NCBI GenBank assembly: GCA_033064195.1
Contig: JARBJD010000192.1
Span: forward strand, 80,317 to 144,316
From: Blattamonas nauphoetae
Taxonomy: Eukaryota > Preaxostyla > Oxymonadida
DNA: 64,000 bases
Direction: 5' to 3'
The position numbers and the translations under genes are program-made. Positions 1 through 64,000 of the stretch are shown here, in pieces. The stretch's first letter is position 1, and every line of letters begins with the position of its first letter. Under the pieces are notes generated by a model, which ran no database searches, was not told where the DNA came from, and saw nothing but the letters and a program-made list of their open reading frames with translations.

Positions 1-263
1 CAGGCTGCGAGCTGTGGAGCACTGAGTTAAGATAGATTAGTAATTTGTGTTGATGCTCGCTCGACATTCGGAAGACTGCTCGGTTGAGGATGTGTTGGGA
101 CGGCAGCGGCTCACTCGATTCGTTTCCGAAGAGCGAGATGTGCGATGCGGTTTGTGTTGGGTCAGTCTCGGTTGGCTTCGTCTTCTTGCTTCGGAAAGTG
201 TCTAGAGTGTGTTTTTCCGCTCCAAATGTCCGAGGAGGCGAGAGAGGAGATGGTTGTGGGAGA

Positions 264-1283
264 TCAGAGATCTTCACACGCGCTGTCAGTTGATGTGTCC
301 AAGAATCCAGTCATGATTTCAATCCGAACCTCCTCGTTCTCCCAATTCTGCGTCCACAGCGAGAACAACTGGAAGGTCGCTTGCACATTACACCCTTCCC
401 CGTTCACCAAAGTCTCGACGAGAGCATGAACAGTCGTGGAGAGCGTCCGTTCGATGTCTGCCGTGAGCTCCTTCTGCTCCTCTCTGAATTGATGAACCAT
501 CAGATCCATCGTCCGATACTTGTTGTCCGCACGTGCTCGTTTCTCCCTCCAATCTCTCCATCAAGATATCTTCTTCCTTTCGTCATCAGCCACAAGAAGC
601 GTCCTCCACGCTGTGTTCTCGTCATCAACCATGTTTTCCTCAGCCGCTGTGTAATCCGCACTTTGCAGTCGTTCCATCCGATGTCCGAACAGCTCGGATA
701 AATACTTGGTCAGCTTGAACCACATTCGGCAGGCGAGTGCGGTCTGCTTCGGAGCATGCCCTGCGGCTGGAACGTAGCAAGCCTTCAGAATCTCCATGGG
801 TCGAGCCATCCGAGAATCGGTCAGAGAGCGCCCAACATGAGTGAGGGTGCGGACTGACAGACTTGCGAGCTCGAATAGGATGGCGTGATTCGGGTCGTTC
901 GCATCGAGTGGTTGGGGCGGCTGGAAGTCGTGGGAGTCGTCGGCCAGTGTGTGTGTCCTCCACAACGACGATGACCTCACGAACTGTGTTTTCTCCCATC
1001 CACCACTCTTTCCTCCATTCCCACCTCCGCCAGCGATCAGCCCAACATTGAGATGGGGAAGAGACCACGTTCGATCGATTGACATGGTTCCTTCACTCGA
1101 TGTGGCGAAAGATGAAGAGCCTGTTCGTTGTGACACGACGAGATCTTGAAATCCCGAAAGTTGGTTCTGGTTGAGGATCACTCGTTGCGAGACGTTGGTA
1201 TTTGCCGCTCGGAAGGGATTTGTGTTCGAGATGGATTTTTTGTGGTCCCGCTTTTCATCAATGAAAGGCTGTGTGTTTCACTC
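264..1283 (-). pseudogene. Hypothetical host gene, last exon(s), with an in-frame TGA
   Basis: I do not recognise this protein. On the minus strand one frame stays open from about 1283 to 264, interrupted only by a TGA at about 561. Both sides read like real protein: upstream are the stretches NPFRA and VILNQNQ, downstream is a charged helix containing DLMVHQFREEQKELTADIE. Because the frame is identical on both sides, this is a nonsense change or an unrecognised intron, not a frameshift. A possible 3' splice acceptor (cacacag) lies just upstream near 1283, so earlier exons probably lie at higher coordinates, but I could not place them. Overlapping plus-strand frames look like shadows. Confidence 0.4.
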
Positions 1284-1462
1284 GGAACTATCTCGTCTTG
1301 ATTGACTCTAATGATGAATGCATGAACATTAATAGAAAGAGATTGAATAGAAGGAAAATCTCAGGTAGAAAAAAGTAAATGGAGCGGAACGAGCACAATT
1401 CTGAACACACACCCTAAAGGACAAACACACATGAGATCGATATACTGGGTTCGAAAAAATGA

Positions 1463-1707
1463 TTAGAATTGGTTGTAGTAGAAGATATTGTTCATGATCA
1501 GCATGTACAGCAGCAGGATGATGAGGGATTTTAAGAAGACGGAGATCCTTGTTTCCAACTGGGCCAAAAGGGTTGTAGTGCTGGGAAGAGTGAGAGAAAT
1601 GAGAGAAGACGCAACAAAATTACGATAATTAAGTCGATAATTCATCCAAACTTATCTTCCTGGGGAGGATCCCCAAAAAATGGCTTGATCTCCTTATCTC
1701 TCGCCAT
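1463..1707 (-). CDS. Small predicted tail-anchored membrane protein, two exons
   Basis: Exon 1 (1707-1652) starts at an ATG and encodes a charged segment beginning MARDKEIKPFFGDPPQ. A 71-nt intron (1651-1581, gttt...cccag) leads to exon 2, which ends at a TAA at 1463. The spliced product is about 57 residues: a short hydrophilic N-terminus, a threonine-rich linker, then one C-terminal hydrophobic helix (FLKSLIILLLYMLIM) followed by a few polar residues. This is the topology of a tail-anchored or small ER/Golgi protein. The family is not recognised. The splice model is inferred from frame continuity and GT-AG ends, so it needs transcript support. Confidence 0.45.
1581..1651 (-). other. Predicted spliceosomal intron, 71 nt
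   Basis: GT-AG intron with a pyrimidine-rich 3' end (ctctcattt...cttcccag). Removing it joins the two exons of the small tail-anchored protein in frame. Confidence 0.4.
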
Positions 1708-1804
1708 TGTGGTCCAATGATCACTAAAATCCAGTTCTATGTCCTATTTCTGCAACCGTTTTCAAAAATCGACAATAGACAAAATATCCCAAAAAAGATT
1801 CAAT

Positions 1805-2885
1805 TCATGGGCCTCTGATGAGATTTAGGTGAAATGTCTGATGAGATTTAGGTGGTCCCGGCTTAAGCACTCGTTCGAACTGCAACTTTCGGATTTGTTT
1901 CCACTTGTATCCTTCAAAGAGGGAGAGTCTTGGTTTTTTGAAGAACTCGAGCAGAGAATCGATGAGATTGTAGTGGTATTTCCTATGTGCGGTCGGCACT
2001 TTCATCGGTTGGGACTTGTCCAGCATTCGTTCCACAAGATTCTCTTCCAGCAAGCGAGGGACACAATCCACGAAATAGAAAACGTACTTACTGAGCAACT
2101 TGAAATGGCGGGAGTGTGGCGCTTGTGCGGAGTGATGGCATGTTCGTTCCAGAAGAGAGCACAGGTCTGTGACATTGAAGAACGCACGCTCAAAGATACG
2201 AGGGAGTATTGTCTCGGTGTCCCAGATCCAGACAATTGCACAGTTCCACGAACGATCGAGAACTCTGTAAAGCATGTCAGTTTGGTCGGAAGGGGAAGAA
2301 TTCGATCCATTTTTCGTCTGCTCAATCAGATCGAGGCAGGTGACGATGGTGGATTTGAGATGATAAATCATTCCACTCTTATTCAGATCCTGGGCAAGAT
2401 GAGAAGAGACGAAGGCAGACTGTTTCAATGCTGTCTTCGCTGTGAAGGGCGAGACTGTAGATGAGCGAGAGTCCTTCACAAATCATTTCCAACACAGCGT
2501 TTCCGATGTGAAGTGGTGATTTTGTGAGGAGCGACTTGAGTTGTGAAACATGTGTGGTGAGTGTTGAACACAACCTGCTTGCGAACGGGACAAGCTCTGA
2601 TGATTGTTCAGTCGAGCCAGACGGCATTTCGTGCGTTTGGAGGAATGAAGGGACAATTGAATTCGAATCCCTTGGTTTGTAGAGCACTTTGAGAGCTCGC
2701 GTTGACAGATCAAGTTGTGGTGAGAAGCACAGGTGGGCGAGGATCATTCCATGTGGGATGGACGGCTCATGACTCGCAAAATGATCCAGAAAGGCGAGAA
2801 CTTTGGGTCTGTGGTGGGCGAGGAAGGCGGAATACGATCGAGGAGTCGATGTCCACAACAACAGGCAGTTCGCAATCTGAAACAA
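1805..2885 (-). pseudogene. Helical-repeat family protein, frameshifted relic
   Basis: Two overlapping minus-strand frames carry consecutive parts of one protein. The upstream frame (2885-2379) contains LAHLCFSPQLDLSTRALKVL, SELVPFASRLC and PLHIGNAVLEMICEGLSLI. The downstream frame (2479-1805) continues with a leucine-rich helical region, CVPRLLEENLVERML and a final KQIRKLQFERVLKPG. The change of frame falls around 2400-2470 without an obvious intron. This wording matches a very large lineage-specific family of alpha-helical (HEAT/ARM-like) proteins that I remember from Blattamonas nauphoetae; its function is unknown. Family members normally continue well past the last motif, so this copy also looks truncated at its C-terminus. 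Confidence 0.55.
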
Positions 2886-3126
2886 AATGATGGAAATTTG
2901 GAGGAAGAAAAACTTTTTTGAGTATTGTTTGATCCCAACATGATATCATCCAGTCAAGAAAATAGGAGGGAATCAACGATTCGCAGATACGAAGACATTC
3001 TGCTTCTGAAGATTTTGCTAATCAAGAAAATCATGAAAAAAACGATAGAAGGTGAAGACCAAGGTCAGACCAATCAGAGACAACAATTCCGTGAGAGAAG
3101 TCTGAGAAATAACGAGGAAACAAGAA

Positions 3127-3369
3127 TCAAACGGGAACATCAGAAGGCGATGTCGTCTGACAATATAGTTCAATGATTCGTATGAACCCCGCATCCAGGA
3201 TGGCTGAAAGGGTCCAATCATATTCTGTGAGAATCATCAGCAGCAGTGAAACACAATCAAGTTTAGACAAACCTTTCGCAAGAACAATGAGACCATTCAA
3301 TACCACTGCACGGAGTGGCTTGCACTCTCCACATATCTGACTTAGAAACACTTTGATCAAGTTCTGCAA
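3127..3369 (-). pseudogene. Fragment of the same helical-repeat family
   Basis: An 80-residue frame with the helical-repeat flavour of the relic downstream: LRAVVLNGLIVLAKG and LSAILDAGFIRII. It lies upstream of and collinear with the 1805-2885 relic on the same strand, so it may be an earlier exon or a separate broken copy. It ends in a non-conserved tail (SPSDVPV). Family assignment is from memory and the exon structure is unresolved. Confidence 0.4.
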
Positions 3370-3805
3370 ACAATTGGGAATGGCATCCAGATAAAGTCGT
3401 CAAACTGTTTGTGTTGCTCTAGTGTGGTCAACTTGAGAATCTGAAGATGGATTGTCAACAATCATGGGACGGAAGTGCGATGAACAGTTGGATATTTGTC
3501 GTGAATATCGGCAAAACGTCTGGATGAACGTGTGGTGACCCAGAAGAGTTTCTTTTGGTTTGATCAGAAAGGACCACCTTTCATGTGTGTGCTGAGTCTC
3601 TTAGTGGCTTGAAAAAGTGTAATGTGTTCATAATAATTCGGTCCCTCTGTACAATTATGGCTGTTCGTCTGTTCCATGACGGAAACAAGAATGCAGACAG
3701 AGCAAGACAAACTGATGTTCAGAAACCAAAAAAGAACACTGTGGGAAATGAAGACGAACTAGGGGTTCAAATCAAAGAAAGATCAATCAAAGAAAGAAAC
3801 GAAGA

Positions 3806-6800
3806 TTAGGGAGGCTCTATTTCGCTCTGAAAAGACGTTGCGCTGTGAACGGACGGCGGGGAGAGTGACTGCTGACTGGCCTCCAATCGGGACTCAGCTC
3901 GGATTCGGATCGGCTTCGAGAACTGGTTTGCATTCGGCCGTTTCATCATTTTTGGAGCAACGTGCATCTCCGATCGATTCTGCATCAGCCACTGTGGAAC
4001 TGGCCCAGCTGTGGCGAGAGAAGGCGTCAGCGACGAGTTTGGTCTGTCTGGAGGGACGAGCGGCGCTTGCTGCCCGACGAGCCGTGTTCGATTGACGTGA
4101 TGGACGCTGTTCCTCGTTTCCGTCCCGACTGCCCTCCCCACTCGGCTCACACTGCCCCCACTCCCTTTCTGTGCGTCCCGCTCCTTCCGTCCCCCTCCCA
4201 CAGCGTCGTCGGTGAGAGGAGGAGGTGGTGTGTTGTGGATGCTGAGTGGCGTGTCCAGAACCATCGACGGAGATTCAGCCTGAATCGGGCGAGAGAATGC
4301 TTCCTCGAATTTGACGGTGTGTGTCGTCCGCGATCCTCCAACTTTCTTAGTTCCAGCTGCCACGGCTGCCTCCTCCCGACGAAGATCCAACATCCGACGT
4401 TCCAGACTTGCCTTCTCTCGCTCCCCACGCAGCCTCTCCCGCTCAGACATGAGTCCAATTCCGGTGATCGACAGCGATTCCATCGGACCCAACGGGGCAG
4501 CGTGGGGTTTTGCCAGATCGTCCACTGTTGGCGTTGGAGATACACTCAGCGGAAGGTGGAAGCGTGCAGTCGCTGTGTTCTTTGAGTGCGAGGAGAGAAT
4601 CGAGAGAGCCTGCATTTGGGGTGGCTGGGTGTTTTGTGCTTTTCGTGTTGGCGGAGAGGGATCGCGTGCGAGCTGTGTTGTTGTGAAGGCAGGTGCGATT
4701 CGTTTCATTGCTCGAGACGACGCTGCATCCACTTCCACTTTCGTCCTCTCGTGATGTCCTCCCTCCCCGTCTCTGTCCCCACGCCACTGATCCATCGAAG
4801 GATCTGGAAATGTAAGAAGTTGGGTCTGCGGAACTTGCGCAATCTTTTTCGAGTCGTAGGACGCGGCTGGGTGGGAGTGTTGGTCTCGCTTCATCCTCTC
4901 GAAATCAGCCATCAGCGACGAGATTCGCAGCAATGCTGAGCGTTTTTGGAGAACGGCTTGTCTCTGCTCGATGAATGACGGCGACACACACTCAGACATG
5001 TCCAGCAGGGGTTGTGAATGGTTGGTGATCACATCGGCTGGCTCCTCGCCGTTCTTCTGCTCGTCTCTCCCACTTCCAAACGACGATGTGACTGGCAGAG
5101 GAAGCGATCCAACAAACACGAACGATGTCTGGTTCCACAGTGTCGGAGGAAGCGTGTGCGATGACGTGAAGCGCTCCGTGTCTGCCCCTTTCAGTGTCGT
5201 CGTGGGGAGAGACGAGGACAAGCTTGTGGAGGCGAGGGAGGGGTTCGATTGGGTGTGTGTGAGAGAGGTGGTTGGGGATGGGTCGAGTGGGTTCAGACTC
5301 ATCAGCGACGAGTCTATCTGAAGAGGACCTGAGATGTGTGATGGCTTCAGGCAGAGTGGCTGTGTCGGCGGGGGAGGGTGCATGCGGCGTGGTGAGTGGT
5401 GAAGAGCGGGCAGGGGTGTCGACTGTGTCGGGGAGATCGACTTCAATTTCTGAGTCGAGCTTGGACGCGAGAGGGGTTGTGGGTGGGATTGGGACGATGC
5501 AGGCTGGGCGATTGTGGGTGGTGTGGGGGTGTCGGAGATTGTCAGCACTTGATTGGTCCGAACGAGCTGGTCGGTGTTCGGTTTGTCTCTGTTCAGAGTG
5601 TACACTGCGTTTTTCTCGCCCACCTTCTCCTTGTTCTCTTTGACACGATTGTCACGTTTGAACATCAACGCTCGGATTCGTCCTCGCTCTCTTTCCTTCT
5701 CTGCCTGCGTCTTCAACACGAGCTCCTTCCGTGTTTTGGAGGAGACTGTCTCAGCTGCGAAGAAGTGCTCGGGTGAGAGAACAAATCGCTGGAAATCCAA
5801 AAATTCTGGGATTGGGTAGATTTGATAGAACCCACCGAGGTTTTCGCTCGTCCACTTGTCGAAATTGGTGAAGTCTGGTGTTGAGTCTGTCGGCGGCGTT
5901 TTCCGGTCGCTTGGCGAAGGTAACTGTTGTTTAGCTTTCGAAGAAGGAGCCATTCCTTTCTGTTGAGACGGGAGTGGCTGCCGATTGTACGATGTGCGAT
6001 ACAAACGACTCATCATTTTCTGTTTCTCTTCTTTGAGGCTTTCTGTGCGGTCTTTGGAGTTTATGTTCATGATAGTCATCGTATCCTTCACAACATTGAA
6101 CTTCACATCATAATCTAAGGGAGTGTCGCACGTGAACGATGGTGAGTGATTCACTTCGATGAGGTGAGGCTCCAGCTTGTGGTCCAGCATCACATCAAAT
6201 CCAAGAACTTCAAAACACATACTCACACGCTGAGATACTTTGTCTTGGGGCGTGCACAGTCGATAAGTATGCCTTAGAATCCCAGAAATCGCTGTGACTG
6301 TTTTCACACACACAGCGCAGATCTTATGCCAAACAGCCTCGTCGTCGACTCCCTCCTTCTCTCGCAAGTATTTCCTGTAATCTTGATGACTCCATTTGCT
6401 TCCAGATGGCTCAGATCCATCGTCTTTCGAGTCTCCAGATTTTGAATTGGACTGGGCCTGAATGTAAGAGGTATTCCGCTTATTCACCGCGTAGTTCGTA
6501 AGATGCATGAATGTGTTTTCCAGATTTTCATCTGTGGGTTTGGTATACTCGACAGTTGCAAAGCGGATGATGCCTTTTCTGTGCATGAACATCCGCAGCG
6601 GATTGCAGGAGGCCACCAGCACGTACAGCCGTAAATCATACTTAAGTCCATTGATGAGGTGAGGCTTGGAAATGTACTGCTGGACTACACAATCATCTGT
6701 GGAATTTAGGTCTTCGATGTGGCGTGTTAAGAAAATTCCTCGTCCCTGGCACGAAGCATCGGGTTTGACAATAATGGTTTTGGATTTACGGGCACTATTG

Positions 6801-7480
6801 AAGTATTGTGCAAGTGCATTGTAACTATTGGATATTGAAAGAGTATTGGGCGAAGAATGACGAATGTGAGAAACGAACTCATGTGGAAGGATCCATGTTG
6901 TTGGGACGAATTTATAATCTTCAGGGAACTGGTTTTTCAGTTTATTCATGTTCCTAGCCAGATTGTCTTTTCGGGTGATCTCACTCATCCCAGGGAAGTG
7001 ATTTATTTTCTGAGATCGTTGAAATCAAAAGAAAGGAAACCTGAAAACTTCTAAGTCGCTTTAATCGATCTGTACCAACGGATGTATCTGTCCAAAACAG
7101 ATTCCAATCATCTTCGTCTTCAGTTTCCTTCCAATTCATCGCTTTTAGAACATCACGATGAACGTCGTACTTACAACCTATTTTGAGCAGAAATACGATT
7201 GAAGACGAATAGAAATCACACAGGTCAGATTCACATAGATTTTCTTGCGGATTTTGATGAGTGGGAATGCAGTTCTGATCTGTTCTGGCGTTTTAGCTCG
7301 ATACTTCTTTGTCTGGGGCTTCTCTTCATCATCCTCGCTCTCACCTGAATTATTAGCTTCAGCATCAACCTTAGAAAGATATGCAGATTCGAGTGAGCTC
7401 CCCTTGAGGAGCTGGCTCATCAAGAAGACGAACAACAATGGGTCAAAAGATGAAGTGGTGAAATGCATCTCGACAGCCAA
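3806..7480 (-). CDS. TTLL: Tubulin-tyrosine-ligase-like protein (probable tubulin polyglutamylase), three exons
   Basis: Enzymes of this family add glutamate side chains to tubulin of axonemes and other stable microtubules. Exon 1 (7480-7222) ends in a basic stretch leading to KKIYVNLT. Exon 2 (7177-7041) encodes CKYDVHRDVLKAMNWKE and DDWNLFWTDTSV. Exon 3 (7009-3806) begins KINHFPGMSEITRKDNLARN and carries the ATP-grasp core: IVKPDASCQGRGIF, VVQQYISKPHLI, GLKYDLRLYVLV, MHLTNYAVNK and GFDVMLDHKLEPHLIEVNHS. Introns of 44 and 31 nt restore the expected family order. The last ~700 residues are low-complexity Ser/Pro/Thr-rich sequence with scattered basic helices, typical of variable TTLL tails. 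A downstream ATG (MSQLLKG) is an alternative start. Glutamylase rather than ligase or glycylase is inferred from its likeness to the TTLL4/5/6/13 group. Confidence 0.9.
7010..7040 (-). other. Predicted 31-nt intron in the TTLL gene
   Basis: Starts gtttcc and ends atctcag. Splicing joins the codons for RSFQ to KINHFPGM, the conserved family junction, in frame. Confidence 0.8.
7178..7221 (-). other. Predicted 44-nt intron in the TTLL gene
   Basis: Starts gtgtga and ends aaaatag. Splicing gives NLT-C-CKYD, matching the spacing of the family's N-L-(S/T)-x-C-K-Y-D motif. Confidence 0.75.
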
Positions 7481-7520
7481 AAGTCATAGAATCACGAAAA
7501 AAGCACAAAAATCTGGACTG

Positions 7521-8584
7521 CTAATCAAAATAAGCTTCAGTAAAACCAGTGAATTCAGCAGGATCGTTCTTCGATTCCACTGTGGATTCAGGTTCCATGG
7601 ACTGTGTGAGTGTTTCGCCACTGCTGTTGATGCTGTTCCCAGACTGGTAACCGTCATATTCGTGACGAGTGGTTTCGGAGGGGGTGATTGTCTTCTGTTT
7701 GGTTGTGCACATGTTTGGGGTGACGAAGAATTCCATCATTATTGTGATTACGAGCTCGATCACAGTTTGGATCATGCCAAAGACAGGGCGTCCTCTCTTG
7801 GAGAGGAAAGACATGATAAACAGGAACGCGGACCGCGCTATTGAGGCGATGGAGATTGTGATCATTTGAAGGAGCAGCGAACGGCGCACGCTTCCGACCT
7901 TTTTGATGCCAGAGAAGAGGCGGGTCTTGTACAGGATGATAAAGCCAAAGATAATAATGGCAATTGCAACGATTGAATTCAGAATCATTTTGTATATCAC
8001 TTCCACTTGATGGGCCCTCTGACAGAAGCCCTCGCACACGTTGTGGTGATAGTCAAATTCGACGAAGACAAGAAGTATGATGAAGAACGGAACAACACCC
8101 ACCGTGAAGGAGATGACTCCAAGAAGAAGGATAGCGATATTTTCGGGAGCTTCCCTTCCAAGAGCGCTTGTACCCCATGAGACGATGCAGGCGATGAATG
8201 CACCAGCAAACATGTTATCTGCCATCGATGAGAGAAGAAAATCAGCTGGGATCTGAGAGAGGAGATCTGTGCATGTCGTTTTGAAGGCAGAGAGAGCAAT
8301 TGTGCTGGATTTTTGATGAAATTTATGAAGAAAGTTTCAGACCGGCAAAGGTAACAGATGGGCATTAGAATTCTAAATAACAATCGAAAGGACACAGTGA
8401 ATTTTTTCCGTTTGATGATTGTTGTGCATTCATTGTAGATGAGGGATGAGGTGCAGAAAACGAAGAAGATTGCGAAAAAAACGCTGGATACGAGGTGAAA
8501 GAGATTTAATCCTTTCAAAAATAAAAAGGAATACATTTGAATCAAGTTCATGGTATACTCCGGAGAGCCAGGTGCGCATGTCAT
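7521..8584 (-). CDS. Seven-helix membrane protein of unknown function
   Basis: Exon 1 (8584-8343) and exon 2 (8304-7521) are joined by removing a 38-nt intron, giving ...MPICYLC-R-TIALSAF... The product is about 340 residues with seven hydrophobic segments: near FHLVSSVFFAIFFVF, FRILMPICYLC, MFAGAFIACIVSW, ILLLGVISFTVGVVPFFIIL, ILNSIVAIAIIIFGFIIL, LQMITISIASIARSAFLFI and VIELVITIMMEFFV. A polar Ser/Thr/Glu-rich tail follows. The topology resembles a 7-TM receptor or THH1/TOM1/TOM3-type protein, but I see no decisive motif. Its start lies 44 bp from the divergent alpha-glucosidase start, so the two probably share a promoter region. Its stop is 40 bp before the TTLL start. Confidence 0.65.
8305..8342 (-). 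other. Predicted 38-nt intron in the seven-helix protein gene
   Basis: Starts gtctga and ends aatccag. It completes an arginine codon across the splice and restores an open hydrophobic reading frame. Confidence 0.65.
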
Positions 8585-8628
8585 GAAACTAGCGTGGCCA
8601 CATTGATCAAAGTGTAATCGGTTTTTCT

Positions 8629-11091
8629 ATGTTCATCCTGTTAATTGTGAGTCTCTTTCACGGTGATCCGGTCTATGAACTCTCCTATGAAGACAGTGCA
8701 TATGGTTACAAGGGCAAGTACACACTGACTGAAGGAGAGGGTCCATATGGAGAAGATGCAAAAGAACTCGATGTTGAAATCTACTTCCAGACTGAAGATC
8801 GTCTTCATGTGAAAATATATGACAAAACAGCTACATATGCCGATATTCCAGATGTTATTCAAGTTCCAGAGGTCACTAAGAAGTGTGACAACCCCAACTA
8901 CGATGTCTCTCTCATTGACAATAACATCAAAGTCACACGGAAATCTGATCAACACGTCGTCTTTCACATAAATCTTGCGGACTCAAAGTTGATCTATGAA
9001 AGACAATTCATTGAGGTTACAACGACAACAGCCAAGAAACCAATCATCCATGGATGGGGAGAACGCCGTTCAAGATACTCCCTACCATACCCTTTTAACT
9101 ATACTCTCATGAACCATGGCAGAAATATGCCAGATGATGGCCAAGAATTGTACGGTTCCCACCCGTTCCACGTCGAAGTCCTCAACAGCGGGAATGCGCA
9201 CGGGATCCTCTTCTTCAACTCGTTCCCCATGCTCATCAGCCTCGATGATGGGAGCATCAAGTATCAAGCGATGGGAGGAATGCTGGATTTCTACATCTTC
9301 CTCGGCCCGTCCCAAAAGGATGTTGTCAAACAGTACACAGACCTTGTCGGCAAGCCCTGCCTGGTTCCACAATGGGCATTTGGCTTCCACAATTGTCGTT
9401 GGGGATTTAACAACATTCGCGAGGTCATGCTTGAGACGCAGACGTACCGCAACAATGGCATGCCTCTGGACGTCATCTGGTATGATATTGACTATCTCGA
9501 CAAGAAGAAGATCTTCACCACAGACCCAGTTAATTTCCCAAAAGCTTCGATGAAGCGATATATGCAGGATCAGAGACAGAAATACGGAACAAGAACGATC
9601 GGGATCATCGACCCAGGAATCGGAACGTTTGACGATTATCCTGCCTACAAAGAACTCATCAACACGGGAATGTACTTGAAGAACCCCCACACAAACAAAG
9701 CATACATTGGAAATGTCTGGCCAGGCGACGTGATCTTCCCAGACTTTAGCAACCCCAACATCGAAGAGTATTGGGTCAATCAATATCAACCATTCCTTAG
9801 AGACGTTCCTTTTGATGGAATTTGGAACGACATGAACGAAATCTCGTCTTTCTGCAAGGGATATTGTGACGACACCCCACCTCCCCAATACCCCTGGGTT
9901 CCCCGCGATTACGAGGAAATCCGCACGGATCAAGTTCCATTTGATCTCATCACACACCGTGGCACTTATTTGGAGACTCAGCAGTTCTACGCCAATCAAG
10001 AGAACATCTTCACTGCCGCTGCCCTCCGAAAGGCGTATCCGGGCCGTCGCCCGTTCATTGTGACCCGAGCACACTGGTTGGGAGCAGGAAGAACGAATGT
10101 CATGTGGACGGGAGACAACCACGCCAATTTCACAGACATGCACGACTCGATCGCTCTGACGATGACAGCCGGTCTTTATGGGATGCCCTATTCGGGATCC
10201 GACATCGGAGGGCATTTCGATGAAGTGACGGCAGAGATATTGACGAGATGGGTGCAGATGTCGTCGTTCTTGTATCCATTCTACCGCAATCATGTCACAA
10301 GAGACCCAACCCCCCATCCCTGGTACAGGTTTGGCGAGCCGTGGGTGACTATCAACCGAAAGTTCATGTTTGAACGACAATCCATTCAGTCGCTCTTCTA
10401 CACTCTGATGCACGAGGCACACATCTCTGGTATCCCCATCATTCGGTCGCTGTCGATGGAGTTCCCGACAGATGTGAAGACACAGACAATCGACCGACAA
10501 GCGATGCTCGGCGACTGTCTGCTTGTGACGCCCGTGCTGACAGAAGGGGCGACCAGCGTGAGTGGGTACTTCCCAGCTGAGCGTTGGTATGATTATTATT
10601 TGATGAAGGAAGACATGAAAGTGACGATGAAGGGAGCCGATGTGGTCGTCGACGCTGACATGACACACTGTCCTGTGCACATCAGAGGAGGGTCTGTGCT
10701 GACTAAGCAGTACACGCGGGCAGACTCGATTGAGAGGATGAAGGACACACCGCTCACACTCGTCGCTGCACTCAGTCAGAAGATGGACGCAAAGGGACAG
10801 CTCATCATCGACGATGGAGAGTGCGATTCAGACGAGCTCAAGAGCATCGTGGAGTACACAGCCACTGCGTCCACCTTCACCGCAAAAGTGACGATGAACA
10901 AATACGGCACTGAGCAGGTTGTCAAGACGGTCCGCATTTTGGGACTGAAGGTTCCTTCGATTACATCTGTTTCTGTCTCTCGCGCGGCTGGCTCTTTCTC
11001 ATTCAGCTATACTCCAACTTTTGGTGTTCTGGAGATCAATTGGGCGCAAGGATGGCCAGTTGTTCAGGATTTCCAAGTCTCATGGAAGTAG
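8629..11091 (+). CDS. Secreted alpha-glucosidase, glycoside hydrolase family 31
   Basis: Predicted to release glucose from the non-reducing ends of alpha-glucans, outside the cell or in the digestive pathway. A short hydrophobic N-terminus (MFILLIVSLFHG) looks like a signal peptide. An N-terminal beta domain precedes the (beta/alpha)8 barrel: WAFGFHNCRWGF, DVIWYDIDYLD, then the nucleophile motif IWNDMNE (Asp near residue 401) and the acid/base motif WTGDNHANF (Asp near residue 495). PIIRSLSMEFP and LLVTPVL lie in the later barrel and proximal C-domain region, and HIRGGSVL in the following beta domain. At 820 residues it is the usual size for eukaryotic GH31 enzymes and appears intact, ending in TAG. 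It is intronless, unlike its neighbours. Substrate (maltose, starch or other) cannot be told from sequence alone. Confidence 0.93.
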   Translation: MFILLIVSLFHGDPVYELSYEDSAYGYKGKYTLTEGEGPYGEDAKELDVEIYFQTEDRLHVKIYDKTATYADIPDVIQVPEVTKKCDNPNYDVSLIDNNIKVTRKSDQHVVFHINLADSKLIYERQFIEVTTTTAKKPIIHGWGERRSRYSLPYPFNYTLMNHGRNMPDDGQELYGSHPFHVEVLNSGNAHGILFFNSFPMLISLDDGSIKYQAMGGMLDFYIFLGPSQKDVVKQYTDLVGKPCLVPQWAFGFHNCRWGFNNIREVMLETQTYRNNGMPLDVIWYDIDYLDKKKIFTTDPVNFPKASMKRYMQDQRQKYGTRTIGIIDPGIGTFDDYPAYKELINTGMYLKNPHTNKAYIGNVWPGDVIFPDFSNPNIEEYWVNQYQPFLRDVPFDGIWNDMNEISSFCKGYCDDTPPPQYPWVPRDYEEIRTDQVPFDLITHRGTYLETQQFYANQENIFTAAALRKAYPGRRPFIVTRAHWLGAGRTNVMWTGDNHANFTDMHDSIALTMTAGLYGMPYSGSDIGGHFDEVTAEILTRWVQMSSFLYPFYRNHVTRDPTPHPWYRFGEPWVTINRKFMFERQSIQSLFYTLMHEAHISGIPIIRSLSMEFPTDVKTQTIDRQAMLGDCLLVTPVLTEGATSVSGYFPAERWYDYYLMKEDMKVTMKGADVVVDADMTHCPVHIRGGSVLTKQYTRADSIERMKDTPLTLVAALSQKMDAKGQLIIDDGECDSDELKSIVEYTATASTFTAKVTMNKYGTEQVVKTVRILGLKVPSITSVSVSRAAGSFSFSYTPTFGVLEINWAQGWPVVQDFQVSWK

Positions 11092-11170
11092 AGGCCAGTA
11101 TTTCTCAACTATAACTTCAATACGCTCTGTATAGATTCACTATAATTTTGTTCTTCATCTCACGTCCCTG

Positions 11171-11821
11171 TTGATGCTTATCTGTCAAGAAGTTCCAGTC
11201 AACTCAAGGATCAAATTTTGGTTGGATCTAACAACTGACTCACTCTTCGCCAAGCTTACGAAAGCACAAAACACTATGCAAAATATTTCGCAGCCGTCCG
11301 AACCTTTTGCCCGCAAGAAGAGATGGATGCCAACCGCGCAGCAAAAGAATACCATGACGGAAGAATACATCAAACGCCAAGGCAATATCACAACCTTTGA
11401 CATCCATGCCATTGCCCTCAAAGTTGTGACCACGGAGGAACGTGTGAAGAATTGGTTTTCCAACCATCGGACAAAGCTGCAGGCGCGTCTTCGTGATGCC
11501 CAGACATCACAGAACTTTAATTCAACTCCGGATTCTGTTCAAGTTTTCGCTATTCCAATCTCGCAAAACCCAAAACACCCTATTCAGCATTTCGTGGAGA
11601 TAGATCGCCATTCGCCTCCATTGCGTCTTTACCAGCAGACCAACCCGTGGAAAGAAGATCTGCAACTGCTCTTCACTCCAAAGCAACAACAGTTTGATAC
11701 GCCAGATCTCCTCGAGATGTTCCATTCTGAAACTCCTTCTGTTTTTGAACCATTGCCACAGCCGACGTGGTCGCCATTTACTCAGCCAATGTGGTCGCCT
11801 TCAACTTCACTCCTTTATTAA
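11171..11821 (+). CDS. Homeodomain-like DNA-binding protein
   Basis: A basic region (ARKKRWMPTAQQKNTM) is followed by helices and a recognition helix, ERVKNWFSNHRTKLQARL. This matches the homeodomain signature W-F-x-N-x-R with the Asn51 and Arg53 positions present. The domain spans roughly residues 47-105. The rest is proline/threonine-rich, with repeated P-T-W-S-P-F and P-M-W-S-P units at the C-terminus. An in-frame ATG at 11,276 (MQNISQP) would give a shorter protein that begins just before the domain and may be the true start. It lies 80 bp after the glucosidase gene on the same strand. Likely a nuclear transcription factor; target unknown. Confidence 0.7.
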   Translation: MMLICQEVPVNSRIKFWLDLTTDSLFAKLTKAQNTMQNISQPSEPFARKKRWMPTAQQKNTMTEEYIKRQGNITTFDIHAIALKVVTTEERVKNWFSNHRTKLQARLRDAQTSQNFNSTPDSVQVFAIPISQNPKHPIQHFVEIDRHSPPLRLYQQTNPWKEDLQLLFTPKQQQFDTPDLLEMFHSETPSVFEPLPQPTWSPFTQPMWSPSTSLLY

Positions 11822-12174
11822 CGACGATATTTGGATTGTTCTTCGTGAGGATTCAAAGCATTTTCTGCTATTTCTTCCGATACGAAGTAATATTATTTTA
11901 TTGGATTAATTATTGTTTTTTCTCCTCTTTCCTGTTCCATCCAGAATCATGCTTCTGTTCCAACTTCTCACTTGTTTGTTTTCCTTGCACCTTTTTGATG
12001 TGTTTTTTATCTCAAAACGCCAATTCCGACGGAGAAAGTTTTCTGGGACAGTGCGATCTGCGTCCTGGACAAATTGAGTGACGTTTTTCTCGTCAATGAT
12101 CATCTCAAAAACGTCAAGATGGTGAATAATCATCGTTGAAATCAAAACAATTAAGAAATGAGTGAAATGAAGAT
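11822..12174 (+). other. Intergenic, no gene seen
   Basis: AT-rich convergent 3' region between the homeodomain gene and the kelch-FYVE gene. I see no conserved reading frame or RNA. Confidence 0.5.
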
Positions 12175-13611
12175 TCATTGACCGTATTTGGCCTTGAGAA
12201 TATCAAAACAATTGTTACACACTCTCTCGTTGAAAATGTTATATTCTGGGATATCTGCTTTTTTGTAACAACATTTTCCGCAGAATACATACCCACAATA
12301 ACGACAGTGATGACGCCTGTTGACGACAGTGAACCGCGACTTGCAGAGACGACATGATTGAGACGCCTCGTCTGGCACCCACTTTGGTGCTTGTTTTTCG
12401 GTTGTAGTTTGCCGTGCTATGGTCACCTCTGAGAATAATTCGATTTCATCGGCAAAATAACCAAGTTCATCGAGTTTTGTTTCCGTACCTTTCAATTCTT
12501 GATATGTGATGACTTCAGGATCGGAAAAAGGACCATCAGCTGAACCAGGCATATACAACGTGTGGGAGGTCGTGTTGAGATCAGTAGGCATTCCTCCTTT
12601 GGTTAGGGAGGATTGAGGGATTGGCAGTGAAAGTGTAAATATCTGTTGGTTCATTGATTCGTATCCTTCTCCTCCTGCTACTAACACCCTCAGTTTCTTG
12701 GATTCAAGCAAAGACATCCCAATTGTTTGTGGGGTCGGTGAGTTCTGCGGGTCGTCCGGCTCCTCGTGATGCTTCACTCCCACGAGACAAAGAGCTGAGT
12801 GAAATGTGACAGGAGGCGGGTCGACCAAATCTGTGTGAAAGTGAAGTTGTGTCCAGCTGAGTGAGTCCAAATCAAAACGGAGGAGAGAGTTTTGAATTGT
12901 TTGGCGTTCATCCACTCCACCATACACAAATAGACAATTTCGGACAACAATACTTGAGTGGCTGCGTCGGAAGAATCCGTAAAGCGTTCCTTGGGACTGA
13001 ATCTGAGTCCAAGTACCCAGATCACTGTTGAAGATGTGGATATCGTTCATCACATCACCGCTCTCACCGATTCCGCCATAAAGAACGGCTCTTGTGTTCC
13101 CCCATGCTGTCAGACTATGTTCGGTGCGAGCTGGAGGCGAGGCACTGAATAATTCTGGAATTCCCCATTCGAAGGTGAGACAATCGAAACAGAGGGTGTG
13201 ATTTGTTGGGAGATTACTAACTTGATCAACAACACCCCCAAAGCACATACCAAGTTGTCCATATCGAAGTGTACACAGTGCATGCCCATAGAAGGGGAGA
13301 AATGGCTTTGACTTCAGATGGAGCGAACAATACAAAGGAACTTCAGAAAATTGTTCGGTTTCTGCAAAAAAGAGAAAGAAATGCTAAGAGGTGAGATGAG
13401 GAAGGATCATACCTGTGCAATACAACCAAAGGCCAGGATCGGTTTTCTGTGAGTTCATCCCGCCAACAAAAAGGACAAAATTCCATCCAATTCTGACAGA
13501 GGGGATAAATCTGTAATCTTCTGTGAAAGGTGGATCGATTTGGGTTGTTTTTGCTTCAAGTTGTTTGTTGTTGGTTGAGAACCAAGTTGAATGAGCCTGT
13601 TTCCCAGACAT
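12175..13611 (-). CDS. Kelch-repeat protein with C-terminal FYVE zinc finger, two exons
   Basis: Exon 1 (13611-13413) begins MSGKQAHSTWF and contains FVLFVGGMNS. A 51-nt intron leads to exon 2 (13361-12175). The N-terminal two thirds show kelch blades: ARTEHSLTAWGNTRAVLYGG, RRSHSSIVVRNCLFVYGG and LRVLVAGGEGY. The C-terminus has a complete FYVE finger: the WVPDE start (WxxD motif), CRLCKSRF, RRHHCRYCG, CGKCC and RVCNNC, with paired zinc ligands present. FYVE domains bind phosphatidylinositol 3-phosphate, so the protein is probably on endosomes and linked to membrane traffic. The start is the first ATG; the longer open frame upstream lacks one. It ends in TGA. Confidence 0.85.
13362..13412 (-). 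other. Predicted 51-nt intron in the kelch-FYVE gene
   Basis: Starts gtatga and ends with a long pyrimidine tract and ttgcag. It joins WLYCT to ETEQF in frame. Confidence 0.75.
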
Positions 13612-13713
13612 TTTCTCGGTTGGAATGAGATGATATTTGTGCTGTGTGTACAATGAAATTACATTGGATCTGAAGGATGATCAAGTTAAAAACGAGGTGA
13701 AACAGACTCAAGT

Positions 13714-14325
13714 TTGATTGGGGTGGCGTCAGAAGAGAGAACTTCATATTCTGATTCCATAAAGTTGGTAATCGCCTATCACTCGATTCGATACACACCA
13801 AGCCCGGACAAATGTGTAATTTCTGTAAATCTACTTGGCAATTTCGATCAAACCACAACAACGTCGCTTCCCACGCTAATTCAGATGTCGATTATCTGCG
13901 CAGAATTGTCGAAGAGCAGCGTGACTTGTTCCTTGTTGCTGATCAGTGATCACACTCGTACCATCTTCGTCGCTATCGAGGATGGCTCTTTTCCTTCGTC
14001 AACAGGAGGCAGAGCAAACCTCCGAAATCTCTTCCATCGAAACTTCTCGACTCTTAAAAACCGAAATTTGTGGTTTTCGATTGGTCTGGATGGCTTGAAC
14101 GAACCTTTCCAAAGACATCGTGAGACATTGACGCAATTTTATGGACATAACACAACAAATCGCTTTCTACCGACCATCATTGAACTGGAATATCAACGAT
14201 GGAATACCACCGATCAGACAGCAGAAAAGATTATCAAAGACTTCCAAAAAGCTCGTCAGAAGGAAGCTCAGAAGAAATCGAAGGGAGGCGAACAAGTCCA
14301 CAGTGATCTGACTGTTTATGATTGA
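13714..14325 (+). pseudogene. Relic resembling part of alanyl-tRNA synthetase
   Basis: Residues about 79-110 read DHTRTIFVAIEDG-FPSSTGG-ANLRNLFHRN, which follows the alanyl-tRNA synthetase pattern (A)DHxRTxxxAxxDGxxPxNxGRGYxLRRxxRR. The rest resembles the helical region after it. The stretch before it appears to switch frame: LRRIVEEQRDLFLVADQ is in another frame just upstream. The Gly-Arg-Gly-Tyr part is eroded. There is no room for the catalytic N-terminus or the editing domain. I read it as a decayed fragment of a duplicated or transferred gene; a spliced divergent paralogue is less likely. Confidence 0.4.
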
Positions 14326-14412
14326 ACAACGCTGAGCACAACGCACGGTGTGATGCCTGATCAAATTACAGCTGTCACAGCATACTCCATCCCCGACAAT
14401 TCCCGTCATGAG

Positions 14413-15571
14413 CTAACAGCGATGAAAGAAAAAACGACGAAGCCACTCCTCGAAGGACAGAACTTGTATGCTGTTCAATGCAAGAATATTCCTCAAACAG
14501 TTGAACTGACCTATTCGCAGCGTTTTGAATGCAGTGTGGGTCCATGTTCGAAGAGAATACGTCGCGCTGGGAAGGACTCCATTCGGTCCTGACGACATGC
14601 CAGCGGATCCGATGGTCGATGTGGCCGTGTCACTTCCAAACACGACATGGACGAGTCGAGGAACATTCGATCCATTCAACAGCAATCCAATCGTTCCACT
14701 GCTTGCTTGATTTGTCTCCAGTGTCACTGTCGCTTCGTCCCCAGTGAATGTGACCGAGAAAGACGTGTTGGTTATTGTGATTGATATCCGCGAGATGAGA
14801 CTGCTGTCATCGAATGCATCGTCCTTGAAATGCACATTTGGTGAGGCAGACGTGGTGTCCCACAAGTTGATCATGTCAGCCGTGATTTCGGACGACGGGT
14901 TTGTGAAAGAAATATCATTCCCAGACGGTTCTTTGAATGATGTACAGTTCCTGAACTGGCAGAATGAGATGGACAGCGTCGTCGCTCGGTCAATGAGCAC
15001 GGCCCCAGCTCGAGCATCTGTCGCTGAGCAGTTGACGAAAGCGCTGTTCGCGATGACGACGATTTCCGAGTTAATAAACTAAGCACCATCCCGACCTGCC
15101 TTTGACTTTCGCAAAAACAGCGGGTGATCGTCGTGATTGATGGGTTAGAAACAATAAAACTTCCCCCACAATCCTGCGCATAACCTTCCGTGAAAGACGA
15201 CTCAGTGATGGCGAACGGTCGTTTGTTGGTCGAAGAACACCTGAAGGTGACAGCTCCCCATCCGTTCCATACGACGTGCAGTTGCAGACGTGGAAGAATG
15301 ATTTCCTGACGGTGAGTGAGGATGATGTCTCGTGGAGGAAGATAGCTCCACTGCCAGCAACCCACACGGCACCGTTGAACGACAGCTCGTGGAATGTGCA
15401 GAAGGTGAATGATCCGGATGTGATGTCTGAGGGAAGGGTGTCCAGACGACCGGGAGTGGATGTGTTGGTTCGATTTTCGATGGAAAACTCCATCACAGCG
15501 TTTCGTTCGTGGATGCAAGATGAGAAGGAGGTGTTCAGGCACATCATGTTCCTTCCTAAATTCGGCGACAC
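14413..15571 (-). pseudogene. Broken secreted beta-helix (surface-type) family gene
   Basis: Two minus-strand frames (15571-15071 and 15000-14413) hold parts of one protein of short imperfect repeats. Examples are NTSFSSCIHERNA, SFTFCTFHELS, GSGAIFLHETSSSLTVRKSFF, then ISITITNTSFSVTF, LLLNGSNVPRLVHVVFGS and SSGPNGVLPSATYSL. This pattern of alternating hydrophobic and small residues is that of right-handed parallel beta-helix (pectin-lyase-like) proteins. The second half matches my memory of a large Blattamonas surface-protein family. Frame changes between 15,070 and 15,300 (the GYAQDCGGSFIVSN segment is in another frame) mark it as inactive. Confidence 0.5.
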
Positions 15572-15860
15572 ACTTCACTCCCATAGAGTTGCTTGCTGGG
15601 GGAGAAGGCAGACAACGATGAAACGTTCACAAGACTGCTTTCGAGCTGACTCGTATCCACATTCATCGCACAATCGAAGGTACGACATTAGTTGAACGTG
15701 AAAAGTGAACCTGTCCCAAGGGGAAAGTGCTGGTTGTCCATCGAAAGTCCAACTCCATCTTGCATCATTTTCATTCCTGAATCAATCCCACGCGGGTTTT
15801 GAGACGTGTCCACGAGATGAGGGGAGGAGAAGATGGAAAGAGGAGAGGGAAGGAAGAAGT

Positions 15861-16234
15861 GAAGGGATGGACAGGGAAGAGGGAAGGAAGAAGTGAAGGG
15901 ATGGACAGGGAAGAGGAAAGGAAGAAGTGATGGGATGGACAGGGAAGAGGAAAGGAAGAAGTGAAGGGATGGACAGGGAAGAGGACAGGAAGAAGTGAAG
16001 GGATGGACAGGGAAGAGGAAAGGAAGAAGTGAAGGGATGGACAGGGAAGAGGAAAGGAAGAAGTGAAGGGATGGACAGGGAAGAGGGAAGGAAGAAGTGA
16101 AGGGATGGACAGGGAAGAGGGAAGGAAGAAGTGAAGGGATGGACAGGGAAGAGGACAGGAAGAAGTGAAGGGATGGACAGGGAAGAGGGAAGGAAGATGT
16201 GAAGGGATGAACAGGGAGGAGGGAAGGAAAAAGT
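15861..16234 (+). repeat. Minisatellite, 11 copies of a 34-bp unit
   Basis: The unit begins gaagggatggacagggaaga and ends gggaaggaagaagt. Copies start exactly every 34 bp from 15,861 to 16,201. Variation is limited to a few positions (gggaagg/ggaaagg/ggacagg; one gatggg copy), and the last copy is the most diverged. The strand is almost purely purine, so a triplex- or slippage-prone tract. A degenerate unit lies just before it. Confidence 0.93.
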
Positions 16235-16775
16235 GATAGAGATGAAGTGAAAGCGAGAAGGAGAACGAAAGCGCTGAGATTAATCAGAACAAGAAGGACA
16301 GGGAGAATGAAATGGAAAGACTTTGGAAGAGATTAGAATCACCAATGTTTTAATCTGTTGATCAAATTGTAAATTAGACTATTTCACATGATTATTTCTC
16401 TTTCTATCTTGTTAAGGATCCATCCATCAATTAAGGTCAACTTTCGAATCAGAGTCAAAACCAATAAAATTAAGGGTTTGATCTCACGATCAACTCAGAA
16501 ATGATAAATTATCGAGAAAAGAAGTCGAAATAAGCTTCAAAATCAGTGAAATTGTTCAGTCAACAGCAATTTGAAAGGATTTACTTCCTGAACCCGTTTC
16601 GTCGCCTCATTTCCATTCTTTTTGCGATGTTCAGGAGGATCCCTGATTGACCCATTTAGAAAATAGTGTGACAAGCATGGTGAGTTCTGGTCGAAAAAGT
16701 GGTGGGAAAAACACTAATTTTGTTTGATCAACCCATTTCATTTTTTTATGAATCATCAACATTCACAAATCAGTA
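16235..16775 (+). other. Intergenic, no gene seen
   Basis: AT-rich sequence between the minisatellite and the inverted-repeat element. No conserved frame or repeat recognised. Confidence 0.5.
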
Positions 16776-17642
16776 CTACAGGGTGGCCAACGAAAACTTG
16801 GTATGGGCACATCTCGGCATGATCCGACCCCGTGCCCCCCTCCAATATTTTAAGAGGAGCTTTGTTTAATATCATTTCACGATGTTTTAGTATTTATTTT
16901 TGGATTTGAGACCGGGTTTTGGAGATATAAATTCATCTACACTTCACCCGATCCTTTTTCCAGACACTTTTTCATGATGTCGGATAGTCTTCACAGCCCC
17001 CCGCTCAAGAGCAGGGGGGGCTGTGAAGACTATTGGTGAATTCTCAAAAGTACCATAGAAAAAAGGATCTTTGTGAAGTGTTGAAACAAATAATGGGCTG
17101 GATCGGGCCAAAATGGGCAACTTTTTTTCGCCCTCAAAATCACGAAATTTCATCAAAAGTGTGTTTAATAATAAAATCCAGACATATTTGAAAATTTTGG
17201 TGAGGGGGCACGGGGTATGATTAAGCCCACATCTCGGCCAATTTGAAGAGTTGAGAGCTGTGGTTTGGAAAAGGCGCCTATCTTACGGAAAGCTCGAAAA
17301 AAGTCCAAATTGTGGGTTTGGCCAAATTGAAGGATCAACACCGACATCCTTAATGAAGTCAACTGTTCATCACGATTCGACAAGTTTCTAGACACTGGGA
17401 TTTTTCCTTTCAATAAAAAACTTTATTTGAAATGAGGTTATAGAGAAAATAAGTCCTTATCATCCACTGTGTTCATCGATTCCACATCACAGAATTCGAC
17501 AGATCCTCAAAGTTGACATACCTCGATTTTTGACTTTTTGTGAAGTTTTCCGTACAATAGGGGCTGTGTTAAAGCCACAGGTGACAACTCTTTAAACTGA
17601 CCGAACACTGCCTATACCAAGTTTTCGTTGACCTCCCTGTAG
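16776..17642. mobile_element. TA-flanked terminal-inverted-repeat element, Tc1/mariner-like, non-autonomous
   Basis: The left end (ctacagggtggccaacgaaa...) and right end match as inverted repeats over about 32 bp with about three mismatches. Both ends are directly flanked by TA, the target duplication of Tc1/mariner-type transposons. The 867-bp body has no convincing transposase. It contains a second imperfect inverted pair (around cccgtgccccc at 16,832 and gggggcacgggg at 17,203) and a perfect short hairpin at 16,984. Short minus-strand frames (17,413-17,165 and 17,156-16,944) have no recognisable motif. Assignment rests on the ends and the TA. Confidence 0.7.
16984..17033. repeat. Perfect 19-bp inverted repeat (hairpin)
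   Basis: Arms atagtcttcacagcccccc (16,984-17,002) and its exact reverse complement (17,015-17,033) enclose a 12-base loop that itself contains gctc/gagc. It may be the remains of a tiny inserted palindromic element inside the TA-flanked element. Confidence 0.85.
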
Positions 17643-17697
17643 TACAGACACTCCTCATGCAGGTGTCACGATTCCAAGAAAAAGCACTCATCAGTTA

Positions 17698-19165
17698 GTG
17701 GAGGATTTCAATGTTTCCCATGTGAATTTCATCAACAGATACTTGATAGAACATTTCAGGAAGATTTGTTGGAGACTCACTTACATCCCACTCTCATTGC
17801 AGTTAGATCTGTGTCGTAACTGGAACGGCATGAGAAGCCAAAGTCCAGACACTGGAAACGCTCGGAAGAGAATTCAAATAGTGTCAGACGTTTTCGAGAA
17901 ATACACTTCACGTCAAAAGAATGACTGTCACTCACATTTATTCCTCATCTATTGGTCCTTCTCAAAACAATTTTCCCTTCAAACCCCCTCCAGACCTTTC
18001 CGTATATGTGAACACAAGTCAGAACTCGATGAGACGAAATGTAGCTGACCTCTATCGAAAAAAAACTTTCTGATGCGATCCAATCCACTCCATTTTGTAC
18101 GGAATCCTTCTCGACGAGAGCACTGACTCTGGGAACCATTCTATACTCATGATCGGAGTTTCCTTTCTCTCCAATTTTGTGAAAACACATTCATATCTTG
18201 GAATTCGAGAGATGGGAGCAGATGGATGCACTGGGGAGAATATCAGAACGAAAGTTCTTGATCTCCTCACATCTTTCCGTCTGGATCTTCTGATACCGAA
18301 AAAGAGACACTCCTCACTATCTTTCCCAGTACAGAAAATATTGTGGCAAGTATCGCAAGTCTCTTTCATCATTCTCCCCTTCTTTCCGCAAAGTTCTTAC
18401 TCCAATCAAAGAGTCCAATGCAACGGCAAATGGAATTCTGCATCGCATGGGAACAAAAGATTCTGTATTCTGTTTGTTTATTCAAGGTTTCATCCTGAAA
18501 CCTCAAAACATGATGCAAAAGTCGATTCAAACTCATTCACTTACAATTGATTCGTTGGTGAATGCTTTAGACACTGCCAGGTCGGCAATCAGTAATGACG
18601 AGAACGCCACCTTGATCAGACGAGACATCGATCAATGCGCCTTTTTCCGAAGCATCCACATCCGCACCAACTTTGGGGACTTTTCGAGAATCCAAAGTTT
18701 GATACAAAAGTATGTTTCAGTTCTCCTCACCAATCTTTCGAATCGATTCCCTGGCCAAGAAATCATGCGACTCATCACAATTTTTTTGCCGGATGCGATC
18801 TTTAAAGGAAAAAGGAACGAACATTTCGGGCTCCCGACTCGGTTCTCCAACATATTCTCCAAAGGCCAGAGTATCCACAGTTCGCGAGGATTGCTGCCAT
18901 TGCACTCTGTCTCCCTATCGATGACCACCTCGTCATAAAACTTCTCTCCCCAACAACTCTTCCAGAGGATGATGTTCAGTATCTTGTTGCAGATTGGACT
19001 CGTACACCTCGTCAGATTCGGCATCGAGAATCTGACAACGACGATCATGTCCTCAGTTCAATCCCTCAGGAAGACCACGCGTTCCTCTTTCCAACTGATG
19101 TCTCCTTCACGTATTCATCTGATGAAGAAATTAATGGACTTCATTTCACTTTCTGAGTTCAAACA
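17698..19165 (+). pseudogene. Decayed hAT-like (ZBED-type) transposase
   Basis: Pieces in different plus-strand frames are collinear. They run from a helical N-terminal part (17,698-18,048), to YGILLDESTDSGNHSILMIGVSFL (18,095-), where DESTD resembles the first catalytic block of hAT RNase-H-fold transposases. They continue to YVSVLLTNLSNRFPGQEIMRLITIF (18,447-18,938), like the hAT C-terminal helical region, and end in a frame to about 19,165. At least two frame changes are needed, so it is inactive unless several introns are present. No intact terminal repeats were identified. Family call is from motif memory. Confidence 0.45.
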
Positions 19166-19169
19166 ATGA

Positions 19170-19473
19170 TGTGATCATGTTCTCCTGTTTTTTGGTGACT
19201 ACCGAACTTTATGGAGATACAATTGCAAAAAGAAGAGTTTCAATGAAATTTATGTGGTGTATTTTCATGAAAAAGAGTATAAAAGGATATTCGTGATGAA
19301 ATTAATATTTAGAATCAAAGGTGTCAAAAACACCGCTTTTTTAACTGTCGCACCAGAACACCACTCGCACACGACATAACTCACCCTGGTGACAAGCTCA
19401 ACGGAGGGGAGATGAAAATATACGGATAGAGTACTGATGATTGAAAGGAGTGAATAGAACGCATTGAGGTGAT
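19170..19473 (+). other. Intergenic, no gene seen
   Basis: AT-rich spacer between the transposase relic and the first palindromic MITE copy. Confidence 0.5.
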
Positions 19474-19748
19474 TATAGTGGTGTCACCAAAACGTCCGGT
19501 GTCACCAATCCGGTCTTTTTTCTGTGAGGGACCATTTTGGTGAAACTAAGAAAGCAATAAAATTTTAGAATTATACTCCCACACGATCCCGAGAAAATCT
19601 CAAAATACGTTTAACGTTACGAATGCACACATTTTTTTCAACTTTTTCACCTCATTTCTCCACAATTAGCCACCCGTTTTAAATCAAATAAAATGCATTA
19701 TAGTCGGATAGATCTCGACAAAAGATGTTCAAAAAGAAACCAATTTTT
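19474..19748. mobile_element. 600-bp palindromic MITE family, copy A, left half (split by the DIRS element)
   Basis: Begins TAGTG-GTGTCACCAA after TTA and is nearly identical to the reverse complement of 28,200-28,480 (copy D). The half-element stops at caattttttt (19,741-), where DIRS sequence begins. Its continuation, gtcctaagcattttttg, resumes at 24,771. Confidence 0.75.
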
Positions 19749-19750
19749 TT

Positions 19751-19826
19751 CAAACAACAAGGCTCGTCTCCCAGTCTGTGTGAGATGATCTGACCGACCC
19801 GAATAAGAATAATGATGGGTGGTCTG
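19751..19826. repeat. DIRS terminal inverted repeat, 3' side
   Basis: Contains ggctcgtctcccagtctgtg and continues to gatgggtggtctg. It is the near-perfect reverse complement of 24,671-24,750, with a small gap near the outer end. Confidence 0.85.
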
Positions 19827-19969
19827 TGAACAAACGTTACGAAAAATTGATGAAGTATTCAATCAAAGAACAATTTTACGAGCACCAATCGCTCCTTCTC
19901 TATCTGTCTCCGGGCTTTCGCACTCTGAGACGTTTGTCGCTCCGCCGAAGTGTGGCAGCAGCGCTGGCG

Positions 19970-20054
19970 ACTGGGAGACGAGCCTTGTTGTTTGAAAGGC
20001 GTTCCCTTTGGTCAAGCCAAACACAACTGGGCTCGTCTCCCAGTCTGTGTGAGA
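19970..20054. repeat. DIRS internal complementary region
   Basis: Its first part (actgggagacgagccttgtt...) is the reverse complement of the start of the left terminal repeat. Its second part (ggtcaagccaaacacaactg...) is the reverse complement of the right terminal repeat. It thus represents the two element ends joined head to tail. Confidence 0.85.
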
Positions 20055-20141
20055 CTTCAAAAGACCCAGTTGTGAACGGCTGATGTCGAAGAGCAGTGCG
20101 TTGGCTCCAGCCGTAGCGAGCCGCGCAACCCACTCTCCTCT

Positions 20142-20995
20142 CTACTCCTCATCTTCCTCTCCTTCTTCACTCTCATCCGACTCCTGATCTGATTCGCTTC
20201 CTTCACTAGAACCTCCTCCCACCTCTCTCTGTCCCTGCTCGAGCATCCTCTTCTTCTGAATCATGTCCAGGATATCCTGAAATTGCTCTTCGGCGATCGC
20301 TCTCCTCAGCCGTTCATCTCCTTCTCCCACCTGACCGTGATTCGCTCTAGCACTAGTTCTGAGCGACTGCCACCACCTCTTCGCGTGGTCTTCCACCTCT
20401 CCTCCATGCACGATTGGTTGCGAGTACCCGCTGGACCTCCATGGCTACTTGAGCTTGTGTTAGCCTTCTTCCTGTTGTGAAAGAGAGCCATACAGCTGAC
20501 TGATCAACGTTCCGTATGAAGCTGTTGGACTCCCTCCACCTCTTGGAGAACTCCCAGTGGTTTCTCAACGCCACGAACGGAGAGATTGCGCTGCCACCCT
20601 CATCCCTCACGTACCTCGCCCGCATCGCAGTCTTATCGGTCTTAACAAGCACTCTGATCTCCTGCAATGTCTCTCGCTCTATTCCCTCGCTCCCCACAGA
20701 ACTCTGCAAACCACCCCCAAGCTCTTCTCCACAAGTTCACATTCTTGTACGTTCTCTCGATGATCGCTGTCACTCTCCCATCGACTTTCAAATGGTGGTG
20801 GATGGACCTGAAGAAGAGGAGACCCGCCTCTCGACGCACTCGTGCTTCTTCAATTGAGTCACGTCGATGAACGAGACCCTGACTTCCACCGGAGGTAGTT
20901 GGTGTAACGAGGGGCTCGCTACTGGCTCCATCACTTCCTCGTATGTCCCCACAACCTTGTGCTTCATCTCGAGTCCTCTCAATCCCATCTCCCAT
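20142..20995 (-). pseudogene. Putative DIRS tyrosine-recombinase region, degenerate
   Basis: Several overlapping minus-strand frames occupy the position where DIRS elements encode their tyrosine recombinase. One (20,709-20,353) contains KTDKTAMRARYVR, ISPFVALRNHW and FTTGRRLTQAQVAMEVQRVL, similar in layout to the recombinase core between its two catalytic boxes. Another (20,411-20,142) ends in an acidic Glu/Ser tail. I cannot point to a complete R...HxxR...Y set, and the frames differ, so this is a positional assignment supported by weak motifs. Confidence 0.4.
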
Positions 20996-21522
20996 GATCA
21001 GGGTTTATAGTTGTCAGACAGATTTAGTGTAAACGTGAGGTCGAAAGACCTCACCTCCCCATTTTGGAGGTGAGGTCTCTCGATGTCCGAAATAGGCAAC
21101 TGAAAATCCAAAAAAGTGAGATCATCGACCACAACACGACTCTCCGACACCATTTCGCACCTTAAATTTCTTTCCACTTCACTGGAATCAGTTGAATTTC
21201 TCTTTTTTTCGCAAAAATCACTGAAATTGTCACTTGATCCAGATGACAAACAAGTTGGTGGGTTGGATCATTTTTCAGTATTTCCATAGAGTGATCCAAT
21301 GTGACTTTCAATTTGATTTTCGGTGTTAAATGATCTTCTCGAATCCATTTCATGAAAAAAAAGAGGAAATTTCTCCTTGATTGAGCTTATTGAGACAATA
21401 AAAGCGAAAAACAGCACCACCTTTTTTTCCACTATCCATCTCACATTTAGAAATTTTGCTCAAACTATAATCAATTTTTCATGAAATGAGAATCCTCGTG
21501 AAAATTAAACCAAAAACATAAA
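20996..21522. other. AT-rich spacer between reverse transcriptase and recombinase regions of the DIRS element
   Basis: No recognisable gene. Contains a palindromic tract at about 21,034-21,085 (gtgaggtc...gacctcacctcc...ggaggtgaggtc), with a further ggtgaggtc near 21,533. Its AT content contrasts with the GC-rich DIRS coding parts, so it may be a small insertion. Confidence 0.35.
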
Positions 21523-23445
21523 TTAGAAAAGAGGTGAGGTCTTTTGAGGGTGAGTCAGGTGAGGACCCGATCCAAACCCTGCCCATGATTGACCCTTCCA
21601 ATTCGGTGACACCAGCACCCCTCTCGCCCCATCGATCTCCAGCTTCTTCACTACTCGACCTACAAGTCGGATCGGCGGATGGAGGAACAGAGTCATCGTC
21701 GAAGACCAATTCCTTTCGAACGCGTCTCTCGCTTCTGCTTCTTCCTCCCACTCCTTTGACCAACAACGTTCGCACTTCCTGTTGGTTCTCGCTGCGAACG
21801 CATCCACGTCGATCTCAACCTCCCATTCCTCCAGCACTGCGCCGAGCACATATGACCTCATAGCGAAGTCCCCGTGCGGAGACATTCGGCTCAACTTATC
21901 CGCCGTCGTGTTCTCTGTCCCTTTGATGTGTTCGACTTGGACAATCCTCAACCCCATCTTCTCCTGTCTTCTGAAGACTGACCTCGTCACTCCAACAAGT
22001 CTCTTCCCTGCTTTCCCTTTCCTGATATTGAACATTGCCGATGTATTGTCCGTCTTCAGGCTGACGAACTTGATCTTCCTCTATTCCCACAACCACCTGG
22101 CTTTCTTCAGTACCCTCTCTACAGCCGCCGTCTCTTTCGCATTGATCGACGTCACCTTCATTCTCCCTCTCCACGTCCCGAAGAAATTGAAACTTTCGTC
22201 CGAGATTCTCACGCACGCTCCCCATCCAAGATCGCATGCGTCCGTTTCGATGGCTGCCTGGGCTGGGGGGTTGTGAAGGGGGTGAGGCTTGTTCCTCTTC
22301 ACTATCGCTTCCCAGAACGGCAACTCCCCCAACTCCTTCTTCGACATCCGCAGTTCTCCTAACCATCCCCCTTTCCTCACTCCTCTGTCCTTTATCTCCA
22401 TGAGCCTGCTCAGATACAATCCTCCCTGTGGACACATGATTCTTACGAAGTTCAGTTCTCCAATCAAACGTGCCAGATGTCTCGTCCTCACCTTTTTGCA
22501 CTTCAGCGCAAGTCCCTTGAACTGCCTCAGTTCCTTCCCCAACTTCTCCCTTCTGTCTGGTGTCAGTTGAATCGAGAGACTGTTGGAGTCTATCCTCCAC
22601 CCGAGGAACGTGATCGTTTGCTTCGGCTCCATCTCGCACTTCTCCTCCGCCAGCTCGAAGCCCAGTCTCTCCAAAAACTCTGCCGCTTGTCTCGTCTTCC
22701 TCTCGCTCTCTTCTCGCTTGCTCTCGAAGAGCAAGATATCGTCCAAGTAGTGGACCACCCTCATCCCAAGCTCCCTCCTCAACTGTACTACCGCTGTCCT
22801 CATCACCCTGGTGAACGTCCTTGGAGCCGTCGCAAGACCGAACGGCATCCCTGTATACCGAAAGAACAGATCTCGGTATTGAAAGCACAAATACTTTCCC
22901 TGCCTCTCGTCCACATGGATGTGGCTGTAGGCCGATGTGACATCCAGGCTTGTTAACCAATCGCCTCGCCTCATGACCTCCCCAACCGTCTGAATCCCTT
23001 CCATCTGGAAATGTTTGACGATGATGTGCTCGTTGAGAACGGTGGCGTCGAGAATCTTCCGGAACGACCCGTTCTTCTTGGGAATAACGAACGTCGGTAG
23101 ACACAGTGCCACCTCCTCCTTCCTCACCGCCTTCACGCATCCTATCTCCAGCTCTTCCCTCAGTTGCTCCTCGTAGTCCTCTCTCTTCCTTCCTTCCCCT
23201 CGAAATGGGGGTGCCCATGTCGCTTCCACGATTCTCCTCTTCGCCTCCTCGTCTATCCAGCGGAATTGAACCCCGTCTCGAATCAGCTGTCCCGCTCCGA
23301 ACTTCTCCCACTCTCTCCAACAGTCTCCCGGTGATGTGATCTGGTGGTTTCGGTTGATGTGTGATGTGTGTGTCTGGTTGATTGTGGTGAAGTGAAGACG
23401 TGCTCTGATGCGAGATGCGATTGTCTTGAAGTGTCTCCTCGTTGC
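21523..23445 (-). pseudogene. DIRS reverse transcriptase / RNase H with one in-frame TAG
   Basis: The frame contains FGAGQLIRDGVQFRW, then RT blocks LPTFVIPKKNGSFRKILDA, WLTSLDVTSAYSHIHV, MPFGLATAPRTFTRVM and the catalytic VHYLDDILLF. RNase H follows (ETDACDLGWGA, INAKETAAV). A TAG at 22,081 interrupts it, after which the same frame continues with KTDNTSAMFNI and VEHIKGTENTTADKLSRM. The downstream part runs to 21,523. The order and the PFGLATAP wording are those of DIRS/Ngaro-type reverse transcriptases. The longer overlapping frame 21,896-23,563 is a shadow. Confidence 0.85.
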
Positions 23446-23457
23446 CTAGCCTGCCTG

Positions 23458-24609
23458 CTACTGTTGGATCCTTTTCCATTCCTGTCCGCTCTCTCCATCT
23501 CTCGTCGGAGTGAATTGCTTGAGTGGTTGCCCCTGTTGCGGTCTGGTGTCGAGCCTCCGCCATGAGCTGCTTTCTTTCCCGGGGGTGCTGCTCCTCCCCC
23601 CTCTCCCGAAAAAGCTGCTGCTCGACTGTTGTGAAGTGTTTCGAACTTGGGGCAGGCCCCGCTGATTGGGCGTGGCGAGCTTCGCCAACTGGGTCTCGCC
23701 TTGCAGTTGTCGCTGAACTTGTGGAACGAACGGTTCCGGGAGACCCAACGATCTTGAATACAGGCCTTCAGACGTCGCGTTTATGTACTTGGACGAATCT
23801 GCCCTTGTTGCAGCGTCAATCATCAGAGCCAAGCTCTGCCCCAGCTCTTCCTTCCTCTCACAATCCTCTGGTGAATTGCCTAGCGACTTCAACACGTCCG
23901 CGGTGATTGCCATCGAGGCTAGCATCAACTGGACGGCTCCGCTCAATGCTCTCTCTCGCGTCCTCCTCCACCCTTCACTTTCCGTCAACTGGAACTCCAT
24001 CTGCGTTGGAATTCCGACTGCTTTCTTCATTTCCGCCGTCCCAGCGATCAGCGTGTCTCTTAGCCGCGGTTCCAATACGTCATCCGTGAAGGATCCATTC
24101 CAACTCCTCAGGCTCTTCCTAACATACTGACCCACCTCGTTCCGAAAATGCTCATTCTCTTCGAACACACTCAGTGCACTCGTACGACGGGTGGTTGGTG
24201 ATTGGTAGCGCTGAGTCAGCCATGCGAGCTCGGGAGGTCAGTTGGAGGAGGGCTCATATTGGATGGGCGGGGATCGTAAAAGAGACCTAGTAGGAGGAAA
24301 GACTTGCCCTTCCGTTGAGCTGTCTTCCCTTTTTGGTCTCTTTCTTTTACTTGCCCTCTCGTTCCCTTTCCTGGTTCTCCGGGTCTTTCGTGTGGGTTAT
24401 GCCTTTCGAATAGGAGCTTCATCTGCGGATGATGAACTGGATTCCTCCTGAAATGGAACATCTGAAAGTGCACATTCCGACACAAGCGATGATGACGAGC
24501 TTGACCTCGTCGGTGCCTGCCGTTTCCCCGTCAGTAACTTTTCAATCTTTCCTTCAATGTATCGATCTAACTCTGCTTCGGTGAAATGTTGTGTTAAATC
24601 TTGGCTCAT
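23458..24609 (-). pseudogene. DIRS gag-like region with in-frame TAA and TGA
   Basis: One frame runs from MSQDLTQHFTEAELDRYIE (24,609) to a TAG at 23,458. It is broken by a TAA at 24,397 and a TGA near 24,240, with coherent sequence between and after: a basic segment rich in Lys/Arg, then ELAWLTQRYQSP, NEVGQYVRKSLRSWNGSF and a Ser/Gln-rich tail. The following reverse transcriptase lies in the same frame after two TAG codons (23,458 and 23,446). The product would be the structural protein of the retroelement particle; no zinc knuckle is seen. Confidence 0.6.
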
Positions 24610-24670
24610 TTCACCATCGTTACGTCCATCTTGAGCACCTTATGCAAAATCCATCAATGTCACGTTTTGA

Positions 24671-24770
24671 TCAGACCACCCATCATTATTCTAATTCGGG
24701 TCGGTCAGATCATCTCACACAGACTGGGAGACGAGCCCAGTTGTGTTTGGCTTGACCAAAGTGAAAGCCT
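24671..24770. repeat. DIRS terminal inverted repeat, 5' side
   Basis: Reverse complement of 19,751-19,826, with an outer extension (ggcttgaccaaagtgaaagc) that is matched by the internal complementary region. Confidence 0.85.
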
Positions 24771-25073
24771 GTCCTAAGCATTTTTTGTCGAGAAAAATAT
24801 GGTTTGTTATCGATTTTCGCAAATACCCAGACTTTTTTCTCCAAATTAATGTCACAATGTTCGTTTCACAAAAAAACGTTTCTGTGCAAAATTTTATCCA
24901 AATCGATCCATTGGCTGTTGAGATATGGCCGAAATGTTTTTTCATCGGGCAAAAGGTGGTATTTTGAGGTTTTCTCCCGACACAGGCGTTTCGGCGCGGA
25001 ACCCAATAATATTGTACTGAGTTTGACCATTATTGATTTTTCCAGAAAAAAAACCCCCACCAATTTATCGTAA
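24771..25073. mobile_element. 600-bp palindromic MITE family, copy A, right half
   Basis: Resumes copy A directly after the DIRS element (gtcctaagcattttttgtcg). It runs through the shared gttgagatatggcc and ttttctcccgacacagg blocks to about 25,073, where the end is eroded (the expected gttgacat terminus is missing). Confidence 0.7.
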
Positions 25074-26535
25074 TGTGAAGACAGCCGAACACAGACCATT
25101 CTTCATTTCATTATGAACTCAAATTCATCTCGATTTGAAGAAAACAGAAGGACAGACGTGAGAATAAGGTAAGGGGAAGAATTTGAAAGAGTAAAAAGGT
25201 TACGTTGAGTCCTCATCCGGAATGACAATGAGTTACATCTTTGGTTTCTTGCTCTTTTTAGCTTGCTTTTTCTCGTCGCCGGTTTGTTGGCAGCGAAGTT
25301 TCTCGGCTTGGGCGTACTTGGAGCTCAGGTTCAGCCGGCTGGTTTTCTTATGTCGGTTGACTGAAGAATCTGCTGATAGTCTTGTGGCAGAAGCTACAGC
25401 GCCTTTCCCGGCCTTGGTTGGCCGCTGTCTGTTGCGGCTGCGGCACTTGAGGTTGAGGCTGGAAGACATCCTCAACTGTTAAACCTGAGCTTTGAGAGCT
25501 CTCTTGGCTGGCCTCGACTTGAGAGGCCTCCTTGTCTTCCGGACTACTTTCTTGCCTGGTCAGCTATGGTGGCACCTGTGGTGCTGGAATGAGAAGAGAG
25601 AAAAAGGATCCTTCTTCTGGATAATTGATAATAAATTGGTTCCATGTCAACAATTTGTGTTTTTTTCTGGAAAAATCACTTTTGGTCAAACAAAGATCAA
25701 TAAGACAATGTTTGTCTTTTCCTCCCACGTGATCCCGAGTAAACCTGAAAACACGTTATACAGCGAAGCTCCACACATTTTCCACACTTTTGACGATCAT
25801 TGTTCCATGACCAGACATCCGTTTGAGACTATACATGCCTGACCTGACCAAAAATCTAGAAAATCATAAAATATGACTGAATGTGAGACAGACTGATCTC
25901 ACAACAATCTTTATGTCGACAGGACAAGGAGCCCCAGGAAAGTTGTCCTGGCCACCACGACAAAGACGATTCCATTTTATCTCTCTTTTTCTGAAACAAC
26001 ATTTATGGAGACCTCAGTGTGTCTAGGGTCGAAGTGGACAACGTAAAAAACTTCTCATCTGAAGACAACTTATTTCCCACCAATCATGAGTACCCCAGCA
26101 AACTCCTCACCATTCCTGTGGAAAGCCTCCTCATCATCATCATTCGGATTTCCGGAGTCGGACGATGTGTCGTCGGCTGGATCAACGCCAGGATGGTTAC
26201 GGGGGCTGACGGTATCGTCGCATATGGTATCGAACGGTGCGAATTTCACCAGGATGTCCAAGTTGGAACCTATCGGGAGGAGAATCAGGACTTGCTTGGG
26301 AGAATCTGCGATTTGATCACTGTTGGGGCACGAGTTCATTTCTGCCATGTCCTCCAGCCCGTTCCACAACAGTGGAATATGATAACTTCGAAAAACAAAT
26401 TGTGGTTCCGCGCCGAAACCCCTGTCAGAAGAAAATTTCAAGATATGGTTTTCTATAAGAATGTATTCATTGTTTTGTTTTTTGTACCCTTTTTTCTCCA
26501 GAACCAGCCATCCGTTTCGATTCATTGATATGTTA
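25074..26535. other. Repeat-derived region, no intact gene
   Basis: Holds two eroded partial copies of the palindromic MITE family (about 25,638-25,855 and 26,390-26,527; the second includes ttccgcgccgaaacccctgt). It also holds an unassigned GC-richer block at 25,230-25,600 whose minus-strand frame is Lys/Arg/Ser-rich, and a minus-strand acidic frame at 26,070-26,380. I could not assign either to a family. Confidence 0.4.
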
Positions 26536-27107
26536 TTAACCCGGTCCGTGTCAACAACCCGAAACCTGGGGCTGAAACAAACCATTTTGGTCAAACCAAA
26601 AAAAACTAAAATTATAGATTTTTCTATCTTGGTGAATCGGAGAAAACCTCAAAATACAGTATACAGCAGGAATACACCCATTGTTTCAAACTTTTTCAGC
26701 TCGAATCTCCACAACCAGATATCCGTTTTAAACCAAGTAAAAAGCATTTTTATCGTGAATAGATCGAAAAAAGACTCACAAAAAAAAGAATTTTTTTCAC
26801 AAACAACTTTTTTGTCGAGAAAAATAACGTTTTTTTGCAACTTTCTAAATACCCAACTTTTTTTCAAAATTTTGGCCAAAAAATTCTTTTAACGAAAAAA
26901 AACGTTTCCGCGGAAAAGTTCATCACAATTGGTCCACAGGATGTGGAGATATGATTTGGACACACTACCAAAAGAGCCTAAAACGAGGTTTTTAGAGGTT
27001 TTCTCCGATTCGCCAAGATAGAAAATTTAAAAATTTTAGTTTTTTTTGTTTGACAAAAATGGTTTGTTTCAACCCCAGGTTCCGGGTTGCTGACAGAACC
27101 GGGTTAA
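26536..27107. mobile_element. Palindromic MITE, copy C (diverged subfamily)
   Basis: Ends ttaacccggtccgtgtcaac and, inverted, ttaacccggttctgtcagca. About 70 bp of each end form an inverted repeat (accattttggtcaaac paired with gtttgacaaaaatggt). The interior shares cctcaaaata, ctccacaaccag and ttttttgtcgagaaaaata with copies D and E. Confidence 0.75.
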
Positions 27108-27140
27108 TGACACATCAATTATATCCCCTTCAAAATCCTC

Positions 27141-27323
27141 TTTTCCGTGCCCAAAGGTCGTCACTGACACATAAAAGCATAATTGTGTCAAGTTTGCGTT
27201 GACATAGGCATCGAGAGGTTGGAGAACAGAGGTAGTGTGGGAGGGAGGATGCATCGCATCAGCAAGGTTGTCCATTGTAACTGTCATTACTTTTTCAGAA
27301 ACGAGGGCAGCGAGCATCTCCAT
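27141..27323 (-). pseudogene. Fragment of a DDE-type (pogo/Tigger-like) transposase
   Basis: A minus-strand frame reads MTVTMDNLADAMHPPSHTTS then VLQPLDAYVNANL. The PP-HTT-x-LQPLD string resembles the conserved block after the second catalytic Asp of pogo/Tigger transposases. Nothing else of the gene is nearby in order; short relic only. Confidence 0.35.
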
Positions 27324-27389
27324 CTGGAGGAGGCAGTGGGCGAATCACACAATTATCTGTTTTTATCAAGTTTCGGAACAACAGCAACC

Positions 27390-27630
27390 AAAAAAATCTA
27401 TATCTCGTCGCAATCCTTCAGAAAACGACTTCAACTTGGCCAACTGTGTGTCACTTTGTACCGATGGCTACGCTGCGATGATGAGCCCAGGATTTGGCCT
27501 CCGAAACTTCGTTCAGAAAGCCGACCCACAAATGTTATTCATCCACTCCGGAGATCATTGCTCTCAATTGGGAATTGCGCATATATTCGAAGATCAACGC
27601 GTCTACGACTTTCAGTTTGGAATCGAAGTG
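27390..27630 (+). pseudogene. Fragment of a hAT-like (ZBED/SCAN-type) transposase
   Basis: The plus-strand frame contains CVSLCTDGYAAMM-P-FGLRNFV and MLFIHSGDHCSQL. This follows the VGVCTDGAAAM...GF...V...THCxIHRxxL block of the hAT family around the second catalytic Asp. No flanking transposase domains in frame, so a relic. Possibly related to the relic at 17.7-19.2 kb. Confidence 0.4.
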
Positions 27631-27885
27631 TGCAACTCTTGTGTTTATTTTCATCTCCCTCTTTGTGACTTCATTCTTCTCCTTCAGAGCGAATTCAACC
27701 CCGATCATCCATGTCACGACTTTCGTGAAGCATTTTTCTCCGATAAACAACGTTTTCTCCATTCTATTTTTTTGATTTCGCTAAGGCCAGACTCCAGTCC
27801 CAAAGGATCTCCAATTTTGGAGCCATAAAGTGTCAAAAAATGGGGGAGGGTAGAAATCCAACCCGGAAATGGTGGGACCCAATTA

Positions 27886-28480
27886 TCGTTGTGTCACCAA
27901 TATGTCCCATGTCAACAATCCGGCCCTTTTTCTGGGAAAATCAATATTGGTCAAACTAAGAAAAAACCAAATTCTAGAATTAGACTCCCACGCGATCCCG
28001 AGAAAACCTCAAAATACCCCCTTTTGCCCGTTCAAAACTAATCGTTTTGGCACTATCTCAACAACCAGTGACTCGATTTGGATAAAATTTTGCACAGAAA
28101 CGTTTTTTTGTGAAACGAACATTGTGACATTAATTTGGAGAAAAAAGTCTGGGTATTTGCGAAAATCGAAAACAAACCATATTTTTCTCGTCAAAAAATG
28201 CTTAGGACAAAAATCGGTTTCTTTTTGAACATCTTTTGTCGAGATCTATCCGACTATAATACATTTTATTTGATTTAAAACGGGTGGCTAATTGTGGAGA
28301 AATGAGGTGAAAAAGTTGAAAAAAATGTGTGCATTCGTAACGTTAAACGTATTTTGAGATTTTCTCGGGATCGTGTGGGAGTATAATTCTAAAATTTTAT
28401 TGCTTTCTTAGTTTCACCAAAATGGTCCCTCACAGAAAAAAGACCGGATTAGTGAGACTGGACGGTTTGGTGACGCCTCT
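27886..28480. mobile_element. 600-bp palindromic MITE, copy D
   Basis: Left end TCGTT-GTGTCACCAA after TTA; right end, inverted, TAGAG-GCGTCACCAA preceded by TCA. Both ends lead into gtcaaactaag/gtgaaactaag and a ccgagaaa block, so the element is close to a full palindrome. Its right half matches copy A (19,474-19,748) almost base for base in inverse orientation. Confidence 0.8.
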
Positions 28481-28499
28481 ATGATTTCAGAAAACAGCA

Positions 28500-29125
28500 C
28501 GTATTATTGACATGGAACTATGTGGCGACGCCTGGATTTGGGCTTCTCCTGAAGGGAGGGTGGCACTTCAGGCAGGATGAAAAATTCTTCGTTTTGAACG
28601 GAATTGCATGGCATTTCCGATTGCATCCTTTTTCGAAGGCTGTTGGAGTTGGCGTCCACCATTTCGTCATTATCGTCACCTCGTGTGTAAACAGCGAGTG
28701 GGGTTGGGATGTCGACATCAATGTATCCTTCAACCGGAAAATGATGAATATACGACCCCCACTTGTTCCGTTCCGTTTCTGAAGAGAGAATGCTTTGTCC
28801 AAATGGAAAGCCTGCTTTTCACTCATCAGCAAGGTCTTCCAGAGTTCAGGCTGAATTCAGCTCTCCCGATCCTATCAGCGATTCAATCTGGATCGTTTCA
28901 CACACGGTCTCTTGCAGACCTGGATTGTGAGATTGCATGTGCTTTGAAACTCGTTTCTCAAAGATGTCTAACATACATTCGCAGATCAGGCCGCTATCAA
29001 TTCTTGACATTCCACTTCCCATAGTCAACCCAAAATATTGCATCTGAATCAGAACCCAAATCACCAAATCTCACGTGTGTTTTCTCCGTTTTGATCCGGT
29101 CCATATTATTCTTTCTGCAACTTGG
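28500..29125. other. Flank of the Polinton insertion, no gene assigned
   Basis: Minus-strand frames at 28,518-28,832 and 28,846-29,067 overlap a stretch reading NSAWTLEDLADE then, past a stop, KAGFPFGQS, which loosely resembles the C-terminal region of pogo-type transposases. Too weak to annotate as a gene. Confidence 0.3.
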
Positions 29126-29131
29126 AGCGCC
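29126..29131. repeat. Polinton target-site duplication, left copy
   Basis: AGCGCC directly before the AGTAGT terminus. The same six bases follow the ACTACT terminus at 56,101. Confidence 0.93.
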
Positions 29132-29356
29132 AGTAGTATAGATGGCGAAAATCGATACCTATCTAGATCGCCAAAAACACGGAATAAATCAATTTAGACC
29201 TCAAAAACACACATTTCCTGACCCTTCGATTTTGATGACTTTTGGACCTGATTCTTACTTTATTTTGATAAAATGAGCTCCAAAAATTGATTTCAGTCGA
29301 GCCAGGGTCAAATCAATCGGCACGATCATTTGGTAGTCATCCATCAATCCAATTGA

Positions 29357-29420
29357 CTGGCCCAGGTGGCCTAGGTGGATCGCGAAATCAAATTGGTTTT
29401 TATTTTTGGAGGTCCACATC
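29357..29420 (+). repeat. Polinton internal repeat block (GGTCCACA block), left-repeat copy
   Basis: Reads cccaggtggcctaggtggat, cgcgaaat, then aattggtttttatttttgga and ggtccacat. One of five copies in the element (others at 53,529, 53,811, 54,008 and 55,812). Confidence 0.85.
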
Positions 29421-29590
29421 GGCTCTAAAGAGCCTAAGCTTCGCGAAGGTCCACAAGTCCACAAAGTCCACAGTGCAGTGGCACGCTCAGAATGCACCAG
29501 AATGACGTGCACTACCTCCCCATACAGCCAGACCATCCGTGGATTGTTTTGGTCGATTTTGGTTTTTTCACTTTTTTCATCACTATATAA

Positions 29591-30190
29591 TAGTAGTGTC
29601 AATAATCCGTACATATTCAAAAATCCGTACATTGGGGATTGAAAAATTTTGATGGGTCAAACTAAGAAAAATAAAATTTGGTTCCGCGCCGAAACCCCTG
29701 TGTCGGGAGAAAACCTCAAAATACTGTTTCCTTTAGGAATCCACACACTTTTTTCAACTTTTTGCCCTCATTTCTCCACAACCAGCCATCCGTTTTGAAT
29801 CAAATAAAATGCATTGTGATCATAAAGATCTCGACAAAAGCTGCTCAAAAAATAAACGATTTTTTTGTCTAAGAATTTTTTGTCGAGAAAAATATGGGTT
29901 TTTTTCCATTATCCCAAATATCCAGAATTTTTTCTCCAATTTTTGTTCAAAATGTTCATTTCGCCAAAAAAACGTTTTTGTGAAAAACTTCATCAAAATC
30001 GGTTCCCTGGTTGTTGAGATATTGCCGAAACAATTTTTTGTTATCGGGCAAAAGGGGGTATTTTGAGGTTTTCTCCCGACACAGGGGTTTCGGCGCGGAA
30101 CCAAATTTTATTTTTCTTAGTTTGACCAATATATCTTTTTCAAGCCCCATGTTACGGATTTATGAAAAGTTCGGTTTATTGAAACATCTA
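29591..30190. mobile_element. 600-bp palindromic MITE, copy E, inserted in the Polinton left repeat
   Basis: Exactly 600 bp, flanked by TAA on both sides (29,588-29,590 and 30,191-30,193). The intact right repeat of the Polinton shows the empty site (ctatataaggtaat inverted), proving the insertion and its 3-bp duplication. The ends (TAGTAGTGTCAATAATCCG and inverted TAGATGTTTCAATAAACCG) are followed by about 70 bp of nearly perfect inverted repeat including ttccgcgccgaaacccctgt. A 3-bp TWA duplication suggests mobilisation by a PIF/Harbinger-type transposase. No protein encoded. Confidence 0.9.
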
Positions 30191-30366
30191 TAAGGTAATA
30201 AAAAAATTGATTTTTAAAAACTAACCTTAATTTTTGCGATCATCCAAAATTGTTCTTACAAGCCTAATATCGGTCTGACGAGTTTATATACGACGTGTTT
30301 CGTGTGATCTGAGAAGTATTTCGGGGGTTCTGGGTGATCTCAAAATTAACGCTGATTTATTTTTTA

Positions 30367-30506
30367 TCAATTTTTTTAATTTGTATATGAAGAGGAGATC
30401 CAGACAAAGTTTGAAAAATCCAATTTTGAGCTTCGACCACACAAACCTCTTCCAAGGTCAATCCCGATCTGCTGAGTTCATTTCTGATGTTTTCAGAGTG
30501 ATCTGA
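30367..30506 (+). other. Early-type promoter motif and 39-codon micro-ORF in the left repeat (unit 1)
   Basis: TTTTTTTAATTTGTAT runs straight into ATG (30,387). The frame starts MKRRSRQSLKNP and stops at 30,506. The equivalent lies in the right repeat at 55,448-55,329. The promoter matches that of the polymerase and accessory genes; whether the peptide is made is unknown. Confidence 0.4.
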
Positions 30507-30566
30507 GCAGTAGTTCCTGAGATATGGGTGATCCAAAAATAAACGTTAAACTTTTTTAACTTTCTG

Positions 30567-30633
30567 ATTTTTTAATTTGTATATGAAGAGGAGTTACAGA
30601 ACAAGTTCAAGTACCGAGCCCTCGACGTAATGT
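30567..30633 (+). other. Early-type promoter motif and 16-codon micro-ORF in the left repeat (unit 2)
   Basis: TTTTTTAATTTGTAT is followed by ATG at 30,583, and the frame (MKRRSYRTSSS...) stops after 16 codons. It is the second of two diverged tandem units of about 197 bp; unit 1 starts ATGAAGAGGAG as well. Confidence 0.4.
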
Positions 30634-30765
30634 TCCAAGATACTCAGGCAAAATGGTGCCCTGGTGACTGATGCGCAGAACGATTTGGAGGTTGGATTGG
30701 AGACGGATGATCGAAAGATTGTCCCCGGGGTTCATGTTGGCAGCACTTTGATGTGCCCGTGAATC

Positions 30766-30969
30766 ATGCCCACCCAAGACTTAACCCTTCAAGGACTTCG
30801 CCAGCAGCAGTCATTTAGAAGGATCGCGATAGAACGATCCCCAAAGGAGTATCGGGGTGTCTATAGGAAGCTTGTACGAACGTGGGAAGGAACTTCTCTT
30901 CGGTTATTTTTGCCATCTTCATTGAACAATCATAAAAATATTCTGACACTTTTTAGTATTCCAACATGA
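30766..30969 (+). pseudogene. Composite open frame: repeat-borne segment fused to the tail of a lost fibre gene
   Basis: The first ~49 codons (MPTQDLTLQGLRQQQSFRRI...) lie in the terminal repeat and recur in the right repeat. The last ~17 codons (SLNNHKNILTLFSIPT) align base by base with the 3' end of the S74 fibre gene of the second element (INELIQKYNSLINTPT). Both overlap the stop of the convergent 136-residue gene in the same way. I read this as the scar left when the fibre gene was deleted up to the repeat boundary. Confidence 0.45.
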
Positions 30970-31363
30970 GATCAACCAGAAATTCATAATACTCCTTGAT
31001 TATTTTTCCATTGATTGTCTCCGTTGTTTCCATCTCAATTGATTCACCAGAACTGTCTTTGAACCAGATCTTCACCGTTGATTGTCGAGTACTTAGTTCC
31101 CACTTCTTTCGCTTCGCAATCTGTTCGTTACAGAAAGCAACATACGAATCATTGTGAGCATCAGTCTGAATCCAATCAGCATGGATCGAGAAATTTTGAG
31201 GAATATCTTTGGATATCACTGTCGATGCATCACCGATCTCCTCCTTCACATGAATGAGTTTGCAGTCAAGAAAGTAGATATATTTTTGTTTTCGGGAATT
31301 GGTAAAATCATGAGGGAATTGAGCAGTGTGAGAATTCTGAATTGAGAAATAACGTTAGACCAT
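30953..31363 (-). pseudogene. 136-residue Polinton protein, stop at codon 3
   Basis: Same length and about 80% identical in wording to the intact gene at 59,830-60,240 (DWIQTDAHNDSYVAFCNEQI, KRKKWELSTRQS, IKEYYEFLVDLMLEY). The start context is intact, with a late-type motif upstream (31,364-31,391), but codon 3 is TAA where the second element has AAG. Re-initiation at an internal ATG (31,249) would lose the first 38 residues. Unknown function. Its position beside the capsid genes in both elements suggests a virion protein. Confidence 0.7.
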
Positions 31364-31405
31364 TCTTGTTTTTAGCAAAAATAAAAAATCAAAAGTGTTT
31401 AATCA

Positions 31406-33097
31406 TTAATATCCTCTCTTCACTTCTTCATACGCTTCTTGGAGACGACGATCAATAACATATCTAACTCGTGGTTGTCCATTCTCTATCCAGAACAACC
31501 AGTATGTAGCCTGATGTAATGCTAGAATAGGTGGAGGAGGACCTTCTAGAGTTGATGTGAAATATGGATCCAGTTCACCCTGATTGATTGGTGTTCCTCT
31601 ATAGACAATATTGACAGATTCTGCTGTCGAAATACCTTCTTCACCACCAGCGATTTCACTTCGATCTGTTGGAACCATGAATGTGAAAGAAGTTGCATCC
31701 GTTACTGGTCTTTTTCGTTTATATTCATTTTCTGTTTCTTTGTAGAAATAAGTGCGAGGTAAACAAATGGAGTTTTCGAACTCTTCTGTGGCAGAACATC
31801 CAATGAAATCACCGTTCACCATCATCATTTGATAGAACTCTGGTGAGATTGTTGACATTGGGAAATTGGGGAAGTTGGATCCAAGCATTTCGAATTGACC
31901 AACATATTGAGGATTTCTGAAGACTGTACATTCAGTAGGTCTTTCAGGGAATAAGCACATGAGATTCATGAGATTGTTGAGTTTGATACTGATGTTTGAT
32001 CTCACTCCCATGGCATTTGCTTTTGATTGAAATGATTGGGTGTCAATTCTTTCTGCTTTCAGGACATAGACAGTCTTTGAGTACGTGTTGATCAGTGATT
32101 GTTTTGTTGCATCTGTGATTTGATATCCGTAGCAGATCGAAGTGACTTTATCCACCGATGAGGAAAGGACATTGATTGTTGCTTCCATTGTCGAAATCTC
32201 TGAAACTCCTGAGGAGGATGGACTGTTACGTGAATTATATTGTTGAACCGGATTTCCGATTTGTGTAAATTCCTGAGTCATATTTGATAATTCTCCCTCA
32301 CGCAGAAGGTCCATTTCAGCTGGGTCTGAAAGAGACATCAATGCCTTATCTGGATATTGTTCACGACTGTTTTCCAATGTTTTTCGGATGACAGTAGATG
32401 TTCGAATTGGACAGTAAACAAGTGATTCGGTTGTCAAATGAAATCTTAATCGGAGATTGCCAAAGATGGAGTTCGGATACTGATCAAATGTACTCAGTGG
32501 AAGCAAATTCACAAATGGAATGACAAGTGGAATTGTTCTCGTGATTGTTTGAAATGCTGTGTTTAACGGAGCAAAGTAGAATCCACACACACTTGGATCC
32601 ATTCTCTGAACATTTTCCCAAAGACTGTAGCAATGCTTCATGTTGTTTTTCTCTTCATGTGACTTGAATGTGTGATACAGAAATGATTCATGGATGTGAT
32701 TATTCTGTAGTGAATTGTCAATAATGTTACCTTGACTGTCGACGAGTCTCATATCTCGAATTGCATCCGAGGATGATTTGTAACCAAAGAACATTCCATT
32801 TTCATCAACATACGGACCCAAACTGGATGATGTTGGTTTAACATATGGAATGGTGATCGTTAGATCTATTCGTAAATGACTCTTCGAAAACTCAGTCACA
32901 TCATGACCGTCATAGCACAATGGAACTTCAATTTCATCTGTGATTCTGCACGGCATTGGAGGATTTGTTGGATGCACTTCCTGAATCGAATACACGTGAG
33001 GCTCTGAATCCCACTGTTTTGGCATATACGATTGGACTTCAATTTGTTCAATTAATGTCGATGTTGGTTTGGATTGATTTGCTCTGATACTTCTCAT
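31406..33097 (-). CDS. Capsid-like protein 2 (second major-capsid paralogue)
   Basis: A 563-residue protein in the capsid cluster. Conserved blocks: EVHPTNPPMPCRI, HLRIDLTITIPY, NLLPLSTFDQYPNSIFGNLRLRFHLT, QYVGQFEMLGSNFPNFPM and PPPPILALHQATYWLFWIENG. It is paralogous along its whole length to the neighbouring 620-residue protein (FGNLRLRFHLT against FGDLKLSVYIN; the C-terminal P-P-ILA-x-x-x-TxW). Size, gene order and the regular hydrophobic strand pattern fit a double-jelly-roll capsid protein, but no fold prediction could be run. About 85% identical in wording to the copy at 60,317-62,035; the variable parts are two loops near residues 250-300 and 440-460. The late motif TTTTTTATTTTTCTATAA abuts its ATG. 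Confidence 0.65.
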   Translation of the reverse strand: MRSIRANQSKPTSTLIEQIEVQSYMPKQWDSEPHVYSIQEVHPTNPPMPCRITDEIEVPLCYDGHDVTEFSKSHLRIDLTITIPYVKPTSSSLGPYVDENGMFFGYKSSSDAIRDMRLVDSQGNIIDNSLQNNHIHESFLYHTFKSHEEKNNMKHCYSLWENVQRMDPSVCGFYFAPLNTAFQTITRTIPLVIPFVNLLPLSTFDQYPNSIFGNLRLRFHLTTESLVYCPIRTSTVIRKTLENSREQYPDKALMSLSDPAEMDLLREGELSNMTQEFTQIGNPVQQYNSRNSPSSSGVSEISTMEATINVLSSSVDKVTSICYGYQITDATKQSLINTYSKTVYVLKAERIDTQSFQSKANAMGVRSNISIKLNNLMNLMCLFPERPTECTVFRNPQYVGQFEMLGSNFPNFPMSTISPEFYQMMMVNGDFIGCSATEEFENSICLPRTYFYKETENEYKRKRPVTDATSFTFMVPTDRSEIAGGEEGISTAESVNIVYRGTPINQGELDPYFTSTLEGPPPPILALHQATYWLFWIENGQPRVRYVIDRRLQEAYEEVKRGY

Positions 33098-33119
33098 TTA
33101 TAGAAAAATAAAAAATACA
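33098..33119 (-). promoter_or_regulatory. Late-type promoter motif, capsid-like protein 2
   Basis: TTTTTTATTTTTCTATAA immediately before the ATG. Confidence 0.6.
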
Positions 33120-33144
33120 ATATCATGATTTTCTTTTCCTGTTT

Positions 33145-35007
33145 TTATGATTTCGGGATTCCGAGTTCCTTGTGCAATGCTTTCAGTGTGTGATTTGGAT
33201 AATACTCAACTTTAGGTTCGTCAATAACGAATCGTAAGACCCACCATGTTGTGGCAGTTGTGGCTAAAATCGGTGCTGGAGGATGAGTAAATGTTGTCAT
33301 ATCACTACTCTTTTGACTTGGATCGAGAACATTGTAGTACGTATCAATCAGACCTTGGTAAATCGGACTTGACCTCAAAGTGACGGGAACATTCTGACCT
33401 CTTGAACTGATTGAATCATTGCAGTTTGTTGGACATCCACTTCGTTGAGTTGAAAAGCATAAGAGGAAGTCAGTATTGTCATGAATCGGACGTACTCTTG
33501 CCATTGTTTCATTTGGGTAAGTTCTACCACCTTCAAGATGTTCTTCAACGAGAGAATCCGTCAATGAACGCTCCAAATCATCTGGAACAGTGAGGTATGA
33601 ATCAAGATTGAGTGTCGAAAATGCGAACTGATAAAAGCGAGCTCCAATGGTTGATGTCCAGTTTTCTGGATAGTATTTGTTGAGTAGATGCACACGAAGA
33701 TCTTTCTGCATTGGATTGTGGAAACAAGTGACTTCATTATCGTAGTGACGAAAGAGGAGCATAATGTCCTTGGCATTAACGAGAACCATCTGTTGAGTAC
33801 AATCAATACCTGTTGCTGTTGGTGTCTTCTGAAATGGATAGAACGATATCTTTTCTGCTGGAATTGTTCCTGGACGATCCTGATACATCTTTTTCAGACT
33901 CTCTTTCGCAATTTCTTTCATTTTGTATCCAGCACTCATGCAGTATACGTCATCAATTTGATAATCAATAATGTTCAATGAGATGTACTGATCCACAAAT
34001 TCTGGTTCTTTTGTAACTGTTCCTGCTGAATTATAGTAAATGTCTTGAGTCACTGCTGATATCCTAAATGATTGACCAATCTGAACAAAATTCTTGGTGC
34101 AGTTCGCAAGAAGAGAGTGGAAAAACCATGGACGATGTTGTTGACAATCGGCAATTGCATGATGAATTGGTGGTTTTGTTGAGCCAATGAAGGTCGACAA
34201 TGTATTCTTCAAAGTGAGTTCAGGATTAACAGGACAACAAACAAATGCATCCTCATTGATGTATACACTGAGTTTCAGATCTCCGAAGAGACATTTTGGA
34301 TGGTCAGTCATTCCTGAGAAAATGAGCAGATCTTCAAGGTTTATTGACACACGAATCGGTACCTTAATTGTGTCAGTGAAATGGCCAGCTTGAGACACTG
34401 TGGTGAAGTCTGACAATGGAATCTCGACACCTGCAACAGATTCGTCATGATTCCAAGCATTCTGCCATGGCGTGTGTGCGTGCTTCCGATTCTCCAATTG
34501 ACTCTTTGGTTTGATCATATTGTAAATGTGAGACTCCATTGAAACGTCATTGTTTGCTGGACTTATGATTCTTTGATTGTTGTGAAGAACAGTAAATCTA
34601 CTAAAGATTGATGCTGAATGCTTGAGTCCGACGAACATAAATATCCTCTCATTTGAGTAAGATCCAACTTTGTCTGGGGTAATGTCCCAATTGTTGACTT
34701 TCAGAGTCGTTGTTATTGTGAACGTAATGAATGAATCATCGATTTGACAAATGTCTTGATTACCAGTCAGTGGGATGATTATCTCTTGTCCTTTGTAGAA
34801 ACGTGAATTCTCTGATGGTTTCAATTCTTGAATAGAAGTACTGTGTGCTCCATCATTCAAGAGGAAATTAACGTGATGTTCGGACATCAGTTGCTGTTGT
34901 ATTTGACCGATGTCATCTCTGGTGTACTTTATTGATCCTGTGGTGTTTCCAGTCAAAGTTGAGGCTCCATGTCTTTTGTTTGTCAGATGTGTAATGTGTG
35001 AGTTCAT
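33145..35007 (-). CDS. Capsid-like protein 1 (candidate major capsid protein)
   Basis: A 620-residue protein beginning MNSHITHLTNKRHGASTLT. Blocks: STSIQELKPSENSRFYKGQ, NQDICQIDDSFITFTIT, VPIRVSINLEDLLIFSGMTD, CLFGDLKLSVYINEDAFVCC, AEKISFYPFQKTPTATGIDC, DIMLLFRHYDNEVTCFHNPM and PPAPILATTATTWWVLRF. Size and placement upstream of capsid-like protein 2 fit the double-jelly-roll major capsid protein of Polintons. A partner copy of 621 residues lies at 62,083-63,948, more variable in the segments near residues 270-290 and 450. The two paralogues together may build a mixed capsid. Function is inferred from context, not from a recognised signature. Confidence 0.7.
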   Translation of the reverse strand: MNSHITHLTNKRHGASTLTGNTTGSIKYTRDDIGQIQQQLMSEHHVNFLLNDGAHSTSIQELKPSENSRFYKGQEIIIPLTGNQDICQIDDSFITFTITTTLKVNNWDITPDKVGSYSNERIFMFVGLKHSASIFSRFTVLHNNQRIISPANNDVSMESHIYNMIKPKSQLENRKHAHTPWQNAWNHDESVAGVEIPLSDFTTVSQAGHFTDTIKVPIRVSINLEDLLIFSGMTDHPKCLFGDLKLSVYINEDAFVCCPVNPELTLKNTLSTFIGSTKPPIHHAIADCQQHRPWFFHSLLANCTKNFVQIGQSFRISAVTQDIYYNSAGTVTKEPEFVDQYISLNIIDYQIDDVYCMSAGYKMKEIAKESLKKMYQDRPGTIPAEKISFYPFQKTPTATGIDCTQQMVLVNAKDIMLLFRHYDNEVTCFHNPMQKDLRVHLLNKYYPENWTSTIGARFYQFAFSTLNLDSYLTVPDDLERSLTDSLVEEHLEGGRTYPNETMARVRPIHDNTDFLLCFSTQRSGCPTNCNDSISSRGQNVPVTLRSSPIYQGLIDTYYNVLDPSQKSSDMTTFTHPPAPILATTATTWWVLRFVIDEPKVEYYPNHTLKALHKELGIPKS

Positions 35008-35030
35008 TTTATCAAAAATAAAAAAACATA
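35008..35030 (-). promoter_or_regulatory. Late-type promoter motif, capsid-like protein 1
   Basis: TTTTTTTATTTTTGATAAA touches the ATG. Confidence 0.6.
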
Positions 35031-35035
35031 ATTGA

Positions 35036-35338
35036 TTATTTCTTTTTCACTTTCTTTAACTTTGGTTTTGGCTTCAGCTTTTCTTCCAGTCTCAGTATTT
35101 CTCCTCTGAGCTGATTTGCAACTGCTGTGTTTCCTTCATTGATTGCTTGCTCATACTGTGCCATCTTTTCTGCATGGATTTGCTGATCCGATTTCACGTC
35201 TGGAATCATCTCAACACCTGTCTGTGCAATCTTAGAAATCACTGGTCCAACAAAGGGAATGAGATTCAAAAATGGTGCTCCAATTCTGAGAATGGTTTTG
35301 CCGACTCCTGCTAATTTTGAAAACCAACCTGGTGCCAT
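35036..35338 (-). CDS. Small virion-type protein, 100 residues, MAPG N-terminus
   Basis: Starts MAPGWFSKLAGVGKTILRIG, continues with a hydrophobic amphipathic stretch (APFLNLIPFVGPVISKIAQ), then a charged helix, and ends in a lysine-rich tail (KPKPKLKKVKKK). The N-terminus resembles that of the next gene (MAPGSFNKLKNIGKQF), so the two may be distant duplicates. Small proteins with an amphipathic N-terminal helix and a basic tail in Polinton and adenovirus-like capsid clusters often act inside the capsid as membrane-active or DNA-condensing proteins. That role is inference; there is no recognised domain. Confidence 0.6.
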   Translation of the reverse strand: MAPGWFSKLAGVGKTILRIGAPFLNLIPFVGPVISKIAQTGVEMIPDVKSDQQIHAEKMAQYEQAINEGNTAVANQLRGEILRLEEKLKPKPKLKKVKKK

Positions 35339-35358
35339 TTATGTAAAAATAAAAAACT
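35339..35358 (-). promoter_or_regulatory. Late-type promoter motif, 100-residue protein
   Basis: TTTTTTATTTTTACATAA directly before ATG; identical in the next gene. Confidence 0.6.
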
Positions 35359-35372
35359 GGATTCACTTATTT

Positions 35373-35714
35373 TTATAAACCTTTGAATTGAATCTTTGAA
35401 TTTGACGATTGTGCCATGTCATCATTGGAGTATCGAGCATTTCGTGGCGGTTCATAATCAATCATTTGAGATCTTTGATCTGAGAAGTCCTGTCGTTGTG
35501 GCTTTTGTGACTGATTCATTGCTTTATTTTGTTGATATACATCCATCATTCCACCTAATCCACTTAGTATTCCTCCTGCTGTTTGTCCAAACTTGTTGTT
35601 CGTTTGTGAGAGCAAGCCACCACCGACTTGAAGCAGTGTTGGAGCGAATGGTTTGATGAATTGAAAGAATTGTTTGCCGATATTTTTGAGTTTGTTGAAA
35701 CTTCCTGGTGCCAT
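35373..35714 (-). CDS. Small virion-type protein, 113 residues, MAPG N-terminus
   Basis: Begins MAPGSFNKLKNIGKQFFQFI, then a hydrophobic segment KPFAPTLLQVGGGLLS, a Gly-rich run (TAGGILSGLGGMMDVY) and a polar Gln/Ser/Asn-rich C-terminus. It shares the start and layout of the 100-residue neighbour but has an acidic-neutral rather than basic tail. The spacing to each neighbour is about 35 bp, filled by the promoter motif. No family recognised; a minor capsid or internal protein is the likeliest role. Confidence 0.6.
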   Translation of the reverse strand: MAPGSFNKLKNIGKQFFQFIKPFAPTLLQVGGGLLSQTNNKFGQTAGGILSGLGGMMDVYQQNKAMNQSQKPQRQDFSDQRSQMIDYEPPRNARYSNDDMAQSSNSKIQFKGL

Positions 35715-35734
35715 TTATGTAAAAATAAAAAATA
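35715..35734 (-). promoter_or_regulatory. Late-type promoter motif, 113-residue protein
   Basis: TTTTTTATTTTTACATAA directly before ATG. Confidence 0.6.
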
Positions 35735-35749
35735 CAATTCATGAAATAT

Positions 35750-36337
35750 TTATCTCGGTATTGCTTTCGTCAGTGAAATGCCATAATTGAGAATAGTATT
35801 GTAAGCTTCATTGTAGGCAATACTCATATCTTTTCCACCAACGAGAATCTTGAAAATCGTTCGAAATACAGGTAGTTTATTCAGACATAGGCACTTGTCA
35901 GACAAATCATCCAATTCGATCACCACATCATTGATTCCAGTCAATGTAGCAATCAGAGCACATAAATCACTTTGGTTTGTGATAAGTTTCTTTGACGGTT
36001 CTATGAGATTATTCAGGAGTTTCTTTTCACATGCAAAAGCATTTTTGTACACTACTAGCAGTTGATCTTTGAATGCTGCGATATTCGAAGTATATTCTCG
36101 AAGTGGAATTGAACGACTCTGGATCGGTGCTGATGGATAGATCTCTAGTGGTGGTGGATCGTAAATACCTGATTCATTGTTCATTTCAACATTTGCTCCT
36201 TGTTCATTTCGATCTTCGAGCTTTTGTCTTCCAGAAGATGCTCCTTTACTATCGATGATGACATTGTTGGTGATTGACGTTGGAACAGAAGAAGAACTTG
36301 TGTGTTTTGTAAATTGACAACTTAGAATTGGCTGCAT
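35750..36337 (-). CDS. Polinton protein of unknown function, 195 residues
   Basis: Residues 1-70 are Ser/Asn-rich and disordered-looking, including GIYDPPPLEIYPSAP, a PPxY-like proline segment. The C-terminal 110 residues are helical (AAFKDQLLVVYKNAFACEKKLLNNLIEP, ALIATLTGINDVVIELDDLS). The start is the ATG at 36,337; a GTG one codon earlier is unlikely. The motif before it is slightly changed (TTTTTTATTGTTATAGAAAG). I know no homologue. Its place between the minor virion-type genes suggests a structural or assembly role. The PPxY-like motif could be fortuitous. Confidence 0.55.
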   Translation of the reverse strand: MQPILSCQFTKHTSSSSVPTSITNNVIIDSKGASSGRQKLEDRNEQGANVEMNNESGIYDPPPLEIYPSAPIQSRSIPLREYTSNIAAFKDQLLVVYKNAFACEKKLLNNLIEPSKKLITNQSDLCALIATLTGINDVVIELDDLSDKCLCLNKLPVFRTIFKILVGGKDMSIAYNEAYNTILNYGISLTKAIPR

Positions 36338-36373
36338 CACTTTCTATAACAATAAAAAATTGATTTTAATGTT

Positions 36374-37327
36374 TTATGATTCCATTTCTTTCTCCAAGTG
36401 TGCGAATCGAGCATATTCAGGCATATACACTTGTTGGTATTGACCTACGTCTCTTGTTCGATATGCTTCAGTTGTCAATTGATTCAGAACTGTTGTTATA
36501 TCAGCAGTGTATTGACCAAGGAATTCACCCAAATATGTTGGATTTTTAGTCGTTATTTCAAGAAATTGAGGATTCACCAGTTCTTTGAAATCTTTTCTGT
36601 TCTTGACTCTCTGACATTCTTCATTTGTGCTTGCGAAGTTTTGAACATTATCTTCAAGCCATTTATCCCACATCTTTGATGCTATTTTAGACTGAATTGA
36701 ATTGAAAACCATATTGTCCAATACTCCATTGCTTATATCAACTGGATGATCTTTACTGGCACGATACACCTTCAAAACATTCGTCATGTAGTCACCAACT
36801 GCTTTCTTCATTATTGCATAAGGTTGTTGTGATCGTTGCTTTTGCATATCTCCATAGCTCACTTCATGATAGTTTCCAGGCAAATCGTATGTTCCAGTCT
36901 TGAGGAAATTGGTATGTGCAGCTTTGATTCTTCTTCCGTGATCTTGACGAAATGATGAATAGGGTTGTTGTCTACGCATATCTGGTGTTGGATTCATTGA
37001 ATAGTATGTCTCGACGACAGGTCTACTATTGTATGGTGCCAACATGAACCCATTCGCTGCAATCAGATCACCACTTTCTTTGTCATAAATCATCACATCT
37101 GGAACTTTTCCATGTTTTTCCATCTGAACAGTCCAATTTTGTCCAGTCCTTTCAATGTACTCCAAAGCAGATGGAACACTACTGAGTGCAGAATTGAATT
37201 TTGTTCTTATGTCATCGTCAGCATAGATTCGTTTCATTGCTGCTTGAGTATCTTGTGAATAACTCATTTTTGGTTTCTTTGGTTGTGCTTTTCTTGCTGT
37301 TTTTTGGTACACAATCTTTTGCGACAT
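36374..37327 (-). CDS. Polinton protein of unknown function, 317 residues
   Basis: The basic N-terminus (MSQKIVYQKTARKAQPKKPK) is followed by a mixed alpha/beta region (QNWTVQMEKHGKVPDVMIYD, DLIAANGFMLAPYNSRPVV) and a helical C-terminal half ending HLEKEMES. It is the first gene of the leftward cluster, divergent from the packaging ATPase, with 61 bp between the two starts. The gene's own motif, TTTTTTATTTTGTATGAAAT, lies in that gap. No recognised domain; a virion-assembly role is inferred from position only. Confidence 0.55.
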   Translation of the reverse strand: MSQKIVYQKTARKAQPKKPKMSYSQDTQAAMKRIYADDDIRTKFNSALSSVPSALEYIERTGQNWTVQMEKHGKVPDVMIYDKESGDLIAANGFMLAPYNSRPVVETYYSMNPTPDMRRQQPYSSFRQDHGRRIKAAHTNFLKTGTYDLPGNYHEVSYGDMQKQRSQQPYAIMKKAVGDYMTNVLKVYRASKDHPVDISNGVLDNMVFNSIQSKIASKMWDKWLEDNVQNFASTNEECQRVKNRKDFKELVNPQFLEITTKNPTYLGEFLGQYTADITTVLNQLTTEAYRTRDVGQYQQVYMPEYARFAHLEKEMES

Positions 37328-37352
37328 CTGTGTATTTCATACAAAATAAAAA
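37328..37352 (-). promoter_or_regulatory. Late-type promoter motif, 317-residue gene
   Basis: TTTTTTATTTTGTATGAAAT upstream of the ATG, in the divergent gap with the ATPase gene. Confidence 0.5.
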
Positions 37353-37388
37353 ACCCAAAACTATATTTTAATTCGTGATAAATCATAA

Positions 37389-38234
37389 ATGCAAAGAACA
37401 AAAATGTCATTAACAGCGTATGTGAATGCAAAAATAAGTGAAGCATCGAATCGAAATGTTTCTCATGAAGTGCAAACACAAATACATCCAGACCTAAATT
37501 TCAATCGCAATAGTGTTAATGTCCTGGTTGGAATCAGAGGAAGTGGAAAGACATTCAATGCTCTTCGAGAAGTTGCCAAACTCCAAAATGTTCAAGTTAG
37601 GAATGAACTCTTTCACCTTTTTGTCTTCGTCACTGATAAGAACATTGATCCAACCTTCGACAAATTCAAACCAACACTGAACGTTCCTTACGTGAAAGTG
37701 AAATATGATGAAGCACTACCATTTCTGTTGGAATTGTCTCAATCAAAGGCAGCTTATGAAGAAATTATTGACAATCAGTGGCAAGATAGAATTACTGATG
37801 AATGCAGGGATGACCTCTTTGATGCTCTTTACATTGAGGACTTCTCAGTGAAAAATCTCCAAACGATTATACTCCTTGATGACTGTCGCCGGATCCTCGG
37901 TGAACGTAGAACATCCAAAAATAGAATGACAATGATGGACTTGTTACTGGAGAATCGACAACCAAAGTTCACATTCTTTCTGACGATGCATGAACTCTTC
38001 AGTTTGTCAGCAGATATGAAGTCAAACATTGATTCAATGTGGATTTTTGGAGGATTCAACAAAGAACGAATCAGTCGAGTCTATCCTCAACTGAATGCAC
38101 CAATTGACATTCGACAGTTCTGGAACATCTATCAACGAAAACAGAAATGTGAAGCAATCATTCTTCGATACAATACTGATGGAGTTGCACTGACTGAGAT
38201 CAACAAAGATGGACTAATTCGTGGTGTCAGATAA
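37389..38234 (+). CDS. Genome-packaging ATPase (FtsK/HerA-type, A32-like)
   Basis: A P-loop ATPase expected to pump element DNA into capsids. Walker A is VLVGIRGSGKTFNALRE (near residues 45-61). Walker B is TIILLDDCRRIL (near 158-169), with a following TSKNRMTMMDLLLENRQPKFTFFLTMHELF segment that resembles the arginine/sensor region of A32-type packaging ATPases. At 281 residues it is typical for Polintons. A second ATG at 37,404 (MSLTAYVNAKI) is an equally good start. It is the only Polinton gene on the plus strand, and its last 21 bases overlap the 3' end of the convergent coiled-coil gene. Confidence 0.88.
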   Translation: MQRTKMSLTAYVNAKISEASNRNVSHEVQTQIHPDLNFNRNSVNVLVGIRGSGKTFNALREVAKLQNVQVRNELFHLFVFVTDKNIDPTFDKFKPTLNVPYVKVKYDEALPFLLELSQSKAAYEEIIDNQWQDRITDECRDDLFDALYIEDFSVKNLQTIILLDDCRRILGERRTSKNRMTMMDLLLENRQPKFTFFLTMHELFSLSADMKSNIDSMWIFGGFNKERISRVYPQLNAPIDIRQFWNIYQRKQKCEAIILRYNTDGVALTEINKDGLIRGVR

Positions 38235-38510
38235 TTCTTGGATGAGACTGCCAATCGTGTCTGTCAACGTACGAATTGATTCTTCAATGTCTGATAATCT
38301 TTGATCAATCGATAATGAGTTGGATTCACCAATGTTGTCATTGTTTATTTTTCGAAGTGCAATCTCCCCTCTGATTTTTGTGATTTTGTATCCATCAATT
38401 CTGATCAACCGATTCAGTTTCTGAGTGGTGTATTCGTTCAGTTCTTTTCTGTTCTTTTCCAAAAACTTCTGAAAATCATAGACAGGCTTCTGATAAGGAT
38501 CCGACTGATC
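38214..38510 (-). pseudogene. Coiled-coil-type small protein, 5' end cut off by an insertion
   Basis: The frame stays open from 38,510 to the stop at 38,214 but has no ATG; it starts at a TAG at 38,511. It reads YQKPVYDFQKFLEKNRKEL, a basic middle, then a heptad-like helix (RLSDIEESIRTLTDTIGSLI). The open frame is lost exactly where the 8-bp duplication GATCCGAC (38,498-38,505) marks the insert. On the far side of the insert, the matching frame stays open to an ATG at 46,837. So the 82+ residue product was probably a slightly longer gene, split by the 8.3-kb insert. Function unknown. Confidence 0.55.
38498..38505. repeat. 8-bp direct repeat flanking the 8.3-kb insert, left copy
   Basis: GATCCGAC, repeated at 46,789-46,796. 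Confidence 0.6.
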
Positions 38511-38664
38511 CTACGGTTTTTGATCCGACCGTCCATATAATGCTTATTTCTTATTATTTTGTGGAATTTGAGTCTTTATTCGAACAAAAAAGTGATATTG
38601 AAGTGAAAATAGAAAATTGTAATTCATAGTTTTGAACATGAGGGTTTGAGTTGATTTGAAGATA

Positions 38665-38829
38665 ATGGTGCTGAAAACAAGAATGAAGACAAATAACAAC
38701 GAGGAGGAGCATTTCGTGATCGAGATTCATGCGAATGAACACCGGATGATCGTCGGAATCGATGATTTCAACATTCATGAAACCATGACAAAGGGACAGA
38801 TCCATCCACTTCACCCAAAGTGGAGTTAA
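38665..38829 (+). CDS. Short open frame, 54 codons, uncertain
   Basis: Reads MVLKTRMKTNNNEEEHFVIE and ends KGQIHPLHPKWS, with balanced amino acids and no low complexity. No promoter motif of either Polinton class precedes it, and it lies inside the host-like insert. Could be an exon or chance. Confidence 0.2.
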   Translation: MVLKTRMKTNNNEEEHFVIEIHANEHRMIVGIDDFNIHETMTKGQIHPLHPKWS

Positions 38830-38900
38830 TTCGAACACAAACACCTTTCTTTTGTATTCTGAAGACAGAAAAGTGAATTTTAATCAATACAGCTAAACTT

Positions 38901-39040
38901 GTTCTGAAATGAAGAGGAATAATTCAGAAATGAAAATGATTGTTCAGAAATGAAGAAGAATTGTTCAGAAATGAAAAATGATTGTTCAGAAATGAACATG
39001 AATAATTCAGAAATGAAAACTAATAATTCTGAAATGAAAA
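38901..39040 (+). repeat. Satellite-like array, TTCAGAAATGAA units, left
   Basis: About seven imperfect ~20-bp units built on ttcagaaatgaa followed by a short variable spacer (gaagaatt, aatgatt, catgaat). The same units occur in inverse orientation at 44,191-44,410. Confidence 0.85.
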
Positions 39041-39419
39041 ACAACAGCTACAGGTATTCAAGACAACATATTTATGATGTTAAGCGGACGGACAGAGCAC
39101 CAGATCTTGAGGACAGAGGACAGAGGTCTTGTCCGATTCGGAAATCCAGCTTGATATGCATTTGTTTCGTCTAAATTCACCTTCTTCCTGCTCGTAAAAC
39201 ACGCTTTGTCTTCATTTTGCTCGGTATTATGCCTGAGAATGTCTCGAAAAGACGATTCCAAAACAATAATTTTGCATTGCCTTTTTCTGACACTATAGTG
39301 AACTTTATCATTCAAGATTTGTTCATCCCCATCTAAAATTGTTGAAAATGGCGTTAAAGTGCGTGAAAACCGATTTGGTGGCTAATCACGAGCTGGAGGG
39401 GTACTGTCCTACAAACTCC

Positions 39420-39600
39420 TAATTAGGAGTTCAGAGGACGATCGGCCCAAGAGAGGACAGAGTAGGACAAAATCGGACAAGCACCTTATATTCATACTGG
39501 AACTTTCTCTCAATTAGTTCATCCAACTTCTGTCGTTATCTCAAAACAGGACAAATCGGACATGTCCTGTCCTGTCCTGTCCTGTCCTTTGATCTGATCC
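39420..39600 (+). repeat. GGACA/TGTCC microrepeat region
   Basis: Contains aggacagagtaggacaaaatcggac and a run of five tgtcc(tg) units near 39,560-39,590. Related ggac-rich runs recur at 39,085-39,130, 44,430-44,770 and 46,590-46,640, only within the insert. Confidence 0.6.
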
Positions 39601-40573
39601 TCTCACCCATGTCAAGTTGTTCTTGTCTTCTCGCTTCTTTCAGATCCTCTCATCTCGCGAATTGATGTCAATACTCCATTCAACACTTCTTTTGTCCGGT
39701 TTTGATTCATTTTTGTCTCCATCGTAACCAAATTTGTGGAGATCTGCTCGACTATTTGTACACTCTCCTTTTCTCTGTCCATGACTACAACCTTCTTTGA
39801 TAAATGCCAATCTCACAATATTAGTTTGCCCTTCCGTCGTTTTTTCCATTTGATTCGTGTTTTTCTCTTCATTAGTCTGGAATTGGCGTCTGGTTCAAAT
39901 CCAGATATGATCTAGACCGAAAGAAATGAGATATTGAACATTCATCATATCAGTATACTTCTCCATTGTTTTAACACTCGTATTTTTCTATTTCTCTCAC
40001 TTGGTTCGGAGTAGATATCTTGATCACGCTCAAGTCAGAAATGGAGGTCATGAGGATGTGCTACGAAGTCGCTCACACAACAACTCCATCGAAAAAGCCT
40101 GCTGTTCGGATTGATTGTCTTCTTATCATCTCCTATCTCCAACCTCTTAACATCCTAATCATCAAAATGAAACCCAAATGTCACGTATCAGATCCACTTC
40201 ACTAAGTGATATTCACACGTTTGTTCTTCGTTCTCGATCATTCTCTCATTCCATAACAGACAGCCATCATCGTTTCTCTTCTTCAACATCTTCCGATGCC
40301 ACAAATCCAGAACAGAAACTTCAGAACGGAAGTGTACCAGTTTTGTAACATATCTGCCATTTCTGCGGCCTTTCTCGCCCTCAACAGATTCACTTCATCA
40401 TTGTTTTTCGATCAATGCAGAGGATGTTCATGTACTGTTCATGTTCTCGATCTCTCACTCGACATCCCATTTCAGCGCAATATCACAATCATCTTTCATA
40501 TCTCTTTCATTTCCCGAGGATATTACTATCAATTCGCGCACACGGCTCTCCATTCATTCTCATTTCGACCAAT

Positions 40574-41463
40574 CTCATGACATCAACTTCCAAATCGAAC
40601 CTGACACCCAGTGAATTACCCAGGTCCGTTCTTCTTCCTTCGGTGGCATGGCAGGATCCAAAGTCTGGAGCCGAACTCGACGCCGAGTATGCTCACCTCA
40701 TCGTCTCTGCCGATCGAAAACAACAACGACGACTGACGAGCCCCATCGCCCGACGAACATCGCTTCTCGATTGTCCCTGTCCCGCAGATGCACCAAACAA
40801 ACCAGCTCTCACATGTCGCCCGTTCGGGCGGGACATAAAGTCCCGTTCTCTCTCTCCTGCAGGGGCGGAGTGATGTAGTGGTCGAGGATCTCCTAACACA
40901 AGCTTCGTTTGATCTCCAACGTACCTCACCATCCACAGCAGCTATCCGCTGCACCGCTTTATCCGCCTCGTCTGGCCAGCTCGTCAGCATCTCTCTTTCT
41001 CCGTCACTCCGCTCCAACTTTCCTGCAACTTTCGCTCTCCTTCATCCTTCGTCTCCCATTCTCCAACAAAAACGCTCACCTCCGCCACCTCAACCCGACA
41101 CAAGAAAGGACATCAACCAGTGGCTCTCGTCTCACTCGCACTAAACCACATCAACAACGTCATCGCAGTTGGAAGGCGTGGATGAGCGAATTGAAGAGCA
41201 GAAGGCAGCCGACGAGCAGTTCATGTCGTGCTGCTCCACATGTTGCAGATAAACTCTCCACTGTGTATGTCCAGACATCACTTCGCCTATCAACAAAAGA
41301 CCATCCATCCCCTCTCCACTGTCAGGTGACACACTCGACATTGGCCTCCCCTGTCACATCACCATCCTTCTGCCCCGCCAACGGAGAAGACGAATCGGTT
41401 CAGGAGACCGAGGTCGACTCAGTCAGACTGCTTGTTCTCGTCTTCGAACATCACAACCACTAA
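40574..41463 (+). other. GC-richer host-like block, coding status unclear
   Basis: Overlapping plus-strand frames (40,415-40,873 and 40,909-41,463) and a minus-strand frame (40,616-41,017) have Ser/Pro/Arg-rich, host-like composition. No frame contains a recognisable domain. Either a decayed host gene or fragments of an intron-bearing one. Confidence 0.3.
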
Positions 41464-41813
41464 CTCCCTCTTCACACCACCTTCCCTCCTCTCGACCACG
41501 TCACTTCCGACCAGACTGAATTCGCTCATCCACAACTTTATGCCTTCACAAAACTGATGATGAGTGCTCTGGGAAAGCCACATACGAACTTGACAGCCCT
41601 TTCATCATCACCACCACAATCTCAACACTCGATCTTCTCGTTCCATGAACCAGACTCACCAGCTCTATATCTTCCGCAGAACTTCTCCACATCGAAAGCG
41701 AGCTGTCGGAAAGAAACACAAGAAATTTTCACAATCCATCAGACGATGCAAGCTCGGTCATTCTTTTCTCCAGTACCTTCACAACACTATATCTTCGGCT
41801 CCTCGTTCTCGTC

Positions 41814-42718
41814 GTGCACATCGAGCGAGGATGGAAGAGTGATTTCTGTGTCCTGCTCAGCCAACCCGTTCTCTTCGCTTTCCTGATCACGCTCTTGTAC
41901 TTCCTCCTTCCGTTCAGCTCTGATGTGCTTTATTCCCCAACGACAGCCCAAGTGTTTGTTTCTGGAGCCAGCTGCTTCTTGGATGGAGATTTCAAAGTGG
42001 ACTACAAACTGTCGGACATGGACTGGAAATTTGATCTGAACTCGGCGATGTCTCCCGTGCCATTCTCGTCCGGCGTGGGTGATATGCTCCTGAAATCATG
42101 CAAATTCGAACGCACTTGTATTCTGAACTCAATACTCGTCTGTGACGTCTCTGAAACTGTTGCTCTCGAGTCATCGTCGTTCTCAACCACACTCGCACCC
42201 AGCCACTTATCGTCCTCGACACGATCCAAACGGTGACATTCCAGAATGTACAATTTGATGATTGTGTCTCATCGACACTAAACGAAGGATTGTGTGAATA
42301 CGAAACAACCACCACGTTGACTGTGTTCATTGCCATCGCTGAATGCATCGCTGTGCAATGCGGCGGGTCTCTCAACTTGAAAAGTGTGTCGATGTCTGGA
42401 AACGGCGATACCAAAGGCAATTTTGCTCCAGCACGGAAGTGCTTTCGATGTGTTTCAGAAGGAACAGCGAACATAGCCTCGGCAAGCGGAGATGGAGCAG
42501 ATGCTCCACTGCACTGGATCTCGGGCTCCGAATCCACAATCAAGAAAGATGACAAAATACACGCGTCTCCTCTATTCGTCGCTGAACTTAAGAACAACGA
42601 GAGCACCAGCACACTCACCAAGAACGGGACGATCAACATCGAGCTCTCTTGGAAATGGCGACTCATCTTCGATAACGGAATGCACAGCACGGAAACAATC
42701 AACATTCGCTCCTCCTAG
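41814..42718 (+). pseudogene. Fragments of a host secreted beta-helix-type gene
   Basis: Two consecutive plus-strand frames. The first (41,814-42,236) has a hydrophobic segment (FAFLITLLYFLLPFSS), then YSPTTAQVFVSGASCFLDGD and LLKSCKFERTCILNSILVCD. The second (42,233-42,718) continues MTFQNVQFDDCVSSTL and ECIAVQCGGSLNLKSVSM. The short repeats of the type SFxxC/S resemble the secreted beta-helix family at 14.4-15.6 kb. The frame break at 42,235 and missing ends mark a relic carried by the insert. Confidence 0.4.
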
Positions 42719-42898
42719 TCCATTTCATCATCTTCATCCTCCTCTTCTGCCATCCCAAGAATCAACAGAAGCCAACTCTTGCATCTCAGCAAAAACCAGA
42801 CAACATCCAGCAAGACATCAAGTTTGAAGACGAGATCATGGTCGTGGATCCAACAACAGCATATTTCGGCAAGCACAACAGCGATTCACACGCTGGAC

Positions 42899-43096
42899 TC
42901 GAGAGGGGGAAAAGGGAGGGGACGGGACAAGGGAGGAGTGAGAGATGTTGTGAAGGAAGTGGAGGGAGAGAAAGGAGGAGGAGAGAATAGGAGAGGAGGC
43001 AGGCAGAGGAGGAACAGAAGAGACGAGAAGAAGATGACAGATGACGTCGGGAGGAGGAAGAGTGACGACAGAGGGAGGAAGAGAGGAGGCGAATGA
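42899..43096 (+). repeat. Purine-rich (GGA/GAG) low-complexity tract
   Basis: About 200 bases almost entirely A and G, made of gaggagg and gggaggag variants. The frames across it encode Arg/Gly/Glu-rich or, inverse, Ser/Pro/Leu-rich strings and are not credible genes. Confidence 0.8.
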
Positions 43097-43099
43097 TGG

Positions 43100-44190
43100 A
43101 GAACAAAACCTCAGCAACCTCTGATTTGTTCCCACGGATGACAACGACACGCTATTTGCCGTTTTCGCACCTCACACGAAAAGTGAGACTCTGAGAATCC
43201 ACAACCGACGAAGCAGGATGAACGTGGAAGAAAGACATGATGAGGAAGGGCTGAGATAGCTGAAAAGATGAGATCTCCCTCAACCTCGTTCAATCTCTTT
43301 TTCAAAAGACTATCATTCCATTCACCTCTCGTTTGAACAACAAAAAACTGTGAATTGAGATTTGGATTTGATCGGACCCATAATAATAGTTTTGCTCCCA
43401 AACTCGCTCATTCTGACTTCATTCGCCACGAGGAGCCAAAAACAGCTTTAAAATTCATTATTATCACCGAAAACGCCCAAAAATCGCAATTATCCTTCTA
43501 TTTCAGAATCGGACACGAAAAAGTGGAGGGAGGACAAAAAGAGAGGAGGACAGGACAACTTAACATCATAACAACATATATTCGAATGTCCACTCTCATT
43601 GATTGAATGAACGGTTGATCAAACACTCAATGTCAAAATAAACAGTTCTCGTTGTGTCAGAAATAGGTTGCGTGTCACATCAAAACAGGGTCGTTTGCGT
43701 TTATTGTGGAATAAAAAAAGATGGTTTGTGATAGTGACCTACGAAACACGCTTTTCTACCGGATCAGAGAACAGATCTTCACTAACTTTTGAATGACTCA
43801 CATCAGAACAATTGGAAATCAAGACAATTAATGAACGTGAATTACCTCACAAACTGTTCTCGGATGGATTTAGGTGAAGATTGGTCAACTCGCTGAAACA
43901 CAATCGACTTTTTGCTGGTTTTGGGATCATACGCAGGTTTAACATGGTCCAATAACTTCACAAATCCCCATGATTGTATCAAAATTGACAAACAATGGCT
44001 ATTTTACCAGAAACCCAGCTGTCTGTATGGATGAACCCGATGAGGACTGTTTTCTCATTCTTTTATCTTTGACATTCTCATTTGAGATATTTCATCTTGT
44101 TCAGTTCAATTATTTGTTTTTGGTGGAATGGTGGAGCAACGTGAAGACATCCTGTACCTTTTTTCAGTGGTATCAATGAAATACCAGACT
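43100..44190 (+). other. No gene recognised
   Basis: AT-rich sequence inside the insert, with only short unsupported frames. Confidence 0.4.
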
Positions 44191-44410
44191 TGTTTTCATT
44201 TCTGAATTATTCATGTTCATTTCTGAACAATCATTTTTCATTTCTGAACAATTCTTCTTCATTTCTGAACAATCATTTTCATTTCTGAATTATTCGTGTT
44301 CATTTCTGAACAATCATTTTCAATTCTGAACAATTCCTCTTCATTTCTGAACAATCATTTTCATTTCTGAATTATTCCTCTTCATTTCAGAACTATTCTT
44401 CTTCATTTTT
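44191..44410 (-). repeat. Satellite-like array, TTCAGAAATGAA units, right (inverted)
   Basis: About ten ~20-bp units of ttcatttctgaa with spacers, the inverse of the 38,901-39,040 array and in the same spacer order (gaagagg, aaatgatt, gaagaag, aacatg). Together they bracket 5.2 kb. Confidence 0.85.
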
Positions 44411-45309
44411 GGCATGTTAATTGGATTGGACGGTGCCAGCGTTGGACTGGACAATTGACTTCGGTTGGATATTCAATTTTCATCCTGTTCATTTTACTCT
44501 CATTCCATATATTTGTTTCCTTTCACTTGAAAATGAGAATAGTCTGTTGAAAATCAGCGAAATGGTGAGAATCCGATGATACTCTTCTTCAAGTGACGAG
44601 TTGCTTGATCCACCCACCATTGGACGTCATTGGATGTCATTGGACATTTCGCTGATACTTTTGTTCTGATGTCTTCTCAATTAGTGCATACCGTTTTTGA
44701 AGTTTTCAAAGAGTCGGCAAAATTGGACTGTCCGATTGGACATCCAGTCCTGGACGTCCAATCGACATCTAGAAAGGGTCACAGTTGCTTCTCCATTTCG
44801 ATGTTGGTGTGATATTACCACCCATCTCTCACTTTTTTGATTAGTCTTAGACCTCATCACTTTGTTTGAGCGAGGTAGTGCCTTCATCTCTGCATTTTGC
44901 TGCCCCTGGATGTGACCAAACTCAGAACAGTTTGAGTCGCCGTTGATAGTGTTTTCTCTCTTTATTTTCAATTTCTAGCCACTTCCTTCACTTCTTCTCT
45001 CCATCTCTTGCAGGAACAGGGTGCTCATTCATCCACAAGCGAAAAGTCAACACGATCGAACTGTCGGACGTATTCTCCTCTGAGAAGAAATGAACAACTG
45101 TCATCGAATTGGTAGAAAATGGACTCAGAGTATTTTCAAAGGGAACCTCCAAGACGACGGGCATATTGTTCCCCAATATGCACTAGGATGGGAGATCTGT
45201 TGCCATCGGTTTGCATCTCTTGCTTATTCATTTTTGACATTTTTCATCGTATTGGACCCTCCTCATTCATATCTTCACATTCGACATATAGATCGGGAGT
45301 TAAGGGAGA

Positions 45310-45654
45310 TTTGAGCAGATCGCGAAACAGGCCGAGGCGAAGAGGCAAGAATCAGAGGAGATGGTAGCTAGGAATATGGAATCAGATGATGAGAAGAAAG
45401 ATTCGAAGACAGTTGTGATTCCAAAGGAAGTGAAGTCTCCAGAACCCAGCCAGAACAAGATTGAACAAGAACACACTGTTGCACTTGTTGTAACTCTAAC
45501 TGATCAAACGATGGCCGAATCAATCGGTGAAGAAAGAAGGAATCAACAAAACAAGTCGAGAAGAAAGAAGAACCGAAAGTTCAGGACAATGAAATACTTT
45601 GCGAAAACAATGGAAGAGAAGAATTTATCATCGATACAAGGTTTGTCAGAATGA
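45310..45654 (+). other. Charged open frame, possible host exon
   Basis: A frame open from about 45,310 reads EQIAKQAEAKRQESEEMVAR, VIPKEVKSPEPSQ and KSRRKKNRKFRTMKYFAKTM before a TGA at 45,654. Coiled-coil-like and Lys/Glu-rich. No upstream exon or family identified. Confidence 0.25.
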
Positions 45655-46788
45655 ATTCCCAGAAATTTCATCTCATCTTCATTGTCCTCTCAAGAGATAT
45701 CTCCGTTCTTCATAATCTTTCACATTCTCCACATTGATCCTTCTTCTCTTTTTCTCCTTAACCTCCAGAATTCAACATTTCCCCCCACACGACAATGCTC
45801 CAACGAAGTCAACGTCGTTGAACACAGCTTCTTCAACCGGGTATTCTTCACAATCGCTTTCCTCAAGATCTTCCTCTAAATCATGATCACACTTGTTAAC
45901 GGTCTCACCTACTCTTTTTTGGTCATACACAGACACCCTGGACTGAATTTGTGTTCTGATCTCTTCGAACTCGGCGTATTTCTACTTGTGCATGGCCCTG
46001 ATGATCACACTTGCGAAAATCGGAAAGGAGGGGAATCAAAGATTCTTGGACGCTCGCTTCGATCTGAACAGGGAGTGACGGTGAATGAAAAGCAAACAAG
46101 GAAGGGGATGCGAGGAAGAACGAACATAGACGCGCTGTTGATGTTTGTAAGATCTCAACCAGCCCTAAAATAGACTGAGCCAATCGTCGAAGGAAATTCA
46201 GAAGAATCACAACAAGCTGAAGGTCGGCTGCCGTATATTTTGTCTTCTTTTCACTTAATTCGTCACTAATCACACTTTTTTTACCTTGTGTCATTTTTAC
46301 CAGCCAGGTTCTGATATCCACCCTCGCCATATCAATTATTCCATCTTTGAGATCATTGCTGCAAGAATATGTTTGTTGAATTGATAATTCGAGGAGAAAA
46401 GGATGTGGTTTGGAATGATCATCCCATTTCCATCCGATAATTCAGTTCTCCGGACACAATTGACCTCAATCTGCTGAAATATCTCTAATCTGCCCACAGA
46501 ACACCTTCCCTTGTCGTTTCGAGTCATTTTGTTGCAATGACTTGGATTTCACCCATTGCCCGGTTTTATGAACTCCCTCGGCTCCCAAATAGGAGACTGG
46601 ACATTGGACTGGACATTGCCACCTCGACTGGACACAGCTTAACAGGCCAACTTCATTTCAGAACAAGTCTCCCTGTAGAGAGGTGAAATGAACAGATGAA
46701 AAGTGTGGAAAATGAGAAAAAGTTAGAAAATTCGAAGCTCCCAAATAGGCGATGATCGGACGCCAAAAAAGTGACCGTCGGATCAAAT

Positions 46789-46796
46789 GATCCGAC
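46789..46796. repeat. 8-bp direct repeat flanking the 8.3-kb insert, right copy
   Basis: GATCCGAC, as at 38,498-38,505. From here the severed 5' end of the coiled-coil gene reads back to an ATG at 46,837. Confidence 0.6.
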
Positions 46797-46992
46797 GAAT
46801 GCACTAAAATGTGCTGACCAGTCAGAACCCTGATCATAGATGTTTTCAAAACAGTTCTGTTTAGGATCAAACGGTTCTAAAATCTTTAGATCTTTACCAA
46901 AATGTTCTAAAAACTTTGAATCTTTTCCAAAATGTTCTAAACTGTTCCGAATCATTTTAAACAGAATAAAAATATTTGAAACACTTTTGAAA

Positions 46993-48956
46993 TTAAACGA
47001 TATTGAACTCATCAATGAACTCTGGTGATAAATCATCGATGGAAGCAGCATGATATTTTGTGTGTTGGATTGGAACGTACACTATTTTTGGTAGACTCGT
47101 GAGTCCATTCAGAAGTGTAGCTATAACATTTCCGTGTTTGTATTCAATGAACTGACCAACAAACTGAAACTGTCTTCGCTTCTTCTGAAACTTGGCAACA
47201 GTCTTGTCCAAATCAAGGTGGATCAACAGTATGTTTCCTGGTTTATATCGCCAAAGCATTTGTGTTGTCTGTTGTCGTTGGATATTCTTTAATTGTTCTT
47301 CACAACTAGAGATGTACAGTGCTTCAATTTCACGATTGTTTTGTGCTTGCTGTGGAGTGAACTTATTCCAGTACGCTCGATGTGGAGTCATGTTGTAGTA
47401 TTCCACCATCTGATTCATCATTGAATGATTTGCCATCTGTGTTGCATTGTCTTTAAATCCATCTCTGATTGTTCTGATCACTCGATCGACAATTCGATTA
47501 TGATTAGTGAATGGTGAACTTGTGAAATATGTACTGACATTTTGTTTCTTGAAATACGTTTGTGCTTCTCCACTTGTCCATGCTGCTTCTCCATCACCAC
47601 GAATGTTATTTACATTAACTCCACGATGATTTATCAGGTCATTGATTGCAGTCTTAACTTTGCTCCATGATTTATCCAGTACAGGAATTACTATTAAGTA
47701 TTTGGTGTTGATATTAATGGCGAAGAGGTAGATCTGAAGAACTGTTTTCGACGTTGGTGATTGGATGAATACAAGATCAATTTCCCATGATCCAAACTTG
47801 GGAGAGAAGTATGGTCTGTTACACTTTTGTGGAACCTTTTTGTCTGATGTCTTCTGTGGATCTCCAGTGATGTCTTTGGACATGAATTGCATCTTTGATC
47901 GAAATGGATTTTGAATTTTTGTCACGGCTTTTGGTAGTTTTGGTTGATCAATCATCAATGTGTCAACTCCTTTTTCCCTCCTTATTTTCCTCGGATGTGC
48001 AGTATCCCATCGGTGAACATATTCATCGTACCATTCCTGAAAAGATCTTCCACCAAATGGTATTTGTTTAGGATGTGCTAAAATGAACTCAGTTTCGTCA
48101 TTTCCGAGAGTTCTGCTGACGTATGAGAGAATGAACATATTTCGATTCAGTTTCTTTGATTCAACAATCTGTTTGTCAATGAATTGTTCCATTTTCTGTT
48201 GATTGTCCAACATTGAATGCTCGGCTTTTATTTGTTCCTCCTCTGAATTGTCCTTCTGTTGATGATCAAAATAGCCTTTCACTTGTTCCAACATGCTCAG
48301 CACTTGCCTTGTCGTCTTGCTAAAGGCTTCGAACCCTCCTGAGGGGAGAGTTGGTTCGACCTTGTTGATCTCTCTGACTGAGGGTATGACGCTTCTGGCA
48401 ATATTCACAGATGGACGTATATCTGGTGACTTGGGGATCAGTGGATCATCATCTTCAAACCTCCTCTCTTTCATTGGGAATTCATATTCTGAACCAATTG
48501 ATGTCGGGTTTCTCTTCTGTCCAGGGATGATTGGAGATTCCGGAGGTTCAATAGCAATTGGTTGGGGAAGTTGTGTTGGAATGACGATTGCTAGTGGTTG
48601 ATTAAAATGACTATTCTGTGCTTCCTGATAATATCGTTGATATGCTCTGTATGCTTGTCTTGCATCGTTGTTACTGAGGATCCATCCGGTGAATTGTTTC
48701 ACAAATCTTTGAACAACTATTTTTCCATCAGCAATGTTTAAATCAGGAGGTAATTCTCCATTCAGCCAATCATTGAAGTATGTCTCATCATTTGCGTCGT
48801 AAGTTCCGTTTGAATCATTGACATGATAGGTTGGTAAACTTTGTGAAAACGTAAGTGTGACATTGTATAATTTTTGTATTGTAATGGAACGTGTTGTCCA
48901 GGAGGTTCTTCACTATTCGATCAATTTGTGTTGAATTCAAATACGGTCTACTCATT
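46993..48956 (-). pseudogene. Polinton integrase (retroviral-type, rve), one-base frameshift near its start
   Basis: Catalyses insertion of the element. The main frame contains GSWEIDLVFIQSP (first Asp), NNIRGDGEAAW (second Asp) and HNRIVDRVIRTIRDGF. The third catalytic position is Asp instead of Glu, 35 residues after the second, so D-D35-D. A chromo-like/SH3-like C-terminal part follows (WRYKPGNILLIHLD, FQFVGQFIEYKHGNVIATLL). The start lies further up, at the ATG at 48,956 (MSRPYLNSTQIDRI). That frame must shift into the main frame at the A5 run at 48,871-48,875. A late-type motif (TTTATTTTTGTAGAA) precedes the ATG. The shift is either a real inactivating indel or a homopolymer sequencing error. 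Confidence 0.8.
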
Positions 48957-48972
48957 TCTACAAAAATAAAGT
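48957..48972 (-). promoter_or_regulatory. Late-type promoter motif, integrase
   Basis: TTTATTTTTGTAGAA abutting the ATG; supports the upstream start over the internal GTG at 48,702. Confidence 0.5.
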
Positions 48973-49065
48973 TTGTGTTTATTCGATTAGATAATCAGTT
49001 GCTTTCAGTCCATGAATGAATGGAGGACACGATTCATTTTCAAGGACGATTGCCTTCAGATGAAT

Positions 49066-52000
49066 TCAATTGAGACTGAGTTTCTGTTGTTGTATTTTCG
49101 CTATTTCAAATCCGTTCTGGTCATCGTCAGAATGAACTCTTCTTGTCTGGAAGTTCAGTGTTGTGGTCACAGTTTTCTCTCCATTCAGACACTTCACATA
49201 ATCGTCACTCGTGATGGTTGTCTTCTTCAGAGACACTCCTTTGATCTTGCATTTCTCATCGAGAGAGTAGCACTTGGGTGCAAGACAGATCATCTGTTCA
49301 CCTTCCTTCTCAATTGCTAATCCCAACAGTTTCTTCTCATCATCAACTCCCTTTTCTGGATTGGGAAACCATTCATATTTGTGAGCATCATAGAATTCCT
49401 TGTCAGCAATCACGTGTTCAAATTGTTGATGAATTCCAGCATTCGGATCTCCACTAATTGCCCAATAAGCAGAATCAGTATCTCCTTCACAAAAGTGAAT
49501 CTTGTTCATGTCTAGACACTTGTACATGAAGTTGTAGATGAAATTCAGATACCAGGACTTAGCATTGTCGAGTGTGAATACTGCTTCTTGCAGACATGTT
49601 TTGCATGATGCTTTCTCTCTGTCTTCAATCACGATGTAGTTGTCCTCATTGATCTCTCTTGTTGCCACAAATCCTTTCATCATCTGTTTCAAGTATGTTC
49701 TCTTCTCATTGCAGATTGTGATTGAGTTGTATTTCTCAGTGTTCATTCCATCGTATCCGTAACTTCCATTCAAGTTGGTCTTACAGAATTGTTCTTTTCC
49801 TTTGTTTCCAACCTTCATTGCTTCAATTCTATCATTCATGAACGAAGTCACAAACGGTTCAAATCCAGCATGTCTCGAGAATACCATCACACTCTTAATG
49901 TCGTCGACAATGAAGTGGCAATAGTCGATGAGGAACCACAGATAGTATGTCGAAAAGAACATGTACTGATCGTGTGTGCTCAAGAGTTGGGTCAGCTTCC
50001 TTTGCTTGTCATCAGTCTTCAATCCATGTTTCTTCATCAACGAGTATGTCTTCTCTCCAATGTTTTCTTCGGTTGTATTGACAACAATGTTTCTGAAGAT
50101 TGGTGGGAAGTTAATGAAATCGTTTATGTACTTTTCATCGATATGTCCTTTCAGTTCTGCAACGAACAATGTCTTCTGATTCTTGTTCTCGATGATCTCC
50201 CGACATTCTTTGTCTCCCGTTGTAGTGTACATACATCTTCCTGGCATGTACATTCTGTGTTTGGTGTATGGATTGTTCTTGTTCTTTATTGATGAGAAAG
50301 CACTCGGATAAAGTGAATTAAAGTCAACACCACAGACATGAGTCATGATGTGTTCTGTATCTGTAGATTTGACAACACCATCTTCAAATGAGAAGTGATT
50401 GATTGGTGTCACGTCTTTGATGTTCTGTCTATGTTGAACATTCGATAATCCACCAGTCACTGCTGCCCTCAACTTGTGATATGTTTGCTCATGTGTCAGA
50501 GTCATCGGCAATGATTTCCAGATGCAATACTTCTTGAGTTGGATTCTTAATCGTGTGAGATGTTCATCTTTGTCTGACTTGTAGGTGTTGCAGTTGTCAC
50601 AACATATCTTTACGTTCTCTTTTGAATGTCCTTTCGAATTGTCGATTCTATCCAATGTTGGTCGAACTGCTTGTGAGAAGTGGCACTTGCAGATATAACA
50701 AACTTTCTTGCACTGTTGAACAAACCACTCATAGTCTGCTTCATTGACGTTTTTGTTAGTATTGCGATGAGCTTTCTGGTCTTGGTACCTGTATCCTTCA
50801 ACTTTGTATTTCCAGTATTGTTTGGTGATTTTGATTGGACCAGAATCGTCACATTCGTTGTAATCTGCATCAATATCAAAGTCCTTGTAGGCACAAGCAT
50901 ACTTGATTGCAGAAGCATTTGCTGACAGTGAGAGATTGTACAACATATCCACTTTGTATTGGAAGTTCAAATCAATGAGATTATCCAGTGGTGCATTCAT
51001 ACATTCGACGTCTCTGATGTTGTAGAACTTGAGGTAATCCCATCTGTTCTTGAATCCTTGTTTGTTCCAATCATCAAGGTAAAGTTGGTAATCGGTGTCG
51101 GACATTTCACTATTATTCAGACTGGAATAGAATTCATATTTGGAGAATGGTTCTTGTTTGCTCAACACTGTGTTATAGTCTGATGAGTCAAATGATTCGT
51201 AGGCAAAGAATGATTTCTGGAGTGTTGTGTTTCCTCCAAAAGCTTTAACTGCATTATCCAAAGTCATTGGTCCAGTATCGGACATCATGTCAATGAATCG
51301 AAGAACTTGTTGTGTTTTCTCGTGTCGGATCAATACTTGTTTGTACTTTGTTGTTGATCCAAGGAAGCTCACGACTTTCCAATCCTTGTCAACGAGATCA
51401 CGAAAGATGAGATTGATGTCAAATCTGGAACTGTTGAATCCAATCACACTGACTTCATTTTGTGAGGGAATCACTGGATCCTTATACAAATTGTCTTCTC
51501 GAACTGTTTCTGCAGATTTGAAGAGTTGTCTGATCCATTGCTTCACAAAGTCCTTTCCATCTCGAAGATCAAAGTAGATTGACTTCACACCTGATTTTGT
51601 TTTGATTGCTGATGCAACAGAGAGAGGTTTAAGATGTGAGATCAATTGTGTATTATCTTCAGAGAACAAGTTGTCAAGAATGAGATCTTCCATTGTTTCA
51701 AAGTCATAAGTGATGTAGAACTGCGTTGGTTTGAATTCGTCTTGTCTCTTGTGTGCCATCAAAAATTCATTCGTCCTGTTGTTGAGGATATGTGGAACGT
51801 ATGGTCTTGGTGTTCGATCAAGTGCAATCTTCTTCACATGTTTTCCATCAAGTTCCTTACAATCAGCAAGATGCTTCTCATAATCTCTCGAGAAGTGTGA
51901 ATCTTTCACTTGGAATCCTCTTGATTGACAATATGGACAGAGTTTGTATCCAGTGAGTTTCTCAGGATCAGAAATGAACATCACATGAACAAGAGTTGGT

Positions 52001-53361
52001 GTGAGAGGAACCATGAGTATTGGAACAACTAGTGCATCATCGTTTTCGTTGACATACGACTGACTGAGGAAGTATCGTTTCTTGTCTTCATCGTATTCAT
52101 AAATGTGAACTGTAATGTTTAGAATTTTCATCGTTTCTTCCATATCTGATGCAATGTCAAATCCAGGATATTGTTGAAGATGTGGTGTCAATTGATGGGA
52201 TGTGAGATGGGTTAGATTCTTGCAGACGGCAAACAGTCGATGTGCTTCAGAATTTCTGGTATTCGGTGGAATTTTATTCCCTGGTGTGTCTGGGAGTGTT
52301 TTGTGAGAAAGAGCTTGAAAGAAACAGATGTTGTAAGGTGAATCAACGTATTTTATGTTGTGTTTTTTGATGTGTTCTGTAAGAATGGTGTTCGCTTTTC
52401 CAGCAACTGGGAATCTGTAAACAGCAATCAGAATTGAATGAAAAGCAATGAACATTGTCTTTGTATCCATCAGTGTTCTCTCTTGTGATTCTTTGATAAG
52501 ATTGATTGCATATTTTGAATACTCATTGATGTCTGCTTCACTTCGAATCACGGTCGGGAAACTCTTTGAGGTGTTCTCCAATTCTGGTCTGAAATCCTTG
52601 TATGTAGTCTCATCTCTGTCTTTTCTTTCAACGATCTTACCAAAATCAATACTAATCTTAAATGGATGATCCTTTTCTTTTTCATACACTGCTTTGATGA
52701 AGGTTGTGATTTCCTCAACGTTCTTCAGATGATTGTGGAAGTACAATTGATATGGCTTTCCATTGTCACTCACTTTCTCGATCTCATTCTTTTTGAACTT
52801 CCTTCGTGCATTTGTCAAACATTCGTTGAAGACTAGCTTGTTTCGTGGTTCAGCGAGTAAGATACACTCGTTAAATCCATCAAATTCCTTCACTTTTCTT
52901 GATTCCATCTGTTCATTTTTCTTCTGAATGATCAACAGATTCTTCATCCAGTGATCCATCAGCTTCTCTTCAATCGATTTGAGCTTCCGTGTGATCTTGA
53001 ACACTTGCTTTTTCAAATCATCTTTGTTAATTCTTGGATTTGCTTTCATCTTTTGGATTTCTGCTTTCATTTCTTCATCAATCCTCTTGTGTTCATGCTG
53101 ATCTTCAGACGTCATCAGTCGTTGGTTTTCTAACTTGCTCAGAAATGTTGAAAGAGTCTCGCCAGGAGGTGACTGAAGATATCCGACGTCTGGATTCTTA
53201 AGCATGGACATGAGATAAGCATTCTGATGTTGATAGTTTCTGCTGTTTGGATCATATTGACGATCTTGACCATATTTATCCTTGAATTCAAAGGTGGTGT
53301 CGGGAAATAGTTGTTTGAGTTTTGTGATGGCAGATACTACAGAGTTCAAAGGAGTTTGCAT
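49066..53361 (-). CDS. Protein-primed DNA polymerase B with OTU-like and HNH domains
   Basis: A 1,431-residue replicative polymerase. N-terminal ~330 residues: charged helices (possible terminal-protein region). Near 338-460: an OTU-protease-like stretch with Cys in SPYNICFFQALSH and His in TLVHVMFISD, then a CPYC...H zinc-finger-like motif. Exonuclease motifs: YDFETMED (near 552), IGFNSSRFDINLIF and YNIRDVECM. Near 885-930 an HNH-type zinc module is inserted (CYICKCHF, LDRIDNSKGHS, KICCDNCNTYKSD). Polymerase motifs: GVDFNSLYPSAF (near 1014), KTNLNGSYGYDG (near 1198) and EGDTDSAYW (near 1295). All catalytic residues seem present. The early-type motif TTTTTTAATCTGTTTAAA abuts the ATG. Confidence 0.93.
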   Translation of the reverse strand: MQTPLNSVVSAITKLKQLFPDTTFEFKDKYGQDRQYDPNSRNYQHQNAYLMSMLKNPDVGYLQSPPGETLSTFLSKLENQRLMTSEDQHEHKRIDEEMKAEIQKMKANPRINKDDLKKQVFKITRKLKSIEEKLMDHWMKNLLIIQKKNEQMESRKVKEFDGFNECILLAEPRNKLVFNECLTNARRKFKKNEIEKVSDNGKPYQLYFHNHLKNVEEITTFIKAVYEKEKDHPFKISIDFGKIVERKDRDETTYKDFRPELENTSKSFPTVIRSEADINEYSKYAINLIKESQERTLMDTKTMFIAFHSILIAVYRFPVAGKANTILTEHIKKHNIKYVDSPYNICFFQALSHKTLPDTPGNKIPPNTRNSEAHRLFAVCKNLTHLTSHQLTPHLQQYPGFDIASDMEETMKILNITVHIYEYDEDKKRYFLSQSYVNENDDALVVPILMVPLTPTLVHVMFISDPEKLTGYKLCPYCQSRGFQVKDSHFSRDYEKHLADCKELDGKHVKKIALDRTPRPYVPHILNNRTNEFLMAHKRQDEFKPTQFYITYDFETMEDLILDNLFSEDNTQLISHLKPLSVASAIKTKSGVKSIYFDLRDGKDFVKQWIRQLFKSAETVREDNLYKDPVIPSQNEVSVIGFNSSRFDINLIFRDLVDKDWKVVSFLGSTTKYKQVLIRHEKTQQVLRFIDMMSDTGPMTLDNAVKAFGGNTTLQKSFFAYESFDSSDYNTVLSKQEPFSKYEFYSSLNNSEMSDTDYQLYLDDWNKQGFKNRWDYLKFYNIRDVECMNAPLDNLIDLNFQYKVDMLYNLSLSANASAIKYACAYKDFDIDADYNECDDSGPIKITKQYWKYKVEGYRYQDQKAHRNTNKNVNEADYEWFVQQCKKVCYICKCHFSQAVRPTLDRIDNSKGHSKENVKICCDNCNTYKSDKDEHLTRLRIQLKKYCIWKSLPMTLTHEQTYHKLRAAVTGGLSNVQHRQNIKDVTPINHFSFEDGVVKSTDTEHIMTHVCGVDFNSLYPSAFSSIKNKNNPYTKHRMYMPGRCMYTTTGDKECREIIENKNQKTLFVAELKGHIDEKYINDFINFPPIFRNIVVNTTEENIGEKTYSLMKKHGLKTDDKQRKLTQLLSTHDQYMFFSTYYLWFLIDYCHFIVDDIKSVMVFSRHAGFEPFVTSFMNDRIEAMKVGNKGKEQFCKTNLNGSYGYDGMNTEKYNSITICNEKRTYLKQMMKGFVATREINEDNYIVIEDREKASCKTCLQEAVFTLDNAKSWYLNFIYNFMYKCLDMNKIHFCEGDTDSAYWAISGDPNAGIHQQFEHVIADKEFYDAHKYEWFPNPEKGVDDEKKLLGLAIEKEGEQMICLAPKCYSLDEKCKIKGVSLKKTTITSDDYVKCLNGEKTVTTTLNFQTRRVHSDDDQNGFEIAKIQQQKLSLN

Positions 53362-53380
53362 TTTAAACAGATTAAAAAAC
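53362..53380 (-). promoter_or_regulatory. Early-type promoter motif, DNA polymerase
   Basis: TTTTTTAATCTGTTTAAA directly before ATG. Confidence 0.55.
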
Positions 53381-53528
53381 AGAAAAGAAAAAAAGTTTAG
53401 CGTTTATTCTGTGTTGTTGGGAAATGATGATAACTGCATCAATACAAATGAGTAATGGAAAATGAGATCAATGAGCAAAGAATAAATAACAAATGCCGAT
53501 TTTGAATAACTATTGACTGTCCAAAAGT

Positions 53529-53614
53529 GGCCCAGGTGGCCTAGGTGGATCGCAAAATTAAATTGGTTTTTATTTTTGGGAGGTCCACAGATCCACAAGT
53601 CCACAAGTCCACAG
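53529..53614 (+). repeat. Polinton internal repeat block (GGTCCACA block), copy 2
   Basis: cccaggtggcctaggtggat, cgcaaaatt, aattggtttttatttttggg, then aggtccacagatccacaagtccacaag. Confidence 0.85.
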
Positions 53615-53810
53615 TAGCTCAGAATTGCTCTCAAATTGATGATTCTATACAGCAGTTCTCTTCTGTTTTGTTAGTGACCTAAGTCAAATGGAGAAAATTG
53701 TAGCATCAAAATAGAAAGTCCACAATACATATACTTGATGTAATATGACAGCTTTGAGCATAAAAGAAAAACCCACAACGAACAGTTTATTTATTTCTAA
53801 CTAGATTGTG

Positions 53811-53903
53811 GACTTGTTGACCTGTGGACCTGTGGACCTCCCAAAAATAAAAACCAATTAGATTTCGCGATCCACCTGGGCCACCTGGTCCAGTCAATCG
53901 CCA
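53811..53903 (-). repeat. Polinton internal repeat block, copy 3 (inverse)
   Basis: Three ~9-bp units of gtggacctgtggacc lead into the inverse of the conserved block. It is part of a tandemly duplicated ~200-bp segment with copy 4 (both preceded by ctttgag...ctaactagattgtgga). Confidence 0.85.
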
Positions 53904-54007
53904 TTAGAATACACCAATGAAATCCAACACTAATTAAAAGATCACAAAAGAAAAGAACAATGTAATATGACTGCTTTGAGTAAAGAATCAATAACAGTTT
54001 ATATTTT

Positions 54008-54113
54008 TCTAACTAGATTGTGGACATGTGGACCTGTGGACCTGTGGACCTCCCAAAAATAAAAACCAATTTAATTTCGCGATCCACCTAGGCCACCTAG
54101 GACAGTCAATCGC
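54008..54113 (-). repeat. Polinton internal repeat block, copy 4 (inverse)
   Basis: As copy 3, with gtggacatgtggacctgtgg and the near-palindromic ccacctaggccacctagg. Confidence 0.85.
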
Positions 54114-54242
54114 CATTAGAATATAGCAATGAATTCCAACACCTATTCAACAACCACAACATCCACCATCGTCAATGTCATAATCCTTTTTGTCTCTCAG
54201 TTATTCTTGTTCATGCAGTGTGTGCAAAAATAAATGGTCAAC

Positions 54243-54848
54243 TTATTCCTCAACTTTAGAGCTGTTTGTTATGCCTCTTAGGTGTGGTTTTCTCTTTGCT
54301 TTGAACCATTCATCAAGTCTCACTTTGCAAACTTTCTCTTCTCCAATCACGCGATAGTGAAAAGGAACCATTACCTTCTGGTATTCACCAACGAGTTCAC
54401 AATTGTATTTTCTCAATTCGTTTTCCACAAATGATTGAGTGTAGTGTTTGCGCTTCTTCTCGTGTGTTCTTACTCCTTTCATCCAGTCTGATGGTTTCAT
54501 CCTCCATTCAACTCCTTCATGAAGATATCTCACTACTGACTCTGATCTTTTGTATTCATCAACAAGTTCACAATTCTCACTGTGTAGGGACTCAATGAAT
54601 TTCTCTTTTGTGCAACAGTCATCAAATCGATGATACAGAGTGGGATTTAGATGCGGTCGTGCTCCTTTAACGAATGAGGTGATGTATACTTGATAAATGT
54701 CATCAGGTTTCTCTTCAGTTGCATATTCAAAAGTACCCTGTGTCAGATATGAAGTCCCACGTCGATTCAGAACAGGTTCAGTGATCAGAATTAATTGTTC
54801 ATTATTTAAGATGTCAATTAGTTTGCTTGGTGTTAAGAGGTTTGCCAT
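54243..54848 (-). CDS. Polinton accessory protein of ~200 residues, triple-repeat family
   Basis: A 201-residue protein, about 45% identical to the product at 56,471-57,064. It is built of three related units: EKPDDIYQVYITSFVKGARP, then ENCELVDEYKRS...YLHEGVEW...WMKGVRTH, then NCELVGEYQKVMVPFHYRV...EWFKAKRKPHL. The unit pattern (C/E-L-x-x-E-Y ... Y-x-x-x-G-x-E-W ... W-x-K-G-x-R-x-H) recalls the short treble-clef zinc repeats of giant viruses and phages, with the metal cysteines lost. That comparison is speculative. The early-type motif TTTTTTAATTAGTATAAA abuts the ATG, grouping it with the polymerase. DNA binding or host interaction are possible roles. Confidence 0.6.
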   Translation of the reverse strand: MANLLTPSKLIDILNNEQLILITEPVLNRRGTSYLTQGTFEYATEEKPDDIYQVYITSFVKGARPHLNPTLYHRFDDCCTKEKFIESLHSENCELVDEYKRSESVVRYLHEGVEWRMKPSDWMKGVRTHEKKRKHYTQSFVENELRKYNCELVGEYQKVMVPFHYRVIGEEKVCKVRLDEWFKAKRKPHLRGITNSSKVEE

Positions 54849-54868
54849 TTTATACTAATTAAAAAATT
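54849..54868 (-). promoter_or_regulatory. Early-type promoter motif, 201-residue accessory gene
   Basis: TTTTTTAATTAGTATAAA touches the ATG. Confidence 0.55.
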
Positions 54869-54921
54869 GAAATATAAAAAAAAGTTTAACGTTATTTCTT
54901 GAAGGCAATGTATTATAGAAT

Positions 54922-56100
54922 GCAAAAATAACCGAAGAGAAGAGCCTTCCCACGTTCGTACGAGCTTCCTATAGACACCCCGATACTCCTTTGGGGATCG
55001 TTCTATCGCGATCCTTCTAAATGACTGCTGCTGGCGAAGTCCTTGAAGGGTTAAGTCTTGGGTGGGCATGATTCACGGGCACATCAAAGTGCTGCCAACA
55101 TGAACCCCGGGGACAATCTTTCGATCATCCGTCTCCAATCCAACCTCCAAATCGTTCTGCGCATCAGTCACCAGGGCACCATTTTGCCTGAGTATCTTGG
55201 AACATTACGTCGAGGGCTCGGTACTTGAACTTGTTCTGTAACTCCTCTTCATATACAAATTAAAAAATCAGAAAGTTAAAAAAGTTTAACGTTTATTTTT
55301 GGATCACCCATATCTCAGGAACTACTGCTCAGATCACTCTGAAAACATCAGAAATGAACTCAGCAGATCGGGATTGACCTTGGAAGAGGTTTGTGTGGTC
55401 GAAGCTCAAAATTGGATTTTTCAAACTTTGTCTGGATCTCCTCTTCATATACAAATTAAAAAAATTGATAAAAAATAAATCAGCGTTAATTTTGAGATCA
55501 CCCAGAACCCCCGAAATACTTCTCAGATCACACGAAACACGTCGTATATAAACTCGTCAGACCGATATTAGGCTTGTAAGAACAATTTTGGATGATCGCA
55601 AAAATTAAGGTTAGTTTTATAAAATCAATTTTTTTATTACCTTATATAGTGATGAAAAAAGTGAAAAAACCAAAATCGACCAAAACAATCCACGGATGGT
55701 CTGGCTGTATGGGGAGGTAGTGCACGTCATTCTGGTGCATTCTGAGCGTGCCACTGCACTGTGGACTTTGTGGACTTGTGGACCTTCGCGAAGCTTAGGC
55801 TCTTTAGAGCCGATGTGGACCTCCAAAAATAAAAACCAATTTGATTTCGCGATCCACCTAGGCCACCTGGGCCAGTCAATTGGATTGATGGATGACTACC
55901 AAATGATCGTGCCGATTGATTTGACCCTGGCTCGACTGAAATCAATTTTTGGAGCTCATTTTATCAAAATAAAGTAAGAATCAGGTCCAAAAGTCATCAA
56001 AATCGAAGGGTCAGGAAATGTGTGTTTTTGAGGTCTAAATTGATTTATTCCGTGTTATTGGCGATCTAGATAGGTATCGATTTTTGCCATCTATACTACT
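54922..56100 (-). repeat. Polinton right terminal inverted repeat, 1,179 bp
   Basis: Inverse of 29,132-30,913 minus the MITE. Ends ACTACT at 56,100. It carries the tandem early-promoter units facing inwards (ATGs at 55,252 and 55,448), a ggtcca-type block at 55,812-55,879, and the MPTQDLTLQG frame (55,069 leftwards), which here runs out into unique sequence. Confidence 0.93.
55812..55879 (-). repeat. Polinton internal repeat block, right-repeat copy
   Basis: Inverse of the left-repeat copy at 29,357-29,420, with the same ccacctaggccacctgggcc core. Confidence 0.85.
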
Positions 56101-56106
56101 AGCGCC
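56101..56106. repeat. Polinton target-site duplication, right copy
   Basis: AGCGCC immediately after the ACTACT terminus, identical to 29,126-29,131. Confidence 0.93.
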
Positions 56107-56446
56107 AGTCTCCGTTCGTCATCATAATCAATCAATAGCGTGTGATGAAGACCATCTTGGTATTCTGAAGTAGTGGTATCATCGAAATGGGAACCAAACT
56201 GGCATAGGTGATACTCCTAGGAGAATTGGAACGAGAAATCATTTTGAATCTCAAAGCCAATTGATTTTTTTTAATATGACTCATTCTAATTTCCATCTCA
56301 CTTACTACTGAAAATATTGACATTTCAGAGTAGTCAATATTTGGCTGTAAATTCAAAAATAAAGGCGAAAAACGGACCTCTTGAAAAGTGTCTTTTTTGA
56401 AGCAAATTTTGAGTACTTTTAGAAAACAACGTCGATTTCTTTTTTT

Positions 56447-56470
56447 ATTCAATTTTTTAATTTGTATAAA
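56447..56470 (+). promoter_or_regulatory. Early-type promoter motif, 198-residue accessory gene
   Basis: TTTTTTAATTTGTATAAA abuts the ATG at 56,471. Confidence 0.55.
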
Positions 56471-57064
56471 ATGAGCAGCGTCTTGACACCAACACAACTA
56501 CTGGAAATTTTGGACAAAGAAGATTTGAAAATGAAATCACCTCCAACTCTCAATCGACAAGGAACAACATATCTCACAGGAAGCACTTTCGAATACTATC
56601 TCGAAGAGAAACCAGATGAAACTTATCAAGTGTACGTCAATAGTTTCGTCAAAGGATACAGACCACATCTGAATCGCCAGAAATATCTTCGACCAGCAAA
56701 TCGTTGCACAAAAGAGAAGCTCATTGAATCAATGAAAAATGAGAATTGTGAACTCATTTCTGAATACACTCATTCTAGTACCCCAGTAACATATCGACAC
56801 GAAGGAATCGAATGGATAGTAATCCCATCAAAATGGATGAAAGGATTCAGAACTCATCAGAACAAACGAAAACGATACACACAATCGTTTGTTGAAAATG
56901 AATTGAAAAAAGAGAATTGTGAACTCATTGGAACATACACAAAGGTACTTGAGCCATTCAAATATCGCGATTTACGAACAAAGAATGAGTATTACGTTCG
57001 CTTGGACAATTGGTTGTATTTTGGAGACCGTCCTCACTTGAAAAAGTACCATGAAAGGTCTTGA
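56471..57064 (+). CDS. Polinton accessory protein of ~200 residues, triple-repeat family, second element
   Basis: Starts MSSVLTPTQLLEILDKEDLK; the TTG three codons earlier lies within the promoter motif and is not the start. It shares with the 54,243-54,848 product the blocks LNR-GT-YLT-TFEY, EEKPD-YQVY-SFVKG-RPHLN, CTKEK-IES, ENCEL, WMKG-RTH and KR-YTQSFVENEL. It has the same three-unit layout, ending FGDRPHLKKYHERS. The conserved aromatic and charged positions without cysteines argue for a fold held by hydrophobic packing. Function unknown. Three copies or fragments of the family occur within 5 kb, so it is multiplying or recombining. Confidence 0.6.
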   Translation: MSSVLTPTQLLEILDKEDLKMKSPPTLNRQGTTYLTGSTFEYYLEEKPDETYQVYVNSFVKGYRPHLNRQKYLRPANRCTKEKLIESMKNENCELISEYTHSSTPVTYRHEGIEWIVIPSKWMKGFRTHQNKRKRYTQSFVENELKKENCELIGTYTKVLEPFKYRDLRTKNEYYVRLDNWLYFGDRPHLKKYHERS

Positions 57065-58747
57065 AACTACTGAAAATCTATTTTTGACCACAAATCACTG
57101 AAATCCAACATGATAACCATTTCGAGAAATTCTGAAAAAAATTCTAAAATCTCGGGGACACTGTCGGTCCTCGATCAAGACAATCCTGATGAAAATCGGT
57201 TGAGAATTCGTCGAACTGTGTACCGAACTTTGGTCGAAAAAGTGACGAAAAAGTCGATGTTCGGATTTCGCCACTATGAACACCTTTATGTCTCAAATTG
57301 TGTTCAAACACGTTCTAAAATTACGAAATTGATGTTGATAGGTGAAATTTTAGGAAAAAAGCACTTTTGAAAAAAAAAGTTTGATCCGACCCCACAACAT
57401 ATTTTGAAAATGACAAAATTTTTAAGGAGGAGAAAGTGACGTCTCGCTCTTCTCCTACACGTCACTTTTCGCCCTCTGATGGTCTCAAAACATGTCAAAT
57501 CGGTAGTGGACAGGTATTCGCGTCATTCGGTTCTGACGATCCTCGACACACGATCGTTTTCACAATTTTTTGTCAATTTTCATTTTAACCGATTTTCCTT
57601 CAAACCACTTCACAATTGCACTCAAGCGACGCTTTTTTGAGAATTCTGGTTTTACATCACCTATAGTTCTCTCTGGAGGGTTGGTTCTTCGATCACACCT
57701 CTGACGACACATTTGCACCAACATTTTGACACTATAGATTTTTTAATCTGAATTTCACTGCAAATCCTTCTTTCTCGCGGTCTGAGTAAGGTGTGCCTGG
57801 ATTTTGAGGAGATTTTGTCGGATAGTTCTCCCATAAAGTCACTTTTTCATGTTTTCACTTCACAACTTTTGACCGTTTTTGTCACTTCAAAACCGACTGT
57901 AGTCCCTTTCATTTCATCACTTTTGCTCCCCATTTCACATCTGATCTGTTCATCATTCCTCTTCATTTTGCTCAATTCACTTCCATTTTGTGGGCCGTTC
58001 TCACTTCACTAGCACATCATTTTAGTCAACTTTTCATCACTTTTTTCACAAAAACAGAGTAAAAGAAAGCGAAACAACCAACAATGAAACGGGCAAGTCT
58101 GAAACTGAGAGTGAAAATGACGATCGTGAAAACGGTGTGAAATGTGGTACCAATAGTGAAAATTAGGTCTGTGTTCCGGTTTTTCTCTCTTAAAAACAAC
58201 AAAAATGCTTCAAAAATGTATGTGAAAGGTTGGATTTTCCGGAAAAATACCGAGATATGAAGTGAGCCGTTGAATGGCGGATCTCTGCAAAAGTCCGGAA
58301 AACTCAGTAAACGGGAATTAGTGTGTTGTATTCGAGAAAAAGTTTAGTTGAAAGAAACATGAATGAAGTGGATATTATGGATAAACAACGAGGAAATGAG
58401 GACTGAAGTGAGGTGAAAAATGAAATGCTATCGGATGAAAATGAAGTGAAAGTTCCATCAAAAACTTCTAAAACAGAGCTGAAAAAAGAAGAAAAGGAGA
58501 GTGGCATACTCGTTTTTCCGTAAAAGTTCCGAGATCTGATGACGATCCAAAAACCTCAAATATCTCTGCAAAAGTTCGGAAAAAGTAAAAAATGAAGCAT
58601 ACCATGATGATCCTGGAGTTCAGGAGAATCTGAAACACGACGATTCAGAACGAAACTATCACTTGTGAGAAATGAGTGATCGAACCCATTGATCCTCGTT
58701 TCTAGTGAAAAATCCAAAACTGAGAAATCAATGAAAGAATTTTCATT
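57065..58747. other. Gene-poor stretch of the second element
   Basis: AT-rich with no credible gene. It holds a hairpin at 57,433-57,468 and a repeated phrase (atctctgcaaaagt, then cggaaaa) at about 58,282 and 58,563. Short frames at 57,110-57,370 and 57,791-58,012 have no support. Confidence 0.4.
57433..57468. repeat. 10-bp perfect inverted repeat with TGACGT cores
   Basis: AAAGTGACGT (57,433-57,442) and ACGTCACTTT (57,459-57,468) around a 16-base loop. Could be a regulatory palindrome or hairpin; no gene start is near. Confidence 0.6.
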
Positions 58748-58771
58748 TTTGAATTTTTTAATTTGTATTAA
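58748..58771 (+). promoter_or_regulatory. Early-type promoter motif, truncated accessory gene
   Basis: TTTTTTAATTTGTATTAA directly before the ATG at 58,772. Confidence 0.5.
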
Positions 58772-59020
58772 ATGAATCCAACTGCGATGTACAAGGTCTC
58801 GTCAGAGACTTCGAACACTCCGAAGTGGAGCGAAAGACGTCGAGTATGTTCAGAACAAGCATTAATTGAATCAATGAGAGAAGAGAACTGTACGCTGGTC
58901 TCTGAGTATGTCAGAAATAATGTGCCGGTGACGTATGTTCATGAGGGAATCAAGATTTTTATTTTCAATGAAAGAGCAAACAGAAATGAATCGACAAAAA
59001 TACAATTCACAAATGATTGA
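58772..59020 (+). pseudogene. Truncated copy of the ~200-residue accessory family
   Basis: After a short unrelated N-terminus (MNPTAMYKVSSETSN) it matches the middle unit of the family: CSEQALIESMREENCTLVSEY and PVTYVHEGI. It then leaves the family and ends at 59,020. Its 3' half overlaps, in another frame, the start of the S74 fibre-like gene. Most likely an early gene cut by recombination whose 3' end became the late promoter region of the next gene. Confidence 0.5.
58950..58967 (+). promoter_or_regulatory. Late-type promoter motif, S74 fibre-like gene
   Basis: GATTTTTATTTTCA abuts ATG 58,968. It decides the start over the upstream in-frame ATG at 58,935. Confidence 0.5.
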
Positions 59021-59846
59021 GAAAATGATTGATCATAATCTGTCGACAACCAACGAGAATGCAGCAGTGATTGACTCACTTCAGAAGACAACAGAAGCAC
59101 ACAAGACAGCGCTGTCATCAATCCAAAAAGTAGTCAGCACAAATGGATCGATCACGACACCAACAATCGGAGGATTGATCAATGTTAATGGAGCGAAGTG
59201 GAATATATCAGAGGGATCACTTCCGAAGTATCCTGGCACTTATCCATCATCAACATTTAAGTCTGGCATTTCAATCTCACAATCAATTTCAGAAACTTCA
59301 GGAATTCAGTTCAATGGTGATGGTATCATTATGTGGTCACCATGTGACACACCAGCTTTGTATTACTACGATGAGGACACAGGTTCAGGAGTGTTTTCAA
59401 TATCACCAACTGGAAGTTTTTCTCAACTGTCAGACAGAAGAGTGAAAAGAAATATTGAACCATACCCAGATGTTCTTGAACAATTGAATAAAGTCGAAAT
59501 CGTGCAGTATCAGTTCAACACATTCGACTCGAAGATCAACAAAGTGACGAAGCAAATTGAAAACGAGACAGATGAAGAACACTTGAAGAACTGCAAAGAG
59601 AAATGTGAATGCTTGAAGAAGGAAAGTGAGAAGAAACACATCGGAGTGATTGCTCAACAGATCCAAGAAATATTCCCTGAAGTCGTGAATGATTCCAATC
59701 CAGATTGTCTTCAAGTTGATTATGCAGAACTCTCGTGCTTCTGTATGAAAGCCATTCAGGAACTGAGTAGCATTCTCGGACAACAACAGACACTCATCAA
59801 TGAACTCATTCAAAAATATAATTCTCTGATTAATACTCCAACATGA
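58968..59846 (+). CDS. Fibre-like protein with C-terminal S74 intramolecular chaperone
   Basis: 292 residues from MKEQTEMNRQK. N-terminal ~70 residues: a coiled-coil-like helix (MIDHNLSTTNENAAVIDSLQ). The middle ~100 residues look like beta-structured fibre sequence (GGLINVNGAKWN, GIQFNGDGIIMWSPCD, GVFSISPTGSFSQ). The C-terminal ~130 residues match the S74/endosialidase chaperone: SDRRVKRNIEPYPDVLEQL with the self-cleavage Ser and Lys in LSDRRVK, YQFN, KKHIGVIAQQIQEIFPEVV and VDYAELSCFCMKAIQEL, ending in a coiled coil. Such domains trimerise fibre or spike proteins and then cut themselves off. A receptor-binding spike is the likely role. Its 3' end overlaps the convergent 136-residue gene by 17 bp. 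Confidence 0.85.
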   Translation: MKEQTEMNRQKYNSQMIEKMIDHNLSTTNENAAVIDSLQKTTEAHKTALSSIQKVVSTNGSITTPTIGGLINVNGAKWNISEGSLPKYPGTYPSSTFKSGISISQSISETSGIQFNGDGIIMWSPCDTPALYYYDEDTGSGVFSISPTGSFSQLSDRRVKRNIEPYPDVLEQLNKVEIVQYQFNTFDSKINKVTKQIENETDEEHLKNCKEKCECLKKESEKKHIGVIAQQIQEIFPEVVNDSNPDCLQVDYAELSCFCMKAIQELSSILGQQQTLINELIQKYNSLINTPT

Positions 59847-60240
59847 GATCAACCAGAAATTCATAATACTCTTTGGTTATTTTTCCATTGGTTGTCTCGG
59901 ATGTTTCCATCTCAATTGTTTCACCAGAACTGTCTTTGAACCAGATCTTCACCATTGATTGTCGAGTGCTTAATTCCCACTTCTTTCGCTTCGCAATCTG
60001 TTCGTTGCAGAAAGCGACATATGAATCATTGTGTGCATCAGTCTGAATCCAATCACCATGGATTGTGATGTGCTGCGGAATGTCTTTTGATGTCACTATT
60101 GTTGAACCATCAATCTCCTCTTTCACATGTATAAGTTTGCAGTCAAGAAAGTGAACATATTTTTGATTTCTAGAATTTGTAAAATCAGGAGGGAGTTGAG
60201 CGATGTGAGAATTCTGAATTGAGAAGTAACGCTTCACCAT
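59830..60240 (-). CDS. 136-residue Polinton protein (intact copy)
   Basis: Begins MVKRYFSIQNSHIAQLPPDF, then CKLIHVKEE, HITIHGDWIQTDAHNDSYVA, KKWELSTRQSMVKIWFKDSS and a final YYEFLVDLMLEY. It looks like a compact beta-rich domain with a C-terminal helix. The copy in the first element (30,953-31,363) has a stop at codon 3. It sits 76 bp downstream of capsid-like protein 2 with its own late motif (TTTTATTTTTGTAGAAAAC). No known family. A small capsid accessory or fibre-anchoring protein are possibilities, the latter because it adjoins the fibre gene tail. Confidence 0.65.
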   Translation of the reverse strand: MVKRYFSIQNSHIAQLPPDFTNSRNQKYVHFLDCKLIHVKEEIDGSTIVTSKDIPQHITIHGDWIQTDAHNDSYVAFCNEQIAKRKKWELSTRQSMVKIWFKDSSGETIEMETSETTNGKITKEYYEFLVDLMLEY

Positions 60241-60264
60241 TTGTGTTTTCTACAAAAATAAAAT
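60241..60264 (-). promoter_or_regulatory. Late-type promoter motif, 136-residue gene
   Basis: TTTTATTTTTGTAGAAAAC lies a few bases before the ATG. Confidence 0.5.
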
Positions 60265-60316
60265 ATCATATTTGATTCTTATTATTATGACTTCGTCATT
60301 CTAATAAATCTTTGAT

Positions 60317-62035
60317 TTAGTATCCTCTCTTCACTTCTTCATATGCTTCTTGGAGTCGACGATCAATGACATATCGCACTCTTGGTTGTCCATTCTCGAT
60401 CCAGAACAGCCAGTATGTAGCCTGATGTAATGCCAAAATGGGTGGAGGAGGACCTTCTGGAGTTGAGGTGAAATATGGATCGAGTTCTCCCTGATTGATT
60501 GGTGTTCCTCTGAAGACAATGTTGATTGATTCTGCTGTTGAAATACCTTCTTCACCACCAGCAATTTCACTTCGATCTGTTGGAACCATAAAAGTGAAAC
60601 AAGTTGCATCTGTGAATGGTTTTATTTTCTTGTACCGTGTTATGGTAGTCGAACTCCTTCTTTCCCAAATTCGAGGTTCACAAATGGAATTCTCAAACTC
60701 TTCTGTTGCAGAACAACCAATGAAGTCACCGTTCACCATCATCATTTGATAGAACTCTGGTGAGACGGTTGACATTGGGAAATTGGGAAAGTTGGATCCA
60801 AGCATTTCGAATTGACCAACATATTGAGGATTGCGAAAGACTGTACACTCGTTTGGTCTTTCAGGGAATAAGCACATAAGATTCATGAGATTGTTGAGTT
60901 TGATACTGATGTTTGATCTCACTCCCATGGCATTTGCAGATGATTGAAATGATTGCGTGTCAATTCTTTCTGCTTTAATGACATACACAGTTTTTGAGTA
61001 AGTGTTGAAGAGAGATTGCTTTGTGGCGTCAGTAATTTGATATCCATAACAAATTGAAGCGACTTTATCCACTGATGAGGAGAGGACAGTTGAAGTTGTC
61101 TGTTTAGGTTCTATCCAATCCCAATGCGAAATGACAGACGCTGTTCCTTCGGAGGTGGTAGGTCCTCTATGTCTTTCACATTGTAGAACTGGATTCCCAA
61201 TTTGCGTAAACTCCATAGTTAAAGTTGACCATTCTCTATCATGCATCATCTGAAGATAACCTCGTTCAGTATTATGATCAACCTGCCCGACAGTAGGGGT
61301 ATCTAATTTTTCTTGAAGTGTTTGTTGAATGACAGTTGATGCACGAATGGGACAATACACAAGAGAATCAGTTGTCAAATGAAATCGTAACCGTAAATTA
61401 CCAAAGATTGAATTCGGATACTGATCAAAGGTACTCAGTGGAAGGAGATTCACAAATGGTATTACAAGAGGAATGGTTAACGGATATGAGGTTTCTGTAC
61501 CACCCATTGGGATTAAATATGCTCCACACACACTTGGATCCATTCTCTGAACATTTTCAAATAGACTGTAACAATGCTTCATGTCGTTTTTCTCCTCATA
61601 CGACTTGAAAGTGTGATACAGAAATGATTCGTGAACATGATTATTCTGAAGTGTGTTGTCAATAATGTTTCCTTTACTGTCAACCAGTCTCATGTCTCGA
61701 ATGGCATCTGATGATGATTTGTAACCGTAGAACATTCCGAAGTAAGATACATGACTTCTCCCCCATTGTGTTGGTTTTTTGTATGGAACAGTGATCGTGA
61801 GATCAATACGCAAATGACTCTTCGCAAACTCAGTCACATCATGACCATCATCACACAATGGAACTTCAATCTCATCTCCGATTCTGCAAGGCATAGGTGG
61901 ATTCGTTGGATGCACTTCTTGGATGGAATAAATGTGTGGTTCTGAATCCCATTGTTTTGGCAGATATGATTGCACTTCAATTTGCTCAATTAATGTCGAT
62001 GTTGGTTTGGATTGATTTGATCTGATACTTCTCAT
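60317..62035 (-). CDS. Capsid-like protein 2, second element
   Basis: 572 residues, about 85% identical in wording to 31,406-33,097. The differences cluster in surface-loop-like segments: around residues 85-95 (KKPTQWGRSHVSYF), 170-180 (LIPMGGTETSYP), 245-300 (a nine-residue longer stretch with many changes) and 450-460. The core blocks (NSIFGNLRLRFHLT, MGVRSNISIKLNNLMNLMCL, QFEMLGSNFPNFPM) are unchanged. Conserved core plus variable loops is what a capsid shell under selection for function would show. The late motif before the ATG is identical to the first element's. Confidence 0.65.
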   Translation of the reverse strand: MRSIRSNQSKPTSTLIEQIEVQSYLPKQWDSEPHIYSIQEVHPTNPPMPCRIGDEIEVPLCDDGHDVTEFAKSHLRIDLTITVPYKKPTQWGRSHVSYFGMFYGYKSSSDAIRDMRLVDSKGNIIDNTLQNNHVHESFLYHTFKSYEEKNDMKHCYSLFENVQRMDPSVCGAYLIPMGGTETSYPLTIPLVIPFVNLLPLSTFDQYPNSIFGNLRLRFHLTTDSLVYCPIRASTVIQQTLQEKLDTPTVGQVDHNTERGYLQMMHDREWSTLTMEFTQIGNPVLQCERHRGPTTSEGTASVISHWDWIEPKQTTSTVLSSSVDKVASICYGYQITDATKQSLFNTYSKTVYVIKAERIDTQSFQSSANAMGVRSNISIKLNNLMNLMCLFPERPNECTVFRNPQYVGQFEMLGSNFPNFPMSTVSPEFYQMMMVNGDFIGCSATEEFENSICEPRIWERRSSTTITRYKKIKPFTDATCFTFMVPTDRSEIAGGEEGISTAESINIVFRGTPINQGELDPYFTSTPEGPPPPILALHQATYWLFWIENGQPRVRYVIDRRLQEAYEEVKRGY

Positions 62036-62056
62036 TTATAGAAAAATAAAAAATAC
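62036..62056 (-). promoter_or_regulatory. Late-type promoter motif, capsid-like protein 2, second element
   Basis: TTTTTTATTTTTCTATAA before the ATG, the same as at 33,098. Confidence 0.6.
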
Positions 62057-62082
62057 AATATCAATAATTTCTTTTACTGTTT

Positions 62083-63948
62083 TCAATTTGGAATAATTCC
62101 TAAATCTTTGTGCAACGCTTTCAATGTGTGATTAGGATAGTACTCAACTTTTGGTTCACCATTGCTGTATCGTAATACCCACCACGTTGTTGCAGTTGTG
62201 GCTAATATTGGTGCTGGAGGATGTGTAAATGTTGTCATATCACCACCACTTTGACTCGGATTGTAGACATTGTAGTATGTGTCAAGATTACCTTGATAAA
62301 TTGGATGTGATCTTAAAGTGACAGCAGTATTTCCTTTTGAACTGATCGAATCATTGCAGTTCGTTGGACATCCACTTCTCTGAGTAGGAAAGCACAGAAG
62401 GAAGTCAGTATTGTCATGAACTGGACGAACTCTTGTCATTGTTTCATTGGGATATGTTCCGTCACCAGTGAGTTTCTCTTCAACGAGAGAATCCGTCAGT
62501 GACCGCTCCAAATCATCTGGAACAGCTAGGTACGAATCGAGATTGAGAGTTGATAATGCAAACTGATAGAAGCGAGCTCCAATAGTTGTTGTCGGTTGTT
62601 CTGGATAGTACCTGTTTTGTAAAGTCACTTGGATGTTCTTCTGCATTGGATTGTGGAAGCAAGTGACTTCATTGTCGTAGTGACGGAAGAGAAGCATGAT
62701 ATCCTTTGCATTCACCACTACCATTTGCTGAGTACAATCAATTCCTGTTGCCGTTGGCGTCTTCTGAAATGGATAGAACGATATCTTCTCTGCTGGAATT
62801 GTTCCAGGACGATTCTGATACATCTCCATGAGTTTCTTTATCGCCCCATCTTTCATTTTGTATCCAGAACTCATGCAATACACATCATCAATCCGATAGT
62901 TTGTGACGTTTAATGAGATGTACTGATCGACGAATTCAGGTTCTGTTGTCACGACATTGGCTGTTGAGCAAACTATGTCTTTGGTAACTGTTGGTTGAAG
63001 AAATGATTGACCAATTTGAACGAAGTTCTTTGTGCATGAGGTGACGAGGTTGTTCAGAAAATATGGACGATGTTGAATACAATTGAGAATTGCTGCTTTA
63101 ATCGTTGGTGCTGCTGCTGTTCCAGTTACGAGTGATGATAGTGTATCTTTCAAAGTAAGTTCAGGATTCACAGAACAACAAACAAACGCATCCTCATTCA
63201 TGTGCACACTCAATTTCAAATCACCAAAGAGACATTTTGGATAGTCAGTCATCCCTGAGAAAATGAGAAGATCTTCAAGATTAATCGACACACGAATAGG
63301 CACATCAATAGTGTCTTGAAACACTCCTGTTCCGGACGTCGTTGTAAAATCCGAAAGTGGAATATAAACACCAGAAACCGATTCATCATGATTCCAAGCA
63401 TTCTGCCAAGGTGTGTGACAATGTTTTCGATTCTCCAATTGACTCTTAGGTTTGATCATATTGTAGATGTGAGACTCCATTGATACATCATTGTTTGTTG
63501 TGCTGATGATTCTTTGATTGTTGTGAAGAACAGTAAGGTCACGAAAGATTGATGCCGAATGTTTGAGTCCAACGAAAATGAATATTCTCTCATTCATGTA
63601 CGATCCGATTTTACCAGCAGTTGTCTTCCAATTATTGAGTTTCAGTGTTGCTGTCATTGTGAATGTAATGAAGGAATCATCGATTTGACAAATGTCTTGA
63701 TTACCAGTCAACGGAATGATTCTTTCCTGTCCTTTGTAGAATCGTGAATTCTCGGATGGTTTTAATTCCTGAATGGAAGTACTATGTGCCCCATCATTCA
63801 TGAGGTAATTAATGTGATGTTCGGACATCAGTTGTTGTTGTATTTGACCCATGTCATCTCTTGTGTATTCTATCCTTCCTGTGGTATTTCCAGTCAAAGA
63901 TGATGCTCCAGTTCTTTTGTTTGTCAGATGTGTTATATGCGAGTTCAT
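62083..63948 (-). CDS. Capsid-like protein 1, second element
   Basis: 621 residues beginning MNSHITHLTNKRTGASSLTG. Nearly collinear with 33,145-35,007. Variable segments lie near residues 200-215 (FTTTSGTGVFQ), 275-300 and 545-565; the blocks around FGDLKLSVHMNEDAFVCC and DDLERSLTDSLVEEKL are kept. A modified upstream sequence (AATTTTTTCTTTTTGTTAAA) replaces the usual late motif. The gene upstream of it would start beyond the window edge. Capsid function is inferred as for the first copy. Confidence 0.7.
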   Translation of the reverse strand: MNSHITHLTNKRTGASSLTGNTTGRIEYTRDDMGQIQQQLMSEHHINYLMNDGAHSTSIQELKPSENSRFYKGQERIIPLTGNQDICQIDDSFITFTMTATLKLNNWKTTAGKIGSYMNERIFIFVGLKHSASIFRDLTVLHNNQRIISTTNNDVSMESHIYNMIKPKSQLENRKHCHTPWQNAWNHDESVSGVYIPLSDFTTTSGTGVFQDTIDVPIRVSINLEDLLIFSGMTDYPKCLFGDLKLSVHMNEDAFVCCSVNPELTLKDTLSSLVTGTAAAPTIKAAILNCIQHRPYFLNNLVTSCTKNFVQIGQSFLQPTVTKDIVCSTANVVTTEPEFVDQYISLNVTNYRIDDVYCMSSGYKMKDGAIKKLMEMYQNRPGTIPAEKISFYPFQKTPTATGIDCTQQMVVVNAKDIMLLFRHYDNEVTCFHNPMQKNIQVTLQNRYYPEQPTTTIGARFYQFALSTLNLDSYLAVPDDLERSLTDSLVEEKLTGDGTYPNETMTRVRPVHDNTDFLLCFPTQRSGCPTNCNDSISSKGNTAVTLRSHPIYQGNLDTYYNVYNPSQSGGDMTTFTHPPAPILATTATTWWVLRYSNGEPKVEYYPNHTLKALHKDLGIIPN

Positions 63949-64000
63949 TTTAACAAAAAGAAAAAATTACATTTATGCTTTAACTCTAGTTATTACTTTT

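Follow-up and report, generated by a model that had tools for sequence, protein, structure and literature searches.

The analysed window, a 64,000-nt stretch of the genome of the oxymonad Blattamonas nauphoetae, contains a Polinton (element 1) and a second element (element 2) that is truncated by the contig end. Both hallmarks of Polintons, terminal inverted repeats (TIRs) and a 6-bp target-site duplication (TSD), are present in element 1. Its TIRs align over 725 nt at 99.3% and over 464 nt at 99.4%, with an insert of approximately 0.6 kb splitting the left TIR, and direct reading revealed the TSD AGCGCC at 29126–29131 and 56101–56106 and the element ends 5'-AGTAGTATAG. TIR and TSD place the start of the element at 29132 and not at 30364, where the first-pass annotation had let it begin. 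Between the TIRs, element 1 encodes p136, MCP2, MCP1, p100, p113, p195, and p317 on the minus strand, an ATPase on the plus strand, and, beyond a nested insert, the integrase (INT), PolB, and p201 on the minus strand. The p136 frame is broken in this copy.

PolB is a 1431-aa ORF. The copy in the window had no Pfam match at E ≤ 0.01, several relatives have PF03175 (e.g., P0019 at 48% identity), and phrog_1907 DNA polymerase was matched with an E-value of 8.1e-6. The putative integrase matched PF00665 (E = 8.5e-4; 20 bits, under the curated 32.6), and an integrase-related ORF adjoins PolB on the distant contig L153 (32%, 9.5e-42). The names MCP1 and MCP2 denote putative capsid genes and rest on a match to Streblomastix strix, the gene layout, and an MCP-like pairing. 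The S. strix protein is the only database relative of MCP1 (34% over 36% of the query), and the listed PolB relatives in this organism range from 37 to 48%. Phage records contained no MCP1 relative and IMG/VR no confirmed one; with the PolB alignment, IMG/VR returned no more than two short matches, both confined to the HNH region. The fibre ORF carries Peptidase_S74 (E 2e-14), the putative packaging ATPase was matched only weakly (phrog_3717 terminase, E 0.078), and p82 resembles a truncated p197 relative. No protein database match and no Pfam match above the cut-off were obtained for p201. The p197 protein matches phrog_559 (HNH endonuclease; 7.7e-7 over residues 47–185), a match that p201 does not have, and its structure model is weak (pLDDT 64.8, pTM 0.35); a role of p201/p197 as a DNA-binding switch is therefore a lead only.

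The genes of both elements are preceded by short T boxes of two types (Table 1). In the late-type (L) layout one T box, TTTTTTATTTTT, is followed by an A-rich initiator-like word and an ATG within about 15 nt.

Table 1. Element 1 and the T-box sites of both elements, with the number of distinct upstream sequences that carry the box.
Feature	Position	Strand	Composition	ATG	Distinct upstreams	Remark
Element 1, Polinton	29132..56100	.	TIRs, TSD, ORFs			
Left TIR, outer E box	30371..30383	+				
Left TIR, inner E box	30568..30579	+				
p136a, L box	31377..31388	-	TTTTTTATTTTT + GCTAAAAACAAGA	31363		
MCP2a, L box	33104..33115	-	TTTTTTATTTTT + CTATAA	33097	24/25	
MCP1a, L box	35014..35026	-	L box + GATAAA	35007	34/37	
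p100, L box	35345..35356	-	L box + ACATAA	35338	35/38	
p113, L box	35721..35732	-	L box + ACATAA	35714	27/34	
p195, L-variant box	36351..36359	-	TTTTTTATT + GTTATAGAAAGTG	36337		
p317, L box	37343..37353	-	TTTTTTATTTT + GTATGAAATACACAG	37327	10/10	
ATPase, E-type core	37366..37375	+	TTTTAATTCG + TGATAAATCATAA	37389	6/7	Single box, ATG 13 nt on
Integrase, L box	48962..48970	-	TTTATTTTT + GTAGAA	48955	17/18	
PolB, putative E promoter	53368..53394	-	Proximal box TTTTTTAATCTG at 53368-53379; T run farther up at 53388-53394	53361		
p201, E box	54855..54866	-	TTTTTTAATTAG + TATAAA	54848		Second T box above
Right TIR, inner E box	55256..55267	-				196 nt from outer copy; points inward to p201/PolB
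Right TIR, outer E box	55452..55464	-				
p197 (element 2), E box	56453..56464	+	TTTTTTAATTTG + TATAAA	56471		
p82, E box	58754..58765	+		58772 (start)		
Fibre, L box	58956..58965	+	TTTTTATTTT + CA	58968		Within p82 frame; single copy seen
p136b, L box	60254..60263	-	L box + GTAGAAAACACAA	60240		
MCP2b, L box	62042..62053	-	L box + CTATAA	62035		
MCP1b, L-variant box	63955..63966	-	TTTTTTCTTTTT + GTTAAA	63948		

Of the 198 distinct upstreams from the nine late-type families (virion genes and integrase), 182 contained the L core, versus 6.5% of shuffled −32..−1 sequences of this group, and the E core was found in 0/198 of these upstreams versus 36/47 in the other group; since the element copies are closely related (many at 96–98%), such counts overstate independence. 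Six of the seven p113 sequences without the box have one common unrelated upstream sequence, and a full L box precedes p195 in 31 of 32 distinct upstreams, the window copy being the sole miss. The motif-bearing integrase ATG lies about 480 nt above the first ATG of the long ORF, with a frameshift between them in the window copy; at the same position, 19 of 20 additional copies fetched have TTTATTTTTG and one (L122) has TTAATTTTTG. For the fibre gene the motif marks a 292-aa start instead of the start of the 303-aa ORF. The first-pass annotation had listed the capsid, p100, p113, p136, p317, fibre, and integrase genes as carriers of this motif. All of them carry it, although MCP1b has a variant box and the fibre and integrase motifs belong to other starts than those assumed; p195, which is late-type, was missing from the list.

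In the early-type (E) layout, seen at PolB, the ~200-residue genes, and the TIR sites, the proximal box is mostly TTTTTTAATTNG, with a further T box immediately upstream. A strict E core and a second T box were found in 8/10 and 8/10 distinct PolB upstreams, 10/17 and 16/17 for p201, and 9/10 and 10/10 for p197. The E word originally reported before PolB and p201 corresponds to early-type boxes, but these are inexact copies of it (TTTTTTAATCTGTTTA in PolB, TTTTTTAATTAGTATA in p201), and the ATPase, with its early-type core, had been overlooked. As for the micro-ORFs postulated behind the E word in the TIRs, the sites are conserved, but the ORF lengths vary between copies. At the outer site the ORF has 39 aa both in the window and in L008, 38 aa and a different end in L005, and only 17 aa in L007; at the inner site the lengths are 15, 15, and 55 aa among the copies compared. 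The ORFs are thus not reliably conserved.

The tandem (second) T box, rather than the T-run variant, separates the two classes best. It was present in 37/40 distinct sequences of the PolB/p201/p197/p82/TIR group versus 4/203 in the rest; the four are p100 sequences whose single box had been divided by the search pattern. On the family level the split is 5/5 versus 0/10 (Fisher 3e-4, for 15 families grouped post hoc on viewing the sequences). An L-type box also occurs in PolB (7/10) and p201 (15/17), and the proximal box is L-like in one p201 clade (L100–L103, L106, L109); the proximal word alone thus fails to separate the classes. A distal AACGTTAA-like word was considered as mark of the early class but abandoned for the second T box because of the pattern counts: it occurs in 2/10 PolB, 5/17 p201, and 1/2 TIR sequences, yet also in 3/37 of MCP1. 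The initial proposal of two start-proximal classes is supported by this family split, but only in part as to function, since replication and virion genes are not cleanly divided: a late-type box precedes the integrase, and the core before the packaging ATPase is early-type.

The T-box motifs are confirmed as genuine, far above chance, and proper to the elements. With up to two mismatches, TTTTTTANTTTNTATA had 15 matches in the window versus 0.94 expected and a maximum of 4 in 100 shuffles; 13 of the 15 are located at gene starts or TIR sites, the exceptions being 35043 and 55633, both on the plus strand. Nine of the 18 strict L boxes (T4+AT4+) in the window belong to gene starts, and the other nine are distributed over the TIRs (2), the left-TIR insert (2), and the repeats between PolB and p201 (3), with one more antisense in MCP2b and one in host DNA. 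Among the strict E boxes (T4+AATTNG), 8/9 are at the sites described here. Neither core occurred in 13 element ORFs when read in the sense direction (17,151 nt in total, a set without fibre and p82). The upstream sequences were more alike at −20..−1 than at −60..−41 in 11/11 genes tested (e.g., MCP1 0.91 vs. 0.59, p317 0.60 vs. 0.40). A scan of the 88.3-Mb assembly with one late-type pattern returned 1570 matches versus 0 for the reversed control, and 86 among the 100 places listed had a same-strand neighbor within 2.3 kb.

T boxes were also found in a distant relative, L153 (bin labelled prokaryote; PolB 33%), which contains 6 boxes versus 0.23 expected. Five of the six lie 18–53 nt ahead of a start codon (INT, MCP, or one of two small ORFs). 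One box of this contig is located 8 nt past the PolB stop. L154 has one strict T box and L155 none; L152, at 22% GC, is too AT-rich to inform.

Exactly 6 nt separate the strict L box from the ATG in MCP2a, MCP1a, p100, p113, and MCP2b, and 6 nt likewise separate the strict E box from the start of p201, p197, and p82. Across the L genes the ATG follows 2–15 nt past the box (p195 mostly 10, p317 10–15, p136 13; the ATPase 13), and the initiator-like word keeps near the T box while the distance to the ATG varies. After the box, MCP1 has GATAAA or GTTAAA, and p100 mostly CCTAAA, ACATAA, or AAA. With intergenic gaps of 28–47 nt there is scarcely any space for promoters of another kind, and the boxes lie so near the ATGs that transcripts would have almost no 5' leader, in agreement with the original suggestion. 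Codons 2–15 are under purifying selection in MCP1 (pN/pS 0.19), p113 (0.00), and p195 (0.07), which supports the use of those ATGs; the ratios are higher in p317 (1.50), PolB (0.50), p201 (0.48), p197 (0.51), and the ATPase (0.55). A canonical TATA reading of the L class, with transcription starting about 30 nt downstream, would place the start inside ORFs with selected first codons, and was rejected because this selection is clear in MCP1, p113, and p195, unlike in p317.

Taken together, the motifs are probably core promoters of a Polinton virus lineage integrating in an oxymonad, with the tandem class early and the single class late. This reading builds on direct observation of the motifs, their geometry, the gene-family split, their absence at 31 host starts, and the T boxes in one distant relative; from these we infer the promoter role, transcription starts at the initiator-like word (leaders near 0–13 nt), and the equation of tandem with early and single with late. 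As judged from the sequences, an early/late program is plausible but unproven. A late-type promoter would consist of one T box, a few nucleotides, and an A-rich initiator-like word (TAAA, TATAA, TAGAA, or TATGAA) that touches the ATG or precedes it by up to about 10 nt, and every gene in the tightly packed virion array would have its own. An early-type promoter would carry an extra T box above the first, ending some 20–30 nt before the ATG, with AATTNG in the proximal box in most cases, and would drive the expression of PolB and of the p201/p197 proteins as well as transcription running inward from the TIRs. The polymerase would most likely be supplied in trans, because no extra RPB1 gene was found; the p201/p197 protein is a candidate class-specific factor, or alternatively a coinfecting large virus might supply everything. 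More tentatively, the nuclear Polintons of oxymonads might follow a poxvirus-like temporal program with leaderless promoters that the host polymerase normally ignores, which would need either an unknown large DNA virus of these hosts, and with it a virophage-like lifestyle in a metamonad, or an element-encoded p201/p197 switch redirecting the host polymerase to T-box promoters.

That host RNA polymerase II reads the motifs as ordinary compact host initiators appears unlikely. An RPB1 search of the whole assembly returned three matches and no fourth multi-subunit RNA polymerase, which makes Pol II the default enzyme, and short leaders are common in some metamonads. However, the L or E core occurred at 0/31 host starts (13 tubulin and 18 histone), a set drawn from two gene families after exclusion of 2/15 tubulin and 1/19 histone stretches with unassignable start and of twelve Ras stretches with unassignable first exons. 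The host stretches have boxes of other kinds instead, namely TTAAGC(G/T)C(C/T)TC in 6/15 tubulin and ACGCGTAA in 14/19 histone stretches.

A virophage-like alternative, in which a large DNA virus with pox-, asfar-, or mimivirus-type promoters coinfects the cell and its RNA polymerase reads elements that are otherwise silent in the nucleus, is improbable as well; it concerns the enzyme and is compatible with the promoter reading. No RNA polymerase domain was detected among the element ORFs scanned, consistent with an enzyme from outside, and a VLTF3 search gave no match, its control being silent too. We know of no giant virus of oxymonads, and a helper would need a matching early-type promoter as well. 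Mavirus-type elements have their late promoter in common with their giant virus, according to the account in PMC8547959. Vaccinia late promoters, as outlined in PMC5294985 and PMC11980589, have a T-rich core, a gap of 5–7 nt, and TAAAT(G) overlapping the start codon, without a leader. The corresponding TAA(A)/ATG junction is near-universal in distinct upstreams of MCP1 (36/36), MCP2 (23/25), p100 (36/38), and p113 (33/34) versus 5/31 host starts, but fails for p195 (3/32), p317 (0/10), p136 (0/2), most INT (6/18), and fibre (0/1), and the gap between box and TAAA is below that of vaccinia.

A role of the motif in translation instead of transcription, as a T-rich leader or start-codon context, is very unlikely: most genes have it at a distance of 6 nt from the ATG, but this distance is not fixed in the L genes and is larger in the distant relative, the initiator-like word stays with the box, the E-type TIR sites precede ORFs of unreliable conservation, and the host starts checked do not have it. 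Least likely of all, the T boxes could terminate transcription of the gene before them in the compact array or serve as its poly(A) signal, as the short gaps cause most boxes to sit past a stop codon too, one box occurs behind PolB in L153, and three boxes of the window lie in the repeats below p201. However, no gene ends ahead of the boxes that separate p317 from the divergently oriented ATPase, that precede the fibre gene within the p82 frame, or that precede p197, and no strict box follows the stops of p136a, p136b, ATPase, and INT on the same strand before the next gene.

Metamonad Polintons/Mavericks, including those of S. strix, are the subject of PMC10120064, whose main text contains neither “promoter” nor “motif” and, as far as it goes, no promoter description. 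No prior account of these promoter classes was found under Polinton promoters, oxymonad promoters, or Trichomonas Mavericks with an initiator, in a search that largely covered literature other than subscription papers and preprints. Shared promoters figure in the argument between virophages-first and Mavericks-first scenarios, as presented in PMC10328495. Because its host is already cultured (PMC10703272), this many-copy Polinton family with two promoter-like classes would allow direct tests of how Polintons express their capsid genes, and the short T-box patterns offer a cheap means of finding such elements.

Compared with known systems, the late-type layout resembles that of vaccinia late promoters, with which it has in common a T-rich core, TAAAT(G) at the start codon (in MCP1, MCP2, p100, and p113), the apparent lack of a leader, and a separate class for putatively earlier genes. 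Unlike in vaccinia, the gap between core and TAAA is shorter, several genes have TAGAA or TATGAA, the early-type class is T-rich and tandem instead of A-rich, and no RNA polymerase was found in the element. Mavirus and EMALEs likewise have a short AT-rich motif before the genes of a capsid-coding element integrated in a protist nucleus, but their late promoter, like that of CroV, is TCTA (in the descriptions of PMC8547959 and PMC5294985). This tetramer was not found as a general motif here when the MCP1 and p100 boxes were checked and occurs in some genes only (MCP2 and part of p113), and the elements have two classes. The cytoplasmic linear plasmids of yeast, which according to PMC6211774 combine the upstream sequence UCS ATNTGA with a TAAAN initiator and carry genes for an RNA polymerase and a capping enzyme of their own, resemble the elements in having a promoter per gene near the ATG, and their TAAAN initiator is reported for 12 genes; ATNTGA was not seen in the element upstreams printed.

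The assembly searched comprised 88,311,006 bases in 837 contigs. Element 1, a Polinton of the window, carries both terminal inverted repeats (TIRs) and a target-site duplication (TSD), and the second element starts somewhere past it and runs off the end of the contig. MCP and ATPase are putative gene names suggested by layout plus weak or partial matches. The sole source of a database relative of MCP1 was the oxymonad Streblomastix strix, and among the matches listed nearly all named PolB relatives were from S. strix, with one labelled Methanobrevibacter. MCP1 and MCP2, a tandem pair of capsid-type genes, are distant paralogues (25.6% over 597 amino acids, E 3e-48), each matching one same ORF in the distant contigs L153 and L154. 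PolB contains an HNH/endonuclease VII-like domain at residues ~853–952 (phrog_1035, 8.1e-11), whose C888, C891, H912, N916, C921, and C924 are invariant across 12 aligned sequences.

Positions of the elements, inserts, and genes in the window
Feature	Position	Strand	Remarks
Element 1	29132–56100		ends 5'-AGTAGTATAG; TSD AGCGCC; TIRs near-identical
Insert in left TIR	29591–30188		~0.6 kb; related copies nearby in host part
Second insert in element 1	~38.9–44.4 kb		~5.5 kb; 122-nt inverted repeats (98%) at its borders
MCP1/MCP2	31406–35007, 60317–63948	minus
PolB	49066–53361	minus	element 1
p100, p113, p195, p317, INT, p201, MCP1, MCP2		minus	element 1
p136		minus	element 1; reading frame ends after two codons
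ATPase		plus	element 1
p82	58772–59846 region	plus	resembles a shortened p197 relative; runs into fibre gene (Peptidase_S74), whose start and late-type box both lie inside p82

The motif matched the window 15 times (0.94 expected), 13 times at described sites. When every strict box was tabulated with its next ATG, 9 of 18 late-type (L) and 8 of 9 early-type (E) T boxes fell at described sites; the remaining nine L boxes were located in the TIRs (2), the left-TIR insert (2), the PolB–p201 repeats (3), antisense to MCP2 of element 2 (1), and in the host part, not next to a gene start (1). Within 13 element ORFs, no box was present in sense orientation. The T box is closely followed by an A-rich, initiator-like word (CTATAA, GATAAA, GTTAAA, ACATAA, CCTAAA, GTAGAA, ATAGAAA, GTATGAAA, and similar), and the ATG follows immediately or up to ~10 nt on. 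Codons 2–15 are under purifying selection in MCP1, p113, and p195, so these genes must have their transcript start within this gap or above the box; no such selection was found on these codons of p317. Consecutive late genes lie 28–47 nt apart.

Conservation was assessed in 30 MCP1 copies near element 2 (including the window's own), 16 stretches related to element 1 across the identity range, 16 p201–PolB stretches, 13 p197 stretches, and 20 integrase starts, with distinct upstream sequences as the counting unit and the L core defined as T3+AT4+ within 32 nt of the ATG. Each of the two MCP1 searches scored 71 matches, out of 1,821 and 1,756 first-look candidates respectively, so the numbers of copies given are minimum values. 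The L core was present in 182 of 198 distinct upstream sequences from nine L gene families, and the E core in none of these 198 and in 36 of 47 of the E group, although the copies are close relatives and the counts therefore not independent trials. In one lineage (stretches L010, L016, L029, L031, L034, and similar), p113 has a wholly different upstream region lacking a T box (six distinct sequences).

Distinct upstream sequences with each feature; the second T5+ run is measured from the proximal box
Family	L core	E core	Second T5+ run
MCP1	34/37
MCP2	24/25
p100	35/38
p113	27/34
p195	31/32
p317	10/10
p136	3/3
INT	17/18
Fibre	1/1
PolB		8/10	8/10
p201		10/17	16/17
p197		9/10	10/10
p82		1/1	1/1
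TIR sites		2/2	2/2
ATPase		6/7

The first-pass annotation had proposed that two AT-rich words at the ATG split replication from virion genes. Those two words are by themselves insufficient to separate the classes, because the distal box of PolB and p201 is an L-type word and the proximal box of one p201 clade is L-like. The better discriminator is a second T box: a T5+ run 1–10 nt above the proximal box was found in 37 of 40 PolB, p201, p197, p82, and TIR sequences vs. 4 of 203 others, the four being p100 sequences in which, on reading, the pattern broke a single box in two. The figures were 39/40 vs. 6/204 when the distance was taken from the ATG, the exceptions (five p317, one p136) having their one box farther from the ATG. 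At the gene-family level the division was 5/5 vs. 0/10 (Fisher 3e-4, for groups named after seeing the sequences). From gene roles we infer that tandem boxes are early and single boxes late. The division by function holds in part: the integrase is late-type and the ATPase has an early-type core but a single box, so that a simple replication/virion divide does not fit. The integrase could ride inside the virion. The TIR E sites face inward, and those on the right lie ahead of p201 and PolB; the ORFs that follow these sites show no reliable conservation.

Equal frequency of the motifs at host ATGs was checked at 13 tubulin and 18 histone starts, where neither core occurred (0/31). These host stretches have boxes of their own, ACGCGTAA in 14 of 19 histone stretches (L131–L149) and TTAAGC(G/T)C(C/T)TC (TTAAGCGCTTC-like) in 6 of 15 tubulin stretches (L055–L069), possibly promoter elements of an oxymonad host. 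Genome-wide, TTTTTATTTTTNNNNAAATG occurred 730 + 840 times and its reversed control 0 times. Among the 100 places listed from these 1570, 86 had a same-strand neighbour within 2.3 kb, at spacings clustering near 330–350, 680–720, and 1910–1930 nt, which approximate the start-to-start distances p100–MCP1 (331), p113–MCP1 (707), and MCP1–MCP2 (1910) in the window; at least 5 of the 14 lone places were no more than 4 kb from where a contig begins.

The PolB alignment search retrieved four contigs (L152–L155) from prokaryote-labelled records, presumably misbinned, with 33–39% identity in the best segments, and a short fifth match (L156). L153 and L154 also code for INT and MCP relatives. L153 contains six T boxes (0.23 expected; maximum of 2 in 200 simulations), five of them 18–53 nt ahead of an ATG (INT, MCP, or one of two small ORFs), with two boxes sharing one ORF; in at least one relative, therefore, the T box accompanies the lineage, and the leaders are longer there. 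L154 has one T box, ahead of INT, L155 has none, and L152, with 5 vs. 4.4 expected at 22% GC, is uninformative.

The element ORFs scanned contained no RNA polymerase domain, and RPB1 domain 2 had three matches in the assembly, the number expected for Pol I, II, and III; the enzyme would then be supplied either by the host or by a coinfecting virus. A VLTF3 search gave no match, its control being equally silent. Mavirus-type elements are described as using a late promoter common to their giant virus (PMC8547959). The layout of the boxes resembles that of vaccinia late promoters (PMC5294985, PMC11980589), a functional likeness rather than membership.
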